A DNA stretch of 64,000 bases from Bacteroidaceae bacterium (GTDB taxonomy: Bacteria > Bacteroidota > Bacteroidia > Bacteroidales > Bacteroidaceae): assembly GCA_017447625.1 (NCBI GenBank), contig JAFSNB010000001.1:62001-126000 (forward strand), written 5' to 3'. This document shows positions 1 to 64,000 of the stretch, in pieces. The stretch's first letter is position 1, and the number at the start of each line of letters is the position of its first letter. Under the pieces are notes generated by a model, which saw only the letters and a program-made list of their open reading frames with translations, was not told the DNA's origin and made no database searches. Both the position numbers and the translations under genes were made by a program.

Positions 1-2
1 CT

Positions 3-158
3 CGCACAGGCACAGGGCATCCTGAACCGCTTTCCGCAGACCGATCTGGGATGTGGAGTCGAAGAATCTCCAAGAAGCATCGTCTTATCTATGAAATATT
101 CGAAGCCGAGGTGCATGTGGATGTTGTTTCTGCCTATGGCCATTATGGGGATAAGTGA
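3..158 (+). CDS. YoeB/Txe-family toxin, C-terminal part (cut by window edge)
   Basis: The first reading frame ends with the residues GHPEPL, then GMWSRRI and KKHRLIY, and finishes SAYGHYGDK. That order (G.PEPL, W.SRRI, HRLVY, terminal GHY) is the C-terminal half of YoeB/Txe ribosome-dependent mRNA endonucleases, including the conserved Arg and the penultimate His/Tyr region. About 51 residues are present; the family is about 85 to 90 long, so the start and any antitoxin gene lie left of the window. The reading of the fold is by motif only. It appears intact up to its natural stop. Confidence 0.8.
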   Translation, partial: RTGTGHPEPLSADRSGMWSRRISKKHRLIYEIFEAEVHVDVVSAYGHYGDK

Positions 159-180
159 TTTATAGTGAACTACGCGCAGC

Positions 181-250
181 CTAATTATGCATTCTTAATT
201 ATGCATTATGCATTGATTCAAATCAGTAAAATCCGCGTAATCCGTTGTTT
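181..250 (+). repeat. Composite 70-bp interspersed repeat, copy 1
   Basis: A run of AATTAAG/AATGCAT-type heptamers is followed by TGATTCAAATC and then a segment related to AAATCCGTGTAATCCGTTG. The same 70 bp occurs inverted at 8411-8480 with only a few differences. No reading frame is preserved through it. The rest of 159-414 is AT-rich and holds no gene that I can support. Confidence 0.8.
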
Positions 251-381
251 CTTATTATCGAAATTAATGTGAATAATATGAATAATTAAATCCACTAATA
301 GTAATAATCATTATTCTAATTCGTGAGCAAAATTATTCACATTATCCATATTCGTTTCGTTTAAATCGCATAGCGCAGCCT

Positions 382-425
382 AATGGCCAATGTTCAATGT
401 TCAATGATCAATGTTCAATGATCAA
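382..425. repeat. Heptamer repeat (AATGTTC/AATGATC units)
   Basis: Five to six units of AATGTTC or AATGATC follow each other with an exact 7-bp period. The last unit overlaps the 3' end of the gene at 415-774 and supplies its final Asp-His codons and stop codon. Confidence 0.85.
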
Positions 426-774
426 CTTCCCCTACGAGGCCACTCAGCGCTTGGCGCAGTTCAGCCGCCACGCCAGCTGCATACTTCTTCACGTTGAAGC
501 CGCGGCCCATCGCCACATTTCTGAAGTTCAGGTGCAGGCTGCCGTCGTCGCGGCGGGTGATCGTGACGACCGCACTGGCCCTGAGAATCGCGTTATTAAG
601 CAGTTCTATCCAGCCGAAGACCGCATATTCATCTTTGTGCATCCAGAGGCAGTCGCATAATGAACACATGTGGGTGCGATTGCCACTCTCCACGGTGTCT
701 TTGATCAATTGCTGCAGCGTAAGTTCCTTCGCCGGCTCGCGTGAGCCAGCGGTTTGATAATTCGTTTTTGACAT
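415..774 (-). CDS. Unrecognised 119-residue protein
   Basis: I do not recognise this family. The protein is cytosolic in appearance, with no signal peptide or membrane segment. It has a Cys pair near the middle (MCSLCDCLW, residues about 36-44), a conserved-looking aromatic stretch (YAVFGWIELL), and a strand-like segment rich in Val/Thr/Arg followed by a C-terminal helix. Codon use looks like that of neighbouring genes, and no alternative frame is as convincing. The last two residues and the stop codon come from a heptamer repeat, so the original C-terminus may have been different. A real but uncharacterised gene is the best reading. Confidence 0.6.
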   Translation of the reverse strand: MSKTNYQTAGSREPAKELTLQQLIKDTVESGNRTHMCSLCDCLWMHKDEYAVFGWIELLNNAILRASAVVTITRRDDGSLHLNFRNVAMGRGFNVKKYAAGVAAELRQALSGLVGEVDH

Positions 775-902
775 AAAAAAAGGTTTTAATGTTTCATATC
801 TCTAAAACACTAAAACCATTGATTATCTTTTGCAGATTGCAGCTATACAACTTTATTCTTATAATGTATCATTTTCAACAGAAAAAACACTTAAGATGTA
901 TA

Positions 903-1114
903 GGAGGGCCGAACCTCACGGCCCAGCCCTCCAGAAGAAAACTTTACTAAATCTCTATATATATTGAATGTATAGAGCCAACATTATTGCGGCCAAGCCG
1001 CAGGTCCTCCTCCCCACGAAGGTCCTCCTCCCCACGAAGGTCCTCCCCCCCACGAAGGTCCTCCCCCCACGGGGGGAGTTAGAGAGGGGCCTTGAGAGGG
1101 GCCTTGAGAGGGGC
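903..1114 (+). repeat. GC-rich palindromic repeat block
   Basis: A hairpin-forming segment (GGAGGGCCG ... CGGCCCAGCCCTCC) leads into CTATATATATTGAATGTATAGAG, a GCGGC..GCCGC palindrome, three to four 18-bp units of GGTCCTCCTCCCCACGAA, a CCCCCCACGGGGGGAG palindrome and three 12-bp GAGAGGGGCCTT units. Related blocks lie inverted at 18042-18185 and direct at 59965-60128. The 775-1114 gap holds no other gene; the reading frames across it are repeat-derived. Confidence 0.8.
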
Positions 1115-1276
1115 CTACCAGTCGTCGCCCATGTCATAGTCATCCTCTTTTGCCCAACCGCCATCGCTGCCGGTGGCTGTGGTGCTATTGATTCCTAATG
1201 AACCCTCAAGGATGCGACCTTCGGTCTCAACCTTCTTCACCGTAATTTCCGGTTTGCTATATATCTTTTTCACCAT
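1115..1276 (-). CDS. 53-residue acidic-tail small protein, copy 1
   Basis: The frame starts MVKKIYSKPEITVKKVETEG, passes through ILEGSLGI and ends in Asp/Gly/Trp-rich sequence (GDDW). The pattern is K.Y..PEI.....E...LEGS, then an acidic tail. I know of many similar small Prevotella and Bacteroidales reading frames beside secreted proteins but no assigned function. It lies 117 bp downstream of, and on the same strand as, the large type IX-tailed protein at 1394-4765. A near-identical copy is at 60129-60290 and a distant relative at 57475-57660. Conservation of the frame between the two copies, with mostly silent or conservative changes, argues that it is translated. No signal peptide is visible. 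It could be a peptide precursor or a small partner protein. Confidence 0.65.
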   Translation of the reverse strand: MVKKIYSKPEITVKKVETEGRILEGSLGINSTTATGSDGGWAKEDDYDMGDDW

Positions 1277-1393
1277 GATGATTTACTATTTAAAGATTTA
1301 CAATTTACGATTTATTTACTATTTGGCAATTTATCTATCACCCCGCCCAACCCCTCCCTAGCAGGGGAGGGGTTGGGGGAGAGGCTTCTTTTT

Positions 1394-4300
1394 TTACTTC
1401 ACCATTACTTTCTTGCCATTCTGGATGTACAGACCCTTCTGAGCCTTGCTTACGCGGCGTCCGCTGAGGTCAAACATAGCACCAGCCTCATGGTCAATGG
1501 TCAATGGTGAATGTTCAATGGACTCAACTCCCGTCTCGCCACCCCAGTTGATGGCAAAGCCCTTAACCAGAGAACCACTAACGGTAGCATTAGTCAGATA
1601 AGCGCGGAAGCCCGACAGCACGTTCTGATCCCAATGGTAGAAGCCAACGACATAAGGATCGGAGTCAGTCTCACGATAACGTCCGAGGTAATAGTCAGAA
1701 CCCTTAGTTGACGATATATCAATAGCGGCATAGGTGCCTGTGAGGGCATTACCAATAGCAGGACCGAATGAATCGTCGGTATTGATGGTAGCTGTTGCTG
1801 TCGCAGATGTACCCTTCAAGAGCACCGGTGTGCCGGCGGGAACTTGATTGCTTGTTACGACTGTTGGCACTGCCCAAGAACCGCTGATAGACAATGTGTA
1901 TGCGTTTGCACCTTCGATTGTAACATCGCAGGGTAGGCAAAGTGTAGCATAGTAGTTCCCATCACCTGCAGCGTTGAGGGTAATTGGGAGAGAGGTGACA
2001 TTTTCAAGAACGAAATCGTAGTCACCACCAGTTTGTTCGCTCTCGCCTGCATCAGTTGCATATTCATTTATCTTAAGGCTTCTTGTATTATCTTTGAATC
2101 CGATATTATAGCGAGAACGTGCTGAAGCTGCAGAGAAATTGATGGATGTTGGTGTGGAGTTAACCTCACCCATTGTTGCAAAGTATGTTTTCTCATAGTC
2201 AGCATACCGTTCACTTATTGCATAGCCATTTGCAAAGTTAATCAGATGATTATCCTTGAAAAGGTATATTGTACCCTTTTCATTATCACCCGTTTTGGTT
2301 TCAACTTTGTTAATGTTACCATACTGGTTGTTAGTGTTTGAAAGGTAGTTATCCTGACTAAATGAACTTATGCGTAAGAAAGTGTTGTCTGCAGGCATAT
2401 TCAGTACCCATCCTGCCCTGATACCTCTCAGTGTAATGAAAGAACTGATGAAATCACGTGCATTAGATTCCATTTTAGCTGTTCCATAGTCAGCCAAGGC
2501 TGTATTTACATCATCCTGCGTGTAACTAGAGTTGGTATATTTTCCTAACGTTGTTCCAATTAATGTGTTTACATCACTATACAACTCATAATCATAAAGC
2601 GAGACTAAAGGATCCTCAATGTCAACACGGGAACCTTCTGCTGTCGCTCCTCCGGAATTGTTCCATGTAGACAAAATGTTACCTCTGTTATTTAAATAAC
2701 AATTATTTGTCTCAAATAATCTAAAGCTCAGATTTGCCCCGCTGGTTGCAACTATGAATTTTGCGGCATTTGCTTCGGCTACAAATGTGCCTTGAGAATT
2801 ATCAGCGTTGCTAACAGATAGGTATTTTGCTTGACCAACATTGTAGATTGTGTACCCATCATAATAGTTGCCACCAAATGCCCATTGATCGTTTTCACTC
2901 ATAGTTGTCTCACTAGACAAAGTTTTCCCATTATCACCACCGGCATACAATCCATGCAATTTGAAGAAATATCTGTGATTGGCTTCTGTGGCGGGGGTGC
3001 TGGACGGAATGAAACCAGAGTTAATAGTTACATCTTGTGAAGAGGAACCTACGGCATAAGTAATAGTAGCAGGTGTGACAGTAAATACGCTTGGGAGGTT
3101 CAATGCTGTCTTCACATTAACATCTGCGTTAGCATAGATAGTCTTTGTTCGTATTGTCAAACCTGCTTCCTTGATGTTCAAAGCGATCTTAGAATCTGCG
3201 AACGTGCACTTGCTTGTATAATAAATGGCCTGCCATGCATCATGAATACAGGCACCTGATCCAGTCAAATTCGGATACGTATAGAAATCAGTTGTAATCC
3301 CTCGATCATTCATCTGGTGATTTATAAAGAGACCATATTGTGTTAGACGGAATTTACCGTTACTTTGTTTGGTCCCCATATAAATGTAATATGTAGTTCC
3401 TCCATCCAAATACGAATCGGAGTCAAATGCAAATGTATATATTTTACCATAATCTGCACTAGGAACCTTATTGATTGAAATGGCTGTAAACCCACTGGGG
3501 TCAAACTCCGTAGTTTCTGTAACGTCAGAAGTCAGACGATTCTCTTTACTGAAAAGCAAGTAAGTATTAACTGGAACTTTTGCATCTCTCAAACTCAACG
3601 AGAATTGATCAAAATGAACGTATTGACCTGACGTACCTGGAGCGGTATATTTCATACCAGCAATAGTAATCTCTCCCCCTGAAGTCTTATCTGCATAGTT
3701 AAGTCCAGACCAAATGTAATAATTATCCTGAGTATCTTGTGGATAAGCATAATTAGTCGTATAATTACAAGAATATTGACATTGGTAATTACCTCCGCGT
3801 GCCTCTGTCGTAGTATAGGTGTTACCAGAACAGAACTTAAGTCCTGATGCTGCTCCAGTATCTTTAACCGCTATACCTCTCTTTTGCAGATTGTATGTGC
3901 CATCTAAATTCTTTGATACAAAACAAACATACACAGTGGTATTGCCGTTTAGTCTGACTGTTTCATTAAAGTTAAATGCTTTTATATTTGCAGTAGCACT
4001 GCTGTGTCCAGAAATAGAATTTGAAGAAATAGCCAGGAATTCACTGGCTTTATGATTATTTTGTTCTGAAAATTTTTCCTGAGTAAAGGCCAAGTATGTC
4101 TCAAGTTCAGTGTCTGCACGACCATCAGATGCAAAACCTAATGTAAAATTATCAAGAAAGATGTCATTTACATTGGGAGTTGTCAGATACAGATACCAAG
4201 TAGTGGAATAGTAGTTGCCTGAGCCACCGACTCCAGTGACACCCGAAGACCAACTAGAGCTATTAATATATGTAACAGTAAACTTCGTAACCTTGGCATA

Positions 4301-4765
4301 TGTGTTTTCGCCCGTTAATGTAAAATGTGCAGCTTGTGTAGTCAATCCTGTGACGGTCGCTGTTGCAGAAGCAGTTCCTGTAGCTGTAAAGGAACCTCTA
4401 CCATTAGGAGTAATTGTCTGGTTGTGAGATCCATCTGTATTTACATTTTCAAATACTATTTCATAACCCGTTATCAAATACCCATCGTTTATACTGATGC
4501 TATAATTCCCTGTTTTAGAAGCGCTGGAACCTATATAACCTGTACTATTCTGCAAAAGATATGTATTAGCAGAAACGGTAATTTGCGGAGTTGTGCTTGT
4601 GGTTGTCCAGGAACTCTTCCAAGTGGATCCCCCGTTATCACTACTATACGAGCCATTGGGCCATTGGCCACCCGCTGCATCGTTGATAATTGTGACGGTT
4701 TCATCAGCCCACGCCCCACTGACTCCTGTCAGCAAGGCAATAAATAAAAGTAGTAGTTTTCTCAT
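1394..4765 (-). CDS. Large secreted protein with type IX-like C-terminal tail
   Basis: The start is placed at the ATG at 4765 because MRKLLLLFIALLTGVSGAWA is a clear signal peptide; an upstream in-frame ATG at 4861 would bury it. The mature protein, about 1,100 residues, is rich in Ser, Thr, Asn and Tyr and looks all-beta. The stretch near residues 35-200 (GSYSSDNGGSTWKSSW onward) resembles a carbohydrate- or ligand-binding jelly roll. A later segment (GLYAGGDNGKTLSSETTMS) has a ricin-like look. No catalytic motif is recognised. The end (FDLSGRRVSKAQKGLYIQNG, then KKVMVK) is a type IX secretion or sorting signal, so the protein should be exported and perhaps anchored. Residues about 1082-1093 are encoded by a heptamer repeat. 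A 3' fragment of a related gene is at 60406-60470. It is probably a surface adhesin or glycan-binding protein; that is an inference. Confidence 0.8.
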   Translation of the reverse strand: MRKLLLLFIALLTGVSGAWADETVTIINDAAGGQWPNGSYSSDNGGSTWKSSWTTTSTTPQITVSANTYLLQNSTGYIGSSASKTGNYSISINDGYLITGYEIVFENVNTDGSHNQTITPNGRGSFTATGTASATATVTGLTTQAAHFTLTGENTYAKVTKFTVTYINSSSWSSGVTGVGGSGNYYSTTWYLYLTTPNVNDIFLDNFTLGFASDGRADTELETYLAFTQEKFSEQNNHKASEFLAISSNSISGHSSATANIKAFNFNETVRLNGNTTVYVCFVSKNLDGTYNLQKRGIAVKDTGAASGLKFCSGNTYTTTEARGGNYQCQYSCNYTTNYAYPQDTQDNYYIWSGLNYADKTSGGEITIAGMKYTAPGTSGQYVHFDQFSLSLRDAKVPVNTYLLFSKENRLTSDVTETTEFDPSGFTAISINKVPSADYGKIYTFAFDSDSYLDGGTTYYIYMGTKQSNGKFRLTQYGLFINHQMNDRGITTDFYTYPNLTGSGACIHDAWQAIYYTSKCTFADSKIALNIKEAGLTIRTKTIYANADVNVKTALNLPSVFTVTPATITYAVGSSSQDVTINSGFIPSSTPATEANHRYFFKLHGLYAGGDNGKTLSSETTMSENDQWAFGGNYYDGYTIYNVGQAKYLSVSNADNSQGTFVAEANAAKFIVATSGANLSFRLFETNNCYLNNRGNILSTWNNSGGATAEGSRVDIEDPLVSLYDYELYSDVNTLIGTTLGKYTNSSYTQDDVNTALADYGTAKMESNARDFISSFITLRGIRAGWVLNMPADNTFLRISSFSQDNYLSNTNNQYGNINKVETKTGDNEKGTIYLFKDNHLINFANGYAISERYADYEKTYFATMGEVNSTPTSINFSAASARSRYNIGFKDNTRSLKINEYATDAGESEQTGGDYDFVLENVTSLPITLNAAGDGNYYATLCLPCDVTIEGANAYTLSISGSWAVPTVVTSNQVPAGTPVLLKGTSATATATINTDDSFGPAIGNALTGTYAAIDISSTKGSDYYLGRYRETDSDPYVVGFYHWDQNVLSGFRAYLTNATVSGSLVKGFAINWGGETGVESIEHSPLTIDHEAGAMFDLSGRRVSKAQKGLYIQNGKKVMVK

Positions 4766-4871
4766 TTTGTTGTTGAAGTTAGTTATTGTTATATAATGAT
4801 TTGCGGTTTCATTATGGCTAACAACCCGGCTAACTTCATTGGGCTTGTCTTGACACTTCAAGACATGAAAA

Positions 4872-5092
4872 AAGCGCAGGCCTTCACCATACGCTACTCA
4901 GGCTCACCACAAGCCCTCAACACATTATGGTTTTCCTACGCTGATGCGTAAGCACCAATATGTGTTGAGTGCAGGACTAACTGGGAACAATTATCCTGCC
5001 ATTGCTCTTTTTATGCTGGTTCGAGGTGGTGATTCGAGTAGCGATTGAGCAAATATGTTATTGTACGTCCACACGGGACGCACCCGTTTTTT
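4872..5092 (+). ncRNA. Structured RNA candidate, 6S-like layout
   Basis: The stretch folds on paper into a nested structure. GCTACTC (4893-4899) pairs with GAGTAGC (5036-5042), and CACCAC (4905-4910) with GTGGTG (5026-5031). Inside is a long hairpin CTCAACACAT/ATGTGTTGAG (4916-4925 with 4960-4969), capped by TACGC-TGAT-GCGTA (4937-4950). On the 3' side is a small hairpin GCAGGA/TCCTGC (4971-4976 with 4994-4999). A rho-independent terminator follows at 5073-5092, which fixes the strand. A closing stem, a bubble with a small 3'-side hairpin and a long apical arm is the layout of 6S RNA. The assignment to 6S is inference; the helices are seen directly. No clear TAnnTTTG box is visible upstream, and no coding frame runs through it. 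Confidence 0.5.
5073..5092 (+). terminator. Rho-independent terminator of the structured RNA
   Basis: ACGGG-ACGCA-CCCGT forms a 5-bp stem and is followed directly by a T tract on the plus strand. Confidence 0.75.
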
Positions 5093-5095
5093 ATA

Positions 5096-5197
5096 TTATT
5101 CGCCAGAAGTGGTGGCGTGTTTTTTGTCTTCGTTGTGGGTCACGATCAAGGCGAATATACCCGTAAGAACGATAAGTAAGATGCCCATAATGGACAT
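5096..5197 (-). CDS. 33-residue single-span membrane peptide
   Basis: A short frame encodes MSIMGILLIVLTGIFALIVT followed by a charged tail (HNEDKKHATTSGE). It has one strongly hydrophobic helix and a cytosolic-type polar end, which is typical of bacterial small membrane proteins. A perfect -7 box (TATCTTTG, 5206-5213) ends only 8 nt before the ATG, so the mRNA would be nearly leaderless. A second possible start is the internal Met at codon 4. The gene runs toward the structured RNA and ends next to its terminator. Function unknown. Confidence 0.5.
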   Translation of the reverse strand: MSIMGILLIVLTGIFALIVTHNEDKKHATTSGE

Positions 5198-5205
5198 TGC
5201 GGGGG

Positions 5206-5213
5206 CAAAGATA
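5206..5213 (-). promoter_or_regulatory. Bacteroidetes -7 box for the 33-residue peptide
   Basis: TATCTTTG on the minus strand matches TAnnTTTG exactly. Its distance to the ATG implies a very short leader. Confidence 0.6.
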
Positions 5214-5637
5214 GCAGATTGTTTGGAAACCGCCTAAAGTTTTTCTGTTTTTTTTGCGATTAATGGCTAAAAATGGGCTGCAAGGCAGAAAAAAGTCGTG
5301 CTTTGATGTCCACAAAAAGAAAAAAACCTAAAAAACTTATTTGGGCGCTTCGCTTAAAATTCAAGGAAAATTGATTTGGGAAATCTCAGTCGCTTCGCTC
5401 CAAAATTAGGTGTTGGCTGGCATTTCGGGCCGTAGGCCTTATAATTTTCGGATTTGATTTTCTTATAATTTTGAGGTCGATAGGTCGACCTAAGATAGTT
5501 GAAAGTGATAATTGAAAACAGTTAAGGTTATGGTTATCGTTAAGGTTAAAATCGGTTTTTTAGCGCGAAGCGCGAGGTTTTTTCCGAAGGCTGGGCAACC
5601 TGAAAAGGGGAGATTAGGCGGTCGGACAGAAATCAAA
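5214..5637. other. Intergenic stretch without a gene
   Basis: This region holds AT-rich sequence with scattered GCTTCGC and GGTCGATAGGTCGACC palindromic fragments and a GCGCGAAGCGCG motif. I see no convincing gene, terminator or promoter in it. Confidence 0.6.
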
Positions 5638-7227
5638 TTACTCCTCTATTTTCCAGTCCTCAATAGCCAGACTCTCGGTGGAGAAGCGGATGCCGACCTT
5701 GACTACTTTGCGGCTGTCGGTCTGATACGGGATGGCATAGCCCTTGGAGTTAATCTGGTCTAGGGCCTGCTGGGCGGTTCCGTTGATCTTCAACTCAAAC
5801 ACATAAATAGTGTCTGGCATGTGTACAACCATGTCTGCACGGCCATTGATAGTCTTGACCTGAGTTCGTACGAACGAGTTCAGCATAGAGAAGATGAGGT
5901 AGAATGTCCACTCGTAGAACCCCTCGGCCTTTACGAAATCATCCAACATCTTCTTGATGCCCTCCACGTATGGCAACCCGGCGAAGAAAGCTTGCATTTC
6001 GCGAAGAGCGAGGTCTATTGCGTTCTTCTTCAAGGCGAGGTAGAACTTAACGGCAAAACTTTGGCGGATATTCTCCGAATTAAGGCCAAGATATGTAGGG
6101 ATAAGTCCATCTATCAAACCGACGCGAACTTCCTGATTGGGAATAGAAAGCGTATAACTGTCTATCTCGCTATCATAGCCCTTAATTGTGAGGTAACCAG
6201 ACTGATAAAGCAATGGCAAGGCATCCTGCATGGCCTCAGTAGGGCGGTCGAATGCCGAAGCCGAAGCTACGATATCATCCATCGCCGTGATGTCCGTGCG
6301 GAAATGCTTCATCTGTCGGAGTAAGAAAGATGGTGTGCCCGAGTCAAACCAGTAGTTATCGATCCCTTTATTTGTGAATGCCTTGAAGAGGCTGTATGGA
6401 TTATAAATATCTTCCGAGCCTTTAGCGAAATGATAACCGTCATAGCGGCTTTTCAGACGGGCGTGCATCTGTTCCTGCGACTCCCCATAATGTGCCGCCA
6501 GCAAGGCGATGTCAGGTGCAAGTGCGGTAGTCAGTTCCCGTTCCGTGATACCGCAGATGGCAGAGAACTGTGGCACCATGGAGATATTATTGAGGTTGTT
6601 AATGGTCGAGAAGATGCTCAGTTGCGAGAACTTTGTGATACCTGTGATAAAACAGAAACGAATCATGGCCTCACAAGATTTCAGTGGCTGGAAGAATTCT
6701 TGCATGATCTTGCGGAAGCTATCAAGAACTTCCGGTTCATGCAGGACGTCCAACAGCGGAGCATCGTATTCGTCAATGATAACTACGACCTGTTGTTTCT
6801 CCTTCTGATAAGCGCGTTTGATGATACCATGCAGGACCTTGCCCGGTGTTGTCTCTGCGGGATTAGTCCCGTAGATATTGGTATAGTCTTCCAATAAGAA
6901 GAGAAGCGTCTCCCTTAAAACATCTGGGGCTTCCGCTCCCTTGGTAGTACTCAGATCCAGATGTATCACAGGATACTCCACCCAGTCTTTTTCCATCTCC
7001 ATCACCTTCAACCCAGAGAACAGCTCCTTCTCTCCACGGAAAAAAGAGGCAAAGGTTGTAGAGAGAAGTGACTTGCCGAAACGACGCGGACGACTCAAGA
7101 ACACATATTTAGATTCGTACTGCGCCTTCCACATCAGGTCGGTTTTATCTACATAGACCCGACCACTCTTGATGAGTTCAGAGAATGTTTGAATACCTAC
7201 TGGATAACGTCTTGCTTTTGCTTCCAT
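5638..7227 (-). CDS. AAA-ATPase-like protein with C-terminal PD-(D/E)XK nuclease domain
   Basis: The N-terminus (RRYPVGIQTFSELI...VYVDKTDL) and the Walker A variant SRPRRFGKSLL identify the AAA-ATPase-like family (PF09820 type). Walker B is VVVIIDEYDAPLLD. The C-terminal 100 residues carry GRADMVV and VFELK, the D...E.K signature of the PD-(D/E)XK nuclease fold (PDDEXK_9 type) that usually follows it. At about 529 residues it is full length. The start is placed at 7227 (MEAKARRYPVG) to match the family; a further in-frame ATG lies at 7263. Bacteroidales often carry many paralogues, whose role (mobile-element or defence-associated) is unproven. It lies just downstream of a tRNA cluster, a common site for accessory genes. 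Confidence 0.9.
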   Translation of the reverse strand: MEAKARRYPVGIQTFSELIKSGRVYVDKTDLMWKAQYESKYVFLSRPRRFGKSLLSTTFASFFRGEKELFSGLKVMEMEKDWVEYPVIHLDLSTTKGAEAPDVLRETLLFLLEDYTNIYGTNPAETTPGKVLHGIIKRAYQKEKQQVVVIIDEYDAPLLDVLHEPEVLDSFRKIMQEFFQPLKSCEAMIRFCFITGITKFSQLSIFSTINNLNNISMVPQFSAICGITERELTTALAPDIALLAAHYGESQEQMHARLKSRYDGYHFAKGSEDIYNPYSLFKAFTNKGIDNYWFDSGTPSFLLRQMKHFRTDITAMDDIVASASAFDRPTEAMQDALPLLYQSGYLTIKGYDSEIDSYTLSIPNQEVRVGLIDGLIPTYLGLNSENIRQSFAVKFYLALKKNAIDLALREMQAFFAGLPYVEGIKKMLDDFVKAEGFYEWTFYLIFSMLNSFVRTQVKTINGRADMVVHMPDTIYVFELKINGTAQQALDQINSKGYAIPYQTDSRKVVKVGIRFSTESLAIEDWKIEE

Positions 7228-7277
7228 AGAGCCAATATCATGATAATTCTGTGCAAAGCGCATGTATTTGTTCTGTG

Positions 7278-7349
7278 TAGCCCCGAGGGGAATCGAACCC
7301 CTATCTAAAGTTTAGGAAACTTCTATTCTATCCGTTGAACTACAGGGCC
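7278..7349 (-). tRNA. tRNA-Arg (CCU)
   Basis: A complete cloverleaf is visible: acceptor GGCCCTG/CGGGGCT with two G-U pairs, anticodon stem GAAGT/ACTTT around loop TTCCTAA (anticodon CCT), and T-arm with GTTCGATTC. No CCA is encoded. It is the last of three clustered tRNAs. Confidence 0.93.
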
Positions 7350-7402
7350 TCAGCAAAAAAAGAAGCGAGGGTGCTTTAAGTGGCTACCCTCGTTTCCGTG
7401 CG

Positions 7403-7473
7403 TTGGGATATCCGGTTTCGAACCAGAACTAAGACGACCAAAATGTCTTGTGCTACCATTACACCATATCCCA
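7403..7473 (-). tRNA. tRNA-Gln (UUG)
   Basis: Acceptor TGGGATA/TATCCCA and anticodon loop TTTTGGT (anticodon TTG) with a GGTTCGAAAC T-loop identify tRNA-Gln. The last base pair of the anticodon stem (A31-C39) is mismatched in my fold. Confidence 0.88.
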
Positions 7474-7480
7474 GGCTTTG

Positions 7481-7562
7481 TACTCCGAGCCGGGGTCGAA
7501 CCGGCACGGGTTGCCCCACTGGTGTTTGAGACCAGCGCGTCTACCGATTCCGCCATCGGAGC
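7481..7562 (-). tRNA. tRNA-Leu (CAA)
   Basis: This class II tRNA has a long variable arm. The acceptor is GCTCCGA/TCGGAGT and the anticodon stem-loop is CTGGT-CTCAAAC-ACCAG (anticodon CAA). It is first in the three-tRNA transcript. Confidence 0.93.
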
Positions 7563-7573
7563 ATTTGCGGGCG

Positions 7574-7581
7574 CAAAGGTA
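7574..7581 (-). promoter_or_regulatory. -7 box of the tRNA cluster
   Basis: TACCTTTG on the minus strand lies 11 bp before the 5' end of tRNA-Leu(CAA) and fits TAnnTTTG. Confidence 0.7.
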
Positions 7582-7742
7582 AGCATTTACGGCGCAAAAA
7601 TTACTCTTTTTAGAGCATATTTAGCGTTATTTAACGACTTGAAAGGTCTTAATTAGGTTAAAAAGCCAAAAAAACTTGGCCAGTGACGATAAAATACATA
7701 ACTTGCGCGGCGAAATTCGTCTTATTGCCGAATTATACCTTA

Positions 7743-7750
7743 TAAATTTG
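7743..7750 (+). promoter_or_regulatory. -7 box before the RlpA-like gene
   Basis: TAAATTTG lies 28 bp before the start codon at 7779, with AATTATG heptamers in between. Confidence 0.5.
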
Positions 7751-7778
7751 CCTAAGTGCAGCCTAATAATTATGAATT

Positions 7779-8354
7779 ATGAATTATGAATTTAAAATAT
7801 TAGCTTTGCTCATCGCTCTGCTCTGCGCCACCTATGCCACGTGTCAAAACCTGAGGCCACAGACAGGGAACGCTTCATTCTATCACGATCGTTTCCACGG
7901 GCGCAAGATGAGCAACGGCGACCGCTACCACAAGGACAGCCTCACTTGTGCGCACTTGAAATATCCCATGGGCACTAAACTGCTGGTACGGAATCCTACT
8001 AACGGAAAGGAAGTGGTTGTTACGGTAACAGACAGAGGGCCCTATAGCCGCAAATTCGTGATAGACCTCTCCCGGGCTGCTGCCCGAGAGCTTGATATCA
8101 TCCGTTACGGCTATCGTCAAGTCGAGATAATTCCGTTCACCGAGGGCGAGATCCCGTACCTTTACATCCCCAACAAAGAGCGGCCGGAGCTGGACATAGG
8201 CTATACCACCGACCAGAGTTACGGCCCACCCTTCTGGCAGGAGGACAGCATCTACCAAGCGACGATACGGCATAAGCTGCGCTCCACCTTACGCTCCGAC
8301 ACCACCCTCCGCCACAAAGCGGTAAAAACCGCGGTGAAGAGGCTTAAACATTAA
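7779..8354 (+). CDS. RlpA-like double-psi beta-barrel secreted protein
   Basis: After a signal peptide (LALLIALLCATYATC) comes the RlpA signature: TGNASFYHDRFHGRKMSNGD, then TCAHLKYPMGTKLLV, VVVTVTDRGPY and IDLSRAAAREL. This double-psi beta-barrel is found in septal lytic transglycosylases and expansin-like proteins, and the conserved Asp of TDRGP is present. No SPOR domain is attached. The 191-residue protein is exported, probably periplasmic, and ends in a basic tail (KAVKTAVKRLKH). The start codon and the first residues (MNYEF) are supplied by an AATTATG heptamer repeat, so the N-terminus may be repeat-derived. It would bind or cleave denuded peptidoglycan glycans. Confidence 0.87.
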   Translation: MNYEFKILALLIALLCATYATCQNLRPQTGNASFYHDRFHGRKMSNGDRYHKDSLTCAHLKYPMGTKLLVRNPTNGKEVVVTVTDRGPYSRKFVIDLSRAAARELDIIRYGYRQVEIIPFTEGEIPYLYIPNKERPELDIGYTTDQSYGPPFWQEDSIYQATIRHKLRSTLRSDTTLRHKAVKTAVKRLKH

Positions 8355-8359
8355 TTAAT

Positions 8360-8610
8360 TAAGAATGCATAATTAAGAATGCATAATTGGGCTCGCTGCT
8401 ATCAATTTAAAAACAACGGATTACACGGATTTAACGGATTTGAATCAGTGCATAATGCATAATTAAGAATGCATAATTGGGTGGCCTTTCCGGTTATTCG
8501 GTTAAACGATTATTCGATTATTCGGGATTCAGGCGGCCGCTCACCCCTTAAACTATTAAACTATTAAACTGTCTCTAAACTATAAACTTTAAACTATAAA
8601 CTCTAAAAAA
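8360..8610. repeat. Mosaic of 7- and 8-bp repeats before purE
   Basis: Consecutive arrays: AATTAAG/AATGCAT heptamers (8355-8390), the inverted 70-bp composite repeat (8411-8480, pairing with 181-250), GATTATTC octamers (about 8499-8530), TTAAACTA octamers (about 8550-8572) and AAACTAT heptamers up to the purE start. No gene or recognisable promoter box is visible. Confidence 0.8.
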
Positions 8611-8611
8611 C

Positions 8612-9121
8612 ATGTCTCCTTTAGTTTCAATCATAATGGGAAGCACAAGTGACCTCCCTGTTATGGAAAAAGCCGCACAGTTCTTGAACCAGATGAAGGT
8701 GCCGTTTGAGATGAACGCCCTCTCTGCCCACCGCACCCCCGAAGCCGTAGAGACCTTCGCCCGCGAAGCCGAAGGACGCGGCCTGCGCGTCATCATCGCC
8801 GGAGCCGGAATGGCTGCTGCTCTGCCAGGCGTTATCGCGGCTCAGACCACGCTGCCTGTAATCGGTGTTCCCATAAAAGGAATGTTGGACGGTCTTGACG
8901 CCCTGCTTTCCATAGTTCAGATGCCGCCGGGAATTCCCGTTGCTACAGTCGGCGTAAACGGTGCCCAGAACGCCGCCGTGCTTGCTTGTGAGATGTTGGC
9001 ATTAGCTGACCCCGATCTGGCAGAACGTATGCGCACCTACAAAAAAGGGTTGGCCGAGAAAATCGAGAAGGCCAACCGCGAACTTGCCGCCGTAGAATTT
9101 GAATTTAAAGTCAATTCATAA
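8612..9121 (+). CDS. purE: N5-carboxyaminoimidazole ribonucleotide mutase
   Basis: PurE converts N5-CAIR to CAIR in de novo purine synthesis. Class I motifs are present: GSTSDLPVM at residues 10-18, SAHRTPE at 38-44 with the catalytic His, AGAGMAAALPG at 63-73, and GVPIKG and QMPPGIPVATV around 85-113. At 169 residues it has the usual full length. The leader is built of AAACTAT heptamers. No purK is adjacent; it stands alone between repeats and tRNA-Leu. Confidence 0.97.
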   Translation: MSPLVSIIMGSTSDLPVMEKAAQFLNQMKVPFEMNALSAHRTPEAVETFAREAEGRGLRVIIAGAGMAAALPGVIAAQTTLPVIGVPIKGMLDGLDALLSIVQMPPGIPVATVGVNGAQNAAVLACEMLALADPDLAERMRTYKKGLAEKIEKANRELAAVEFEFKVNS

Positions 9122-9315
9122 TGCACAATGCATAATGCATAATTATTGGGCTGCGCGACGCTTGGATTTTTCACATATAATTATCATAAATTTGTCCATA
9201 TAATTATTCATTAATGATAAATTAACGGGGCATTTAATGGTAATTAATGTTCTCTTTAAAATGATTACCGCCAACCCATAATGCATTCTAAATATGCATT
9301 ATGAATTGGCGTTAG

Positions 9316-9399
9316 TGCCCAGAACGGGACTCGAACCCGTACAGCCGATCTGGCCAAGGGATTTTAAGTCCCTCGTGTCTACCATTCCACCATCTGGGC
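9316..9399 (-). tRNA. tRNA-Leu (UAA)
   Basis: Class II cloverleaf with acceptor GCCCAGA/TCTGGGC, anticodon stem-loop AGGGA-CTTAAAA-TCCCT (anticodon TAA), a long variable arm and GGTTCGAGTCC T-arm. Confidence 0.93.
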
Positions 9400-9412
9400 G
9401 GCTTTTGCGGCG

Positions 9413-9420
9413 CAAAGGTA
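9413..9420 (-). promoter_or_regulatory. -7 box of tRNA-Leu (UAA)
   Basis: TACCTTTG on the minus strand lies 13 bp upstream of the mature tRNA 5' end. Confidence 0.7.
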
Positions 9421-9535
9421 CAATTAAAAATTAAAAAGGAAAAATTAAAAGGTAAAAATTAAAAAAGAAAAGAGAAAAAAGAGAGAAAAAAGGCAAAATT
9501 AAGCCCCTGCCCCCAAGAGGGGGGGTAATTGTTTA

Positions 9536-9759
9536 GAGTTGAGAGTTGAGAGTTGAGAGACAGTTTAAGAAGTTTAAGAGTTTCAGCGGCCCTACGTAAT
9601 AACGTAATAACGGTATAACGTAATAACGTAATAACGTAATAACGACAAAGATAAGGCCGCCCAATGGTTAATGGCCAATGGTCAATGGTCAATGGCCAAT
9701 GGTCAATGGCCAATGGTCAATGGCCAATGGTCAATGGTCAATGGTCAATGGTCAATGGC
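9536..9759. repeat. Dense block of three repeat families downstream of hppA
   Basis: Three arrays lie side by side: GTTGAGA heptamers (9536-9560), GTAATAAC octamers (9594-9645) and at least a dozen CAATGGT/CAATGGC heptamers (9661-9758). The last array runs directly into the hppA stop codon. The region 9400-9535 is A-rich with no gene; a CCCCAAGAGGGGGG palindrome sits at about 9510-9525. Confidence 0.9.
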
Positions 9760-11964
<2,205 letters not shown>

Positions 11965-12013
11965 AAGTGATTAATTGTTGTTAGTTTTATTGTTTATTTG
12001 TCCATTTCTTCTG

Positions 12014-12021
12014 CAAAGATA
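12014..12021 (-). promoter_or_regulatory. -7 box of hppA
   Basis: TATCTTTG on the minus strand, about 50 bp before the hppA start codon. Confidence 0.65.
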
Positions 12022-12085
12022 AACGGTTTCGCCCATACAGCCAAACAAAAAAGGGCTTTTTCGTATATAATTGACTTTTTATATC

Positions 12086-12093
12086 TATCTTTG
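12086..12093 (+). promoter_or_regulatory. -7 box of the RND efflux operon
   Basis: TATCTTTG with a TTGAC element upstream at 12071-12075 lies 34 bp before the ATG at 12128. The spacing to TTG is a little shorter than usual. No operator palindrome stands out. Confidence 0.65.
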
Positions 12094-12127
12094 CGGCCCA
12101 ATTCTGAAAAAATTATCTCTAAAAGAT

Positions 12128-13165
12128 ATGAAAGGTAAGGTTTTTATGGCCATCGCCATGATGGCAATGCTTTCGTCTGCATGCAAAAAGCAGGAGGAGA
12201 AACGAACCAAGGCTCCCGTGCTCGTGAAGACAGAACAGATTGAACAGAGCATCAACGAAGAAGGACGGACATACGTCGGTGTGGTTGAGGAGAATGTAGC
12301 CACAGCAGTCAGTTTCACCAGTATGGGCACCGTGAGCCGCGTTCTGGTCAGTGAGGGACAGACCGTAAGTGCCGGACAACTGCTGGCTGAGATGGACGAC
12401 ACCCAGGCCCGCAACCTTCTTGAGGGAGCACAGGCGCAGGTGGCACAGGCCGAAGATGCCCTGAGCCGTTACCGCCAACTCCACGAGCAAGGCTCGCTGC
12501 CTGAAGTGCAATGGGTCGAGATACAGAGCAAGGTGGCTCAGGCCCGCTCCCAACTGGCCATTGCCCGGAAGAATCTCTCCGACTGCCGTCTGACTGCCCC
12601 CGTAAGCGGCATCATCGGCCGCAAGGCGCTCAGTGCCGGCGAGACCGCTATGCCGTCGCAGGCCGTAGTGACCATACTCGACATCTCTTCCGTCAAAGTA
12701 CGCTTCTCCGTTCCCGAGACCGAAGTGGCTGGCATCACCTCACACACACCGACGACTATACGGGTGGAAGCCATAGGTGAGACCGTGAAAGGCGGAGCTA
12801 TAGAACGCGGAATACAGGCCGACGCCCTGACCCACACTTACGACCTTCGCGCGCACGTTATTAATAAAGGTAGGCGGCTGATGCCCGGAATGGTAGCTAT
12901 GGTAACGGTAAATGGCGATGAAACGGGCAAAAACGGAGCCGCCTCGTCAATAATTACTGTCCCCCTAACATCTGTGCAGCGTCGCGCCGACGATTCACTC
13001 TTCGTATGGACCGCATCCAAGGACAGTACCGCCCACCGCACCCCAGTAACTATAGGCGAGACCTTCGGCAACCGCGTCTGCATAACCGACGGCCTGAACC
13101 CGGGGCAGCGCGTTGTGGTTGAAGGCTACCAGAAGCTGAGTGAAGGAAGCAAGATAGCTGAGTAG
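12128..13165 (+). CDS. RND efflux periplasmic adaptor (membrane fusion lipoprotein)
   Basis: The ATG at 12128 is chosen because it begins a lipoprotein signal (MKGKVFMAIAMMAMLSSAC). The frame is open upstream to 12071, but that would overlap the promoter. The mature protein has the adaptor layout: a first half-lipoyl strand (TVSAGQLLAEMDD), an alpha-hairpin with heptads (AQVAQAEDALSRY ... ARSQLAIARKNL), a second half-lipoyl segment (CRLTAPVSGIIGRKALSAGE), then beta-barrel and membrane-proximal domains ending in a typical GLNPGQRVVVEGYQKL. It joins the inner-membrane pump to the TolC channel. First gene of a three-gene operon; the exported substrate cannot be told from sequence. Confidence 0.95.
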   Translation: MKGKVFMAIAMMAMLSSACKKQEEKRTKAPVLVKTEQIEQSINEEGRTYVGVVEENVATAVSFTSMGTVSRVLVSEGQTVSAGQLLAEMDDTQARNLLEGAQAQVAQAEDALSRYRQLHEQGSLPEVQWVEIQSKVAQARSQLAIARKNLSDCRLTAPVSGIIGRKALSAGETAMPSQAVVTILDISSVKVRFSVPETEVAGITSHTPTTIRVEAIGETVKGGAIERGIQADALTHTYDLRAHVINKGRRLMPGMVAMVTVNGDETGKNGAASSIITVPLTSVQRRADDSLFVWTASKDSTAHRTPVTIGETFGNRVCITDGLNPGQRVVVEGYQKLSEGSKIAE

Positions 13166-13216
13166 CTGAGAGCTGAGAGTTGAGAGTTGAGAGTTGAGAG
13201 TTTAGAGTCAGTTTAA
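13166..13216 (+). repeat. GTTGAGA heptamers between adaptor and pump genes
   Basis: The intergenic spacer is almost entirely GAGAGTT units with a 7-bp period, followed by a GTTTAATA/GTTTAAAG pair. Confidence 0.85.
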
Positions 13217-13230
13217 TAGTTTAAAGATTA

Positions 13231-16200
13231 ATGAGTAATAAAGATATATATTCCTGGCCCCTAAAGAACTACCGCATATCGCTGCTTATCGTGACGATAC
13301 TCTTCGGCATCGGGATATACGGGATGTACGTGATGCCAAAGGACGAGTTCCCTCCATTCACCATACGGCAGGGAGTGGTCGTGGCAGTCTATCCCGGAGC
13401 TACCAGCGAGGAGGTGGAGCAGCAGGTGACACGCCCACTGGAGCGTTTCCTCTTCACCTACGGAGAGGTGAAGCGCCAGAAATGCACTTCCACATCACAG
13501 AACGGGATGGCTATAATCCTTGTCCACCTGAACGATAACGTGAACAATAAGGACGAGGTGTGGAGCAAGATCAAACACGGCCTCGCACTATACAAGCAGA
13601 GCCTGCCCAAAGGCGTCGCAGCACTCATAGCAAACGATGACTTCGGGAACACGTCGGCCCTGCTCATTGCCATCGAAAGCCCCGAACGCAACTACCGCGA
13701 GCTGCAGGGCTACAGCGACCGCCTGAGCGACCGCCTGCGTAAAATCCCGTCGGTGGCCAACGTGCGGCAGTACGGCGAACACCGCGAACAGATCAGCCTC
13801 TACATAGACCGCCGACGCATGGAAGCCTTCGGCATTGGGCAGAGCGCTCTCTTGGCCACCTTGCAGGCCGAGGGGCTAACCACCCTCTCAGGCTCGCTCC
13901 AGAGCGACCACCAGCAGACCCTCATCCACGTCGAACCGACCAGCAACAGCGAGGAGGAAGTGGCCAACACCATAATCTACAACGACCCGGCCACAGGCAA
14001 GACCGTCCGCATACGCGACATAGCCACCGTACGCCGCGAATACGACCTCAGCGACAGCCAGATAGAGCAGAACGGCCACCCCTGTCTCCTACTCTCCCTG
14101 GAGATGAATCAGGGAAATAACATCATGGCCTACGGCAGGGAGGTGGAGAGCGTGCTTGACAGTTTTGCAGCCGAGGAACTACCCGACGACGTCACCCTCA
14201 CCCGCATAGCTGACCAGCCGAAGGTCGTGGGCACGAGCATACGCGACTTTCTGCGCGACCTGCTGCTCTCGATGGCGGTGATTATCCTCGTCATGATGAT
14301 TCTGTTCCCGCTGCGGTCGGCCATAGTAGCTGCCATCACAATCCCCCTGAGTACGTTTATCAGCGTGGCCTTCATGTATTTCGCGGGCATCCCGCTGAAC
14401 ATCGTCACGCTGGCCGCCCTGATTGTCGTTCTCGGAATGATTGTAGATAACAGCATTGTGGTCATTGACGGCTACCTGGAGTATGTCGGCAAGGGCGAAC
14501 AGCCCAAGGAGGCCGCTATCCACAGCGTGCGCCAGTACTTCTTCCCGATGATGCTGGCCACAGTCTGCATCTGTGCCATCTTCTTCCCCTTCCTCATCAC
14601 ATTCCGAGGAGCCTTCCTCGATGCTGTGGGCGACTTCCCATGGACAGTAACAATTAACCTGATGGTGTCGCTGGCAGTTGCTGTGGCCGTTATCCCCTTC
14701 CTCTGCGTGAAAATTATTGGGATTCCCAAAAAGAAAGGGTCCGCCTCCATAACCGACTACGTCCAGAAATTCTACGATCGCATTCTCGGCTGGACGTTCC
14801 GCCGCCCCTACTGGACAATAGGACTGGGAGCTGCCTCTATAGTGCTCTCGCTCCTTATCGTTCCGCGACTGAAGGTGCGGCTCTTCCCCTTCTGCGACCG
14901 CGACCAGTTTGCCATTGAGATATTCCTGCCCGACGGCAAGGGGCTGGCAGACACCCGCACAGTGGCCGATTCTGTCTTTCAGGCCATACACAACGATGAG
15001 CGCATCACCAGCATCACCGCGTTCTTAGGTTGCTCTTCACCCCGTTTCCACACAGTGTATGCGCCGCAGATGGCGGGACGCAATTTTGCCCAATTCATCG
15101 TGAATACCACCTCGCAGAAGGCTACCCTGGACCTCCTCGACTGCTATCAGCCACTCCTCTCCGAAGCCTTCCCCGACGCATACGTGAAATTCAAGAGACT
15201 GGACCTCCTCGAGGTGCCGGAACTGGAGTTCCGCTTCTATGGTGATGACATCGACTCTCTCCACGTTGCAGCCGAGAGACTAATGGATCAGATGCGCGAG
15301 ATGCCTGAGCTGGAGTGGGTTCATAATGACTTCCTGCAGCCCTTCCCCATAATCGATGTGACGCTCGATCCCGTTGCCTCCTCGCAGCTTGGCATCAGCC
15401 GCACGTCGGCTTCGCTCGCCATAGCCGCTTCCACAGGCAATCTGCCGGTGGGCAGCATCTGGGAGGGCGATTATGAGATGCCCATCGTAGCACGCGACAC
15501 AACTACTATTAATATAAGCGACGTGGAGAACATCGGACTCCCGTCTGTGCAGGCCACCATCTCCTCCGCCCTCAGCCAACTGCCAATGGTCAATTCACTC
15601 CCCCCCACGGGGAGAGTCGGTGGGGGGCCGTCCACCACCGTCCCCTTGCGTCAAGTGGCAAAAGTAGCTCCCCGATGGAGTGAGAGCCGCATAATGCACC
15701 GCGCTGGCGAGCGCTGCCTCACCGTTACAGCTGAGTTCGCACGTGGCACTTATTCTACCCCCGTAGAACACCGCCTCGCTGATATGACCAAAGCCTTGCC
15801 CCTGCCCGAGGGGGTACGTGCCGAAGTGGGTGGAGAACTGGAATACAACGCAGAGAGCATGCCGATGATTTACAACGGTATCCTCATCGCGATGGTTATC
15901 ATTTTCTTCTTCATCCTGTTCAACTTCAAGCGATTCGGAATCACCTTCCTCTGCATGGCAGCCCTGGGTCTGATGATTCCCGGCGCCCTCGTCGGCCTCG
16001 GTCTGATGGACCGCACCCTCGGTCTCACCAGCATCTTCGGCCTCATCACCCTAATGGGCATAATCATGCGCAACGAGATTCTCATCTTTGAGCATGCAGA
16101 CGGCATCATCAAGCACTTCCACGAAGAGCATCCGATTCCCGGCACACATATTTCCGAAGAAGAAAAGGACGCATACCGATACCGCTTCAACCAGGCCATT

Positions 16201-16410
16201 GAAGAGGCAGCCTATGATGCCGGCCACCGCCGCATGGTCCCCATCTTCCTTACCACAGCCACCACAGCCGTAGGTGTCATACCGATGATCATAGCCGGCT
16301 CATCCTTCTGGATGCCTGTCGGAGTCACCATCCTCGCCGGCGGCATCGGCACCCTCATACTCGTGGTCACCGTCCTACCTGTTCTCTACTGGAAACTCAG
16401 CACGAAATAA
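13231..16410 (+). CDS. RND multidrug efflux inner-membrane pump
   Basis: This 1059-residue protein has the AcrB/HAE-type layout: TM1 (YRISLLIVTILFGIGIYGMY), a large porter loop, TM2-6 with LGMIVDNSIVVIDGYLEY near residue 408, a second periplasmic loop and TM8-12 ending VTVLPVLYWKLS. It uses the proton gradient to expel drugs or lipophilic compounds through the adjacent adaptor and TolC proteins. It is close to full length for the family. Residues about 784-800 (LPMVNSLPPTGRVGGGP) are encoded by a heptamer repeat joined to a GC-rich palindromic repeat, inserted in frame just before VPLRQVAKVAP in the porter domain. Substrate range unknown. Confidence 0.95.
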   Translation: MSNKDIYSWPLKNYRISLLIVTILFGIGIYGMYVMPKDEFPPFTIRQGVVVAVYPGATSEEVEQQVTRPLERFLFTYGEVKRQKCTSTSQNGMAIILVHLNDNVNNKDEVWSKIKHGLALYKQSLPKGVAALIANDDFGNTSALLIAIESPERNYRELQGYSDRLSDRLRKIPSVANVRQYGEHREQISLYIDRRRMEAFGIGQSALLATLQAEGLTTLSGSLQSDHQQTLIHVEPTSNSEEEVANTIIYNDPATGKTVRIRDIATVRREYDLSDSQIEQNGHPCLLLSLEMNQGNNIMAYGREVESVLDSFAAEELPDDVTLTRIADQPKVVGTSIRDFLRDLLLSMAVIILVMMILFPLRSAIVAAITIPLSTFISVAFMYFAGIPLNIVTLAALIVVLGMIVDNSIVVIDGYLEYVGKGEQPKEAAIHSVRQYFFPMMLATVCICAIFFPFLITFRGAFLDAVGDFPWTVTINLMVSLAVAVAVIPFLCVKIIGIPKKKGSASITDYVQKFYDRILGWTFRRPYWTIGLGAASIVLSLLIVPRLKVRLFPFCDRDQFAIEIFLPDGKGLADTRTVADSVFQAIHNDERITSITAFLGCSSPRFHTVYAPQMAGRNFAQFIVNTTSQKATLDLLDCYQPLLSEAFPDAYVKFKRLDLLEVPELEFRFYGDDIDSLHVAAERLMDQMREMPELEWVHNDFLQPFPIIDVTLDPVASSQLGISRTSASLAIAASTGNLPVGSIWEGDYEMPIVARDTTTINISDVENIGLPSVQATISSALSQLPMVNSLPPTGRVGGGPSTTVPLRQVAKVAPRWSESRIMHRAGERCLTVTAEFARGTYSTPVEHRLADMTKALPLPEGVRAEVGGELEYNAESMPMIYNGILIAMVIIFFFILFNFKRFGITFLCMAALGLMIPGALVGLGLMDRTLGLTSIFGLITLMGIIMRNEILIFEHADGIIKHFHEEHPIPGTHISEEEKDAYRYRFNQAIEEAAYDAGHRRMVPIFLTTATTAVGVIPMIIAGSSFWMPVGVTILAGGIGTLILVVTVLPVLYWKLSTK

Positions 16411-16453
16411 AGATAAGAGCCCAGCGAACGTTGAAAACATTTACTTTATCCCT

Positions 16454-17827
16454 ATGAGTCATAAATTACGCATAATCCTTTCCGCATGCTGCCTGTGCTG
16501 CGGCATCACATATACCATCGCTGCCAGCACAGCCCTCGCCGCCGTCCATAACACGTCGCTCACTCTTGCCCAGCTACGTGACTCCGCCCTCACCACTAAT
16601 ATCGCAGTACGTCAGGCACGTCTCCATGTGGATGCTGCCACAGAACAGCGCCGCGAGGCTTTCACCAAGTATTTCCCTAATATCAGCGCCATTGGAGCCT
16701 GGTTCAACGCCAACCGTCCGATGGCCAAGATGGACATTGATCCCTCGGAGTTCATCTCGCCGGAACTGGGACAGATGATGGCTCAGAGCCTGCCAGTGGA
16801 AGCTCTCACCGCCCTCAACTCACCCATGACGATGACGATGATGAAAAACGGCACAATAGCCAGCATCTCCGCCGTACAGCCCGTATTCGCCGGCGGACAG
16901 ATCGTCAACGGTAACAAACTGGCCAAAGTGGGCGAAGAGGCCAGTCGTCTGCAGGTGCAGCTCGCGGAGAACGAAGTTACGGAGCATGTGGAACAGACCT
17001 TCTGGCAGCTGGTCTCCATGGAAGAGAAGACACGCACCTTGGATGCCGTCAGCACCATGCTGAGAAGCATAGAGGGTGACGTGCAGACTGCCGTGAATGC
17101 AGGAGTAGCCCTGCGCAACGACCTCCTGCAAGTGCAAATCCGTCAGAACGAGATAGAGAGCCAGCGCCTCAAGCTCTCCAACGGGCGCTCGCTTGTGAAA
17201 CTCCTGCTGGCACAGTACTGCGGCCTGCGCGACACCTCCTTCACCATCACTTACAACCACGAGGCGGCCACCGTAACGCCGCAGAACCACGAACAGGCCC
17301 TGCTCGGCACCTCGGAGTATCAACTTTTGGAGAAGAACGTGGAGGTGACGGCCCTGCAACGCAAGATGGAAGTGGGCAAGAACCTGCCTTCAGTCGCCGT
17401 CGGCGCAGCCTACAACTACCACAACCTGTTGGAAAACGACCGCCACTTCGGTATGGTCTATGCCACCGTCAGCGTCCCCCTATCCGACTGGTGGGGCGGC
17501 AGTCACGCCATCCGTCGTAAGAAAATCGCCGAACAGGAAGCTCAGGAGCAGCTCACCGACCGCTCCGAACTGCTGAAAATCCGTATGCAAAAGGCGTGGA
17601 ATGATGTCATCGAGGCAGAGAGCCAACTCGCCCTCGCCACCCGCAGCGAGAATCAGGCCGAGGAGAACCTGCGCCTGCACCGCAACACATATCAGGCAGG
17701 CACCGCCACCATGTCTCAGCTCTTAGAGGCCCAACTCCTTTACCAGCAGGCCCTCGACAAGAAGACAGACGCCTACATCGCCCTCCAACTTGCCGCCCTC
17801 GCCTACCGCATCTCCACCGGAAACTGA
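16454..17827 (+). CDS. TolC-family outer-membrane efflux channel
   Basis: A signal peptide (ACCLCCGITYTIAASTALA) precedes two repeats of the outer-membrane efflux protein fold: long helices with LAQLRDSALTTNIAVRQARL at the start and a second copy near residues 290-450 ending LYQQALDKKTDAYIALQLAA. At 457 residues it is full length. It completes the adaptor-pump-channel operon, 43 bp after the pump. The gene order adaptor, pump, channel is the usual Bacteroidetes one. Confidence 0.95.
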   Translation: MSHKLRIILSACCLCCGITYTIAASTALAAVHNTSLTLAQLRDSALTTNIAVRQARLHVDAATEQRREAFTKYFPNISAIGAWFNANRPMAKMDIDPSEFISPELGQMMAQSLPVEALTALNSPMTMTMMKNGTIASISAVQPVFAGGQIVNGNKLAKVGEEASRLQVQLAENEVTEHVEQTFWQLVSMEEKTRTLDAVSTMLRSIEGDVQTAVNAGVALRNDLLQVQIRQNEIESQRLKLSNGRSLVKLLLAQYCGLRDTSFTITYNHEAATVTPQNHEQALLGTSEYQLLEKNVEVTALQRKMEVGKNLPSVAVGAAYNYHNLLENDRHFGMVYATVSVPLSDWWGGSHAIRRKKIAEQEAQEQLTDRSELLKIRMQKAWNDVIEAESQLALATRSENQAEENLRLHRNTYQAGTATMSQLLEAQLLYQQALDKKTDAYIALQLAALAYRISTGN

Positions 17828-18041
17828 GGATAGTTGACAAGTTGACAGTTGACAGTTGAGTCTATTTTACCATTTTTTATTGCCAAAGAAAGGAGACATA
17901 ACATTTGGCTGCCTCGATTGAAAAGTGTTATTTTGCAGCATCAAATCACACTTGAAAAGTGTAGTTTTTGGCTACTAAAAGTTATTGGAAGGAAGATTCC
18001 TTTCTGACTCTCAGCATGGAAGCCGGTGACAAGCTCAACAA

Positions 18042-18185
18042 ATCGAACTCCCCCCGTGGGGAGGAGGATTACTGTTGGGGGAAGGACCTGCGGCTTTGGA
18101 CCGCATAATGTGGGCTCTATACATGCAACATAGAGCGATTTAGAAAGTTCTTTTGGAGGGCTGGACCGTATAGTCCAGCACTCGT
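18042..18185 (-). repeat. GC-rich palindromic repeat block, inverted copy
   Basis: Read on the minus strand it matches 903-1070: a TCCAGCCCTCC hairpin arm, CTCTATGTTGCATGTATAGAG, a GCGG...CCGCAGGTCC segment and CCTCCTCCCCACGGGGGGAG. It is shorter than the copy at 903 and has a single CCCCAC unit. Confidence 0.75.
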
Positions 18186-18276
18186 TGTTTATTGGGGCTA
18201 ATCTTTTTTGCCCTGAGGCTAAATAGCATTGGCCTTGGGGCTAAAACACATTGTTATAATTAGAAAATATAATTTA

Positions 18277-18350
18277 AGGCGGCAATTATAAAGTTGCAGA
18301 CGTAAATTATAAAATTGCAGGCGGCAATTATATAATTGTCGGCGACAATC
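18277..18350. repeat. Imperfect tandem repeat with GGCGGCAATTATA units
   Basis: Three to four degenerate units of about 18-24 bp alternate between GGCGGCAATTATA and AAATTGCA, and each can form a small hairpin around the AATT core. Confidence 0.6.
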
Positions 18351-18407
18351 TTATTTTTCTATAATAACAAAAAGATAAGGTACCGCCACATAATTAATTG
18401 TGGACAA

Positions 18408-18679
18408 TTAACGGGCGGAAATCATGTCCGCTATTATAGCATCATTATTTTGGTTATTCCAAAAAGCGAGAATGTATAGTACTTCAGAGTCGTAACAATA
18501 GATTATCGAACTTCTTTTCATGTGAAATATTCTAACTTCACGGCCTTTATATACCAAGTCTTTATAACGTACTCCTGCTTGGGGATTGGATTGTAGTATA
18601 GAAATTCAATCTTTAACAGTTGAATAACCTTTTCAACAGCATATTCTCCGAATTCCTTACTCACATAAACTACTAACAT
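18408..18679 (-). pseudogene. RelE/ParE-like toxin gene broken by a frameshift
   Basis: One frame starts MLVVYVSKEFGEYAVEKVIQ and runs into YYNPIPKQ before stopping. A second frame takes over with QSNPQAGVRYKDLVYKGREV, then RIFHMKRSSIIYCYD and LAFWNNQNNDAIIADM. Together they make one RelE/ParE-superfamily toxin of about 90 residues; the total length of 272 bp is not a multiple of three. The break lies near 18590-18610. The start overlaps the end of the antitoxin-like gene, as in type II toxin-antitoxin operons. A sequencing error would give the same picture. Confidence 0.7.
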
Positions 18680-18800
18680 ACCTGAGCAGCAAAGTTCTCA
18701 TCTGATCTGACATCCAATGTCGCAGGGCATCTTCACTACTGAAAGCCGGACGAACGCGTTCTATCAGTGCCTCATCTAAGGTGATATTATATGTACACAT
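18657..18800 (-). CDS. Antitoxin-like small protein, probably truncated
   Basis: The 47-residue frame starts MCTYNITLDEALIERVRPAF and continues to DALRHWMSDQMRTLLLRY. The opening M.TY.ITLDE.L.E..RPAF and a W....Q downstream are typical of Bacteroidales antitoxins that precede RelE-like toxins. Those proteins usually run 60-75 residues, so the C-terminal toxin-binding part may be shortened. It overlaps the toxin pseudogene by 23 bp and has its own -7 box. Confidence 0.6.
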   Translation of the reverse strand: MCTYNITLDEALIERVRPAFSSEDALRHWMSDQMRTLLLRYVSSLCE

Positions 18801-18838
18801 TATGATAAGTATTTGCAATTGATATTGGTCTCACGCCG

Positions 18839-18846
18839 CAAAGGTA
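18839..18846 (-). promoter_or_regulatory. -7 box of the decayed toxin-antitoxin pair
   Basis: TACCTTTG on the minus strand, 38 bp upstream of the antitoxin start. Confidence 0.6.
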
Positions 18847-19054
18847 GATATATAATACGAAACCACAAAGGAATATACAAAAGAACTATGTTATCATCGA
18901 GTAAGCATTTACGCGCGGTATGGCGGCTTAACAGATAGCCGCATATGAGGATGAGGGCGATGCTGGCGATGTGTAGCCATATACGTTGCTGGATGTGAGA
19001 CAAGAGGTGATGGCCCTGGACAATATCTACGGCGAAGCAGGCCACCTCAAACAT
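18847..19054 (-). other. Possible degenerate membrane reading frame
   Basis: A minus-strand frame opening at 19054 encodes a hydrophobic segment (WLHIASIALILICGYLLSRH), but its C-terminus runs through the toxin-antitoxin promoter. It has no recognisable relatives and no promoter. It may be a remnant of a membrane protein gene or chance; I do not call it a gene. Confidence 0.25.
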
Positions 19055-19065
19055 CCTTGACGAAG

Positions 19066-19095
19066 AGAGCCGTGGCTATTGCTAACCACGGCTCT
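19066..19095 (-). terminator. Hairpin after pckA
   Basis: AGAGCCGTGG pairs with CCACGGCTCT around a 10-nt loop, 26 bp after the pckA stop codon. The T tract is weak. Confidence 0.5.
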
Positions 19096-19121
19096 TATAA
19101 TATATTATTGTGTGAATCTGA

Positions 19122-20735
19122 TTAGAGCTTCGGACCGGCAGCAACGAGAGCCTTGCCAGCTTCGTTGGTCTCGTACTTGGCGAAGTTCTTGATGAAGCGT
19201 GCAGCGAGATCCTTTGCCTTCTCTTCCCAGATGCTGGCCTCAGCATAGGTGTCGCGAGGATCGAGAATAGCGGGATTCACATTGGGCAGCTCGGTGGGTA
19301 CCTCGAAGTCGAAGAAAGGAATCTTCTTGGTGGGAGCCTTCAGGATGCTGCCATCGAGGATAGCGTCGATGATACCGCGTGTGTCGGGGATGCTGATGCG
19401 CTTGCCTGTGCCATTCCAGCCGGTGTTTACCAGATAAGCCTTGGCACCGCTCTTCTCCATCTTCTTCACGAGTTCCTCGGCATACTTCGTGGGATGCAGC
19501 TCCAGGAATGCCTGACCGAAGCAAGCGCTGAAGGTCGGGGTGGGCTCGGTGATGCCGCGCTCTGTACCGGCGAGCTTAGCGGTGAAGCCGCTGAGGAAGT
19601 AGTACTTGGTCTGCTCGGGGGTGAGGATGCTCACGGGAGGCAGTACGCCAAATGCATCGGCACTGAGGAAGATGACGTTCTTGGCATCCGGACCGGCGCT
19701 CTTGCCGTTGACCTTCATGGCAATCTTCTCGATGTGCTCGATAGGATAGCTAACGCGGGTGTTCTCTGTGGTGCTCTTGTCAGCGAAGTCGATGGTGCCG
19801 TCAGCAGCTACGGTTACGTTCTCGAGGAGAGCGTTGCGCTTGATGGCGCCGTAGATGTCGGGCTCGTTCTCCTTGGAGAGGTTGATAACCTTGGCGTAGC
19901 AGCCGCCTTCGAGGTTGAACACGCCCTCGTCATCCCATCCGTGCTCGTCGTCACCGATGAGGAGACGCTTCGGGTCGGTGGAGAGGGTGGTCTTACCTGT
20001 GCCGGAGAGACCGAAGAAGATAGCGGTGTTCTTGCCTTCCATGTCGGTGTTAGCGGAGCAATGCATAGAAGCGATGCCCTGGAGAGGCAGATAGTAGTTC
20101 TGCATGGAGAACATACCCTTCTTCATTTCACCGCCATACCAAGTGTTGATGATAACCTGCTCGCGGCTGGTGGTATTGAAGGCCACGCAAGTCTCGCTGT
20201 TCAGGCCGAGTTCCTTGAAGTTCTCAACCTTTGCCTTGGAAGCGTTGTAGATAACGAAGTTGGGCTCGAACTCAGCCAGCTCTTCAGCGGTGGGTTTGAT
20301 GAACATATTCTCAACGAAGTGAGCCTGCCAAGCCACCTCAACGATGAAACGGACGGCCAGACGGGTTGCCTTGTTAGCACCGCAGAAAGCATCTACGACG
20401 TAGAGGTTCTTGTTGCAGAGTTCCTTGATGGCTATCTCCTTAACCTTTGCCCAGACCTCCTCGCTCATGGGGTGGTTATCGTTCTTGTAACCCTCGGTGG
20501 TCCACCACACTTTGTCGTGGCTCTGAGGATCGTCAACGATGTACTTGTCCTTAGGTGAACGGCCGGTGAAGATTCCCGTCATCACGTTCACGGCGCCGAG
20601 TTCTGTCTCCTGACCAATCTCGAAGCCTTCAAGACCAGCCTTTGTCTCCTCTTTGAAGAGCTCCTCGTAAGAGGGGTTGTGAGCAATCACGGTACTGCCC
20701 GTGATGCCATACTTTGTAAGATCTAATTTTGCCAT
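19122..20735 (-). CDS. pckA: Phosphoenolpyruvate carboxykinase (ATP)
   Basis: The enzyme interconverts oxaloacetate + ATP and PEP + CO2 + ADP. In Bacteroidales it usually runs toward oxaloacetate, fixing CO2 for fumarate respiration and succinate formation. The P-loop [16 protein letters not shown], the metal/nucleotide motif [18 protein letters not shown] and the substrate-site [11 protein letters not shown] near residue 57 are present. The 537-residue length is standard. It is monocistronic with a -7 box at 20797-20804 and a hairpin behind it. It fits the succinate/acetate metabolism suggested by the CoA-transferase at 24.7 kb. Confidence 0.97.
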
Positions 20736-20796
20736 TTCTTATGTTTTAGAAGTTTGATATATTAAGTGAATTGGTCGCTCTTTTGCTTTTTCGGCG

Positions 20797-20804
20797 CAAA
20801 ATTA
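20797..20804 (-). promoter_or_regulatory. -7 box of pckA
   Basis: TAATTTTG on the minus strand, about 60 bp before the start codon. Confidence 0.6.
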
Positions 20805-20877
20805 CGTTTTTCCTTTCATACGACGAAACCAAAAGACGTAAAAATTGTTTCCTTACACAAACTTTCACACTTTCGTA

Positions 20878-21939
20878 TCAGTTTTTGCGATGTTTAGGAG
20901 ACAAATCCGCCGGACGGAAACCTTCGGGTACGTAGTTGTAGATGCTCTGACAGCAGGCAGATGCGAACTGTTCCGCATAGAAGATGAGGGGGCGGAGCTG
21001 ATCCGGGGTGAGGCCTGCATGGATCTGTTCGCGGGTTATGCCCTCGCGGATGAGGCCGTAGGCAAAGCCGGCGTTGAAGTTGTCACCAGCACCGATGGTG
21101 CTGACAACGGGGGCAGGGTCACCCGACGGAGAACCGTCGGGCACAGTGGCCTCAAAGAGGGTGGTGGTGAGGGGCAAAGCCGTTATTACCTGAACGGGCT
21201 TGGGGCCGCGGGTGTAGATGAAGGTGGCGGCGTGGCCTCCGGAGAGAAGGGGTGTAGAGAGATGTTTGCGGAACACCTCTTCGATGCCCTCGATGCCAAA
21301 GAGAATGCGGAAGTCTTCGTCGCTGCCACGAAGGATGTCGGCCAGGCGGAAATTCTCTTCGAAAGTGGGAAGAAGGGCCTCTTTTTCGGCTGCGTGGGAG
21401 GAGCGGAAATTCACATCGTAATAGAGTATGGCCCCCTGGTCTTTTGCATAACGGAGGAAGTCTGCCACAGCCGGTCTTATTGCGGGATTCAGGGCGAAGA
21501 AAGAGCTGAACAGGATGATGTCATCTGGGTGAATCTCGGGACGGAGGCGCGAGAGGCGCGATGCGGAATGGTCCTTGTAGAATACGTATTCGGCATCGTT
21601 GCGCTCGTTTAGGAATGCCAGCGACAGGGGCGACTTGATGTCGTTGCGCACATTAACCAGACTGCTGTCCACGCCGTTATGGGCAAGGAAATCCATGGTA
21701 AGACGGCCCACACGGTCGTTGGCAGTCTCGCTAATAAACTGTGTCTTCACGCCTGCTCTGGCCAGCGATATGATGGAATTGAAGCAGCTGCCGCCCGGCA
21801 CCGCATCCACAGGTTTATTTCCCTGGAATATGATGTCGAGAACGGTCTCGCCGATACCAATGACAGACCTTGGCCCCTCTCCGGCCCCTCCCGTGAGGGA
21901 GGGGAGTGGCTGGCGCGATGTGTTATCTTTATAACTCAT
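20878..21939 (-). CDS. PfkB-family sugar kinase with repeat-derived N-terminus
   Basis: The ribokinase/PfkB fold is clear: GIGETVLDIIFQGNKPVDAV, PGGSCFNSIISLARAG (the GG sugar-binding motif), DVNFRSSHAAE in the middle and the catalytic signature TIGAGDNFNAGFAYGL with its Asp. It should phosphorylate a sugar such as fructose or ribose; the substrate is not decidable. Relatives normally start right at the first strand (xxxGIGET). Here about 25 residues precede it, and residues about 9-24 (RQPLPSLTGGAGEGPR) come from a GC-rich palindromic repeat (21870-21912). The start codon may therefore have been acquired with the insertion. It has its own AT-rich leader. Confidence 0.92.
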   Translation of the reverse strand: MSYKDNTSRQPLPSLTGGAGEGPRSVIGIGETVLDIIFQGNKPVDAVPGGSCFNSIISLARAGVKTQFISETANDRVGRLTMDFLAHNGVDSSLVNVRNDIKSPLSLAFLNERNDAEYVFYKDHSASRLSRLRPEIHPDDIILFSSFFALNPAIRPAVADFLRYAKDQGAILYYDVNFRSSHAAEKEALLPTFEENFRLADILRGSDEDFRILFGIEGIEEVFRKHLSTPLLSGGHAATFIYTRGPKPVQVITALPLTTTLFEATVPDGSPSGDPAPVVSTIGAGDNFNAGFAYGLIREGITREQIHAGLTPDQLRPLIFYAEQFASACCQSIYNYVPEGFRPADLSPKHRKN

Positions 21940-22011
21940 TATAATTCTTTAAACCTTAAACTTTTAAACTCCTTAAACCTTACATCCCCCGCTGGGGGAT
22001 TATAGGGGGCC

Positions 22012-24624
22012 TTACTTTCCCTTTATTATCCTCTTGATACTGTCTAACTTGTTTAGGGCATCGATGGGTGTGAGAGCATTGATGTCCAGATTGAGAATCT
22101 CGTCGCGGATCTGCGAGAGCACGGGATCGTCGAGCTGGAAGAGATTGAGTTGCAACTGCTCCGTGGATGGCAGACTGGCCACGCTGGGGCCGGCTCCGAG
22201 TCCTTCGCGCGAGGCATCGGCCTCCAATTGGTGCAGGATGGTGTCAGCGCGGCGTACGATGGTGTCCGGCATACCGGCAAGACGTGCCACATGGATACCG
22301 AAAGAGTGCTCCGAACCGCCAGGCTCAAGCTTACGCAGAAAGATTACCTTGCCGCGCACCTCACGCACGCTCACATTGAAGTTACGGATTCGCGTGAACC
22401 GCTTGGCCATCTCATTCAGTTCGTGATAGTGTGTGGCAAAGAGTGTGCGAGGATGATGATTAGGATTTTCATGTATATACTCCACGATGGCCCAGGCGAT
22501 GGAGATGCCGTCGTAAGTGGATGTGCCGCGTCCGAGCTCGTCGAAGAGCACGAGACTGCGCTCGCTGAGGTTGTTCAGAATGTTGGCGGCCTCACTCATT
22601 TCTACCATAAAGGTGGATTCGCCCATTGAGATGTTATCGCTGGCTCCAACACGGGTGAATATCTTATCCACAACGCCGATGGTAGCACTCTCAGCAGGCA
22701 CGAAGGAGCCCATCTGAGCCATCAGGGTGATGAGGGCGGTCTGACGCAGCAGTGCACTCTTACCAGCCATGTTCGGACCGGTTATAATCAGTATCTGCTG
22801 GCTCTGGGTATCCAGGCTCACGTCGTTTGCCACGTAGGGCTCACCCGGCGGCAGCTGACATTCGATGACAGGATGGCGACCGCCACGGATGTCGAGGGCT
22901 GTGCTCTCATCGACCACAGGACGGAGATAGCGGTGTTCGGCAGCGGCGAGGGCAAAGGACAGGAGACAGTCGAGCTGAGCCACGAGGGTGGCATTCTTCT
23001 GGAACTGAGCTGTGAAACGCGCCGTCTGACTGACGATGTCGGCGAAGAGTTGTGCTTCGAGTACCTGTATCTTCTCCTCGGCTCCGAGAATCTTCTCCTC
23101 GTATTCTTTCAGTTCGGGGGTTATATAACGTTCGGCCTGTGTGAGAGTCTGCTTGCGGATCCAAGTGTCCGGCACGCGGTCACGGAAGGTGTTGCGCACC
23201 TCCAAGTAGTATCCGAAGACATTATTGAAGCCTATCTTGAGGCTACTGATGCCTGTCAGTTCGGCCTCACGCTGCTGCAACTGGGTGAGATAGTCTTTGC
23301 CGCTGTAGGCCAGACGGCGCAGGTCGTCCAGTTCGGCACTCACGCCAGAGGCAATAACGTTCCCTTTCTGCACCTGAAGTGGCGGGTCGGGCTGTATGCT
23401 GCGAGCTATATGGTCGCGAATCTCGACACATGGGTCAAGTCCCTCGCCAAAGGAGTGCAGGGTCTCGTCGCCGGAAGTCAGACACGCCTCACGAACGGGC
23501 TGCAATGCACGGAGAGCGGCAGCGAGCGCCACGAGGTCACGCGGTGTGGCGCGAAGGGTATTCACCTTGGATGTGATTCGTTCAAGGTCTCCCACCAGAT
23601 GCAACTGATCTCCAACGAGGTCGCGGAAGTCTGGATGGCGGAAGAAATGTTCCACTACATCGAGCCTGTGACCTATCTCAGCGACATCACGCAAGGGAAA
23701 GAGCATCCAGCGCCCAAGCAGACGGGCACCCATAGGGGTCACCGTGCGGTCGATGATGTCAAGCAAGCTGCGCCCGTCGGGATTCATCGGGTGAAGGAGT
23801 TCGAGGTTGCGCACGGTGAAGGGGTCGAGACGCACGAACCGCTCCTCTTCGATGCGGGAAATATGGGTGATGTGGCCCAGACGGGTGTGGCCCGTAAGCT
23901 CCACATATTGAAGTATGGCTCCGGCTGCTACAATACCCTGCTTCAGGCGGTCTATGCCGAAGCCCTTGAGGTTGCGCACTCCGAAATGGCGAGTGAGGCG
24001 GTCGGTGGCAGTCTGAAGGGTGAACACCCAATCGTCCATCTCGAAGGTGACGTGTTTAGTTCCGAAACAGCCCTCGAACAAGCCTTTGCGTCCGCGCTCG
24101 AAAAGCACCTCCTTCGGGTCGAAATTGCCCATCAGTTTGGCTACATATTCTCCCGTTCCCTCGGCCACGAACCAGTCGCCGGTGGATATATCGAGAAAAC
24201 TGACGCCTACGTGGTCCTCCTTAGCGAAATGAACGGCTGCGAGGAAGTTGTTCTCTTTGTAGGTGAGGACGGTGTCAGTCATGGCCACGCCTGGCGTAAC
24301 AAGTTCAGTTATGCCGCGTTTGACAAGTTTCTTTGTCAGTTTCGGGTCTTCCAACTGGTCACAAATAGCCACACGGCGACCGGCACGAACGAGCTTCGGG
24401 AGATAGGTGTCGAGGGCGTGATGCGGAAAGCCCGCCATCGCGGTGCTCTCGTTCTCCTTGCCGTTGTTGCGTTTGGTGAGCGTGATACCAAGAATGCCAG
24501 CAGCCTCCACGGCGTCATCGGCGTATGTCTCATAGAAATCTCCGCACCTGAAAAGCAGAATTGCATCGGGATGCTTCGCTTTCAGGTCGAAGAATTGCCT
24601 CATCATAGGTGTTATTTCAGCCAT
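22012..24624 (-). CDS. mutS: DNA mismatch repair ATPase MutS
   Basis: MutS recognises base mismatches and recruits MutL. The N-terminal mismatch-reading motif is CGDFYETY (F-x-E) near residue 30. The C-terminal ABC-type ATPase has Walker [18 protein letters not shown], Walker B and signature [14 protein letters not shown], and the dimerisation HTH end. The length of 870 residues is full. It is monocistronic with a -7 box at 24644-24651 facing away from the CoA-transferase gene. Confidence 0.98.
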
Positions 24625-24643
24625 TTTTTATCTCTTTTGCGTG

Positions 24644-24651
24644 CAAAGGTA
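24644..24651 (-). promoter_or_regulatory. -7 box of mutS
   Basis: TACCTTTG on the minus strand, 19 bp upstream of the start codon; divergent from the promoter at 24695. Confidence 0.65.
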
Positions 24652-24694
24652 CAATTAATTCATTTAAAAGGACACGAAGTCGGCAATTTATTTG

Positions 24695-24702
24695 TACTTT
24701 TG
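24695..24702 (+). promoter_or_regulatory. -7 box of the acetyl-CoA hydrolase/transferase gene
   Basis: TACTTTTG, 29 bp before the ATG at 24732. Confidence 0.65.
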
Positions 24703-24731
24703 CGCCCGCATTTACATAAATCTATAAAAAT

Positions 24732-26243
24732 ATGAGTTTACGTAGAATCACAGCAGCCGAAGCTGCTGCATTTATCGAGAACGAACACACTATTGCCTTG
24801 AGCGGTTTCACGCCTGCCGGCGTACCCAAGGCCATTACTGCCGAACTGGCACAGAAGGCTCACGCCGTGCATGAGGCCGGCAAGCCTTTTAAAGTGAACA
24901 TCTTCACAGGTGCCAGCACCGGCCAGAGCTGCGACGGCATGCTTGCCAACGAGCAGGCCATCGGTTTCCGCGCCCCCTACACCACAAACCCCGATTTCCG
25001 CAAACATGTGAATCTGAACGAGATTCGCTACTCTGACCTGAACCTCTCAAACATGGCCACGCAGATGCGTCAGGGCTATCTGGGCAAGGTCGATTGGGCT
25101 ATCATCGAGGCTTGTGACGTAGAACTGGTTGGCACGAAAGCCCGTATCTTCCTCACAGCAGCCGGCGGCATCAGCCCCACCGCTTGCCGTATGGCAGAGC
25201 GCGGTATCTTCATCGAGCTGAACGCCTTCCACAGCAAGGGCTTCAAGGGCATCCACGATGTCTATGAGATTGAATATCATCCGAATCGCACTCCGATTCA
25301 GATTATGCACCCGACAGACCGTATCGGTAAGCCTTACATCGAGGTGGATGCAGACCGCATCCTCGGTGTTGTAGAGTGTGATATCCCCGACGAGGCTCGT
25401 TCGTTCAAGGATCCGGATCCCATCACCACCCAGATTGGTCAGAATGTGGCTGACTTCCTCGTGGCTAACATGAAGAACGGCACTATCCCACCCTCTTTCC
25501 TCAATCTGCAAAGCGGTGTGGGCAGCGGAGCAAACGCTGTGTTGGGTGCTCTGGGACAGTCCAAGGACGTGCCAAACTTTAACATCTTTACCGAGGTGCT
25601 GCAGGATGCTCCCGTTCAGCTGATGCGCGACGGCCGTGTGCTCTCTGCTTCATGCTGCTCTCTTACCGTTACCAACGAGTGTCTGAAGGGCATTTATGAC
25701 GATATAGACTTCTTCAAGGACAAGCTGGTGCTGCGTCCCTCAGAAATCTCCAACAACCCCGAAGTCATTGCCCGCATCGGTGTGTGCGCCCTGAACACTG
25801 CTATCGAGGCTGACATCTACGGCCACGTGAACAGCACAAAGATCTGCGGCACGAAGATGATGAATGGCATCGGCGGTTCTGCAGACTTCACCTGCAACGC
25901 ATACATGAGTATCTTCACCTGCGGCTCAACAACAAAGGGCGGTGCAATCTCCAGTATCGTGCCTTTCGCAAGCCACATCGACCACACCAGCCACTTCGTG
26001 GATGCTGTAATCACTGAGTACGGCGTTGCTGACCTGCGTGGCAAGTGCGCTATGGAGAAGGCCGAGGAACTGATTAAGGTGGCTCATCCTGACTACCGTC
26101 CGTTGCTCCGCGACTACCTGCGTCTGGCAGAGCGTTTCGGCGGCCACACTCACCACTGCCTCAGCGCTGCTTTCGCTATGCACGACACCTTCATCCGCAA
26201 GGGCGACATGCGTCTCACCGACCTGAGCGAATACGTGAAGTAA
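24732..26243 (+). CDS. Acetyl-CoA hydrolase/transferase (succinyl-CoA:acetate CoA-transferase type)
   Basis: The 503-residue protein matches the Cat1/Ach1 family end to end. Visible signatures are ALSGFTPAGVPKAITAELA near residue 20, NIFTGASTGQSCDGML near 56 and the oxyanion-loop GVGSGANAVLGALG near 260. The catalytic Glu lies in IFTEVLQD about residue 285-292. It moves CoA between acetate and an acyl-CoA such as succinyl-CoA, supporting acetate or propionate/succinate formation. It is monocistronic and ends at a strong bidirectional terminator. Confidence 0.93.
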   Translation: MSLRRITAAEAAAFIENEHTIALSGFTPAGVPKAITAELAQKAHAVHEAGKPFKVNIFTGASTGQSCDGMLANEQAIGFRAPYTTNPDFRKHVNLNEIRYSDLNLSNMATQMRQGYLGKVDWAIIEACDVELVGTKARIFLTAAGGISPTACRMAERGIFIELNAFHSKGFKGIHDVYEIEYHPNRTPIQIMHPTDRIGKPYIEVDADRILGVVECDIPDEARSFKDPDPITTQIGQNVADFLVANMKNGTIPPSFLNLQSGVGSGANAVLGALGQSKDVPNFNIFTEVLQDAPVQLMRDGRVLSASCCSLTVTNECLKGIYDDIDFFKDKLVLRPSEISNNPEVIARIGVCALNTAIEADIYGHVNSTKICGTKMMNGIGGSADFTCNAYMSIFTCGSTTKGGAISSIVPFASHIDHTSHFVDAVITEYGVADLRGKCAMEKAEELIKVAHPDYRPLLRDYLRLAERFGGHTHHCLSAAFAMHDTFIRKGDMRLTDLSEYVK

Positions 26244-26281
26244 GCTATATTCAATATTAGGCGGCGAACGTCCGCAACAAC

Positions 26282-26322
26282 AAAAGAGGCTGCGCCAACT
26301 GAATGGCGCAGCCTCTTATTTT
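26282..26322. terminator. Strong bidirectional terminator
   Basis: A 14-bp perfect stem (AAGAGGCTGCGCCA/TGGCGCAGCCTCTT) with a 6-nt loop is flanked by A and T tracts, serving both the CoA-transferase gene and the convergent transglutaminase-like gene. Confidence 0.9.
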
Positions 26323-27911
26323 TATCTGACGGGAATCGGGAAGACTTTGTAAGTCTGCCCCTTGTACTTGCTGGCACACATACCGGGAGAGGAGCCGATG
26401 AAGGTGGGGTCACACATAACGAAGCGCTTACCGGCAGCCTCAACGTAATCACCATTTACAGTCTGCTTGAAGCATACGGCAGCCCACAGGTGGCCAGGGG
26501 CATAGATGAGGGCGGCATCTAGTCCCACGAGGTTGCGCACAAGATAAGAGAAGAGGATGGCGCGGTCTTCGCAGTCGTTGAAAGGATAATAGAAGTTCTC
26601 TTCGAAATAGAATGGCTTCTCATGTCCGAACTGGTCCTCGTCGGTCTTGTACTTGAATCCATAGTGCATAAAGTTCATGATTATGGCTACTGCATCATAC
26701 TCACCTTTGCCGGCAATGGCACGCTTAAGCGGCGGAAGCAGCTCCTCACGCAGACGCTCGCTCATAGGCTGCTGGGCGATGAACGGCCAGGGATAACCAG
26801 CCAGGATAGGAATAGACTTGTAGTATTCGATGAGGTTGCTGTTCACGCTGCCCTGCATAGCTGCAGCCGGAAATGCCTGTGAAGCATGAGTTGTAGCAGG
26901 CGACCACTGGGTGGAAAGCTTCATGGCAGCAGGGTTGGATATGTCAACGGCGCGTGTGGCTCCCTCCATATTCTTACGGTAAGTGTATATAGGAGTGTTG
27001 GCTGGCAGATCCTTTGCCATGATGTAATACTCCTTACCACCCATCTTGATAAAGGTATAACCGACCATTTCCATGTCCATACTTACGAGCGGGAGCAGAC
27101 GGTTGCCCATATAAGCGAGTTTGGTGTCATAGCCCAACTGATTTAGCAGGAATGCTGTCATAAGCGCACACCCGTTAGCATCGTTTGCGCCTTGCAAGCG
27201 CTCAGACACCTGCTTGACCAACTGATAGACGGCCCAGCCATTCAGATTGTACGTCTTGCTTGCTCCGGCGAGGTCTGTAACCAGTGGGGTGTATTTATCT
27301 TCGGCCATAGTGCGGAGGGCAGAAGCCACCTGATGCTCATTGACTCCTCCCAGAGAAATACGCAAGTCCGAAGTGGCAATAATCTGCATCGGAGTTCCAT
27401 AGACCGTGAATTTCTGACGGACATAGGGTGCAGGTGTGGCTGGCGTCGATGGCGTAGTCGGTTTGGTTGGAGTTGTCGGCAGGTTGGGGAAAGTCGGCGT
27501 TGTGGGTGTCGTCGGCTTTGTAGCCTGCGGTGTGTTTGGAGTGGGTGGAATCTCCGGTTTGGGCTCTACCTTAGGAATAATCACCGGTTCGACCTTGCCC
27601 GGCACCTTAACTGGTGTTGTGGGCAGGGTCTTGTCTTTCTTTGGTAACATGGGAGGAGCCACAGGCTTGTCCTCGCGAGGACGTAGACGCTTAGGCTCTA
27701 CCTGATAAGGTTCCCATTGATGTTCTAGGTAGTTGGCGAATCCCGTCAAGGCTTCACGGCGGAATTTGGAAAATTCAGCAAACATATCCTGACGGAAATC
27801 GTCCATCTCCTGCAACTGCTGACGGCGGAACGCCTCAAAGTCATCGTCCTGAGCGCAAACACCGATAAACGGCAGGAGAGACAGGAGTATAAAGAAAAGT
27901 CGTTTGTTCAT
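26322..27911 (-). CDS. Secreted transglutaminase-like protein with Pro/Thr-rich linker
   Basis: A signal peptide (MNKRLFFILLSLLPFIGVCA) leads to a charged helical region with repeated FR.../EF.KFRR heptads (residues about 22-70). A Pro/Thr/Lys-rich linker follows to about residue 165 with many PTTPT units. The C-terminal 360 residues carry a transglutaminase-like cysteine-protease triad: Cys in DCEDRAILF (about 447), His in APGHLWAAV (about 474) and Asp in VMCDPTF (about 500). Whether it acts as a protease or cross-linking enzyme is not known. It is last of five same-strand exported-protein genes (33.8 to 26.3 kb), 12 bp after the LPP20-like gene, so a shared envelope function is likely. Confidence 0.75.
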   Translation of the reverse strand: MNKRLFFILLSLLPFIGVCAQDDDFEAFRRQQLQEMDDFRQDMFAEFSKFRREALTGFANYLEHQWEPYQVEPKRLRPREDKPVAPPMLPKKDKTLPTTPVKVPGKVEPVIIPKVEPKPEIPPTPNTPQATKPTTPTTPTFPNLPTTPTKPTTPSTPATPAPYVRQKFTVYGTPMQIIATSDLRISLGGVNEHQVASALRTMAEDKYTPLVTDLAGASKTYNLNGWAVYQLVKQVSERLQGANDANGCALMTAFLLNQLGYDTKLAYMGNRLLPLVSMDMEMVGYTFIKMGGKEYYIMAKDLPANTPIYTYRKNMEGATRAVDISNPAAMKLSTQWSPATTHASQAFPAAAMQGSVNSNLIEYYKSIPILAGYPWPFIAQQPMSERLREELLPPLKRAIAGKGEYDAVAIIMNFMHYGFKYKTDEDQFGHEKPFYFEENFYYPFNDCEDRAILFSYLVRNLVGLDAALIYAPGHLWAAVCFKQTVNGDYVEAAGKRFVMCDPTFIGSSPGMCASKYKGQTYKVFPIPVR

Positions 27912-27923
27912 AGGAGTTTCGAA

Positions 27924-29891
27924 TTAACGGATGGGGAAGTCATCGAGACTATACACGCCAAACTGCGGGTCGCGCTCCGGCTGCCACGTACGCACTTTGA
28001 TAAGCGGGTTCTGCGGGTCGTTCATGTCAACCATAAGGAAGAGGTAGCCGTGATCGCTGTAGTTGTTGGAATAATAGTCCTGAGAAAGTTCGATGCCATA
28101 GATTTCACCGCCCTTGCTTGCCTTCTTAATGATATTATCATTGAAGCGCAGGTTGATATATTCCTTGCTGGCAAAGCTCTTCTCAAGCTTGGCCATGAAT
28201 TCCTCCTTGGTATATTGGTTGTATTTGATAATCTCATTACCCTCGGTGAACTTACGGTTCTGGTCTGCCAGACGGCCAGTGGGCTGCTTCACGACATTAC
28301 CCACGATAATAAGGGCATGCTTGTCAAAAATGCTACGCAGATAATCCACACGCTTCAATGCGTAAGCCGTCTTATAGTTTTCCATGAAGCTCTGGATGAC
28401 GAGACGGGTACGCTCAGGCCAGGCTCCGCGAGTCAGGATGTCGTTCTCCGCAGTCTTGCCGAGGCCGAATGTGACGTTGTCAATCTGACATTCGGTGTTC
28501 ATGGTGAAGACCACATCCTCCATAAAATTGCGGCGTGCACCGTGAGCGAAGGAGAAGTTCATCTGCATTCCACGCACGAAGACTTCATCATCCAGCTTCG
28601 TGAGCGAGTACTGAGGCGTGCCGGACATACGTCCGCGACCATACTGAACAAGACGGCGGAACACAGTCCATCCGTTCGGAGTGAAGTATTCCTTGGCATT
28701 GTTATACTGTTTGGAGCGTATAGCCTGCTCAACCTTACTGATTACAGAGAGATAGGGACTAGCTTCAGAGGCCTCCAGCTGCTTCACAGGTTTATAGTTG
28801 TGCGGTCGCACCTCGGTGTATGTGTTCTGAGGATTAGTTATGTCCAACTCTGCCTCGGTGGGCACTGGCGGTTCAGCCTGAGCTGTTTGAGCTGTTTGAG
28901 CTGCCTGAGCAGCAGCGGCGGCAGCAGTAGCAGCTGAGGCGGCAGCTACGGCAGCGGCAGCAGAGGATGGGCACCTAACCGTCATAACGGCTTTGGGCAA
29001 ATCCTTAGATTTCATAAGCTTCATCACAGCTTTTACCTCCTGATCCAATGAAGCCTGGTTCTCGTACTTATATTCTATGCGTACCTGGAAGGACTGGCTC
29101 TCGTCGCTCGGGTCCAGATCCATACTTCCACGTCCGTCGAGCGCGCTGCAGATATTACTCCACCCACTGTCATAGTAGGTGAAATCAAGCGAGTTCACGG
29201 GCTTACCCTTATACATAAAGGCCAGGTCTGCATGGTCCTCCTCACGGGATATAACAGAAATACGGATGTCATTGAGGACATCGTTCATCTGCTCTATGAG
29301 CCATGAGGTCAATACATGGCCATTATACTTCTCCTTGTTAGGATACTGCATGGACTTGGTCAGTGCCAAAGCCCAATAGTACTGGCGCAAGGCTTCGTCA
29401 ATCTTGCCTTTCTCCAGAGCGCGTTCAGCGCCATCGACATACTCGGCAATCTTTCCTCGACGCTGTTCGAATATCTTGCTAAGCTCGGACTTACGGATGT
29501 AGCGGCCTACATGAGCGTTAGGCGCCTGACTGAGAATAATCTTTTCGGTGTTGCTCATCGTGGCGTTGGAGTAGCTGCTGATAAGAGAACTCATCACAGT
29601 CTTGGAATCAACATTTCCGTTGACATTCTGCTCCAATTCGTGGCTATCCCACTGGTTTGACACGCTCACGCTGATTCGGCTGGCAAGATCTGCCAGAGCC
29701 TGTTTGTCTGCCTCTTCAAGAGTAGCACCCGTACCCTCGCCTATAATATAGTCGGGGTTGACCTTTACCTGTTCCCAACTCTGGGCACTAACGGTCAGAG
29801 AGAAGGGCAGAAAGAGGACGAGGAACAAAAGCCTTCCCACGCCTTCTTTAATTGCGCCGGGGCATTTGCTGTATAAATGAAAAACATTCAT
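27924..29891 (-). CDS. LPP20-like exported protein with Ala-rich tract
   Basis: A hydrophobic N-terminal signal (GRLLFLVLFLPFSLTVSAQ) is followed by PDYIIGEGTGATLEEADKQA, the opening of LPP20/FlgP-like repeats in which GxG.t..EA...A...L is typical. A TPR-like helical segment follows (ALEKGKIDEALRQYYWALAL, residues about 155-180). Residues about 306-335 are almost pure Ala with AQTAQ repeats and look like a linker. The C-terminal 300 residues (from YLSVISKVEQAIRSKQYNNA) are unrecognised, with an NTF2-like flavour (LRSIFDKHALIIVGN). Exported, probably periplasmic or outer-membrane associated. Fourth in the cluster of five. Confidence 0.65.
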   Translation of the reverse strand: MNVFHLYSKCPGAIKEGVGRLLFLVLFLPFSLTVSAQSWEQVKVNPDYIIGEGTGATLEEADKQALADLASRISVSVSNQWDSHELEQNVNGNVDSKTVMSSLISSYSNATMSNTEKIILSQAPNAHVGRYIRKSELSKIFEQRRGKIAEYVDGAERALEKGKIDEALRQYYWALALTKSMQYPNKEKYNGHVLTSWLIEQMNDVLNDIRISVISREEDHADLAFMYKGKPVNSLDFTYYDSGWSNICSALDGRGSMDLDPSDESQSFQVRIEYKYENQASLDQEVKAVMKLMKSKDLPKAVMTVRCPSSAAAAVAAASAATAAAAAAQAAQTAQTAQAEPPVPTEAELDITNPQNTYTEVRPHNYKPVKQLEASEASPYLSVISKVEQAIRSKQYNNAKEYFTPNGWTVFRRLVQYGRGRMSGTPQYSLTKLDDEVFVRGMQMNFSFAHGARRNFMEDVVFTMNTECQIDNVTFGLGKTAENDILTRGAWPERTRLVIQSFMENYKTAYALKRVDYLRSIFDKHALIIVGNVVKQPTGRLADQNRKFTEGNEIIKYNQYTKEEFMAKLEKSFASKEYINLRFNDNIIKKASKGGEIYGIELSQDYYSNNYSDHGYLFLMVDMNDPQNPLIKVRTWQPERDPQFGVYSLDDFPIR

Positions 29892-29999
29892 GGTGGGGTT
29901 CTGGTTATGCTTTATACATTAATTTATATATATGACACATTGCTTTTGTTCCTTAAGGCCCTCCCCCCGCGAACGGGGAGAGGGTGTTTAGATTAGGCG

Positions 30000-30638
30000 T
30001 TAATCCTGTGTGAAGCCTTCTTCAACAAAGCTCTTGATCTTATCGGCATACTTCTGAGCAGCCTGACTCTCCTGGAGAGCGTTGTTGAGGGCACGTACAC
30101 GAGCCTTGGAAGCGGCATCCTCGTCCACGATGTAATAGACCTGCATGTTGAATGTGCCGTCCTTGTTTGTCTGAATTATGGAGAAGGACTCGCGCATCTC
30201 GCCCTTGATCTCCTTCTCTACGGTTGCAGAGTAGGCGGCATAGAAGCGGTCAAACTCCTTACTGACATCATCTGCATCACCCATCATGTCGGTGGCGATG
30301 CGGCCCTTGAGTGAACTGCCGGCGTTGCGAGCGTAGGTAACACAAGCGTTGTTCATGGCAGCCTGTTTGCCGATATTCTTCGACTTGAAGTTGCTGGCCT
30401 CGCCCATAACCTGTACGCCGTTGTCACCCAGCTTCTCCAGCTGCTGATAGTGTTTCAGAAGAGCAACCTCGAGGGAGTGTGCGCTACCATAGATGGTCCA
30501 CTTCTCCTTCTTGTACTGCTTCATCTTATTCTTGTATTCCTTCTCCTGAGCCTTGCGTAAGGCCTTGTCATACTGAGCGTAAGAATTCACACTGGTGAGC
30601 ATGAAGAGCGCGCAGAGCGCATAAAATACGTGTTTCAT
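30000..30638 (-). CDS. Secreted 212-residue helical protein of unknown function
   Basis: Signal peptide MKHVFYALCALFMLTSVNSY is followed by a highly charged Lys/Glu helix (YDKALRKAQEKEYKNKMKQY), then a mixed domain with KWTIYGSAHSLEVALLKHY and GEASNFKSKNIGKQAAMNNA. The second part resembles the LPP20-like region of the downstream protein in placing a short motif before a helix of Ala and Asn. I know no name for it. It ends in helix (ESQAAQKYADKIKSFVEEGF). Third of the five envelope genes. Confidence 0.6.
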   Translation of the reverse strand: MKHVFYALCALFMLTSVNSYAQYDKALRKAQEKEYKNKMKQYKKEKWTIYGSAHSLEVALLKHYQQLEKLGDNGVQVMGEASNFKSKNIGKQAAMNNACVTYARNAGSSLKGRIATDMMGDADDVSKEFDRFYAAYSATVEKEIKGEMRESFSIIQTNKDGTFNMQVYYIVDEDAASKARVRALNNALQESQAAQKYADKIKSFVEEGFTQD

Positions 30639-30670
30639 AATTTTGGGTTTGTTTAAGGGTTAATAAAAAA

Positions 30671-31666
30671 TCAATTATTCTTTTTGACAATATTGGCTTC
30701 AGAGACGCTTGCCCTTGTTGCCGCCTGAGAAACCTCTGCTTTCACGCTGCTTGAGGAAACGAAGCCAAGATTCTGAATCCAAGCCTTGTCCTCACCACTA
30801 TTTCCACTGCCGTCCTTAGAATATTCAGCACGCATAGTATATGCACCTGTCGAACTGAATGTATATCGGTAATTGCGGAAATAGGAATAGGTAGTTCCGG
30901 ACTCATGCAGGACGCGATATGACGTGTAGTTGCTCTCGTCACTGGTTGGATAGATGTAAACGTTAAGAAAGTCGTAGTTGTTTTCCGAGGAAACCCTATA
31001 GTCAAATGACAGAATAGCTCCAACTTTTTTAACCGTCAAAGTCCATGTATGCCAACTTACATTTCCATGGTCCGTAGTGGGACTTGTCCACCAATATGTG
31101 CCATCAGTACTTTGGCCATAGTTGGTTGAAGATGTTTGTTCAGGACCATTAGTAAATGAGAAGTTCCTTACTGCTGCCATATCCTGGCCACTATCAACGC
31201 TACCGTCTTTCACATACTCTACACGCATTCCATAATTCCCTGAATTGGCGAATGTATATGAGAATGTCTGGAATGTCGAGTAAGAAGTGCCAGACGCATG
31301 AATCACCCTGTTAGAGCTACTATATGAAGATCCTTCGGGATAGATATAAACGTTGAAGAAATCGCAATTTGTTTCAGATGACACGAAATATTCAAAGGTG
31401 AGCACAGCACCGGCTCTGACATCAGTTATTGTATATTCCATATAGTCAGTAGAGCCACCTTGTCCCTTGTTATTGGAAGACCAATCCAAATCTCCGTCAT
31501 CGCCACTGTTCTGGTTCTGATTCTGGTTTGAGTCGGAATCGGCAAGATATGGTGTGGGGGTGGTACCTGAGAAATTGTCCTCAAAGTCGTCTTTACAACT
31601 CGTGAAGATGCTGCCGCAAGTTAATGCGAGTATGAGCAACTTGCTGATATAATGTATATGTCGCAT
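30671..31666 (-). CDS. Surface lipoprotein with two tandem beta domains
   Basis: The lipobox is IFTSC, followed by KDDFED, a charged sequence of the kind that routes Bacteroidetes lipoproteins to the cell surface. A low-complexity NQNQNQN linker comes next. Two copies of one domain of about 110 residues follow. The first has AGAVLTFEYFVSSETNCDFF and VYIYPEGSSYSSSNRVIHAS; the second has VGAILSFDYRVSSENNYDFL and VYIYPTSDESNYTSYRVLHE. Each also has Y.MR.EY.KDGS.DSGQD-like sequence near the end. The repeats look like a beta-sandwich with a carbohydrate-binding-module feel. The function is unknown, but exposure on the surface next to the PEGA/beta-barrel gene suggests they assemble together. Confidence 0.7.
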   Translation of the reverse strand: MRHIHYISKLLILALTCGSIFTSCKDDFEDNFSGTTPTPYLADSDSNQNQNQNSGDDGDLDWSSNNKGQGGSTDYMEYTITDVRAGAVLTFEYFVSSETNCDFFNVYIYPEGSSYSSSNRVIHASGTSYSTFQTFSYTFANSGNYGMRVEYVKDGSVDSGQDMAAVRNFSFTNGPEQTSSTNYGQSTDGTYWWTSPTTDHGNVSWHTWTLTVKKVGAILSFDYRVSSENNYDFLNVYIYPTSDESNYTSYRVLHESGTTYSYFRNYRYTFSSTGAYTMRAEYSKDGSGNSGEDKAWIQNLGFVSSSSVKAEVSQAATRASVSEANIVKKNN

Positions 31667-31672
31667 AGTGAT

Positions 31673-33802
31673 TTAGAAATAGAAGGTTAGATACATATTG
31701 AGATTGAAGCCATCAGACCATTTCTTGATAGTCGGCGAAACTTCACGAAGAGCTTTATAACCAGGTGAGGCCGCTACATTGAACATATATTCCGGTGTCA
31801 CAGCAAGGCCAATATGAGGTGTGAGGCCGAGCATGAAGCGAGCTCCGGCTGTTACAGTAGCACAAGAACCTTTCTCTACGACGGCACTGCCCGAATTGCC
31901 ATCAACAAAGCCTTCCTTCAGCATGATTGCGTATGCACCTACTTGCGGAGTGATACGGAAACGAGTGCCGCAGATGATGCCCCAGCCAATCTTTCCACCC
32001 ATGACAATCAAAGGCTTGTACTCATAGGTATAATTTGATAGGTAGGAGTTAGTGCCTGACCATTTGATTGGTTCGCTCTTGGCACCAATGAGATATTTTA
32101 CGTTGGCCTCCATGTTGAAGTTTCCGGCGTAGAAGCCAATGTTTGCAGCAACGCCCTTCTGAGCGCAGATGGAACCACCGAGGTCAATATAAAACTCGTT
32201 TTTGGTGATGAGCTGACGCTTCAGGCGAATCATCACATCAGGCTTATTGATGTTGAGCGCATAATTTTTCTTGTGGAATTTCTTGTAGCCGTAAGATGAG
32301 ACCTCAATATCGTAGGTACCGGCAGGAGCTTCCCAAGTATATGGAATACTACCCATATATTTACCATCAATGTACAGGATACCATAGCCTGTGTTTGTAT
32401 TGAAGGTGAAGGAGCCAATAGACGAAAGAGCAACATTCAAATCTGTCTGTTCGCCTTGTTTAACGGTAACCTCACGTGCCTCGGTCTTAAAATTAGGAGC
32501 AGAGAACTGCACCACATGCTTACCAACTAAGATATGATTAATGGTTTTGGGGGTTCTTCCAACATCCTCACCGTCAAGTTTGATGCTTGCATTTGAAGGG
32601 GAGGAGGTTATGCTGAGGACACCCATGATAGGAACTGGAGCATCCAACTCAAAGACCTCAGCTTTCTTGGTTGTTGTTATCTGAACAACTTTGGACTGCT
32701 TGTGGTGATTATCCTTGCGTGTCTCAACGGTGTAAGAGCCCGGTTCCAAAGGACGCTTACAAGTGCCTTTACCCTCTAATCGTCCATCAATATAGATTTC
32801 GGCTTCCGGATCATTGGGGACAGTAAAGGTAGTCTCTGAGAAATTAGCTTCAAGAGGCGGATCGTAAGTCAGCGTCTCGCCATCGCTAATGGTGATATTG
32901 GCCTTCCATTCTTTATACAACTGGCGTATAATGCGAATCTCATGTAGGCCGGAAGCCAGCTGAATTGTACCATTCTTGTGTTGCTGCATCTTGCGGTCAA
33001 TATAAATAGTAACATTCTCACCAGCACTCGCACCTTCCAACTTCAGCCAACCATAATGGGGTACAAGATTAATAGGTAATTTTATTGCCTCATCGCCTTT
33101 CACTACGAGTTTACCGTTATATTCACCGTATTCGTTGCCGGCAGTAACCTTAATCCAATAGGTACCTACTTGCAGCTGCTTTTCCATATGCCCATTGGCA
33201 TCTATAGCCACTGCAGTTAAGGTCTGCTGATTCGGATCTTTGTCAACCGTCTCTGTTGATATTTCAACCATCGTAAAGGGAACAGCAGACAGAGGAGTTA
33301 CATCAAGAATAGCCCACTGCTTCTCTACGAAGTCATTGCTGATAATAACCACATCACCAGTCTTGATAAACATATCGTATGTTTTCTCCTGAAGTCTGGT
33401 GTGAAAATCAAATTCCAACGGTTTTCCGTATTTGTCATTTCTGATGGTCATCTTTTTCGTACCCTTGGCGATATGTACGAAATAGAGGTTCTCACCATTT
33501 GACAATTCTGGCCCGTCAGTCTCACAGAAATCAGAACCAGAAGAGAATATAAATCCAGAAGCATTCGAACTCGTGTGAACAACTATAAGAGCACACAGGT
33601 TTCCGTTGAGGTCTTCCTTTTGGCGACTTGTGATATGGCTTTGGTCCATTTCGTTAACTTCAAAGCTCGTCACATTAATGCCAGATTTCTGCGCGGATAT
33701 TGTCTGTGCCGCAGTCAGCAAAACCAATACCATTACGACTCGCAGTGCCCCAATCCATATTGAGGCCATGTCGTATTTGATTTGTTGTGTTAAAGATATC
33801 AT
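31673..33802 (-). CDS. PEGA-domain outer-membrane beta-barrel protein
   Basis: After a signal sequence (MVLVLLTAAQTISAQ) come an N-terminal beta-rich region and at least three PEGA-like repeats. These are AEIYIDGRLEGKGTCKRPLE near residue 335, SITSSPSNASIKLDGEDVGR near 395 and YGILYIDGKYMGSIPYTWEA near 470. Each is followed by a G.Y.V...GY pattern. The last 190 residues alternate polar and hydrophobic positions and end LNMYLTFYF, a terminal-Phe outer-membrane beta-signal, so a small barrel is predicted. Start 33802 is used; an ATG at 33769 (MASIWIGAL) is equally possible. It is the promoter-proximal gene of the five-gene cluster (-7 box 33868-33875). PEGA domains usually bind surface polymers; the actual role is unknown. 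Confidence 0.8.
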   Translation of the reverse strand: MISLTQQIKYDMASIWIGALRVVMVLVLLTAAQTISAQKSGINVTSFEVNEMDQSHITSRQKEDLNGNLCALIVVHTSSNASGFIFSSGSDFCETDGPELSNGENLYFVHIAKGTKKMTIRNDKYGKPLEFDFHTRLQEKTYDMFIKTGDVVIISNDFVEKQWAILDVTPLSAVPFTMVEISTETVDKDPNQQTLTAVAIDANGHMEKQLQVGTYWIKVTAGNEYGEYNGKLVVKGDEAIKLPINLVPHYGWLKLEGASAGENVTIYIDRKMQQHKNGTIQLASGLHEIRIIRQLYKEWKANITISDGETLTYDPPLEANFSETTFTVPNDPEAEIYIDGRLEGKGTCKRPLEPGSYTVETRKDNHHKQSKVVQITTTKKAEVFELDAPVPIMGVLSITSSPSNASIKLDGEDVGRTPKTINHILVGKHVVQFSAPNFKTEAREVTVKQGEQTDLNVALSSIGSFTFNTNTGYGILYIDGKYMGSIPYTWEAPAGTYDIEVSSYGYKKFHKKNYALNINKPDVMIRLKRQLITKNEFYIDLGGSICAQKGVAANIGFYAGNFNMEANVKYLIGAKSEPIKWSGTNSYLSNYTYEYKPLIVMGGKIGWGIICGTRFRITPQVGAYAIMLKEGFVDGNSGSAVVEKGSCATVTAGARFMLGLTPHIGLAVTPEYMFNVAASPGYKALREVSPTIKKWSDGFNLNMYLTFYF

Positions 33803-33867
33803 GTCGAATTTAATAGGTTTTTAATGATTTTGGGTTAATAATTCACGTTTTATTACCATTGACGGCG

Positions 33868-33875
33868 CAAAGGTA
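33868..33875 (-). promoter_or_regulatory. -7 box of the envelope gene cluster
   Basis: TACCTTTG on the minus strand, 66 bp before the PEGA gene start; the next four same-strand genes have short gaps, so it probably drives all five. Confidence 0.6.
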
Positions 33876-33959
33876 ACTATATTTTTAATATAAGATGCAA
33901 ATTAATACGAAAAAAAGTTGCTTATGTAAGATATTTTCTCGCAAATGGCCTTTTTAGCA

Positions 33960-35186
33960 TTATTTAAGCAGGTTCCGGCTCATTCGTCTCACAGGCCACC
34001 ATACGGCAACAATGCTAACTGCGAGCACTGTAGCGAATATTACGAAAATATCTGCGATGTGGATACTAACGGGGTAAGCTTCAATGAGGAAAGAGCCGGC
34101 ACTTTGTCCCATCTTAACCCATCCGAATGTCTGTTGTCCCCAACACAGGAGTAATCCGATGATTATTCCCAGAATAGCTCCCAGTCCACTGATAAGCCAG
34201 CCTTCGATAAGAAAGATGTTACCAATCTGTGGATTAGATGCACCGAGGGCTCTCAACGTCTCCACATCTGCCTTTTTGTCTATCATAAGCATAGAAAGGG
34301 AACCTATGATATTAAAACTGGCTACAAGAAGGATGAAGGTCAGGAAGAGATAGGCGATAAATTTCTCAACCTGCATAATACGGAACACATCAGCTTGTTG
34401 CTCATAACGGTTCTCAACTTTGAAACGAGGACCCAATTGTGCCTGAATATTCGCTTGCGCCCGTCTAATTGATACTCCTTCGCGCAATCCTAATTCTATG
34501 CCACTAACTTGACCAGGCTGATCGAACAGGTTTCGAGCAAACTGGATAGAGGTGAGGATATAATTAGCATCGTATTTTGTCTGATTCACGGCAAACACAA
34601 TACCCGGAGAATAAAGCTCATCCTTATTGAAACTTTGCATCGGATTTGCCATATTCACCCGTTCACCACGGCGTGGCGCATATATCGGCAACCCTCCTTC
34701 ATAATGAGTTCCAAGACCAAGGCTACTGGCCAGACGAATCCCCATAACGCCATACTCAAGGACATCCGCATGAAGTATAAACTCACCGTCGCCATACAGA
34801 AGGGAAGAGAGGTCGGCCTGTTCTGCAAATGAATCATCAACGCCCTTTATCGTGACCACATATTGGCGATTCGTTCCGACTATCAGGGCTTGGTCTTCAA
34901 GCACTTCGGTATAAGTGGCGATGTCCGGGTTTGAACGCAGGCGCGACAAAGCGCTATCTTCCGATGAAACGGTCTTCCCCTCTACAAGTGAAACCTTCAG
35001 CTGTGGATCGAAAGCAGTGAAAAAGCTTGCGACCAAGTCACTAAAGCCATTGAACACGGAGAGGGTTATCACAAGGGCCGTTGTGGCCAGCACCACCCCA
35101 ACCACCGAAATGGCTGATATTATGTTTATTGTATGGTGGCTCTTGCGGCTAAAGAGATAGCGACGAGCGATGTAAAGGGGGAACAC
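33960..35186 (-). CDS. ABC transporter permease of LolC/LolE (FtsX) type
   Basis: The N-terminus (LYIARRYLFSRKSHHTINII) and TM1 (ISVVGVVLATTALVITLSVF) followed by a large periplasmic domain and three C-terminal helices (IAYLFLTFILLVASFNIIGS, LIEGWLISGLGAILGIIIG, IFVIFATVLAVSIVAVWWP) are the LolC/E layout. It would extract lipoproteins from the inner membrane with a separate ATPase (LolD) and carrier. No ATPase gene is adjacent. 408 residues, full length. Last of the lrp-led operon, 6 bp after rbfA. Confidence 0.92.
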   Translation of the reverse strand: MFPLYIARRYLFSRKSHHTINIISAISVVGVVLATTALVITLSVFNGFSDLVASFFTAFDPQLKVSLVEGKTVSSEDSALSRLRSNPDIATYTEVLEDQALIVGTNRQYVVTIKGVDDSFAEQADLSSLLYGDGEFILHADVLEYGVMGIRLASSLGLGTHYEGGLPIYAPRRGERVNMANPMQSFNKDELYSPGIVFAVNQTKYDANYILTSIQFARNLFDQPGQVSGIELGLREGVSIRRAQANIQAQLGPRFKVENRYEQQADVFRIMQVEKFIAYLFLTFILLVASFNIIGSLSMLMIDKKADVETLRALGASNPQIGNIFLIEGWLISGLGAILGIIIGLLLCWGQQTFGWVKMGQSAGSFLIEAYPVSIHIADIFVIFATVLAVSIVAVWWPVRRMSRNLLK

Positions 35187-35192
35187 AGCTGC

Positions 35193-35528
35193 TTATTGAG
35201 AGAGAAGTTCGTCTATATGTTCTGCGTAGTCGAGGCTGTCGTCCACAAAGAACTTTAGTTCTGGAATAATACGCAGCTGGTGACGCGTGCGCTGCCCCAA
35301 CTCGTATCGTATCTGACGCATATTCGCGTTGATGTTATCAACAATCTCCTTGGCCCGTTCGGAGGGGAACACGCTGAGATATGCGCGACAGACACTTAGG
35401 TCAGGGCTGATGCGACATACGCTGACGCTGACTAGCACTCCGTGCATAGTGCGAGTCTGCTGCTGGAATATATCGCTCAGTTCTTTTTGAATGAGTCGGG
35501 CTATTTTGCTTTGGCGGGTGGAATCCAT
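35193..35528 (-). CDS. rbfA: 30S ribosome-binding factor A
   Basis: RbfA binds the 30S subunit and helps 16S rRNA 5'-end maturation. The signature is RQSKIARLIQKELSDIFQQ at the start, then VSVCRISPDLSVCRAYLSVF and IRYELGQRTRHQLRIIPELK..VDDSLD. At 111 residues it has the usual length. An octamer repeat (AGGTTAAA) fills the gap to sufE. Confidence 0.94.
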   Translation of the reverse strand: MDSTRQSKIARLIQKELSDIFQQQTRTMHGVLVSVSVCRISPDLSVCRAYLSVFPSERAKEIVDNINANMRQIRYELGQRTRHQLRIIPELKFFVDDSLDYAEHIDELLSQ

Positions 35529-35561
35529 TTGTGAAGGTTAAAAGGTTAAATGGTTGGAAGG

Positions 35562-35984
35562 TTAGAGTTTGGATTGGAAGGCAAGGGCATACATCCGCAT
35601 CTGACGTAACATAGCCAAAAGGCCGTTACTGCGGGTGGGTGACAGATGTTCCTGCAGACCAATCTCTTTAATGAAATAGAGGTCAGCCGAAAGTATATCG
35701 GCTGGCTTTTGGCCAGAAAGAACACGAATGAGCAGAGCCACAATTCCCTTGACTATTAAGGCATCGCTCTCAGCACGAAACAAGATGGTACCATCGGGCT
35801 GCATGTCAGCCTGAAGCCACACGCGGCTTTGGCAACCGTCAATCAGATTCTGCTCATTCTTATACTGCTCAGGCAATGGTTCTTGCTCCTGTCCGAGATC
35901 AATCAGCAGTTGATAGCGGTCCATCCAGTCGTCAAGTTCTGTAAACTCTTCTATTATTTGGTCTTGAATCTCATTTATTGCCAT
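35562..35984 (-). CDS. sufE: SufE-family Fe-S cluster assembly protein
   Basis: SufE accepts sulfur from a cysteine desulfurase for Fe-S cluster assembly. The sulfur-accepting Cys is in NLIDGCQSRVWLQ near residue 50, followed by the family SDALIVKGIVALLIRVLSGQ and the C-terminal IGLQEHLSPTRSNGLLAML. Residue count 140. Its desulfurase SufS is not in the window. It sits between glutaminyl cyclase and rbfA in the operon. Confidence 0.92.
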   Translation of the reverse strand: MAINEIQDQIIEEFTELDDWMDRYQLLIDLGQEQEPLPEQYKNEQNLIDGCQSRVWLQADMQPDGTILFRAESDALIVKGIVALLIRVLSGQKPADILSADLYFIKEIGLQEHLSPTRSNGLLAMLRQMRMYALAFQSKL

Positions 35985-36009
35985 TTCATCGTTCTTTTTT
36001 TATAGGAAA

Positions 36010-37023
36010 TCATTGCGCATTATCGTTGTAAAGCAGCTGAAGCAGAGTCTGGCCAACTGCTTTTAGGATGGCGGGATCTATGTTCTCCGGGGTATCGGCA
36101 AGAGTATGCCACGTATCTCCGAAATTAGAGCGGGCATCCGGGCAGTACGGTACAATATCAATCGTAGGAATATTAGCCAACATATTCATTGGGATGTGAT
36201 CATCTGTAAGATAACCACCGTCACGTTGCCTGAAGTACTGCCCATATCCAAGCTGCTCGGCCAAATGCCAAACCATATTCACAACTGGTCCAGCAACCTG
36301 ACGAGAATAGCCTTCTACAGAGAAGGATGTTCCGCGTCCTCCCACCATATCCAAAACGATGCCGACTCGCGGACGGTAATCTACTGCTGCAACCTGCTCA
36401 GACCAATAGTAAGAGCCGAGACACCAGAAGTTTGCCGGACCTTCATCATCATCTTGTTCTGCCCATTGAGGAGTGCCCTGATCTTCCAGGTCAAAGCAGA
36501 CAAAATCTATTCCAAGCATTATCGGCAGTTCCTGTATAGCCCGTGCCATCTCCAGCATTACGGCAACACCGCTTGCTCCGTCATTAGCGGCAGGCACAGG
36601 CTTATGGTGATTTGCGGGGTCGGGGTCATTGTCAGCCCAAAGACGGCTGTCATAATGTGCGCCTATCACTACTCGGTCTGTCATTTCCGGGTTGATGAGA
36701 GCTATTATATTGCGGCAGTGGTATTTGGTTCCGTCATAGCCTTTTAAATCAGTGTGTTGCTCTTCCACAGAAGCCCCGAATGACTTAAATTGTGCCACAA
36801 TCCAATCGGCACATCTTTCATGAGCTTCACTATTCGGTGTACGTGGGCCGAAGGCACACTGTGTCTTTACATATAACATGGCAGAATCCGCATTAAATAC
36901 GGGAGCCGGAGCCAGTGATATCGTATCTGCCACCCTACCCTTTTTAGTAGAACTGCCACTGCAGGCCATTATGTTAAGCGCCACAAACAGAAGCAGTATC
37001 GCCTGTGTATGATTTTTATTCAT
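36010..37023 (-). CDS. M28-family glutaminyl-peptide cyclotransferase lipoprotein
   Basis: The ATG at 37023 begins a lipoprotein signal (LLFVALNIMAC). The upstream in-frame ATG at 37095 lies inside the preceding gene. The Zn-dependent fold is marked by VVIGAHYDSR (His, Asp), PAANDGASGVAVMLE (Asp), CFDLEDQG (Glu/Asp) and a C-terminal DDHIPM with His. Such enzymes convert N-terminal Gln to pyroglutamate; in Bacteroidetes this protects exported proteins whose signal peptidase cut leaves Gln first. Periplasmic or outer-membrane. 337 residues. Eight bp downstream of the amidotransferase-dipeptidase gene. Confidence 0.88.
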   Translation of the reverse strand: MNKNHTQAILLLFVALNIMACSGSSTKKGRVADTISLAPAPVFNADSAMLYVKTQCAFGPRTPNSEAHERCADWIVAQFKSFGASVEEQHTDLKGYDGTKYHCRNIIALINPEMTDRVVIGAHYDSRLWADNDPDPANHHKPVPAANDGASGVAVMLEMARAIQELPIMLGIDFVCFDLEDQGTPQWAEQDDDEGPANFWCLGSYYWSEQVAAVDYRPRVGIVLDMVGGRGTSFSVEGYSRQVAGPVVNMVWHLAEQLGYGQYFRQRDGGYLTDDHIPMNMLANIPTIDIVPYCPDARSNFGDTWHTLADTPENIDPAILKAVGQTLLQLLYNDNAQ

Positions 37024-37031
37024 TTTATTTT

Positions 37032-38837
37032 TTAGTCTAATAATGTTCTCGCAGCTTGTATCTGCTCCATCAGTCTGAGGAAATTGCCGCCCCAAAGGAG
37101 TGCGATATCGTTCTCTGAGTAGCGTTCGCGTAACAGCCGTCTTGTCAGGTTTATCAGCTCTGAAGCTGATGCAAGACCGGGGACTCCGCCATCGCCGTCA
37201 AAATCCGTTCCTATACCGACATGCTCTATACCCATAATGCTGACTGCATGGTTGATATGTGCCACTGCATCTAATATCGAAGCCTTACCTTCTTTACGAA
37301 GGAAGCCTTCATAGAAAGTGACTTGCATCACACCGTCTTTGGAAGCGAGGGCACGCATCTGGTCATCGGAGAGATTGCGCGGATGGTCACAGAGCACACG
37401 GGCCGAAGAGTGGCTGCACACTATTGGCTGCGCGCTGATATCCAGTGCGTCATAGAAAGACTGTTCACTCGCGTGAGAGAGGTCAACCATTATTCCAAGT
37501 CGGTTCATCTCTTTGATGACATCCGCTCCGAACTGAGTGACACCTGGCGCCGACGGCTCAACGATTCCTTTAGTTGGGGAAGCAGAAGGACGGGCAGAGG
37601 TGCAAATTGCGTTGTTTCCGTTATGGCAGAGAGTCATATAGACGATACCGCGTTTTGCAAAATGGCGCAGGCAATCAATGTCTGTTCCAATAGCATAACC
37701 GTTTTCTATTCCCCGCATAATTGCCTTCCGTCCTTCGTTCTTAAGGCGATAAAGGTCGGCAGGTGTGGAGGCCATTGCAACAGCCTCCGGAGTTGCTTCC
37801 ACCATCTGCTCCAGTTGGTCTAAAAGACCGTTGGCCTGTGCAAATGCAGCATCGTGCCCCTCTTGAGTGCAAGGTCCCTGAGATATGTAGGCCACCATAA
37901 TGGATGCATCAAGGCGACCCTCGGTCATCTTATGCAGATCTACGAGAATACGCGGGTCTCGCTGTTCAAAGTGGATATCCTCATGGAAGAACATCGGGGT
38001 GTCGCAGTGGCTGTCCAGCGACAGGTTCCGGTCGTGAAAGCGACGTGCAGCAGCAAAATTAGCAGCTTCGTCACTGAGCCACTTGAATAAAGGCATCATC
38101 GTATCATCACCAGCCAAAATGAAACATTCTGGATGCCATTGGACCCCGAGGATGCTCTTGTATTCTATTGAATCAACAGCTTCAATAACACCGTCTGGAG
38201 CTGTCGCGCAGACACATAGTTTCGGTCCGGGAGCTTTTACGGCCTGATGATGGAAACTGTTGACAGCCAGTGTTGTTTCTCCGTGGAACAACTCAGCCAG
38301 CGTTGTACCCTCTTCTATTGTCACTGTGTGAGAAGGATAGCTGCGGTCTAGGTCCTGACTGTGCTTTATCAGTGAGGCCGATGTCGTAGGCTTGTATTGA
38401 GTGGCTATGTCTTGCCATACTTCTCCACCTAGTGCAACTGTTAGCATCTGGATACCGCGACAGATGCCGAGGATGGGAATCTGACGGTCTGCAGCCAAAC
38501 GTATCAACAAGAGTTCAGCCAGATCGCGCTCATGGTTTATTTCTCCTAACCCGGGAACAGGCTCCTCACCCACAAATAGCGGGTTCATGTCGCCTCCGCC
38601 CGACAACAACAAACCGTCTATGCGGTCCAAAGTGGCCAGTATGGAATCCTGTTCGGTATGCGGCGGGATTATGAGCGGTGTTGCACCTGCCTTCAGGAGG
38701 CTTTTGTAGTAGCCTTCTGCCAGTTCACACCCCTTTGCACCATAATTGCCAGTGATTCCGATTACCGGCGACTGGCTCTTCTGTGGTGCCGAGTCGTGCA
38801 GGTGATCGTAGCGAGCTTCCCAGTTGAATATATCCAT
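37032..38837 (-). CDS. Fusion of C26 glutamine-amidotransferase and M19 dipeptidase domains
   Basis: Residues about 22-260 are a class I amidotransferase of the C26 (gamma-Glu-GABA hydrolase) type: LLLSGGGDMNP, GICRGIQ with Cys126 and a downstream LGVQWHPE with its His. Residues about 270-600 are a renal-type membrane dipeptidase (M19): LDSHCDTPMFF with HxD, MVDLSHAS, VCSHSSA and GIGTDFDGDGG. The fusion lacks a signal peptide and should be cytosolic. It may hydrolyse gamma-glutamyl or other dipeptides and release amino acids; the coupling of the two activities is inferred from the fusion. It starts 2 bp after the lrp gene, so the regulator may respond to its products. Confidence 0.88.
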   Translation of the reverse strand: MDIFNWEARYDHLHDSAPQKSQSPVIGITGNYGAKGCELAEGYYKSLLKAGATPLIIPPHTEQDSILATLDRIDGLLLSGGGDMNPLFVGEEPVPGLGEINHERDLAELLLIRLAADRQIPILGICRGIQMLTVALGGEVWQDIATQYKPTTSASLIKHSQDLDRSYPSHTVTIEEGTTLAELFHGETTLAVNSFHHQAVKAPGPKLCVCATAPDGVIEAVDSIEYKSILGVQWHPECFILAGDDTMMPLFKWLSDEAANFAAARRFHDRNLSLDSHCDTPMFFHEDIHFEQRDPRILVDLHKMTEGRLDASIMVAYISQGPCTQEGHDAAFAQANGLLDQLEQMVEATPEAVAMASTPADLYRLKNEGRKAIMRGIENGYAIGTDIDCLRHFAKRGIVYMTLCHNGNNAICTSARPSASPTKGIVEPSAPGVTQFGADVIKEMNRLGIMVDLSHASEQSFYDALDISAQPIVCSHSSARVLCDHPRNLSDDQMRALASKDGVMQVTFYEGFLRKEGKASILDAVAHINHAVSIMGIEHVGIGTDFDGDGGVPGLASASELINLTRRLLRERYSENDIALLWGGNFLRLMEQIQAARTLLD

Positions 38838-38839
38838 GT

Positions 38840-39367
38840 TTACTCTTCTTCAATAATAAGCCCGGCCTTGCGAGCTGTTAGGGCTCGTATAGCAGCAGCG
38901 TCGGCTTCGTTCAGGCCTATGGGAACTTCCTTCTTAATGCTCTGTTTCAGAGATATAAGAGTTTCCGTAGAGGTGACTCCTTCTATCTCCTGCAGACGAT
39001 TGTTAAGAAGTTCCATGAGATGAGCGTTATCGCGCGCGTATAATTTTATAAGCATCGTATAGGGGCCTGTTGTAAAGTGGCACTCTACAATCTCAGGAAT
39101 CTTTTCGAATTCCCCGACCACTCTTTTGTACATAGAGCCGCGCTCAAGTGTAATACCCACATAAGTGCAAGTGTTATAGCCCAATGTGATTGGGTTGACA
39201 TGATATCCGGAACCTACAATCACCCCTATGTCAACAAGTCTTTGGACTCGCTGATGGATGGCAGCACGACTTACTCCACACTCGGCGGCTACGTCCTTGA
39301 ACGGGATACGTGCATTGTTCGTGATGATTTCAAGAATCTTCTTGTCTAAACTGTCAATTTTCTCCAT
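38840..39367 (-). CDS. Lrp/AsnC-family transcriptional regulator
   Basis: An N-terminal winged HTH (IDSLDKKILEIITNNARIPF then VAAECGVSRAAIHQRVQRLV) and a C-terminal RAM ligand domain (HFTTGPYTMLIKLYARDN) define the family. The start is the ATG at 39367; longer frames to 39454 run through the promoter box. The 175 residues are standard length. It heads a six-gene operon (dipeptidase fusion, glutaminyl cyclase, sufE, rbfA, LolC/E permease), suggesting amino-acid-responsive control of the first gene or two. Confidence 0.93.
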   Translation of the reverse strand: MEKIDSLDKKILEIITNNARIPFKDVAAECGVSRAAIHQRVQRLVDIGVIVGSGYHVNPITLGYNTCTYVGITLERGSMYKRVVGEFEKIPEIVECHFTTGPYTMLIKLYARDNAHLMELLNNRLQEIEGVTSTETLISLKQSIKKEVPIGLNEADAAAIRALTARKAGLIIEEE

Positions 39368-39396
39368 GTTATTAGGTTTGGTGTTGAATTGGAAGG

Positions 39397-39404
39397 CAAA
39401 GGTA
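39397..39404 (-). promoter_or_regulatory. -7 box of the lrp operon
   Basis: TACCTTTG on the minus strand, 29 bp before the lrp start. Confidence 0.65.
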
Positions 39405-39440
39405 GGCATTTTTCTACTAATCCAAAGGTTTTGGGCATAA

Positions 39441-39477
39441 AAAAAAGACACCAAACTGCAAATTTGGTGTCTTTTTG
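39441..39477. terminator. Bidirectional terminator between FKBP genes and lrp
   Basis: AAAAAGACACCAAA pairs with TTTGGTGTCTTTTT around a short loop; T tracts on both strands end the FKBP transcript just before the lrp promoter. Confidence 0.88.
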
Positions 39478-39503
39478 CTTATTTATGGGGTATTTTTTGC
39501 CAA

Positions 39504-40352
39504 TTACTTCACTATTTCCAATAGTTCAACGGTGAAAATAAGAGTTGAATAGCCTGGAATGTTACTGTTACCTCTTTCGCCGTAAGCAAGGTTGTAGGGG
39601 ATGTACAATTCCCACTTGGAACCTACGGGCATTAGCGAGAGAGCTTCAGTCCATCCCTTGATGACTCCGTTCAGGGGGAACTCAGCCGGTTTGCCGCGCT
39701 GGTAACTGCTGTCGAACATAGTTCCGTTGATGAGCTTACCCTCATAGTTTACCTTTACCTTGTCGGTGGTTTTGGGAACATCACCAGTGCCTGCAGTGAG
39801 AACCTTGTACTGCAAACCAGAAGGAGTAACCTTCACGCCATCTTTCTTGGCGTTCACCGTGAGCCAGTGCTGGTTGAGCACCTTAGTCTGATTGGTGATT
39901 ATTGCATGAGCGCTGTCCGGAGCATACTTTGTAGCTCCCATGATGGCAGCCCGGAAACCGCGGAAGAACTCCTCGTTGTTTACCGGATGTTCAGCATCCC
40001 AGAAATTCTGGCTCATACGTGGCATCATTTCGCCGACACGCTTGCGGATATCCTTACCAGCCAATACAGCCTTATAAGCCTTGTCGTTATCGTTCAGCTC
40101 TGGGTTGTCAAAGCCTTGGAGAAAATATGCCATCAGCGTTGTGTCAACACCCAACTGCTGGATGAGGTATTGCTTGAGCCCGTTTGTCTGAGCCACGCCA
40201 AATGCATAACTCAACTCCTGAACGCTCACAGTGTCCACCTTCTCAACAGGGGCAGCCTGCTTATTGGTCTTCTTGGTCTTCTTGTCCTTAGCGCTTAGGC
40301 TTACGCACACGAGCAGGCCGAGGGCAAGAGTGAGCAGCTTAGTTGCTTTCAT
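39504..40352 (-). CDS. Exported FKBP-type prolyl isomerase (third of three)
   Basis: Signal peptide ([16 protein letters not shown]), then a helical dimerisation/chaperone domain as in FkpA/Mip ([20 protein letters not shown]), and a C-terminal FKBP domain from [20 protein letters not shown] to [18 protein letters not shown]. Active-site residues [21 protein letters not shown] and GERG.SNIPG are present. It catalyses Pro cis-trans isomerisation in the periplasm. 282 residues. Followed by a terminator. Confidence 0.95.
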
Positions 40353-40380
40353 ATTAATATATGTAGCGTTTTAGAACTAA

Positions 40381-41247
40381 TTATTTCTCGATACCCAGCA
40401 GCTCGATAGTGAAGATAAGTGCGCTGTAAGGCTTAATTTTACCCATGTCATTTGAGCCGTAACCCTGCTCCTGCGGGATATAAACAATCCACTTTGAACC
40501 TACGGGCATATTGGTCAGAGCGAGTTTGAAGCCGGGGATAACCTGATTTGCGAACATCACGTGGGGCTCGCCCTCGAGGTCTGTGTCAAACACGGTGCCG
40601 TCAATCAGTTTGCCTTCGTAGTGCAGCTTAACCTTTGTGGTGTCGGCGGGAATCTCACCATTACCTTCGGTGAGGACTTCGTAATAGACACCGTCGCCAA
40701 GTTCCTTCACGCCGTCCTTTTTAGCGATGCCGGCAATGAATTCTTCACCAGCCTTGCGGTTAGCACCATAAGACTTCTCGCGAACTTCCTCACGAACCAC
40801 TTCCATCTTGTCCTGAACAAACTGGTTAGCCTGCTCTACAGTCATGATTTGAGTGGCTTCTGCCACACCAGCCATGAAGCCTGCATAGACATTCTTCTCG
40901 TTGATGGTCTGTGTTGAATCTTCGCCAAAAAGCATCTGGTTGATGTTCTGTACCATTCCTTCGCTCACCTGCTGACCAATCTGGAGACCTGCCAGATAAG
41001 CCTTGCGCTTGGCATCCTTGCTGGAAGTTGCGCTCTCATAGAAGCCCTTGAGGAAAGCCTCAATCTCAGTGGTGTCAACACCCATACGGATGCTCAGATA
41101 CTGCTTCAGGCCCTGAGTCTGGCTCATGCCGATAGCATAAGAGAGAGAGTCGATGTTGTTCTTAAGGTTTGCCTTGGGGGTGTTCTGGTTGCAGGCGCAA
41201 AGGATCACTGCCATTACGACTGCGCTGATAAGTCCAATCTTTTTCAT
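40381..41247 (-). CDS. FKBP-type prolyl isomerase lipoprotein (second of three)
   Basis: Lipobox VILCAC, then the same dimerisation domain (SLSYAIGMSQTQGLKQYLS) and FKBP domain (LHYEGKLIDGTVFDTDL, ANQVIPGFKLALTNMPVGSK, EQGYGSNDMGKIKPYSALIF). Compared with its neighbours the active site has FDTD for FDSS and PGF for PGW; the Trp of the pocket floor is replaced by Phe, which may lower activity. 288 residues; anchored in the envelope. Confidence 0.94.
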   Translation of the reverse strand: MKKIGLISAVVMAVILCACNQNTPKANLKNNIDSLSYAIGMSQTQGLKQYLSIRMGVDTTEIEAFLKGFYESATSSKDAKRKAYLAGLQIGQQVSEGMVQNINQMLFGEDSTQTINEKNVYAGFMAGVAEATQIMTVEQANQFVQDKMEVVREEVREKSYGANRKAGEEFIAGIAKKDGVKELGDGVYYEVLTEGNGEIPADTTKVKLHYEGKLIDGTVFDTDLEGEPHVMFANQVIPGFKLALTNMPVGSKWIVYIPQEQGYGSNDMGKIKPYSALIFTIELLGIEK

Positions 41248-41315
41248 TTTGTTTTGATATTTAAATTATTTGGAATTCCCAATTATGAATTTTGCATTAT
41301 GAATTATGAATTAGC

Positions 41316-41900
41316 TTAAAGCACTTTTATGAGTTCCACATCGAAGATTAGCGTTGAATATGGAGGTATGCTGCTACCGGCACCGCGCTCGCCGTAGCCG
41401 AGCAGATACGGGATGAAGAAACGATACTTGGCCCCCTCCTTCATCAGCTGAACACCTTCTGTCCAGCCAGGAATAACACCGTTCAAGGGGAAATCGGCAG
41501 GTTCGTTACGTTTGAAACTGCTATCAAACACCTCACCGTTGATCAACCAACCCTCATAGTGGCAACGTACCTTGTCGGAGGCTTTCGGGCTACGGCCTGT
41601 GCCTTCGCGCAGAACCTGATACTGCAGTCCGCTCTTTGTGGTGATGACACCTTCCTTCTTGGCGTTCTCCTCTAGGAAGGCCTTGCCTTCGGCGATAGCA
41701 CCTTCAGCCTGACTGCGTGCCTGCTTGTCGAAATATTCATTGAGAAGGGTCTGGGCCTCGCGGTGTGAGATAGCAGGTTCACTGCCCGTCAGTACGTCGC
41801 AGATACTGCGAGTGAAATCTTCAACACTGAAGTCCTTAATACCCATACTTTTCAGCTGTTGGCCTATTCCAAGACCAAGCGCATAACTAATTTTGTTCAT
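41316..41900 (-). CDS. FKBP-type prolyl isomerase (first of three)
   Basis: Start 41900 (MNKISYALGLGIGQQLKSMG) is chosen because the upstream frame to 41954 overlaps the -7 box at 41931-41938. No signal peptide is visible, so this copy may be cytosolic, unlike its two neighbours. The FKBP core is complete (VRCHYEGWLINGEVFDSSFK, PLNGVIPGWTEGVQLMKEGA, YGERGAGSSIPPYSTLIFD). The gap to the next gene is an AATTATG heptamer stretch. 194 residues. Confidence 0.94.
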   Translation of the reverse strand: MNKISYALGLGIGQQLKSMGIKDFSVEDFTRSICDVLTGSEPAISHREAQTLLNEYFDKQARSQAEGAIAEGKAFLEENAKKEGVITTKSGLQYQVLREGTGRSPKASDKVRCHYEGWLINGEVFDSSFKRNEPADFPLNGVIPGWTEGVQLMKEGAKYRFFIPYLLGYGERGAGSSIPPYSTLIFDVELIKVL

Positions 41901-41930
41901 TTCTTTGCTTTTCCTTTTCAAAATCGGGCG

Positions 41931-41938
41931 CAAAAGTA
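41931..41938 (-). promoter_or_regulatory. -7 box of the FKBP operon
   Basis: TACTTTTG on the minus strand, 30 bp before the first FKBP start. Confidence 0.6.
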
Positions 41939-42023
41939 CTGCTTTTTCTTTCATCTTTATCCTTTCTTACTTCTTTTTTAATATTTTTTGCCTCATTCTT
42001 GACAAAGACAGCTCTTTTTTTCC

Positions 42024-42031
42024 TATTTTTG
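42024..42031 (+). promoter_or_regulatory. -7 box of the sirtuin operon
   Basis: TATTTTTG, 34 bp before the ATG at 42066. Confidence 0.6.
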
Positions 42032-42065
42032 TGGCGAAAAAACAATAAAACTAAACTCTATCACT

Positions 42066-42767
42066 ATGAAAAGACTTGTTTTCCTTACAGGAGCTGGTAT
42101 GTCAGCCGAAAGTGGAATCAGCACATTCCGAGACTCAGGAGGTCTTTGGGAGCAATACCCTGTGGAGGCTGTGGCATCCATAGGCGGATATGAACGTGAT
42201 CCGGAACTGGTCATCAACTTCTACAACGAGCGTCGTCGCCAGCTTCTTGATGTGAGGCCCTGTCGCGGACACGAACTTGTGGCCGCTATGGAGAAGGACT
42301 TCGATGTCACAGTTATCACCCAGAATGTCGATGATTTGCATGAACGGGCCGGCAGCACGAAAGTCATTCATTTGCATGGTGAACTGATGAAAGCGACCTC
42401 GACTCGTGACCCGAACAAACCCTCACAGATCGTCACACTTACGCCGGAGCATCTTGACATTCAGATGGGTGAGAAGGCTACAGACGGCAGTCAGCTGCGT
42501 CCGTACATCGTTTGGTTCGGCGAACCAGTGCCGATGCTCGAAACAGCAGCGGAAGTTGTCAGTCGGGCTGATATTTTTGTCATTATCGGAACCAGCCTGA
42601 ATGTATATCCGGCAGCCGGACTCACGGCTTTTGCCCCACCCGAGGCGCCCATATACCTCATTGATCCGAAAGATGTTCCTTGGAACGCCGGACATGGATT
42701 CCATCATATCAAGAAAGGCGCATCGGCCGGAATGGAAGAGCTGATTAAGGAGTTAAGCACAAAGTAA
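42066..42767 (+). CDS. Sir2-family NAD-dependent protein deacylase without zinc cysteines
   Basis: The sirtuin core is intact: GAGMSAESGISTFRDSGGLW (NAD loop, residues 9-28), TQNVDDLHERAGS, catalytic His in HLHGELM and GTSLNVYPAAGL. The usual four Cys of the zinc ribbon, expected after the catalytic His, are absent; that stretch reads KATSTRDPNKPSQIVTL. The enzyme should still bind NAD and remove acyl groups from Lys, as in known zinc-less bacterial sirtuins, but that is inference. 233 residues, first of a three-gene operon with a nucleoside kinase and a Fur-family regulator. Confidence 0.92.
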   Translation: MKRLVFLTGAGMSAESGISTFRDSGGLWEQYPVEAVASIGGYERDPELVINFYNERRRQLLDVRPCRGHELVAAMEKDFDVTVITQNVDDLHERAGSTKVIHLHGELMKATSTRDPNKPSQIVTLTPEHLDIQMGEKATDGSQLRPYIVWFGEPVPMLETAAEVVSRADIFVIIGTSLNVYPAAGLTAFAPPEAPIYLIDPKDVPWNAGHGFHHIKKGASAGMEELIKELSTK

Positions 42768-42774
42768 TAGGACT

Positions 42775-43788
42775 ATGAATGCAGCAGAATTATCCAAGAC
42801 GGGCCAAGAGAAGCTAAAAGCCTGCTTTCTTGAGGACCAGCATCTTATGAAAGTCGTCGGGTTGCGGACAGTCAGTGACCTCAACCGCGTCATCTTGGCC
42901 GGCCATGTGACTCAAGTAATCAACGTGACCGAAGCCTTACAGGAGCGCAAGATTGCGTCTGTGGCCGACAGTATAAAAGCCGGCGGCCAGCGTCTGGTCC
43001 TGCTTGCAGGTCCGAGCAGCAGCGGCAAAACGACCACCAGCAAGCGGTTGGCTGTGCAGTTGGCAGCCATAGGCCTACGCCCGCTAACGCTTTCTATGGA
43101 CGACTACTTCGTGGATCGTGAGCGCACTCCGCGAGACGAGAAGGGTGACTACGACTTTGAGTGCCTGCAGGCTCTTGACGTGCCTTTGTTCAATCAGCAG
43201 CTGCTGGCTTTGCTTAACGGCGACGAAGTGCAGCTTCCCACCTACGATTTCAAAACGGGGAAGAGCCTCCGCTCTGGCAAAACAATGAAGATGGGGCCGA
43301 AAGACATCCTTATCGTCGAAGGCATCCACGCCCTCAACCCAGACCTCACGCCGGACATCGAGCGAGATCTCAAGTTCCAGTTGTATGTGTCGGCACTGAC
43401 CACGATTCAGTTGGATGAGAACCGTTACATCTCAACTACAGACAACCGCTTGATTCGCCGTATCGTCCGTGACAACAACTTCCGCAATTACTCGGCACAG
43501 GATACTATACGCCGATGGCCGAGTGTACGTGCAGGCGAGGAGAAATGGATATTCCCCTTTCAGGAGAACTGCGATATGATGGTCAATAGCGCGTTGCTTT
43601 ATGAACTGGCGGTGCTGCGCAATCACGTCCTGCCCATCCTTGAGGCTGTTCCCAAGGACTCACCTGAATATCCCGAGGCTGACCGTCTGAGCGACCTCAT
43701 CTCCTTCTTCCAACCAATCACCGACCGTCAGATTCCCTACACTTCGCTTCTGCGCGAGTTCCTCGGAGGGTCATCGTTCCGTTATTGA
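42775..43788 (+). CDS. Uridine-kinase-like nucleoside kinase lacking the N-terminal TGS-type half
   Basis: Walker A is GPSSSGKTTTSKRLAV (near residue 79), followed by LSMDDYFVDRERTPRDEKGD and VEGIHALNPDL, and it ends TSLLREFLGGSSFRY exactly like the Bacteroidetes nucleoside kinases. Those proteins are about 550 residues, with an N-terminal TGS/threonyl-tRNA-synthetase-like part. This one starts only about 60-70 residues before the kinase domain and has 337 residues. There is no room upstream for the missing half, because the sirtuin gene ends 7 bp before. The kinase site looks functional. Confidence 0.88.
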   Translation: MNAAELSKTGQEKLKACFLEDQHLMKVVGLRTVSDLNRVILAGHVTQVINVTEALQERKIASVADSIKAGGQRLVLLAGPSSSGKTTTSKRLAVQLAAIGLRPLTLSMDDYFVDRERTPRDEKGDYDFECLQALDVPLFNQQLLALLNGDEVQLPTYDFKTGKSLRSGKTMKMGPKDILIVEGIHALNPDLTPDIERDLKFQLYVSALTTIQLDENRYISTTDNRLIRRIVRDNNFRNYSAQDTIRRWPSVRAGEEKWIFPFQENCDMMVNSALLYELAVLRNHVLPILEAVPKDSPEYPEADRLSDLISFFQPITDRQIPYTSLLREFLGGSSFRY

Positions 43789-43791
43789 CGT

Positions 43792-44208
43792 ATGAACACA
43801 GACGATTACGTACAGCGAATGGAGCAGCGCGGCGTAAAGCCAACAGCCACGCGCTTGCTTGTCTTACGCGCTTTGGGAGGGCATCACCGCGCCCTCTCGT
43901 TGCGCGAGTTGGATGATGTGCTGGAGACAGTTGACCGCTCCACAATCTTCCGCGCATTAACCCTGTTTCTGGCAAATCATCTCGTTCACGCCATCGAGGA
44001 CGGGACAAGTGTTACAAAATATGAGATGTGCGAGGGTCATGACGATTGCTCGTTGGAAGACCAGCACACCCATTTCTATTGTGTTGGTTGTCACCGTACA
44101 TTCTGCTTCCATCACACCCCGGTTCCTACTATTTCTATGCCCGAGGGATTTGTGATGCAAGGAGTCAATTATCTCGTTAAAGGGCTGTGTCCCGATTGCA
44201 GCAGGTGA
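43792..44208 (+). CDS. Fur-family metalloregulator (Zur/Fur type)
   Basis: The N-terminal winged helix (RGVKPTATRLLVLRALGG, then LDDVLETVDRSTIFRALTLF) and the C-terminal metal domain (QHTHFYCVGCHRTFCFHH and CPDC at the end) are Fur-family features. Two Cys pairs form a structural zinc site. The metal sensed (Fe, Zn or peroxide) cannot be decided. 138 residues; 3 bp after the kinase gene and abutting the convergent NlpC/P60 gene at 44209. Confidence 0.9.
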   Translation: MNTDDYVQRMEQRGVKPTATRLLVLRALGGHHRALSLRELDDVLETVDRSTIFRALTLFLANHLVHAIEDGTSVTKYEMCEGHDDCSLEDQHTHFYCVGCHRTFCFHHTPVPTISMPEGFVMQGVNYLVKGLCPDCSR

Positions 44209-44799
44209 TTACGGAAGTATTCGTCGTGCGCTGATGTAATGTGTTCGCCAATAGTCGGATGCAGGATACCTGTCAATCGTTACCCCTTGGCTGCTGCTTG
44301 AGTGGATAAAGCTGAACGTTCCTTTTTCAGCATCTGCCTCAGTGACGATTCCTACATGGTTTACGCTACGTCCATAGCCAAAGAATACAAGGTCGCCGCG
44401 CCGCAAGTCGCGGACGTCGTCGATGGCTGTACCCATAGTGAACTGGTCACGTGACGACCGTTTCAGCGTTATACCCAGTTTCTTGAATACGTAGGTGGTG
44501 AAACCGGAGCAGTCGAACCCGTTGGGGCCGCTCTGCCCGCTACGATAGCGCGCTCCGAGGTAGCTCATTGCGGTTGAAATGAGGCGATTGGCCGTTTCAG
44601 CAGCCATCGTAGCTGTAGCGGTTCCTATGATATTCAGTGGGTTGATTGTCCCTATGACCTCAGCCATCTTCTGCTGAATACCGGCCTCGTTCACCACGGC
44701 ATCAGGCATCTTCTCCACTTTCTGCTTTGCCTTGTGCTGGGCTGCAGCGGGCAAGAGAGAGTAGATACACAGGGATAATATGACTACGGTTTTCTTCAC
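44209..44799 (-). CDS. NlpC/P60 (C40) cell-wall endopeptidase
   Basis: Signal peptide (ILSLCIYSLLPAAA) precedes a helical region and the NlpC/P60 fold: NGFDCSGFTTYVFKKLG with the catalytic Cys, then LRRGDLVFFGYGRSVNHVGI with the His, and IHSSSSQGVTIDRY. It cleaves peptide cross-links (gamma-D-Glu-diaminopimelate type) in peptidoglycan. 196 residues. Its ATG overlaps the stop codon of rnr (ATGA), so translation is probably coupled. Confidence 0.94.
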   Translation of the reverse strand: MKKTVVILSLCIYSLLPAAAQHKAKQKVEKMPDAVVNEAGIQQKMAEVIGTINPLNIIGTATATMAAETANRLISTAMSYLGARYRSGQSGPNGFDCSGFTTYVFKKLGITLKRSSRDQFTMGTAIDDVRDLRRGDLVFFGYGRSVNHVGIVTEADAEKGTFSFIHSSSSQGVTIDRYPASDYWRTHYISARRILP

Positions 44800-47024
44800 T
44801 CCTCTTCAACGAATGCAAAATCAAGCTGTTTCTTGTCGAGATTGGCTCTGACCACCTTCACGCGGACATCGTCGCCCAGCGTATAGCGGTGGTGGTGACG
44901 GCGTCCCCAGAGACAGTAGTTGCGCTCATCGAACTCATAGTAGTCGTCGTCCAGGTCGCGCAGAGGCACAAAGCCCTCGCAGTGGTTGTCGTCCAGCTCC
45001 ACATAAAGGCCGAATTCGGTCACACCACTTATACTGCCGCTGAACACCTGCCCCTGCTTGTCCTGCATGAATTCCACCTGCTTGTACTTTATGCTGGCAC
45101 GTTCGGCCTGAGCTGCGAGCTGTTCCATATCGCTGCTCTGCTCACACAGGGCTTCATATTTCTCCTGATTAGCCGAGCGGCCGCCTTCAGCATAGCGGGT
45201 CAGCAGACGATGCACCATCAGGTCGGGATAGCGGCGTATTGGCGAAGTGAAATGTGTATAGAAGTCGAACGCCAAGCCGTAATGCCCTATGTTATACGTT
45301 GAGTACTTGGCCTTCATCATCGCTTTCAGAGTCACGTTCTCTACCAGCTTCTGCTCCTTCTGGCCCTGCACTTCGTGGAGCAGACGGTTCAGGTTACGGC
45401 TGATTTCACCCTTAGTTCCGGTGGTCTTCAGCTTATGGCCGAACTTAACCACAAACTGCGACAGATTCATCAGTTTGTCGGGATCGGGCTCTTCGTGGAT
45501 ACGATAAGGCAGCACCTTGGCCTTCTTGCCTTTAGGCACACGCCCTACACTTTCGGCTACAGTCCTGTTAGCCAGCAACATAAATTCCTCAATCAGACGG
45601 TTCGCGTCCTTGGCCACCTTGATGTGAACTCCCAGCGGCTTGCCCTCGTCGTCTATGTCGAAACGAACTTCCTCGCGGTCGAAATCCACAGCTCCGGCAT
45701 TCATTCTGCGTGCCCGCAGCAGTTTGGCCAAGCGGTTCAGAGTTATCAGCTCTTCAGCGAATGTCTCTGTAGGAGCGGGTGCGGGAGCGTTCTCGTCCTG
45801 AAGCGGAACACGAATCTGAGTCGGAGTGCTGTAGTCCTGTTCGCTGGCTTCTTTCCGCTCTTCAAAGAAAGCCTGTACTTCTTCGTAGGCAAAGCGGCGG
45901 TCGCTGCAGATAATGGTGTGGGCGAGATGCCATTTCTTCACCTCAGCCTTGTCGTTGAGTTGGAAGATTACGCTGTATGTCAGCTTATCCTCGCCCGGGC
46001 GCAACGAACAGATGAAGTTACAGAGGCGCTCCGGCAACATAGGTATTGTGCGGTCAACGAGATAGACCGAAGTGGCACGCTTCTGCGCTTCGCGGTCTAT
46101 GATTGAGCCCTCTGTGACATAGTGTGACACATCGGCGATGTGTACGCCCACTTCCCAGAGGCCGTCCTTCAGTTTGCGTATGGACAGAGCGTCGTCAAAG
46201 TCCTTCGCATCGTACGGGTCTATGGTGAATGTCGTTACCTTGCGGAAATCCTCGCGCCCTTCCAGATCGGCTGTGGTGATGTCCGCATTTATGTTATTTG
46301 CGGCATCCTCAACAGCCTTGGGATAGACGTATGGCAGACCAAATTCAGCCAGAATAGCGTGCATCTCGGTGGTGTTCTCCCCACTTCTTCCCAGCACATC
46401 AACCACCTTGCCTATGGGATTCTTCGAGCCTTCGGGCCATTCTATGATTCTCACTATGGCTTTGTCGCCGCTCTTGCCGCCCTTCAGCTGGTTCTTTGGA
46501 ATGAAGATGTCGTTGGCCAGAGTGCGGTCTTCCGTCAGTAGGAAGGCGAAGTCCTTGCGCACATCCAGTTTGCCCACGAACGTCTTGTCGGCTCGCTGCA
46601 GGATCTCTGTCACAGCAGCCTCGCGCACATGGTTTTTCCTACGAGCCATCATCTGAACCCGCACGCGGTCGCCGTCCATGGCGTGAAGAGAGTTACGCTC
46701 CGCCACAAGAATCGGTTCACCACCGCCGTCAGGCTGGAAGGTGTTCTTGCCGTTGCTTTTGCGGCGGAAGATGCCCTCCATCACGGCCGTGCGTGCCACC
46801 AGCCGGTAACGCATCGGCTGAACCTCAGCTATATAATCGTCCATTGCCAGTTCTTCCAGCACGTCCATACAAAGCATCTTTGCCGGATGAGTGGTCAGGC
46901 GCAAGTCACGGAAGATACGTTTTGCATCCAGGTCTTCTCCTGAATGTCTTTCAAACAGTTCGATGACCATGCTGGCCAATTCCTTCTTACGGGGGTATCT
47001 TCCCCCAGCCTTACCTTTACTCAT
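44796..47024 (-). CDS. rnr: Ribonuclease R
   Basis: RNase R is a processive 3'-5' exoribonuclease. The start at 47024 (MSKGKAGGRYPRKKELA) is preferred, because an upstream TTG at 47087 lies ahead of the -7 box. Domains in order are an N-terminal helix-turn-helix, two cold-shock domains, the RNB domain with TIDPYDAKDFDDALSI near residue 270 (catalytic Asp), and a C-terminal S1 domain (GQVFSGSISGVTEFGLYVEL) with basic end. 742 residues. Confidence 0.96.
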   Translation of the reverse strand: MSKGKAGGRYPRKKELASMVIELFERHSGEDLDAKRIFRDLRLTTHPAKMLCMDVLEELAMDDYIAEVQPMRYRLVARTAVMEGIFRRKSNGKNTFQPDGGGEPILVAERNSLHAMDGDRVRVQMMARRKNHVREAAVTEILQRADKTFVGKLDVRKDFAFLLTEDRTLANDIFIPKNQLKGGKSGDKAIVRIIEWPEGSKNPIGKVVDVLGRSGENTTEMHAILAEFGLPYVYPKAVEDAANNINADITTADLEGREDFRKVTTFTIDPYDAKDFDDALSIRKLKDGLWEVGVHIADVSHYVTEGSIIDREAQKRATSVYLVDRTIPMLPERLCNFICSLRPGEDKLTYSVIFQLNDKAEVKKWHLAHTIICSDRRFAYEEVQAFFEERKEASEQDYSTPTQIRVPLQDENAPAPAPTETFAEELITLNRLAKLLRARRMNAGAVDFDREEVRFDIDDEGKPLGVHIKVAKDANRLIEEFMLLANRTVAESVGRVPKGKKAKVLPYRIHEEPDPDKLMNLSQFVVKFGHKLKTTGTKGEISRNLNRLLHEVQGQKEQKLVENVTLKAMMKAKYSTYNIGHYGLAFDFYTHFTSPIRRYPDLMVHRLLTRYAEGGRSANQEKYEALCEQSSDMEQLAAQAERASIKYKQVEFMQDKQGQVFSGSISGVTEFGLYVELDDNHCEGFVPLRDLDDDYYEFDERNYCLWGRRHHHRYTLGDDVRVKVVRANLDKKQLDFAFVEEE

Positions 47025-47065
47025 AATATCTGCGGGTCTTTGGTTCTTATCTTTCTTTATGAGCG

Positions 47066-47073
47066 CAAATATA
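47066..47073 (-). promoter_or_regulatory. -7 box of rnr-nlpC
   Basis: TATATTTG on the minus strand, 41 bp before the rnr ATG; it also excludes the upstream TTG start. Confidence 0.65.
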
Positions 47074-47189
47074 CGAATAAAATCCAAGAGCTCCTGCTTT
47101 CAGCTCAAAAATAATGCATTATTGACATAAAAACTGCTTATTTTTACCTTTCTTTTCCTTTTTAGAACAATTATTTCCAACTTTATTCG

Positions 47190-47197
47190 TATCTTCG
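47190..47197 (+). promoter_or_regulatory. Variant -7 box of the epimerase operon
   Basis: TATCTTCG differs from TAnnTTTG by one base and lies 19 bp before the ATG at 47217. Confidence 0.4.
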
Positions 47198-47216
47198 CGC
47201 CCGAATTTTAATAAAA

Positions 47217-48266
47217 ATGATGCAAAAGACAAAAATATTGGTCACTGGCGCGAGCGGTTTCATCGGCTCGTTTATCGTCAGCGAGGGCATAGCCCGCGGC
47301 TTCGAGATGTGGGCGGGGATGCGCAAGAGCAGTTCAAAGCAGTATCTCACCGACCCCGCCATACGTTTTGCAGAGTTGGATCTCGGCAATCCGGCCCGCT
47401 TGCGTGAGCAGTTGGCGGCATACAAGGAGCAGATGGGAGGCTGGGATTATATCGTCCACGCAGCCGGAGCAACCAAAGCCCTGCGCCGCGAGCAGTTCTT
47501 CCAGACGAACACCGACGGCACGCGACATCTCGTAGAGGCTTTGCGTGCTCTGGAGATGATGCCGCGCCGCTTCGTCTTCATCAGTTCGTTGAGCATCTTC
47601 GGAGCAATTCGCGAACAGCCCGTGCGCAAGCCCACGGAATCCAACCCCTGGGTCTATTCGCCCATCCTGCTGTCGGACACTCCGCATCCGAACACAGCCT
47701 ATGGCGAGAGCAAACTGGCTGCCGAGCAGTTCCTCACAGAGCAGACGGATGTGCCCTGGGTGATATTGCGCCCCACTGGGGTCTATGGCCCCCGTGAACG
47801 CGACTATTTCCTGATGGCCCAGAGCATAAAGCAGCATATCGACTTTGCTGTAGGGCACCGTCCGCAGGAAATTACCTTCGTCTATGTGATGGATGTCGTT
47901 GAGGCCGTCTTCCTGGCTCTCGTAAAGCCTGTGGAGCACAAGGCCTTCTTCCTCTCCGACGGGCAGATATATGACAGCCGTCGCTTCTCCGACCTCCTGC
48001 AGGAGGAGATGGGCGTTAGCCGCGTCCTGCACATCAAGGCCCCGCTGTGGTTTCTGCAGGTGGTCTGCGCGGTGAGCGGCAAGATAAACGGGTGGATGAA
48101 GAAACTGGCCACCCTGAACATGGACAAGTATCACATCCTCAGCCAGCGCAACTGGCAGTGTGACATAGAACCCACGCGCAAGCTTCTGGGCTACGAGCCT
48201 CAGTGGCCGCTGGAACGGGGCGTTAAAGAAAGTGTAAGATGGTACAAAGAAAACGGTTGGCTCTGA
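47217..48266 (+). CDS. NAD-dependent epimerase/dehydratase family protein
   Basis: An extended short-chain dehydrogenase: GASGFIGSFIVSEGIARGF nucleotide loop near the start, AGATKA, SSLSIFG and YGESKLAAEQ catalytic Tyr-Lys near residue 163, and RPTGVYGPRERDYF. The substrate is not recognisable; family members act on nucleotide sugars or lipid-linked groups. It overlaps the PAP2 gene by 28 bp, so the pair are co-translated. 349 residues. An ATG three bases downstream could also serve as start. Confidence 0.9.
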   Translation: MMQKTKILVTGASGFIGSFIVSEGIARGFEMWAGMRKSSSKQYLTDPAIRFAELDLGNPARLREQLAAYKEQMGGWDYIVHAAGATKALRREQFFQTNTDGTRHLVEALRALEMMPRRFVFISSLSIFGAIREQPVRKPTESNPWVYSPILLSDTPHPNTAYGESKLAAEQFLTEQTDVPWVILRPTGVYGPRERDYFLMAQSIKQHIDFAVGHRPQEITFVYVMDVVEAVFLALVKPVEHKAFFLSDGQIYDSRRFSDLLQEEMGVSRVLHIKAPLWFLQVVCAVSGKINGWMKKLATLNMDKYHILSQRNWQCDIEPTRKLLGYEPQWPLERGVKESVRWYKENGWL

Positions 48267-49264
48267 TAAACAAGGTAGAGTGGATAGCCATAGCCTGGTG
48301 TCTGCTTACCCTCGTGTTTATGGCTCTGCTATGGTCACGCCTTGTAGAGCCGGAGGCCATGCTGCTGATGCGCGGCAAATGGCTTCTCATGACCGTTCTG
48401 CTCATTGGGCTTGGCCGCCTCTGGCCGTGCCGGCTGACCCTCTACGCCCGCATCACGGCCCAGCTTATCTGGCTGTCACAGTGGTATCCGGACACTTACG
48501 AGTTCAACCGCATCTTCCCGAACCTCGACCACGTGTTTGCAGGCCTCGAACAGACTATCTTCGGCTGTCAGCCGTCGATTCATTTCAGCCAGCTATGTAC
48601 CGGAATCGTGTGGAGCGAGCTGTTCAACATGGGATATTGGAGTTATTTCCCAATGATAATAGTCCTTGTGCTCACCATCTTCATCAAAGAGCTACTTGGC
48701 CAAGAGTCTAAGGGCTCAATGGTCAATGGGCACGTACTGTTGAGCGAAGGCGAAAAATGGTCAATGGTCAATGAGGGTCCCTCCCTCACCGTTCCCTCAT
48801 TGATACTCATCTCGTTCTTCATCTATTATCTCATATTCATATTCGTGCCGGTGGCCGGGCCACAGTTCTATTTTCAGGCCATAGGCTTGGATGCGGCGGC
48901 ATCGGGGCAGTTCCCGTCCATCGGGACATATTTCTCCTCGCATACGGAGATGCTGCCCTCGCCGGGAGACCCCGACGGCCTCTTCTGCCGACTCGTGGCT
49001 TCGGCCCATGAGGCAGGCGAGCGCCCCACAGCAGCCTTCCCCTCGTCGCATGTCGGCATTAGTACCATAGTCATGATTCTGGCACGCCTCCACGTGCCGC
49101 GCCTCACCTGGTTCCTGCTGCCGTTCTATGTGCTGCTTTGCTGTGCCACAGTCTATATCCAGGCTCACTACCTCATTGACGCCATCGCCGGCCTCATTAC
49201 CGCCCCGCTGGTTCTCGCCTTAGCCGGATGGATTAACTCTAAATTCATAATTCATAATGCTTAA
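48239..49264 (+). CDS. PAP2-family membrane phosphatase/transferase with repeat-encoded insert
   Basis: Polytopic membrane protein (about six helices). The PAP2 signature is near the end: GERPTAAFPSSHVGIS and YLIDAIAG with the catalytic His residues. It is related to enzymes that move phosphoryl-inositol or phosphate between lipids; Bacteroidales use this family in sphingolipid or phospholipid head-group transfer, but the substrate here is unproven. Residues about 160-182 (GSMVNGH ... WSMVNEG) are encoded by CAATGGT-type heptamers in what should be a cytosolic loop. The last residues (NSKFIIHNA) come from an AATTCAT heptamer array that also supplies the stop codon. 341 residues. Confidence 0.82.
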   Translation: MVQRKRLALINKVEWIAIAWCLLTLVFMALLWSRLVEPEAMLLMRGKWLLMTVLLIGLGRLWPCRLTLYARITAQLIWLSQWYPDTYEFNRIFPNLDHVFAGLEQTIFGCQPSIHFSQLCTGIVWSELFNMGYWSYFPMIIVLVLTIFIKELLGQESKGSMVNGHVLLSEGEKWSMVNEGPSLTVPSLILISFFIYYLIFIFVPVAGPQFYFQAIGLDAAASGQFPSIGTYFSSHTEMLPSPGDPDGLFCRLVASAHEAGERPTAAFPSSHVGISTIVMILARLHVPRLTWFLLPFYVLLCCATVYIQAHYLIDAIAGLITAPLVLALAGWINSKFIIHNA

Positions 49265-49320
49265 TTCATAATCGGCGTTATCCCGTTATTACGTTATAAC
49301 GTTATCCCGAATAAACGACT
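49265..49320. repeat. CGTTATCC and GACTAAAC octamer repeats before metG
   Basis: Four CGTTATNN octamers are followed by three GANTAAAC octamers, ending 20 bp before metG. Confidence 0.8.
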
Positions 49321-49343
49321 AAACGATTAAACGAAAAATATAA

Positions 49344-51401
49344 ATGGAAAAGAAATTCAAGAGAACAACCGTCACCTCCGCTTTGCCTTACGCAAACGGA
49401 CCCGTGCATATCGGTCATCTGGCTGGCGTCTATGTACCGGCCGACATCTATGTGCGCTATCTGCGTCTGAAGGGACGCGATGTCCTGTTCATCGGTGGAA
49501 GCGATGAGCACGGCGTTCCCGTCACCATCCGCGCACGCAAGGAGGGCATCACCGTGCAGGAGGTTGTGGATCGCTACCATTATCTCATCAAGGACTCCTT
49601 CGAGCGCTTCGGCATCTCGTTCGACATCTACAGCCGCACCACCAGCCCCACACACCACAAACTGGCGAGCGACTTCTTCCGTAAACTCTACGACGAGGGT
49701 AAGTTCGTGGAGCAGGTCACGGAGCAGTTCTACGACGAGCAGACCGGCCACTTCCTCACCGACCGCAACATCAAGGGCGAATGCCCGCGCTGCCACGCTC
49801 CCGAAGCCTATGGCGACCAGTGCGAGAAATGCGGTGTAACCCTCTCGCCCGAAGAGCTTATAAACCCATACAACGCCGAGACGGGCAATCCGCTCGTCCG
49901 AAAGGCCACCAAACACTGGTATCTGCCTTTGGACAAAGACCAGCCCTGGTTGGAGAAATGGATTCTGGAAGAACACAAAGAGTGGCGCCCGAACGTCTAT
50001 GGTCAGTGCAAGAGCTGGCTCGACGGCGGCCTGCATCCGCGTGCAGTCACCCGTGACCTCGACTGGGGAATCCCCGTTCCCATTGAGGGAGCCGAGGGCA
50101 AGGTGCTCTACGTGTGGTTCGACGCCCCCATAGGCTACATCTCCAACACCAAGGAACTCTGTGACTCTCACCCTGAACTGGGTTCATGGGAGACCTGGTG
50201 GAAAGACCCCGAGACACGTCTGGTACATTTCATCGGTAAGGACAACATAGTCTTCCACTGCATCGTCTTCCCTGCTATGCTCAAAGCCCATGGCGAGTAC
50301 ATCCTCCCGGATAACGTGCCGAGCAACGAGTTCCTGAACCTTGAGGGCAACAAGATTTCAACCTCGAAGAACTACGCCGTGTGGCTCAACGAGTATCTCG
50401 ACGAACTGCCCGGCCGTCAGGATGAACTCCGCTATGTGCTCACAGCCAACGCGCCCGAAACCAAGGACAACGACTTCACCTGGGCCGACTATCAGGCACG
50501 CTGCAACAACGAATTGGTGGCCATCTACGGCAACTTTGTCAACCGCGCCCTGCAGCTGACGCAGAAATACTACGAAGGCGTGGTGCCCGAGTGTGGCGAG
50601 CTCAACGACTACGACCGCGAAACACTCTCCGAGTTCCAGGGCGTGAAAGAGCGTTTAGAGTCGTTACTCGAGAACTTCAAGTTCCGCGATGCGCAGAAGG
50701 AGGCCATGAATCTCGCACGCATCGGTAACAAATACATAGCCGACTGCGAGCCTTGGAAAGTCATCAAGACCGACCCCGAGCGCGTGAAGACCATTATTTA
50801 CATCAGCCTGCAGCTCACCGCCAACCTCGCCATCGCCTTTGAGCCGTTCCTGCCCTTCAGCAGCGAGCGACTGCGCCACATGATTGCCCTGAACGAATTC
50901 TCTTGGGAGCAGCTCGGAAGCCTCGATTTGCTTGCTGCCGGCAATCAGTTGCCCAAGCCCGAGCTCCTCTTCACCAAGATTGAGGACGATGTCGTTGCCG
51001 CCCAGATGAAGAAGCTCGAAGACACCATCAAGGCAAACGAAGCCGCCAACTATAAGGCCGCTCCCGTAAAGGACACAATCCCCTTCGAGGATTTCGAGAA
51101 ACTGGACATCCGCGTCGGTATTGTCAAAGCCTGCGAGAAGATCAAGAAGAGCAAGAAACTGCTGAAGTTCACCCTCGACGACGGTACCGGCAAGGACCGC
51201 ACCATCCTCAGCGGCATCGCCCAGTGGTACGAGCCCGAGCAGCTCGTTGGCAAGCGTGTGCTATACATCGCCAACCTCGCTCCCCGTCAGATGATGGGCG
51301 AAGAGAGCTGTGGAATGATTCTCTCCGCCGTCAACTACAACGGCGACCTTAGCGTCACCACCACCCTCGATGACGTGAAGCCCGGCAGTCAGGTCGGATA
51401 A
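49344..51401 (+). CDS. metG: Methionyl-tRNA synthetase
   Basis: HIGH motif is [13 protein letters not shown] at about residue 16-28. The zinc knuckle has Cys in CPRCHAP and CEKCG. The KMSKS loop reads [11 protein letters not shown]. The C-terminal 110 residues ([20 protein letters not shown]) are the EMAP-II-like tRNA-binding domain found in longer MetRS. 685 residues. Followed by a terminator at 51482-51518. Confidence 0.97.
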
Positions 51402-51481
51402 GCCTAATAGCCCCCTAAGGGGGTATTGGGTTCAAGGGGGGTAATAGAGCTAATTTATAGAACCCACCTATACCCAAAGCA

Positions 51482-51518
51482 GCCCGCTCCTACGGAATAG
51501 TCGCAGGAGCGGGCATCT
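51482..51518. terminator. Terminator between metG and the GH20-GH33 gene
   Basis: GCCCGCTCCT (51482-51491) pairs with AGGAGCGGGC (51505-51514), followed by a short T-rich run; usable in both directions. Confidence 0.75.
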
Positions 51519-51537
51519 GTTTATCACGATAATGTTT

Positions 51538-54500
51538 TCAGAAAATCACTTTCTTTCCATTGATGATATTTATTCCCTTGACAGGCTTACTCAGGCGTTG
51601 ACCCGCAACGTTGTAAATCTGCATCTTGTCAATCGCACTTTGTCCTTTATCAATCGAATTAATTCCTGTCTCGAAGCTGAAGGTGAAGCCTTTAACATTT
51701 CCACTTGGGATGCTCGTATTGAGATAAGCTTTGTTGGCACCAAGGGTTATGGTTGTCGTCCCTTCGTTTTCGAACTTATAAAAACCAATCATATTGTTGA
51801 GGACACCGAGGGAATAATAACTACTTTCGTCGCTGAGATCCAGCTGCATAGGTGTGAGTGTACCTTTCAGCAGGTTTTTCTCCTCGCTAACCGCAGAGCT
51901 AAGGCCCGATGTCACACCGACTGTGGTTTCGGTAGCTGCTACACTGTTGACGAGCACCACGGCGGTACGGGCAGGAATCTCCGATCCCTCGTTGGGTGTA
52001 GGTGTCAGTGACGCATAGCCATTGCCCACAGCTGTTATGTAGTATGCTTTCGTGTTGATGTCGGTAGTCACATCTGATGGAAGATAGAGAGTGGCATATG
52101 ACTGGCTGCTGTTCACGGTATGGAGGGTAACGGGCACGTTGTCGGACAGAGTGACGGTGAACTGCATGATGCAGGCAAACCGGTTGTTGCTGCTTCCCTT
52201 GCTCTTCATGGAAAATGTAGTCGTGGGTGCATAGATGTTGTCCACAGTCAGCATGTGAGGCGTACCGCTGTTGGTGTTGACCTCGGCTGTCTGTGTGCCG
52301 TCGGCAGAAGCGAGAGTGTAGAGCTCGCTGCCAGTATAATAATGTCCACCTATGCTGTAGCCCTTGATGAGATAACCCTGAGGAGCGGTGATGGTGAACA
52401 CATCTGTTGCACCTGCTGCACTGGGCTTGATGCAGAAGTCACGCTGACCGTAGTCGCTCTCGCGGTTGAAAGCATTGTACGTGGCAGAGATCTCTACACC
52501 GGCAAAACCTGAGTTGGCATTTGTGGTGAACTTGTTGGCCCACCCCGATGAGGGTGACCAAGCGCCCCACGGAGCGCTGGAGTTGGTTTCTCCCATAGAG
52601 ATTATGGTGGCCGTGGGATGATGCAACAGCTCGTTCAGCTCATCAATTCTTGCATTGATGGCTTTGCTGCTGACAACGATATAGTTGATGGCATAGCAAT
52701 CCATCTTGTCCTGATTACCAAGACTTCCGTCTTCATAGATGATGGCGACATCCCCGTTGGCCAGCTTCTGCATGGAGCTGTAGGCGGCATAGCCAGGTTG
52801 AATCTGTAGCGCCTCATACCATGTCTGTCCCTGATTGAGGCTCATGTAGAGACGCAGGTCACGGCGGTAAGTGCTGAATGTCTTGGTGAGGGTGTGCAAA
52901 ATCACGTCGGGACGTGTAGCGTTCTCAGTAATGCGGTTGTAGTAGAGAATATCGGCGTTACACCCGTTGGCGTTCATCTCATTGCCCCAAATACTTTGTG
53001 ACTCCCAGCTCCCGATACCGTCGCCGCTGGCATCGCCCGTGGAGCGGTTGTAACCTCTGTTTGCCATGCTGTTCCATCCGCCACGTCGCACGGAGAGGAT
53101 AAGCGAGTTATCGTTCATCACTTCCAGCTTTGATTCGTCGGCACCAGTATAGACAGCAGTGGGTACGATTGTCCACGTCTCCCCTTCGTCATCGGAGTAT
53201 AGGATGTACTCATTGGTTTGACCATCGACCTTTCCGTTCATGGCAAAAGCCACACGGCCATTGTCGAAAGTAACGCCTTTGCCGGCTGTAGTGAAAGCGC
53301 TTTGGAAGGTTATGCCTCCCTTGTCAATGGAACTGAAGATGTCTTTTGGCGCGGACCATGTGGCGCCGTTGTCCGTACTTTCGGTGTAGCCCATGTGGAG
53401 CATACCTGTGGGATAGCTGTTCTTACCTGCCGCCATGAGACAGATGAGCTTGCCGCTCTTTGTGCATACCACCGCAGGGTCGCCGTAACCATAGGCCGCC
53501 TCCGAGGAGCCGTCACCGGCAGCTATAGTCATCGGCGAAGACCATGTGGCGCCGTTGTCCATGCTCTTCCGCATCACCACATCAATCTTATGTCCCGAAG
53601 CGGGCTTTCCCAGATCCTCGGTGTTGTCATAGCGGTAGTCGGTGAACGCTGCGATGCCGCCGTCGGCAGTACGGATGATGACTGGTATTCGGTAATACTT
53701 GGCCTGACTCTGCGAAGCCGTCCAGAGGGGGGCCTGCTGTTTGTAGATACGCATCGCGCCGTCGGGATTGCCGATGGCGGAGAGGTCGCAGACGTTGGAG
53801 CCGATGTCGTTGCTATAGGCAATGGATGTGACGGCTGCATCGATGGTGGCGAGTTCCGTGGCTGTGCTCTTCACGTCGACAGTCACCCATATATATATAG
53901 GTGTATTGGCGGTGAGAACTGTGGCTGATGGGGTCTCGATGGTGATGGGGAGACCTTCAGGTGAACCTGAAGGCACCGTGGCTTCACCGATTTTCACGGG
54001 ACTGGCAGCAGCATGAATCTGGTCGATTGAGGTCGTATAGACAGCTACTCGGCCAATTTGGTCGGCACCCGTGAGAGTAACGCTGACGCTGGTCGGTGTG
54101 CAGGTCTTGAATGGTGTGACTTTCAGGCGTAAGAGAGCCTGCATCGTGTTGCCCAATCCTGTAGTTTGGTGGCCTTGGCAGACGGAGACATCTGAGGCAC
54201 GCAAGCACAGCGAGGGGTCAACTTCAACCAGTTCAATGGGAAAGAACTGCCAGGATGCATTGCCTGTGGTGGAAGATGGGGGATTGGTTCCCCATCCTGC
54301 CACTGTGCCGCCCACGGTGTTGGCATCCATGATGACATCATTGGCATCCTGAAGGTAGAAATAGCCGCTTGCGATGTTGCCGATGGAGTAAGATGACTTC
54401 TTGGTGGCCGTCGTTCCATTGTTGTTACCCCCGCCGCTGCCGCCTAAGCCGTTGACGAGAGTGTAGAAGTAGTTACCATAGCCTGTCTGGAGGAAGTATT

Positions 54501-57468
54501 TTCCTTCGCCGTCATCTGCGAGACGAGCCATAAACTGAGCGTTGTCAGGAGCATAACCGCCAGGTTGTGCGGCTTGTGTGTAGAGCTTGTGGTCGTTAAC
54601 GTTCTCGTAGAGATAACCGTTGCGACCTATATTCTTCATTATATACCATTGGCCTGTGGTGAGGCTGGTGGCAGCTGAGGCGGAGATGTTAAAGTCGTGG
54701 TTGGTCAGCTCGCCGAGGGCTGCCGAGGAGAGAGGAAAAGGGATATCGTCCTCTGCAATCTCCTCTATGCGATACTTGCAACCAGCATCGGTGGTGTTCG
54801 TGCCGGCTCCCCAATTGTAAATCTTGTAGCCACCTGAGAGGGCAGAACTGCTGATGTTGGTTTGGTTGAACTGACATGAGCCTGAAGTGATGATGACAAA
54901 GCCCGTTTCATCGGCTTTGGCTATACTCCATCCTGCTGAGGGCGATGTTGCCTGTGTCTTGAGGACGCTGTTGTTCGTACTGTTCGGCAGGATGAACGAC
55001 CCGTCTATAGCATTTACGATGTCAAACGAGCCATCGCCTCTGCTGATGAACTTCCAACATGAGGCAGCCTCCACATTTGTTCCGCCGCCTAACTCACCGC
55101 CAGCGCCAGTAGAGGTGGCATAGCGTGTACCGCGCAGGGGGGTGCAGAGCGTATAGTAGTGGCTTTCGGCGGGTGTACTGGCAACTGGCTGGTTGACAGC
55201 TTGTGAAGAAATGCCGTTCACGAAAGTCTCAAAAGCCGTCTGCAACGTCGTCACCTGTGCATCACGCTCGGGGGCACTCATTGTAGTTTGCAGCGTTGCT
55301 TCCACCTCTGCGACAGCGGCGTTCAACGTGGCGGCTGCGCTGACGGGGTAAAAGCCCACTTGTGAACTGCATACGCTGTTGACGTAGGTCTTTATTTCGC
55401 CTATCTTTGCCGCCACACTCTCTGCATTGGCGTCTAAGCTCTGAATAGGCGAATAGGTGATGCCGTCAAGAGCATGGCGACCGCTTGCATCGGTGAGCAC
55501 GAAGGTGAACATCCACTTGTTGAGGCGGATATTGCTGGCGTTGACATAAGGCAGTTTAAGCAGCACTTTGTTCCATCCTGCGTGCAGTGATATAGAAACA
55601 GGTTCGCGCGCGGGAAAATTCTCGTTGCCAAGATCCACCTCACTGTTGATGTTCTTGCCGCTGTTTGTCCACGTGGGAGCTGGCACCTCTGTGCCATTCA
55701 CCCAGATGCGGGAGCCCTTGCGATCCCAGTTGCCGGCATCGGGAGCCTTATCGTTCTCCGAGCGGCTATAGTTCTGGAACTCGATGAGAGCACCTGCCGT
55801 CTGTGCCGTGGGCGAATAGACGTAAGTCCAGGCGTAGGCTGTGGTGTTCAGCTGCGGCGAAGAGTAGAAAGCCGGAACGTACGTTCCCCATACATGGCGC
55901 AGGTAGATGCCGGCGCCGGTAGCCATGCTCGTTGTATAGGTCTGGCCGTCGTAGGTGAATTGGTCAGGCAGGATGTCTTCGGTGGCCGTCTCGGGCGGGA
56001 ATACCGCAGATGGTGTGCCGCCGTTGGGGAAAGCCTGTGTGATGCGCCACTTCACATTTGTCTGCTTGACGTAAGGGATGGGCTCGTCTGCCAGCCACGT
56101 ATCCTTGTAATGAAGGAAGCGACGTTCCCAGTCGGCAAACTCCTCGAACTCCGAGCCGCTGTTGGGCAGCATCGTTCCGCCGACCTCGATATACTGGTTC
56201 CCGCCACCCATCCAGCCGCGTTCTGCGGTGGCGAGTGCGTGGGCATAGAGGCCGTTCTGACTGATTATATCCGTCTCTGTTGCCGTCTTACGGTCGTTCC
56301 AGATGGCGGTAATGGCACCTGCCACCTCGCTGTTTCCCTGCTGTGCATAATAGACATTGCTCTTGTATATGCCCACCAGATCTGCAAAGACATCAAAGTG
56401 GTTGATGTAGTTATAGCGGCAGTCGATATTGGGCAGTCCGTCTATCTTCCGGCCGCTGCTGCTCCACATCTCCGTCATGTCGATATAGGGCAGGTTCGCC
56501 TTGCTGATGGTGACGCCGCTGATGGGATTCCATACGATGCATTTGCGGCCGAGCGTCTCCTTGATGTACTGTGACATCTCATTGACGAAGGCTGCCGTTG
56601 TGCCGGCCTCGTCGGCTCCCATGTGGATATAGGGTGCCAGGGGGAAGGCATCAGCCAGTTCCGATAGCAATGCCTTCAGTGCCACCTTGCCCTCATCGCT
56701 GCTCATGGTGTAACCCATCGCGTTTGTGAAGGCCGTGGAGTGTCCGGGCATATCGATTTCCGGGATGACTATGACTCCGCGTTCGGCGGCATAGGCTTCC
56801 AGCTCAGTGCATTGTGCCTGGGTGTAGAAGCTTCCTGCGAAGCGTGTCATGTTGGCGGTTTGGTTGAGCTGCGGATAGACCTTACTCTCGAAACGGAAGC
56901 CCTGATTGTCGGTCAGATGCCAATGAAAGACGTTGACCTTGAAACGTGAAAGCAAGTCGATTTCCTTCTTCAGCTCATCGAAAGAGATGAACGAACGGCC
57001 CACGTCATGCATGAAACCACGCAGCTTGAATGCCGGGTAGTCGGTAATGCTGACGCCGGGAATGCTGGCGCCTTCCGTTGCAGCGGCGAGTTGCATCAGC
57101 GTCTGGGCAGCACGGATCACGCCAGTCTTTGTAACGGCACTGATGTTTATGGCGTCAGCCGTGACATTCAGCTGGTAGCCCTCATTGTCGAAACCTGCCA
57201 GCTCATAGTCGAATGTGCCGAGCGTGGCGGCACTGACTATATTCACCGTCACGGAGGCCGTTGCGCTGCCGTCCGTAGTAAAGAGCGAGGCCAACAAGGT
57301 GGAATGTGTCGGGTCTGTCAGCTCTACGGGTCGACCGAGAGCGAAAGAAGCCTCGTTCTCGGTCATCTGTTGTGGCTTCGGTAACAGCCACGACGTGGCT
57401 GTCGATGCCTGTAGGTTTCCGACATTGATTATAAGCAGCAATGTCAGAAGGAAATGTCTCATTTTCAT
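51538..57468 (-). CDS. Giant secreted GH20-GH33 glycosidase (hexosaminidase plus sialidase) with type IX tail
   Basis: The 1976-residue protein begins with a signal peptide (MKMRHFLLTLLLIINVGNLQ). Residues about 25-140 are a GH20b-like beta domain; about 145-480 are a GH20 barrel with VFHWHLTDNQGFRFES, EIDMPGHSTAF and HMGADEAG (catalytic Asp-Glu near 284). A helical segment (about 700-770) and beta domains follow. From about 1255 a GH33 sialidase begins with YYRIPVII. It has four Asp boxes: SMDNGATW, STDNGATW, SDDEGETW and SLNQGQTW. The C-terminus GQRLSKPVKGINIINGKKVIF is a type IX tail. Together the domains should remove terminal sialic acid and GlcNAc/GalNAc, as in mucin glycans. Whether one chain does both in turn is inferred. 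The small gene at 57475 precedes it by 6 bp. Confidence 0.93.
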   Translation of the reverse strand: MKMRHFLLTLLLIINVGNLQASTATSWLLPKPQQMTENEASFALGRPVELTDPTHSTLLASLFTTDGSATASVTVNIVSAATLGTFDYELAGFDNEGYQLNVTADAINISAVTKTGVIRAAQTLMQLAAATEGASIPGVSITDYPAFKLRGFMHDVGRSFISFDELKKEIDLLSRFKVNVFHWHLTDNQGFRFESKVYPQLNQTANMTRFAGSFYTQAQCTELEAYAAERGVIVIPEIDMPGHSTAFTNAMGYTMSSDEGKVALKALLSELADAFPLAPYIHMGADEAGTTAAFVNEMSQYIKETLGRKCIVWNPISGVTISKANLPYIDMTEMWSSSGRKIDGLPNIDCRYNYINHFDVFADLVGIYKSNVYYAQQGNSEVAGAITAIWNDRKTATETDIISQNGLYAHALATAERGWMGGGNQYIEVGGTMLPNSGSEFEEFADWERRFLHYKDTWLADEPIPYVKQTNVKWRITQAFPNGGTPSAVFPPETATEDILPDQFTYDGQTYTTSMATGAGIYLRHVWGTYVPAFYSSPQLNTTAYAWTYVYSPTAQTAGALIEFQNYSRSENDKAPDAGNWDRKGSRIWVNGTEVPAPTWTNSGKNINSEVDLGNENFPAREPVSISLHAGWNKVLLKLPYVNASNIRLNKWMFTFVLTDASGRHALDGITYSPIQSLDANAESVAAKIGEIKTYVNSVCSSQVGFYPVSAAATLNAAVAEVEATLQTTMSAPERDAQVTTLQTAFETFVNGISSQAVNQPVASTPAESHYYTLCTPLRGTRYATSTGAGGELGGGTNVEAASCWKFISRGDGSFDIVNAIDGSFILPNSTNNSVLKTQATSPSAGWSIAKADETGFVIITSGSCQFNQTNISSSALSGGYKIYNWGAGTNTTDAGCKYRIEEIAEDDIPFPLSSAALGELTNHDFNISASAATSLTTGQWYIMKNIGRNGYLYENVNDHKLYTQAAQPGGYAPDNAQFMARLADDGEGKYFLQTGYGNYFYTLVNGLGGSGGGNNNGTTATKKSSYSIGNIASGYFYLQDANDVIMDANTVGGTVAGWGTNPPSSTTGNASWQFFPIELVEVDPSLCLRASDVSVCQGHQTTGLGNTMQALLRLKVTPFKTCTPTSVSVTLTGADQIGRVAVYTTSIDQIHAAASPVKIGEATVPSGSPEGLPITIETPSATVLTANTPIYIWVTVDVKSTATELATIDAAVTSIAYSNDIGSNVCDLSAIGNPDGAMRIYKQQAPLWTASQSQAKYYRIPVIIRTADGGIAAFTDYRYDNTEDLGKPASGHKIDVVMRKSMDNGATWSSPMTIAAGDGSSEAAYGYGDPAVVCTKSGKLICLMAAGKNSYPTGMLHMGYTESTDNGATWSAPKDIFSSIDKGGITFQSAFTTAGKGVTFDNGRVAFAMNGKVDGQTNEYILYSDDEGETWTIVPTAVYTGADESKLEVMNDNSLILSVRRGGWNSMANRGYNRSTGDASGDGIGSWESQSIWGNEMNANGCNADILYYNRITENATRPDVILHTLTKTFSTYRRDLRLYMSLNQGQTWYEALQIQPGYAAYSSMQKLANGDVAIIYEDGSLGNQDKMDCYAINYIVVSSKAINARIDELNELLHHPTATIISMGETNSSAPWGAWSPSSGWANKFTTNANSGFAGVEISATYNAFNRESDYGQRDFCIKPSAAGATDVFTITAPQGYLIKGYSIGGHYYTGSELYTLASADGTQTAEVNTNSGTPHMLTVDNIYAPTTTFSMKSKGSSNNRFACIMQFTVTLSDNVPVTLHTVNSSQSYATLYLPSDVTTDINTKAYYITAVGNGYASLTPTPNEGSEIPARTAVVLVNSVAATETTVGVTSGLSSAVSEEKNLLKGTLTPMQLDLSDESSYYSLGVLNNMIGFYKFENEGTTTITLGANKAYLNTSIPSGNVKGFTFSFETGINSIDKGQSAIDKMQIYNVAGQRLSKPVKGINIINGKKVIF

Positions 57469-57474
57469 AATAAT

Positions 57475-57660
57475 CTATTTTGACCAGTCGTCTTCCCAGA
57501 CATCGTAATCTTTGGAACAGTTTTCTTTGGCAAAGCCGATATCCTCTTGGTTATCAACCTTCTTGTCGGGATCAGATTCTACTTTCATGGATGCTGCCAA
57601 CAGCCTCTCTGTGGAGATAATGCTGATGTACAAGACGGGGGAAACATATTGTTTGTTCAT
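57475..57660 (-). CDS. 61-residue small protein preceding the glycosidase gene
   Basis: MNKQYVSPVLYISIISTERL is followed by LAASMKVESD and an acidic Asp/Trp tail (YDVWEDDWSK). The layout (Lys.Tyr..P near the start, a hydrophobic strand, LLA.S, then Asp-Trp-rich tail) matches the 53-residue proteins at 1115 and 60129. It ends 6 bp before the giant glycosidase gene, so the two are co-transcribed. The role is unknown. Confidence 0.65.
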   Translation of the reverse strand: MNKQYVSPVLYISIISTERLLAASMKVESDPDKKVDNQEDIGFAKENCSKDYDVWEDDWSK

Positions 57661-57715
57661 GACTATCTATATTTTGTTTATTGGGTTACAACTTTTTCCT
57701 TTGAAAAGACTATTC

Positions 57716-58137
57716 TCATTTCACCACAACTTTCTTGCCGCCTACAATATAGACGCCACGCTGTGATGGCTGTGCCACACGCTGGCCTGCAAGGTTGAAG
57801 AGCACGACATTCATCGGGAAGGTTTTGGCGAGAGTGATGGTGAAGTTGGTAATGGCAAACCAGTTTGTCTGCGAAGCACCATAGAACGTGAAGGTCGTTG
57901 AGGATGCATTCACGTCATTCACCGTGATATTCGTCGGTGTCGTGGTGGAAGTGATGTCGCCGGTGGTGTAGCTCGAGGTGACATAACCTGCGGGGGTGTT
58001 GATCATCTCAATCACTTTGGCTTCGTCGCCTCCCACAATCATAGGTGTCTGACTGAAATACCACGTGGCACCGTCATCCGTGGAGTAGAACAGGTAGTCT
58101 TCTGAAGCAGCATCGTTAGTAGTTTCACTCTTCTCAT
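57716..58137 (-). pseudogene. Sialidase/type IX-tail gene with internal deletion
   Basis: A start ATG at 58137 begins MRRVKLLTMLL, the typical opening of a signal peptide, but that frame stops after 32 codons. In another frame a sialidase end reads SEDYLFYSTDDGATWYFSQ (an Asp box) and then, from the in-frame Met at 58042, continues to a complete type IX tail (GQRVAQPSQRGVYIVGGKKV). The body of the gene is missing, as if an internal deletion fused the leader to the last 140 codons out of frame. A -7 box at 58201-58208 is intact, so the locus may still drive the small protein and glycosidase genes downstream. Confidence 0.7.
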
Positions 58138-58200
58138 AATATATTTCTTTTAGTTTAGTTTTATTTATCGGTTAGTTTAGTTTTTCCAGGCTTTTCGCTG

Positions 58201-58208
58201 CAAAGATA
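58201..58208 (-). promoter_or_regulatory. -7 box upstream of the sialidase relic and glycosidase genes
   Basis: TATCTTTG on the minus strand, 63 bp before the relic ATG; no other box is visible before the small protein and GH20-GH33 genes. Confidence 0.6.
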
Positions 58209-58549
58209 AAAAAACTTTCCATTACATACAACTTTTCCACCCCAAATTAACATAAAAAACACAAAATTGCCACCTGCCCTTGCCTTTTTAGCACAAATTT
58301 GCCCCGTCACAGAGGCTGTGTCAAAATGAAGGAAGTTTATTATATACCTTAAAAACAGGGGCAGGGTCTATTTCGGTTTTGACAGTTTTTGCCTATTTCC
58401 TGATTTGGTTGACAATCTTTTTACTGAACAAGTTTACATTCTTCCTGACTACGTTGACATTCTTCCTGGTTTCGTTGACATTTTCCTGAAAATGTTGGTT
58501 GTGTACAACATTTTTCGAAAAAAGTGTTGGTTGCGCACAATACTTTTAT
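58209..58549. other. Intergenic stretch upstream of the RAYT-like gene
   Basis: No gene. It holds AT-rich sequence and, at 58432-58500, three units with a 20-21-bp period (GTTGACATTCTTCCTGNNTNC) that end with GTTGG. Because these lie just upstream of a divergent promoter they could be operator repeats; that is a guess. Confidence 0.55.
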
Positions 58550-58557
58550 TACCTTTG
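58550..58557 (+). promoter_or_regulatory. -7 box of the RAYT-like gene
   Basis: TACCTTTG; transcription from it would start near 58563-58565, at the left inverted repeat. Confidence 0.6.
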
Positions 58558-58564
58558 CGGACAG

Positions 58565-58702
58565 ATCATAGGACGCAGATACAATCCACGGACAAGAAAC
58601 AAGACAAAAGCAAGACAAAAACAAGACAAAAAAAAGACAAAAAAAATGGTACAAGAAACAGCACAAGAAACGGGACAAGAAACGGGACAAGAAACGGGAC
58701 AA
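58565..58702 (+). repeat. Left inverted repeat and ACAAG array of the RAYT-like element
   Basis: ATCATAG, 6 bp, then GATACAATCCACG and GACAAG begin an array of AAGACAAAAAC and ACAAGAAACGGG units. The same ATCATAG...GATACAATCCACG order recurs inverted at 59910-59937. A short frame (58646-58705) through the array encodes MVQETAQETGQETG and could be a leader peptide. Confidence 0.8.
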
Positions 58703-58763
58703 TAGCTGTACAGTCTCGTCACTTGACTGCAAATTTCATTTGCAAATAACATAAACATACCCA

Positions 58764-59786
58764 ATGACAAACGAGAAAGAACACACACCCAGGAACGAGA
58801 CCTTCACGTGGTTGGAGCCAGGAGCATGGCGCAAGCCATGCATCGTACATGTAACTATGGTGGCCAATTCTCGGCAGGCGTTGTTTGGCAAACTCACCCA
58901 TGATGGCTCTGAGGCTGTAATAGAAAAGACCCCGATTGGTTGGGCTCTCATCAATCAGCAGCGAAGGTTGCTGGAGTTGTGTCCTGAGATGAAAATTCTT
59001 GCTGACAAAGTGATGCCAGACCATCATCACATGGTGCTTCAGGTGCAGCGGACAATGCCCCGCAGCATCAGGGAGGTGGTACGCGGCTATATGCAAGGAT
59101 GCAAGGCGGAAGTCCGTAAACTGGGGTTTATTGACAACCTGTATGACGCGCCGCCATTCTATCGTGTGCTGACGCACAAAGGGCAACTGCACGCGATGAT
59201 AGAATATGTTAAGGCCAACGCAGAACGTGCCTGGCAGCGCAGGCAGAACCCCGACCTTTTCAAGATGCATCGCAGGACGGAAGTGTGTGATTTACAGTTC
59301 ACGTCTATGGGTAACCACTTCTTGTTAGATTGGCCTGAAAGACAGTTGGTGGAAATGAGCCGTGAAGCCAGCGTTGGGCAAATAGAGGAGCGGCTGCAAC
59401 AGGTGTTGGCGGCAGCGCATAATGGCGCAGTGACCTATACGGCAGCGATTAGCAACGGTGAGCAGCAAATAGCCAGAACGGTTCGCGAGCAGGGATTCCC
59501 GTTAGTGGTGCTGCTTAACGACGGTTTCCCGGCAGAAGGTTCACCTCATGAACGATTCTATAAGCCGGGTGGGGTCTATTTCGAGGCTTGTTCTAAAGGG
59601 AAGTTGCTGCTGATGGAGCCAGACAGCAGCGCGTTTGTTAATCCGGTTGTGATAAAGGCAACAGAGGAAGCTTTGCGCCAGAAGGCTGAGGCCAAGCACT
59701 ATAGTTACCGCCCTATTCCTGTAGAATCTCAACGCTACCGCTTCGTGGCCTTGAACGAGATTGGACGGCTGCTGGTTAATCGGTGA
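58764..59786 (+). CDS. RAYT-like HUH (Y1) transposase with C-terminal DprA/LOG-like domain
   Basis: The N-terminal half has the Y1/REP-associated tyrosine transposase layout: VHVTMVANSRQALFGKL, then VMPDHHHMVLQV (the histidine pair of the HUH motif, with His in the middle position) and IREVVRGYMQGCKAEVRKLG with the likely nucleophile Tyr. The C-terminal 110 residues (TYTAAISNGEQQIARTVREQ, FPLVVLLNDGFP, GVYFEACSKGKLLLMEP) resemble a DprA/LOG-type Rossmann domain. 340 residues. It lies between inverted ACAAG arrays (58565-58702 and 59790-59937). Such proteins mobilise or maintain short palindromic repeats; which repeat this one acts on is not shown. Confidence 0.82.
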   Translation: MTNEKEHTPRNETFTWLEPGAWRKPCIVHVTMVANSRQALFGKLTHDGSEAVIEKTPIGWALINQQRRLLELCPEMKILADKVMPDHHHMVLQVQRTMPRSIREVVRGYMQGCKAEVRKLGFIDNLYDAPPFYRVLTHKGQLHAMIEYVKANAERAWQRRQNPDLFKMHRRTEVCDLQFTSMGNHFLLDWPERQLVEMSREASVGQIEERLQQVLAAAHNGAVTYTAAISNGEQQIARTVREQGFPLVVLLNDGFPAEGSPHERFYKPGGVYFEACSKGKLLLMEPDSSAFVNPVVIKATEEALRQKAEAKHYSYRPIPVESQRYRFVALNEIGRLLVNR

Positions 59787-59789
59787 CGT

Positions 59790-59937
59790 TCCGTTCCTTC
59801 TTTTCCGTCCCGCTCCTTGTCTGCCCCTTCGGTTTCGCCACGTTCCTTGTCCCGTCCCCTTCTGTTTCGCCACATTCCTTGTCCTTTCCCCTTGTCCCGT
59901 CCCCTTGTTCGTGGATTGTATCCGCCGAAACTATGAT
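59790..59937 (-). repeat. Right inverted repeat and ACAAG array of the RAYT-like element
   Basis: Read on the minus strand it begins ATCATAG, 8 bp, GATACAATCCACG (exact match to the left end) and runs through ACAAGGGGACGGG, ACAAGGGGAAAGG and longer ACAAGGAAcGTGGCGAAAC units. The core ACAAG-purine-CGGG is shared with the left array in opposite orientation. Confidence 0.8.
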
Positions 59938-59964
59938 TCGGTACCCCCCCACCATCAATCGGGG

Positions 59965-60128
59965 TTTTACAAGGAAGGCCGGACCTAACGGCCCAGCCCT
60001 CCATATATGGTTATTATTCAAGGTCCTCTCCCGGAAGTCACCCCCACGGGGGGGCCTCCTCCCCACGCAGGTCCTCCCCCCCACGGGGGGAGTTAGAGAG
60101 GGGCCTTGAGAGGGGCCTTGAGAGGGGC
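59965..60128 (+). repeat. GC-rich palindromic repeat block, copy 3
   Basis: GGCCGGACCTAACGGCCCAGCCCTCCATATATGG is followed by CCCCCACGGGGGGG, CCTCCTCCCCACGCAGGTCC, a CCCCCCACGGGGGGAG palindrome and three GAGAGGGGCCTT units, matching 903-1114. Confidence 0.8.
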
Positions 60129-60290
60129 CTACCAGTCGTCACCCATATCGAAGTCATCCTCTTTTGCCCAGCCGCCATCGCTGCCGGAGGCTGTGTTTTC
60201 ATAGATTCCTAATGAACCCTCAAGGATGCGACCTTCGGTCTCAACCTTCTTCACCGTAATCTCGGGTTTGCTATATATCTTTTTCACCAT
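60129..60290 (-). CDS. 53-residue acidic-tail small protein, copy 2
   Basis: Near-identical to the gene at 1115-1276 over its full length; the differences fall mostly between residues about 33 and 48 (ENTASG for NSTTATG, Phe for Tyr). The duplicated block reaches from about 60069 to 60460 and corresponds to 1057-1448, so the 3' end of a type IX-tailed gene came along (60406-60470). The reading frame survives in both copies. Function unknown, as for the first copy. Confidence 0.65.
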   Translation of the reverse strand: MVKKIYSKPEITVKKVETEGRILEGSLGIYENTASGSDGGWAKEDDFDMGDDW

Positions 60291-60405
60291 GATGATTTAC
60301 TATTTAAAGATTTACAATTTACGATTTATTTACTATTTGGCAATTTATCTATCACCCCGCCCTCCCCTCCCAAACAGGGGAGGGGTTGGGGGAGAGGCTT
60401 CTTTT

Positions 60406-60470
60406 TTACTTCACCATTACTTTCTTGCCATTCTGGATGTACAGACCCTTCTGAGCCTTGTTGATGCGGC
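60406..60470 (-). pseudogene. 3' fragment of a type IX-tailed protein gene
   Basis: The last 20 codons (GRINKAQKGLYIQNGKKVMV) match the end of the large gene at 1394-4765, but upstream the similarity stops at about 60460-60470 and no body follows. It is a leftover of the duplicated block. Confidence 0.75.
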
Positions 60471-60528
60471 CCAAACACTTTTCAATAAGATTTCGGGCAA
60501 AAAGTGCACGCATGTGCAGGAGTTTGCG

Positions 60529-60536
60529 TATATTTG
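60529..60536 (+). promoter_or_regulatory. -7 box of the M6 protease gene
   Basis: TATATTTG, 46 bp before the ATG at 60583. Confidence 0.55.
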
Positions 60537-60582
60537 CCGCCTCAAAACCGATATATATTAATATATGAGGGGTGCAAACGAA

Positions 60583-62127
60583 ATGAAGAAGGTGCTTTTG
60601 ATTGCGGTGGCCTTAGTGATGGCTACGATGAGTGCGCAGGCGCAGCGCAGGGGCTGCCTACACAGCGAAGCCGCTACGCGAGCCGAAAACACGAACCGTA
60701 TGCCAAAGCCATACGACTTCGACCCCGAGAGGACTTACCGCGTGCCGGTGGTGCTCGTCTCATTCAGCGACATGGACTTCACTATGGAAAGCCCGGCGGA
60801 GTACTACAACCGCCTCTTCAACGAACAGGGCTTCAACGAAGGAGCGGGCCGCGGCTGCGTTACCGACTATTTCCGTGAGCAGTCCGGCGAACGCCTCAAC
60901 CTCTCGTTCGACATCTATGGCCCTATAAAAGTGAGTACGAAAGCCGGTGGGCGCCGATTAACAGACATGTATGGTGATTCGGATATTATAGAAGCTTTCC
61001 AAAAGCTTAGTAAATCAGAGACCACAGACTTCGTCATTTACGACTGGAACGATGATAACAAAGCCAATGCGGTAATACTAATATTCGCGGGCTATACGGG
61101 TAACCAGAAGGACGGCTATATATGGCCCAACACCGGTTTTGGAATGTCTTCTATGCAACTGCCCGGAAGGATCAAGCCTTACCTCACGTCGTCAAGCTGC
61201 GAGCTGTGGGGTGACTCAACACTTTGCGGCATAGGCACCTTAGTACACGAATTCTGCCACTGTCTCGGTCTTCCCGACCTGTATCCGATGGCTCCTGCCA
61301 CGCCCTATTCTGAGTTCGACGAGTGGGATCTGATGGATGGAGGCAACTATGTCGGTAAAGGCTGGTGTCCGCCCAACCTAAGCGCTATGGAGCGGATGTA
61401 TCTGGGCTGGCAGACACCCATAGAGCTCACAGAGCCCTCAACCATCAGAAATCTGAAATCCATAGGAGCAGGCGGCGAGTCCTTCATCATCAGGAACTCG
61501 GCAAGAAAGAACGAATATTACATCCTTGAAAACCGCCAGCAGGTGGGCTGGGACTACGGCGTTCCGGGCAACGGTATGCTCATCACTCACATCGATTTCA
61601 GTCAGGATTTATGGTTAAGAAACGAAGTGAACACATCCGACTCGCACTTCCGCTGCGACCTGATTCACGCCGACGGCAAGAGCTATATCAATTGGGATAA
61701 GGACAACAACGGCAAAAACAAGGACCACTGGACAATGGGAAACAGAATGCGGAGCAAATACCTGAGCACATCGGCATACCCCTACACCGACTCCGTGAGG
61801 ATGGCAATCAACAACGCACTCACCGACGACTCCAACCCCACTGCCTCTCTCTACAACCCGGCTGCCGACGGCCGCAAGTTCTTGGGCAAACCCATCACCA
61901 ACATCAAACAAGCTGCCGACGGCACCGTCTCCTTCGACTTCATGGGAGGATGCGAGGGAGCAAACATCGGTGAAATTCATAATGCACAATGCATAATGCA
62001 TAATGGGGCTGGCGCTATTTACGACCTCAGCGGACGCAGAACCTCTGTGTTCTCTGTCTCCTCTGTGCCCTCTGTGCTCCCGAAGGGAGTTTACATCGTA
62101 AATGGCCAGAAACTTTTTGTAAAATAA
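60583..62127 (+). CDS. Secreted M6-family metalloprotease with type IX tail
   Basis: The ATG at 60583 starts a signal peptide (MKKVLLIAVALVMATMSAQA); an in-frame ATG at 60565 would put six extra residues ahead of it. The protease carries LVHEFCHCLGLPDLY near residue 224 (HExxH...G..D zinc site) and Met-turn-like WDLMDGGN. It belongs with immune inhibitor A-type M6 peptidases. Residues about 464-474 (EIHNAQCIMHN) are heptamer-encoded and residues about 490-500 (VFSVSSVPSVL) are encoded by CTCTGTGTT nonamers. The protein ends VLPKGVYIVNGQKLFVK, a type IX tail, so it should be exported or surface-bound. 514 residues. Confidence 0.9.
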   Translation: MKKVLLIAVALVMATMSAQAQRRGCLHSEAATRAENTNRMPKPYDFDPERTYRVPVVLVSFSDMDFTMESPAEYYNRLFNEQGFNEGAGRGCVTDYFREQSGERLNLSFDIYGPIKVSTKAGGRRLTDMYGDSDIIEAFQKLSKSETTDFVIYDWNDDNKANAVILIFAGYTGNQKDGYIWPNTGFGMSSMQLPGRIKPYLTSSSCELWGDSTLCGIGTLVHEFCHCLGLPDLYPMAPATPYSEFDEWDLMDGGNYVGKGWCPPNLSAMERMYLGWQTPIELTEPSTIRNLKSIGAGGESFIIRNSARKNEYYILENRQQVGWDYGVPGNGMLITHIDFSQDLWLRNEVNTSDSHFRCDLIHADGKSYINWDKDNNGKNKDHWTMGNRMRSKYLSTSAYPYTDSVRMAINNALTDDSNPTASLYNPAADGRKFLGKPITNIKQAADGTVSFDFMGGCEGANIGEIHNAQCIMHNGAGAIYDLSGRRTSVFSVSSVPSVLPKGVYIVNGQKLFVK

Positions 62128-62128
62128 A

Positions 62129-62165
62129 CGGCCCCCAGTGTTCTCCAGAGGGCCGCTCTTTCTTT
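62129..62165 (+). terminator. Terminator of the M6 protease gene
   Basis: CGGCCC (62129-62134) pairs with GGGCCG (62150-62155), followed by CTCTTTCTTT. Confidence 0.7.
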
Positions 62166-62270
62166 GGCGTTATACCGTAATTCCGTAATACCGTTATACC
62201 GTAGGGTCAAGAAATTGTCAATTGTCAACTATCAACTGTCAATTCCTCCCCCTCCGGGGGATTGAGGGGG
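62166..62270. repeat. Octamer, heptamer and palindromic repeats after cysS
   Basis: CGTTATAC/CGTAATTC octamers, then TTGTCAA/CTATCAA heptamers and a CCCCCTCCGGGGGATTGAGGG palindrome fill the gap between the M6 protease terminator and the cysS stop codon. Confidence 0.85.
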
Positions 62271-63827
62271 CTATTTATTCAATGTCCAGGTGGCGCCGTC
62301 CTTGGTATCCTTGATTTCGAAGCCGAGGGCTGTGAGTTCGTTGCGGATCTTGTCGCTTGTAGCCCAGTCCTTATTGGCTTTGGCCACGGCACGCTGTTCC
62401 AAGAGCATATCTATGGCTTTGCCGAAAGCCTCCTCACGGGCGGAGGAAGACTCATTGACCATTGAACATTGACCATTGAACATTGTCAGGCCGAGGATGT
62501 CGAAGGCGAAGGTAGAGAATGTCTCTTTCAAGGCGGCAAGCACATCGGCCGTGACGGTGGCCTTGTGGTCGAGGAGGGTGTTGATGACGCGGCAGGCATC
62601 GAAGAGCTCGCTGATCACGGTGGGTGATGCGAGGTCGTCGTTCATGGCGTCGTAGCACTTCTGACGCAGCGAATCGACATATTCCATTTTTATGCTGTCG
62701 GCACCGGCATTGGCCACTGGCGTGATGCGTCCAATGCCTTTCCAGCCTTCCATGAGTCGCTGCAGCCCCTTCTCTGCTGCCTGCAGAGCCTCGTTGGAGA
62801 AATCGACGGTGCTGCGGTAGTGCGCCTGAAGGATGAAGAAGCGTATGGTCATCGGTGAATAGGCCTGTTTTAGCGCTTCGTGGTCGCCGGTGAAGAACTG
62901 ACTGAGGGTGATGAAATTGCCGAGGCTCTTGCCCATTTTCTGCCCGTTGATCGTCACCATGTTGTTGTGCATCCAATAGTTCACGATATCGTGGCCCTGA
63001 GAGGCTACAGCCTGCGCTATCTCGCACTCGTGGTGAGGGAAGACGAGATCCATGCCTCCGCCGTGGATATCAAAGCGTTCGCCGAGATACTTGCGGCCCA
63101 TAGCAGTGCACTCGCAGTGCCAACCGGGGAAACCGTCGCTCCAAGGTGACGGCCAACGCATGATATGCTCGGGCTGAGCGGCTTTCCACAGGGCGAAATC
63201 CACCTGATTGCGCTTCTCTCCCACTCCGTCAAGCTCGCGCGAGGCATTGATGACATCGTCGAGATTGCGGCCGGAGAGACGTCCGTAGTGGTATTTCTCG
63301 TTGTATTTCTCTATATCGAAATAGACGCTGCCCTGACTCTCGTAGGCAAAGCCGTTATCGAGAATTTCCTTCACCAGCTGAATCTGCTCAATGATATGAC
63401 CGGAAGCGTGCGGCTCGATACTTGGAGGCAGGCAGTTGAGGGCGCGCATAGCATCGTGGAAGCGGTTGGTATAGTACTGTGCCACCTCCATCGGCTCTAA
63501 CTGCTCCAGACGGGCCTTCTTGGCTATCTTGTCCTCGCCCTCGTCGGCATCGTGCTCCAGATGGCCCACATCGGTGATGTTGCGCACGTAACGCACCTTG
63601 TATCCGATATGCTGCAGATAGCGGAAGAGCAGGTCGAAGGTGATTGCAGGACGCGCATGTCCCAGATGTGCATCGCCATAGACTGTAGGTCCGCACACAT
63701 ACATTCCGACCCGGCCCTCAACCAATGGCTTAAACAGCTCCTTCTGGCGCGAAAGGGTGTTATAGATTAAAAGCCCCTCTCTAACTCCCCCCGTGGGGGG
63801 GAGAATTGCATTTCCACTTGCTTCCAT
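62271..63827 (-). CDS. cysS: Cysteinyl-tRNA synthetase with two repeat-encoded inserts
   Basis: The class I core is complete: [18 protein letters not shown] (HIGH region with zinc Cys), a C...H...E zinc site ([17 protein letters not shown]) and KMSKS as QKMGKSLGN. The enzyme should be active. The N-terminus [20 protein letters not shown] is abnormal: the normal start region begins at [12 protein letters not shown], and the extra residues are encoded by a CCCCCCGTGGGGGGGAG palindromic repeat. A second insert ([10 protein letters not shown], residues about 447-457) comes from a heptamer array in the C-terminal anticodon-binding part. 518 residues. Confidence 0.96.
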
Positions 63828-63834
63828 TTTATAA

Positions 63835-64000
63835 CTATTTCAGGTATTCTGTTATCTTATTTATAACTGTTTCTATATTGCCGATGATTTCTTCATTTGT
63901 GAATCGAATTAACTTGAACCCTTGCTGCTCAAGCCATAACGTCCGTTCTTCATCGCTGATTTGCTGTTCAGGCAATTGATGATAGCCACCATCAATTTCA
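63835..64000 (-). CDS. DUF559-type (Vsr-like) protein, C-terminal part, cut by window edge
   Basis: The minus-strand frame entering from the right edge reads [20 protein letters not shown] then [18 protein letters not shown] and ends ITEYLK. This is the DUF559 signature (E.DG..H......D..R...L...G....R..N.E), a PD-(D/E)XK-like fold related to very-short-patch repair nucleases. Only the C-terminal about 54 residues are in view. It ends 7 bp before the cysS start, on the same strand. Confidence 0.85.

What the first reader, a model, noticed from the sequence alone, without database searches (positions are those of the whole stretch)
1488..63827. Repeats sit in frame inside conserved genes and encode extra peptides
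The repeat families that fill gaps also occur inside genes for a cysteinyl-tRNA synthetase, an RND pump, a sugar kinase, a PAP2 protein, an M6 protease and a large type IX-tailed protein, always without breaking the frame. The CAATGGT family yields peptides such as SMVN or LTID; the palindromic family yields [14 protein letters not shown] peptides. This is like the Rickettsia palindromic elements, which insert in-frame peptides into housekeeping proteins, and I know of no described counterpart in Bacteroidales.
Basis: partly seen in the sequence, partly recalled or inferred. Interest (0 to 1): 0.85.

Follow-up and report, generated by a model that had tools for sequence, protein, structure and literature searches.

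The report
Selfish repeats inside essential bacterial proteins
In a gut bacterium of the Prevotella group, short hairpin-forming DNA repeats sit in frame inside dozens of genes, including several for essential enzymes, so that the proteins probably carry repeat-encoded peptides in flexible loops, much like the palindromic elements known from Rickettsia.

Summary
The palindrome (CTCCCCCCCACGGGGGGAGTTAGAGAGGGGCC) has 66 places in this 2.56-Mb MAG, its reversed control 0. In the sequence I examined, 52 of 78 copies lie in open frames inside 41 predicted genes, among them RsmA, PheT, ValRS, CysRS, Pth, Rho, MetH and chorismate synthase. PheT has a clean ~30-aa insert absent from 15 of 15 congeners. 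Inverted pairs (~105 nt; two folded, -68 and -80 kcal/mol) resemble RPEs or REPINs. Single intragenic copies lie 38:2 on the sense strand, against 10:12 between co-directional genes, suggesting selection on what is encoded. Heptamer arrays are a separate family, also in frame; some hold a 24-nt core with 49 copies here and none in 300 family genomes.
Limits: many sites are variable linkers where repeats partly replace native codons; in one congener heptamers coincide with a split aroC, so frame keeping looks like survivorship; no mobilising enzyme was identified; translation is untested. New variant of a known kind.

The parts
62271..63827 (-). cysteinyl-tRNA synthetase gene carrying two repeat-derived segments
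   Evidence: Pfam PF01406 E 4.2e-107; alignment with 80 relatives
63774..63821 (-). 48-nt N-terminal insert (codons 3-18, [16 protein letters not shown]) holding the palindrome 63773-63803
   Evidence: 1 of 80 relatives (L031) has LPPTGG near the N-terminus; the ten [10 protein letters not shown] codons are 30/30 nt identical to L031 while the rest is 75%
62453..62485 (-). heptamer array encoding [10 protein letters not shown] in the DILGL..REEAFG loop
   Evidence: TRF; loop length; pLDDT below 50 at 451-464
13231..16410 (+). RND (AcrB-type) pump gene with heptamer and palindrome in a variable loop
   Evidence: Pfam PF00873; 29 fetched relatives
15598..15629 (+). palindrome encoding SLPPTGRVGGGP, preceded by CAATGGTCAATTC (PMVNS)
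20878..21939 (-). PfkB-type sugar kinase gene with N-terminal repeat segment
   Evidence: Pfam PF00294; segment absent in 29 of 29 fetched relatives
21872..21906 (-). variant palindrome CTCCCCTCCCTCACGGGAGGGGCCGGAGAGGGGCC encoding PLPSLTGGAGEGP
   Evidence: sequence; not scored by the consensus scan
48239..49264 (+). PAP2-superfamily protein gene with heptamer-core-heptamer element
   Evidence: Pfam PF14378
48732..48755 (+). 24-nt core ACGTACTGTTGAGCGAAGGCGAAA (peptide HVLLSEGE) between heptamers 48717-48731 and 48756-48773
   Evidence: 49 copies in own genome, 0 in 300 other family genomes; contexts
1394..4861 (-). type IX-tailed 1155-aa protein gene
   Evidence: C-terminal tail read from the sequence (label recalled); no Pfam match
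1490..1521 (-). antisense heptamer run encoding HSPLTIDHE just before the tail
60565..62127 (+). M6 peptidase gene with repeats before and inside its type IX tail
   Evidence: Pfam PF05547; tail label recalled
61974..62005 (+). AATTCAT/AATGCAT heptamer run encoding IHNAQCIMHN
1063..1091 (+). intergenic palindrome copy with tandem sub-units beside it
60074..60105 (+). intergenic palindrome copy with tandem sub-units beside it
9662..9758 (+). longest CAATGGT array in the window (13.9 units), intergenic
58764..59786 (+). possible Y1/RAYT-like transposase ORF (motif MPDHHHMVLQ), considered as mobiliser; not established
   Evidence: Pfam Y1_Tnp E 0.037, below its cut-off; distribution of homologues

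Best explanation
The palindrome is a non-autonomous, hairpin-forming mobile element, either a single 31-nt copy or two inverted copies around a spacer (about 105 nt), that inserts between and inside genes. Since most frames of either strand are free of stops, a coding insertion of suitable length changes the protein without truncating it. It survives where it falls in a flexible loop, linker or terminus and where the encoded peptide is tolerated: sense strand, mostly the LPPTGG(V/A/D)(R/G)EG frame. Heptamer arrays are a second family that grows by unit slippage; a tandem 7-mer reads the same heptapeptide in every frame and CAATGGT is stop-free on one strand, so only total length matters for the frame. 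Some arrays carry a 24-nt core (8 codons) at a fixed phase. Both families can land in the same tolerant loop. Shown: repetition, positions, open frames, absence from orthologues, strand and frame bias, shared sites in congeners. Inferred: mobility, translation, tolerance as the filter. Unknown: the enzyme that moves them.
For: 66 palindrome places and 390 heptamer 18-mer places in the MAG, reversed controls 0. 52 of 78 palindromes in genes; 8 of 16 in 464 kb taken as whole stretches. 33 of 38 scanned palindrome-bearing ORFs have Pfam matches at E 1e-5. PheT insert absent in 15 of 15 congeners. ValRS, PFL-like enzyme and Pth have 40, 32 and 27 net extra residues around the element against a solved homologue. 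Strand bias 38:2 in genes, 10:12 between co-directional genes (Fisher 1.8e-5), with near-equal open frames on both strands (109, 106); frames 29:7:2. Two inverted pairs fold at -80.2 and -68.1 kcal/mol, z -7.5 and -7.7. Same sites in other assemblies: CysRS and ValRS in G355, PFL-like and biotin/lipoyl protein in G292. Both CysRS repeat segments have pLDDT below 50. One CysRS loop holds heptamers here, a palindrome in L031 and heptamer-like text in L063 and L073.
Against: No mobiliser found: the Y1-like ORF is weak and its homologues do not track element number. No target-site duplication was shown. The closest congeners have about 80% protein identity, so empty sites come from other species. 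No expression data. The 40 single copies lie in 35 genes, so they are not all independent. At three shared sites, element codons change synonymously less than the rest (5 of 49 against 720 of 1909, p 3e-5), which plain neutral inheritance does not predict; a fourth (biotin/lipoyl protein, 97% identical overall) goes the other way, 3 of 30 against 10 of 222. A single palindrome and the PAP2 heptamer-core element fold little better than shuffles (z -1.7, -1.1). The CysRS model is modest (mean pLDDT 72.6) and other stretches are below 50 too.
Confidence: 0.72

Rival explanations
1. The elements in genes are kept because they do something: the hairpin in the mRNA slows translation or protects the message, or the peptide has a role.
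For: Strand and frame bias inside genes but not between them; fewer synonymous changes in elements at three shared sites; very stable hairpins for two inverted pairs.
Against: Hosts are unrelated enzymes, and the same genes lack the element in most relatives examined (15 of 15 for PheT; 79 of 80 for the CysRS N-terminus). Bias can come from peptide tolerance, low divergence from homogenisation among copies.
Confidence: 0.15
2. No mobility: local slippage and convergent drift in variable linkers produced repeat-like text.
For: Several sites are linkers that vary in relatives too; heptamer arrays look grown by unit repetition.
Against: The palindrome and the 24-nt core recur near-identically at dozens of unrelated places inside and outside genes, reversed controls 0; PheT shows a clean insertion in a conserved domain.
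Confidence: 0.08
3. Artefact of a metagenome-assembled genome or of gene calling.
For: The MAG is 73% complete in 46 contigs, repeats disturb assemblies, and genes were called by a simple codon-usage finder of mine.
Against: Frames stay open through conserved domains on both sides in many genes; four in-gene sites recur in the separate assemblies G292 and G355.
Confidence: 0.03

Closest known systems
Rickettsia palindromic elements (RPE) and Wolbachia counterparts
   Same: hairpin-forming repeats in frame in conserved protein genes and also between genes; 105-146 bp with terminal inverted repeats (PMC2229807, passages), close to the 102-116-nt inverted pairs here
   Different: other phylum, gut anaerobe, GC-rich sequence; most copies are single 31-nt units; sense-strand bias measured here; homology to RPE sequences not tested
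Intragenic REPs (GTAG/CGTC families) and REPIN-type inverted pairs
   Same: short palindromes, alone or as inverted dimers, some inside ORFs including helicase, tRNA synthetase and repair genes (PMC3733652, section 15)
   Different: no GTAG or CGTC in the consensus; most copies examined here are intragenic, whereas most REPs are intergenic (same section); no cognate RAYT shown
Enterobacterial RU/ERIC-type MITEs fused in frame
   Same: small mobile sequences with open frames found inside genes (PMC2759123, passages)
   Different: different sequences; target-site duplications not shown here
Heptamer tandem repeats (TAACTGA arrays)
   Same: 7-nt units, mostly intergenic, stop-free on one strand, occasional copies in or at the ends of ORFs (PMC4679880, sections 9, 12, 15)
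   Different: other units (CAATGGT, AATTATG, AATTCAT, GTTGAGA), and a 24-nt core at fixed phase found in none of 300 other family genomes

Membership tests
Rickettsia palindromic elements | insertion in frame in conserved protein genes | tested here: met
Rickettsia palindromic elements | about 105-146 bp forming a long stem-loop with terminal inverted repeats | tested here: inconclusive
   five inverted pairs span 102-116 nt and the two folded are very stable; the 40 single intragenic copies are only about 31 nt
Rickettsia palindromic elements | sequence homology to an RPE family | not tested
   no RPE sequence was fetched
Rickettsia palindromic elements | insert is translated in vivo | not testable with these tools
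   needs proteomics
REP / REPIN (RAYT-mobilised) | short palindrome also present as inverted dimers with a spacer | tested here: met
   five inverted pairs with 39-51-nt gaps; a sixth, in ValRS, encloses 105 nt that read as native sequence; the spacer of the biotin/lipoyl pair may be native too
REP / REPIN (RAYT-mobilised) | GTAG or CGTC tag next to the palindrome | tested here: not met
   neither tetramer is in the 32-nt consensus; flanks not tested systematically
REP / REPIN (RAYT-mobilised) | cognate RAYT whose presence tracks the repeats | tested here: inconclusive
   weak Y1-like ORF; G098 has a 79% homologue and 0 palindromes, G138 has 12 palindromes and at best a 36% homologue
REP / REPIN (RAYT-mobilised) | mostly extragenic | tested here: not met
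   52 of 78 intragenic; 8 of 16 in the 464 kb of whole stretches
MITE | target-site duplication | tested here: inconclusive
   none seen by eye in the flanks; no systematic test
TAACTGA heptamer repeats | 7-nt tandem units, mainly intergenic | tested here: met
   112 period-7 arrays in 464 kb: 66 intergenic, 29 at gene edges, 17 inside
TAACTGA heptamer repeats | unit TAACTGA | tested here: not met
   units seen in the window are CAATGGT, AATTATG, AATGCAT, GTTGAGA and others

The most novel reading that the evidence does not exclude
Two unrelated repeat systems, a hairpin palindrome and a heptamer array with a 24-nt core found in no other family genome searched, use protein loops as a niche. 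Their sequences are harmless when translated in more than one frame, palindromes inside genes favour the sense strand, and some insertions have stayed at the same place in different species while remaining nearly unchanged at synonymous sites. This would be a translated, partly domesticated class of bacterial selfish DNA that supplies linkers to housekeeping enzymes.
Probability: 0.3. Interest if true: 0.85.

Novelty: new variant of a known kind. Interest (0 to 1): 0.72.

Why it matters
Protein-coding palindromes are best known from Rickettsia and Wolbachia. A gut anaerobe with them in some 40 genes, with in-gene copies in congeners too, gives a natural set of insertion experiments outside intracellular bacteria: which loops of ValRS, PheT, CysRS or a glycyl-radical enzyme tolerate about 16-40 extra residues. 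It bears on how new protein segments arise, warns that such segments in Prevotella-group proteins need not be domain features, and the strand bias makes selection on the encoded peptide testable.

Tried and rejected
Mobiliser: the window ORF 58764-59786 has a histidine motif like that of HUH transposases (recalled), but Pfam Y1_Tnp scores E 0.037, the only PDB match is a designed protein at E 0.21, and homologues do not track palindrome number. Its flanks carry other repeats. The own genome has no PF01797 match at E 0.001.

Ribozyme: the core ACTGATGAGCGAAGTCGAA reminded me of a hammerhead core (recalled). Rfam gave no hammerhead in five loci that hold the core, E up to 5, and copies vary at residues I recall as essential; dropped.

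Phage or plasmid carriage: exact palindrome and core patterns gave 0 in viral contigs; one 105-nt pair gave no match in plasmids.

Shared end: GCGCAGC lies within 20 nt of 11 of 112 heptamer arrays (0.55 expected); CGCAG lies within 20 nt upstream of 16 of 78 palindromes, downstream of 0, its reverse complement downstream of 2. Suggestive, not proven.

Rows left out of counts: the kinase variant palindrome and the copy in L129 (C21:126204, in a 557-aa open frame) are not among the 78. All 52 intragenic copies entered the frame tally: 40 single (38 sense, 2 antisense, in 35 genes) and 12 in six inverted pairs, 6 sense and 6 antisense. Of 26 intergenic copies, 4 lie between convergent genes and were not used in the 10:12. 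The synonymous comparison pools CysRS, PFL-like and ValRS; I left out the biotin/lipoyl pair, which goes the other way, and the gene upstream of CysRS, where only one codon outside the element aligned. The contigs sampled were picked as long ones from the repeat hit list, not at random.
Full report
WHERE IT LIES. The window is C21:62001-126000 of a 2.56-Mb bacterial MAG in 46 contigs, 73% complete. The 80 CysRS relatives listed are mostly Prevotellaceae, Bacteroidaceae or Bacteroidales records, many titled from rumen or gut of herbivores; the nearest is RUG12444 (L031, 81%).

CHECK OF THE OBSERVATION. CAATGGT is over-represented (22 against 9.2 expected). In the whole genome the 18-mer AATGGTCAATGGTCAATG has 390 places with up to 2 mismatches and a 26-mer of the palindrome 66 with up to 3; the reversed controls give 0.

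ORTHOLOGUES IN THE WINDOW. CysRS: most relatives read ME(Q)xLLIYNTL or similar at the start; the window has [25 protein letters not shown]. Of 80 relatives only L031 shares LPPTGG there. No ATG, GTG or TTG lies between the element and the conserved N23, T24, L25, so the upstream start is probably used. The second CysRS site, the loop after DILGL, has heptamer-coded [10 protein letters not shown] here, the palindrome (LPPTGGGREG) in L031 and heptamer-like text in L063 and L073. The loop is 16 aa here, 9-10 in 61 of 81 sequences and 11 in L031, so repeats partly replace native codons. RND, kinase and PAP2 repeat peptides are in none of the 29, 29 and 12 relatives whose loci were fetched; those searches covered 61 genomes each, with loci capped at 30. 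In the RND pump the nearest congeners (78-79%) have a loop of similar length without repeats. I did not fetch orthologues of the M6 and type IX-tailed proteins.

BEYOND THE WINDOW. I took 400 kb as whole stretches of long contigs plus stretches around palindromes. Genes were called with a simple codon-usage finder of mine (coding fraction 0.84-0.92). Among 78 distinct palindromes scoring at least 38, 52 lie in genes (41 genes) and 26 between; in the 464 kb of whole stretches with the window, 8 and 8. Of the 38 fetched host ORFs scanned with Pfam, 33 match at E 1e-5: RsmA, LpxB, HemN-like, DEAD helicase, Pth, PheT, ValRS, QueA, Rho, MetH, an aminotransferase, shikimate dehydrogenase, TrmB-type, a Clp-type ATPase, asparagine synthase, a PFL-like glycyl-radical enzyme, chorismate synthase, a dihydrolipoyl dehydrogenase-type enzyme, a peptidyl-arginine deiminase-type enzyme, glycoside hydrolases and others (gene names are my reading of the Pfam labels).

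CLEAN INSERTIONS. PheT has about 30 extra residues in its tRNA-binding domain. LPPTGG is absent in 15 of 15 congeners; 13 have the whole gap and two (G017, G018) a part-length loop without repeats. In G028, G138, G155, G098 and G002 the flanking matches are 3 nt apart. Against a solved homologue the PFL-like enzyme has 32 net extra residues between aligned blocks, ValRS 40, Pth 27. In ValRS two copies in opposite orientation enclose sequence that reads as native. Chorismate synthase carries the palindrome in a loop that varies in 15 congeners; in one of them, G017, heptamer arrays sit at the same loop and the gene is in two frames, either a real interruption or an assembly fault.

STRAND AND FRAME. 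Of 40 single intragenic palindromes (35 genes) 38 are on the gene's strand; between co-directional genes it is 10 of 22 (Fisher 1.8e-5). Both strands offer nearly the same number of open frames (109 and 106), so stop codons do not explain it. Frames on the gene's strand are 29:7:2, mostly LPPTGG. I infer selection on the encoded peptide; RNA effects are not excluded.

SHARED SITES. CysRS and ValRS elements recur in G355 (RUG12444), the PFL-like and biotin/lipoyl ones in G292. In CysRS 30 of 30 nt are identical while the rest is 75%. Pooled over CysRS, PFL-like and ValRS, same-residue codons differ in 5 of 49 inside elements and 720 of 1909 outside (p 3e-5). The biotin/lipoyl gene, 97% identical between the two genomes, goes the other way (3 of 30 against 10 of 222). 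Explanations for the first: homogenisation between copies, repeated insertion, or nucleotide-level constraint.

STRUCTURE. Two inverted pairs fold as RNA at -80.2 and -68.1 kcal/mol (z -7.5, -7.7); a single copy (z -1.7) and the PAP2 heptamer-core element (z -1.1) are unremarkable. AlphaFold on 30 CysRS sequences (mean pLDDT 72.6) leaves residues 1-15 and 451-464, the two repeat segments, below 50, and five other stretches too.

HEPTAMERS AND CORE. 112 period-7 arrays in 464 kb: 66 intergenic, 29 at gene edges, where some supply the stop or start codon, and 17 inside, some of which look like ordinary coding repeats. A 24-nt core, ACG(T/A)A(C/T)TG(A/T)TGAGCGAAGNCGAA(A/T), sits between heptamers at a fixed phase in most copies: 49 copies in this genome with up to 1 mismatch and none in 300 others of the family. 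Of 25 distinct copies examined 5 are in genes, all reading H(V/E)LLS(E/A)GE, among them MnmE and CTP synthase.

DISTRIBUTION. Of 301 family genomes including this one, 14 have a palindrome match and 4 have 8 or more (G000 66, G292 19, G138 12, G015 8), all of one genus; G355 has 7. In G292, G015 and G002 the PheT insert peptide also matches inside other long open frames. None in viral contigs (exact pattern) or plasmids as searched.

LITERATURE. In-frame palindromes are known in Rickettsia and Wolbachia, and as intragenic REPs and MITEs (PMC2229807 and PMC2759123, passages; PMC3733652, passages and section 15). Heptamer arrays with occasional intragenic copies are known (PMC4679880). The kind is therefore known. 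The host group, the extent, the strand bias and the core did not appear in what my searches listed (titles and abstract starts).

Noticed in passing
1063-1458 and 60077-60470: A segment of about 395 nt holding palindromes and a type IX tail coding end is duplicated (93% and 84% identity in two parts); the second copy looks like a tail fragment with no gene attached.
   Followed up: no
58560-59940: The Y1-like ORF is flanked by its own repeats (ACAAGAAACGGG units upstream, 32-nt units downstream) and by inverted text around ATACAATCCACG, like a small transposable element.
   Followed up: partly
L365 (G017), about 2300-2410: Chorismate synthase of a congener is in two frames at the loop that holds the palindrome in this genome; inverted heptamer arrays (AAGTTGA, TCAACTT) lie at the break.
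   Followed up: partly
window 175-215 and 370-430, and other arrays: GCGCAGC precedes a minority of heptamer arrays and CGCAG a minority of palindromes, on one side only, suggesting a shared element end.
   Followed up: partly
62042-62080: An 18-nt repeat (CCTCTGTGCCCTCTGTGCT) lies in frame inside the type IX tail of the M6 protein, a further repeat class in genes.
   Followed up: no
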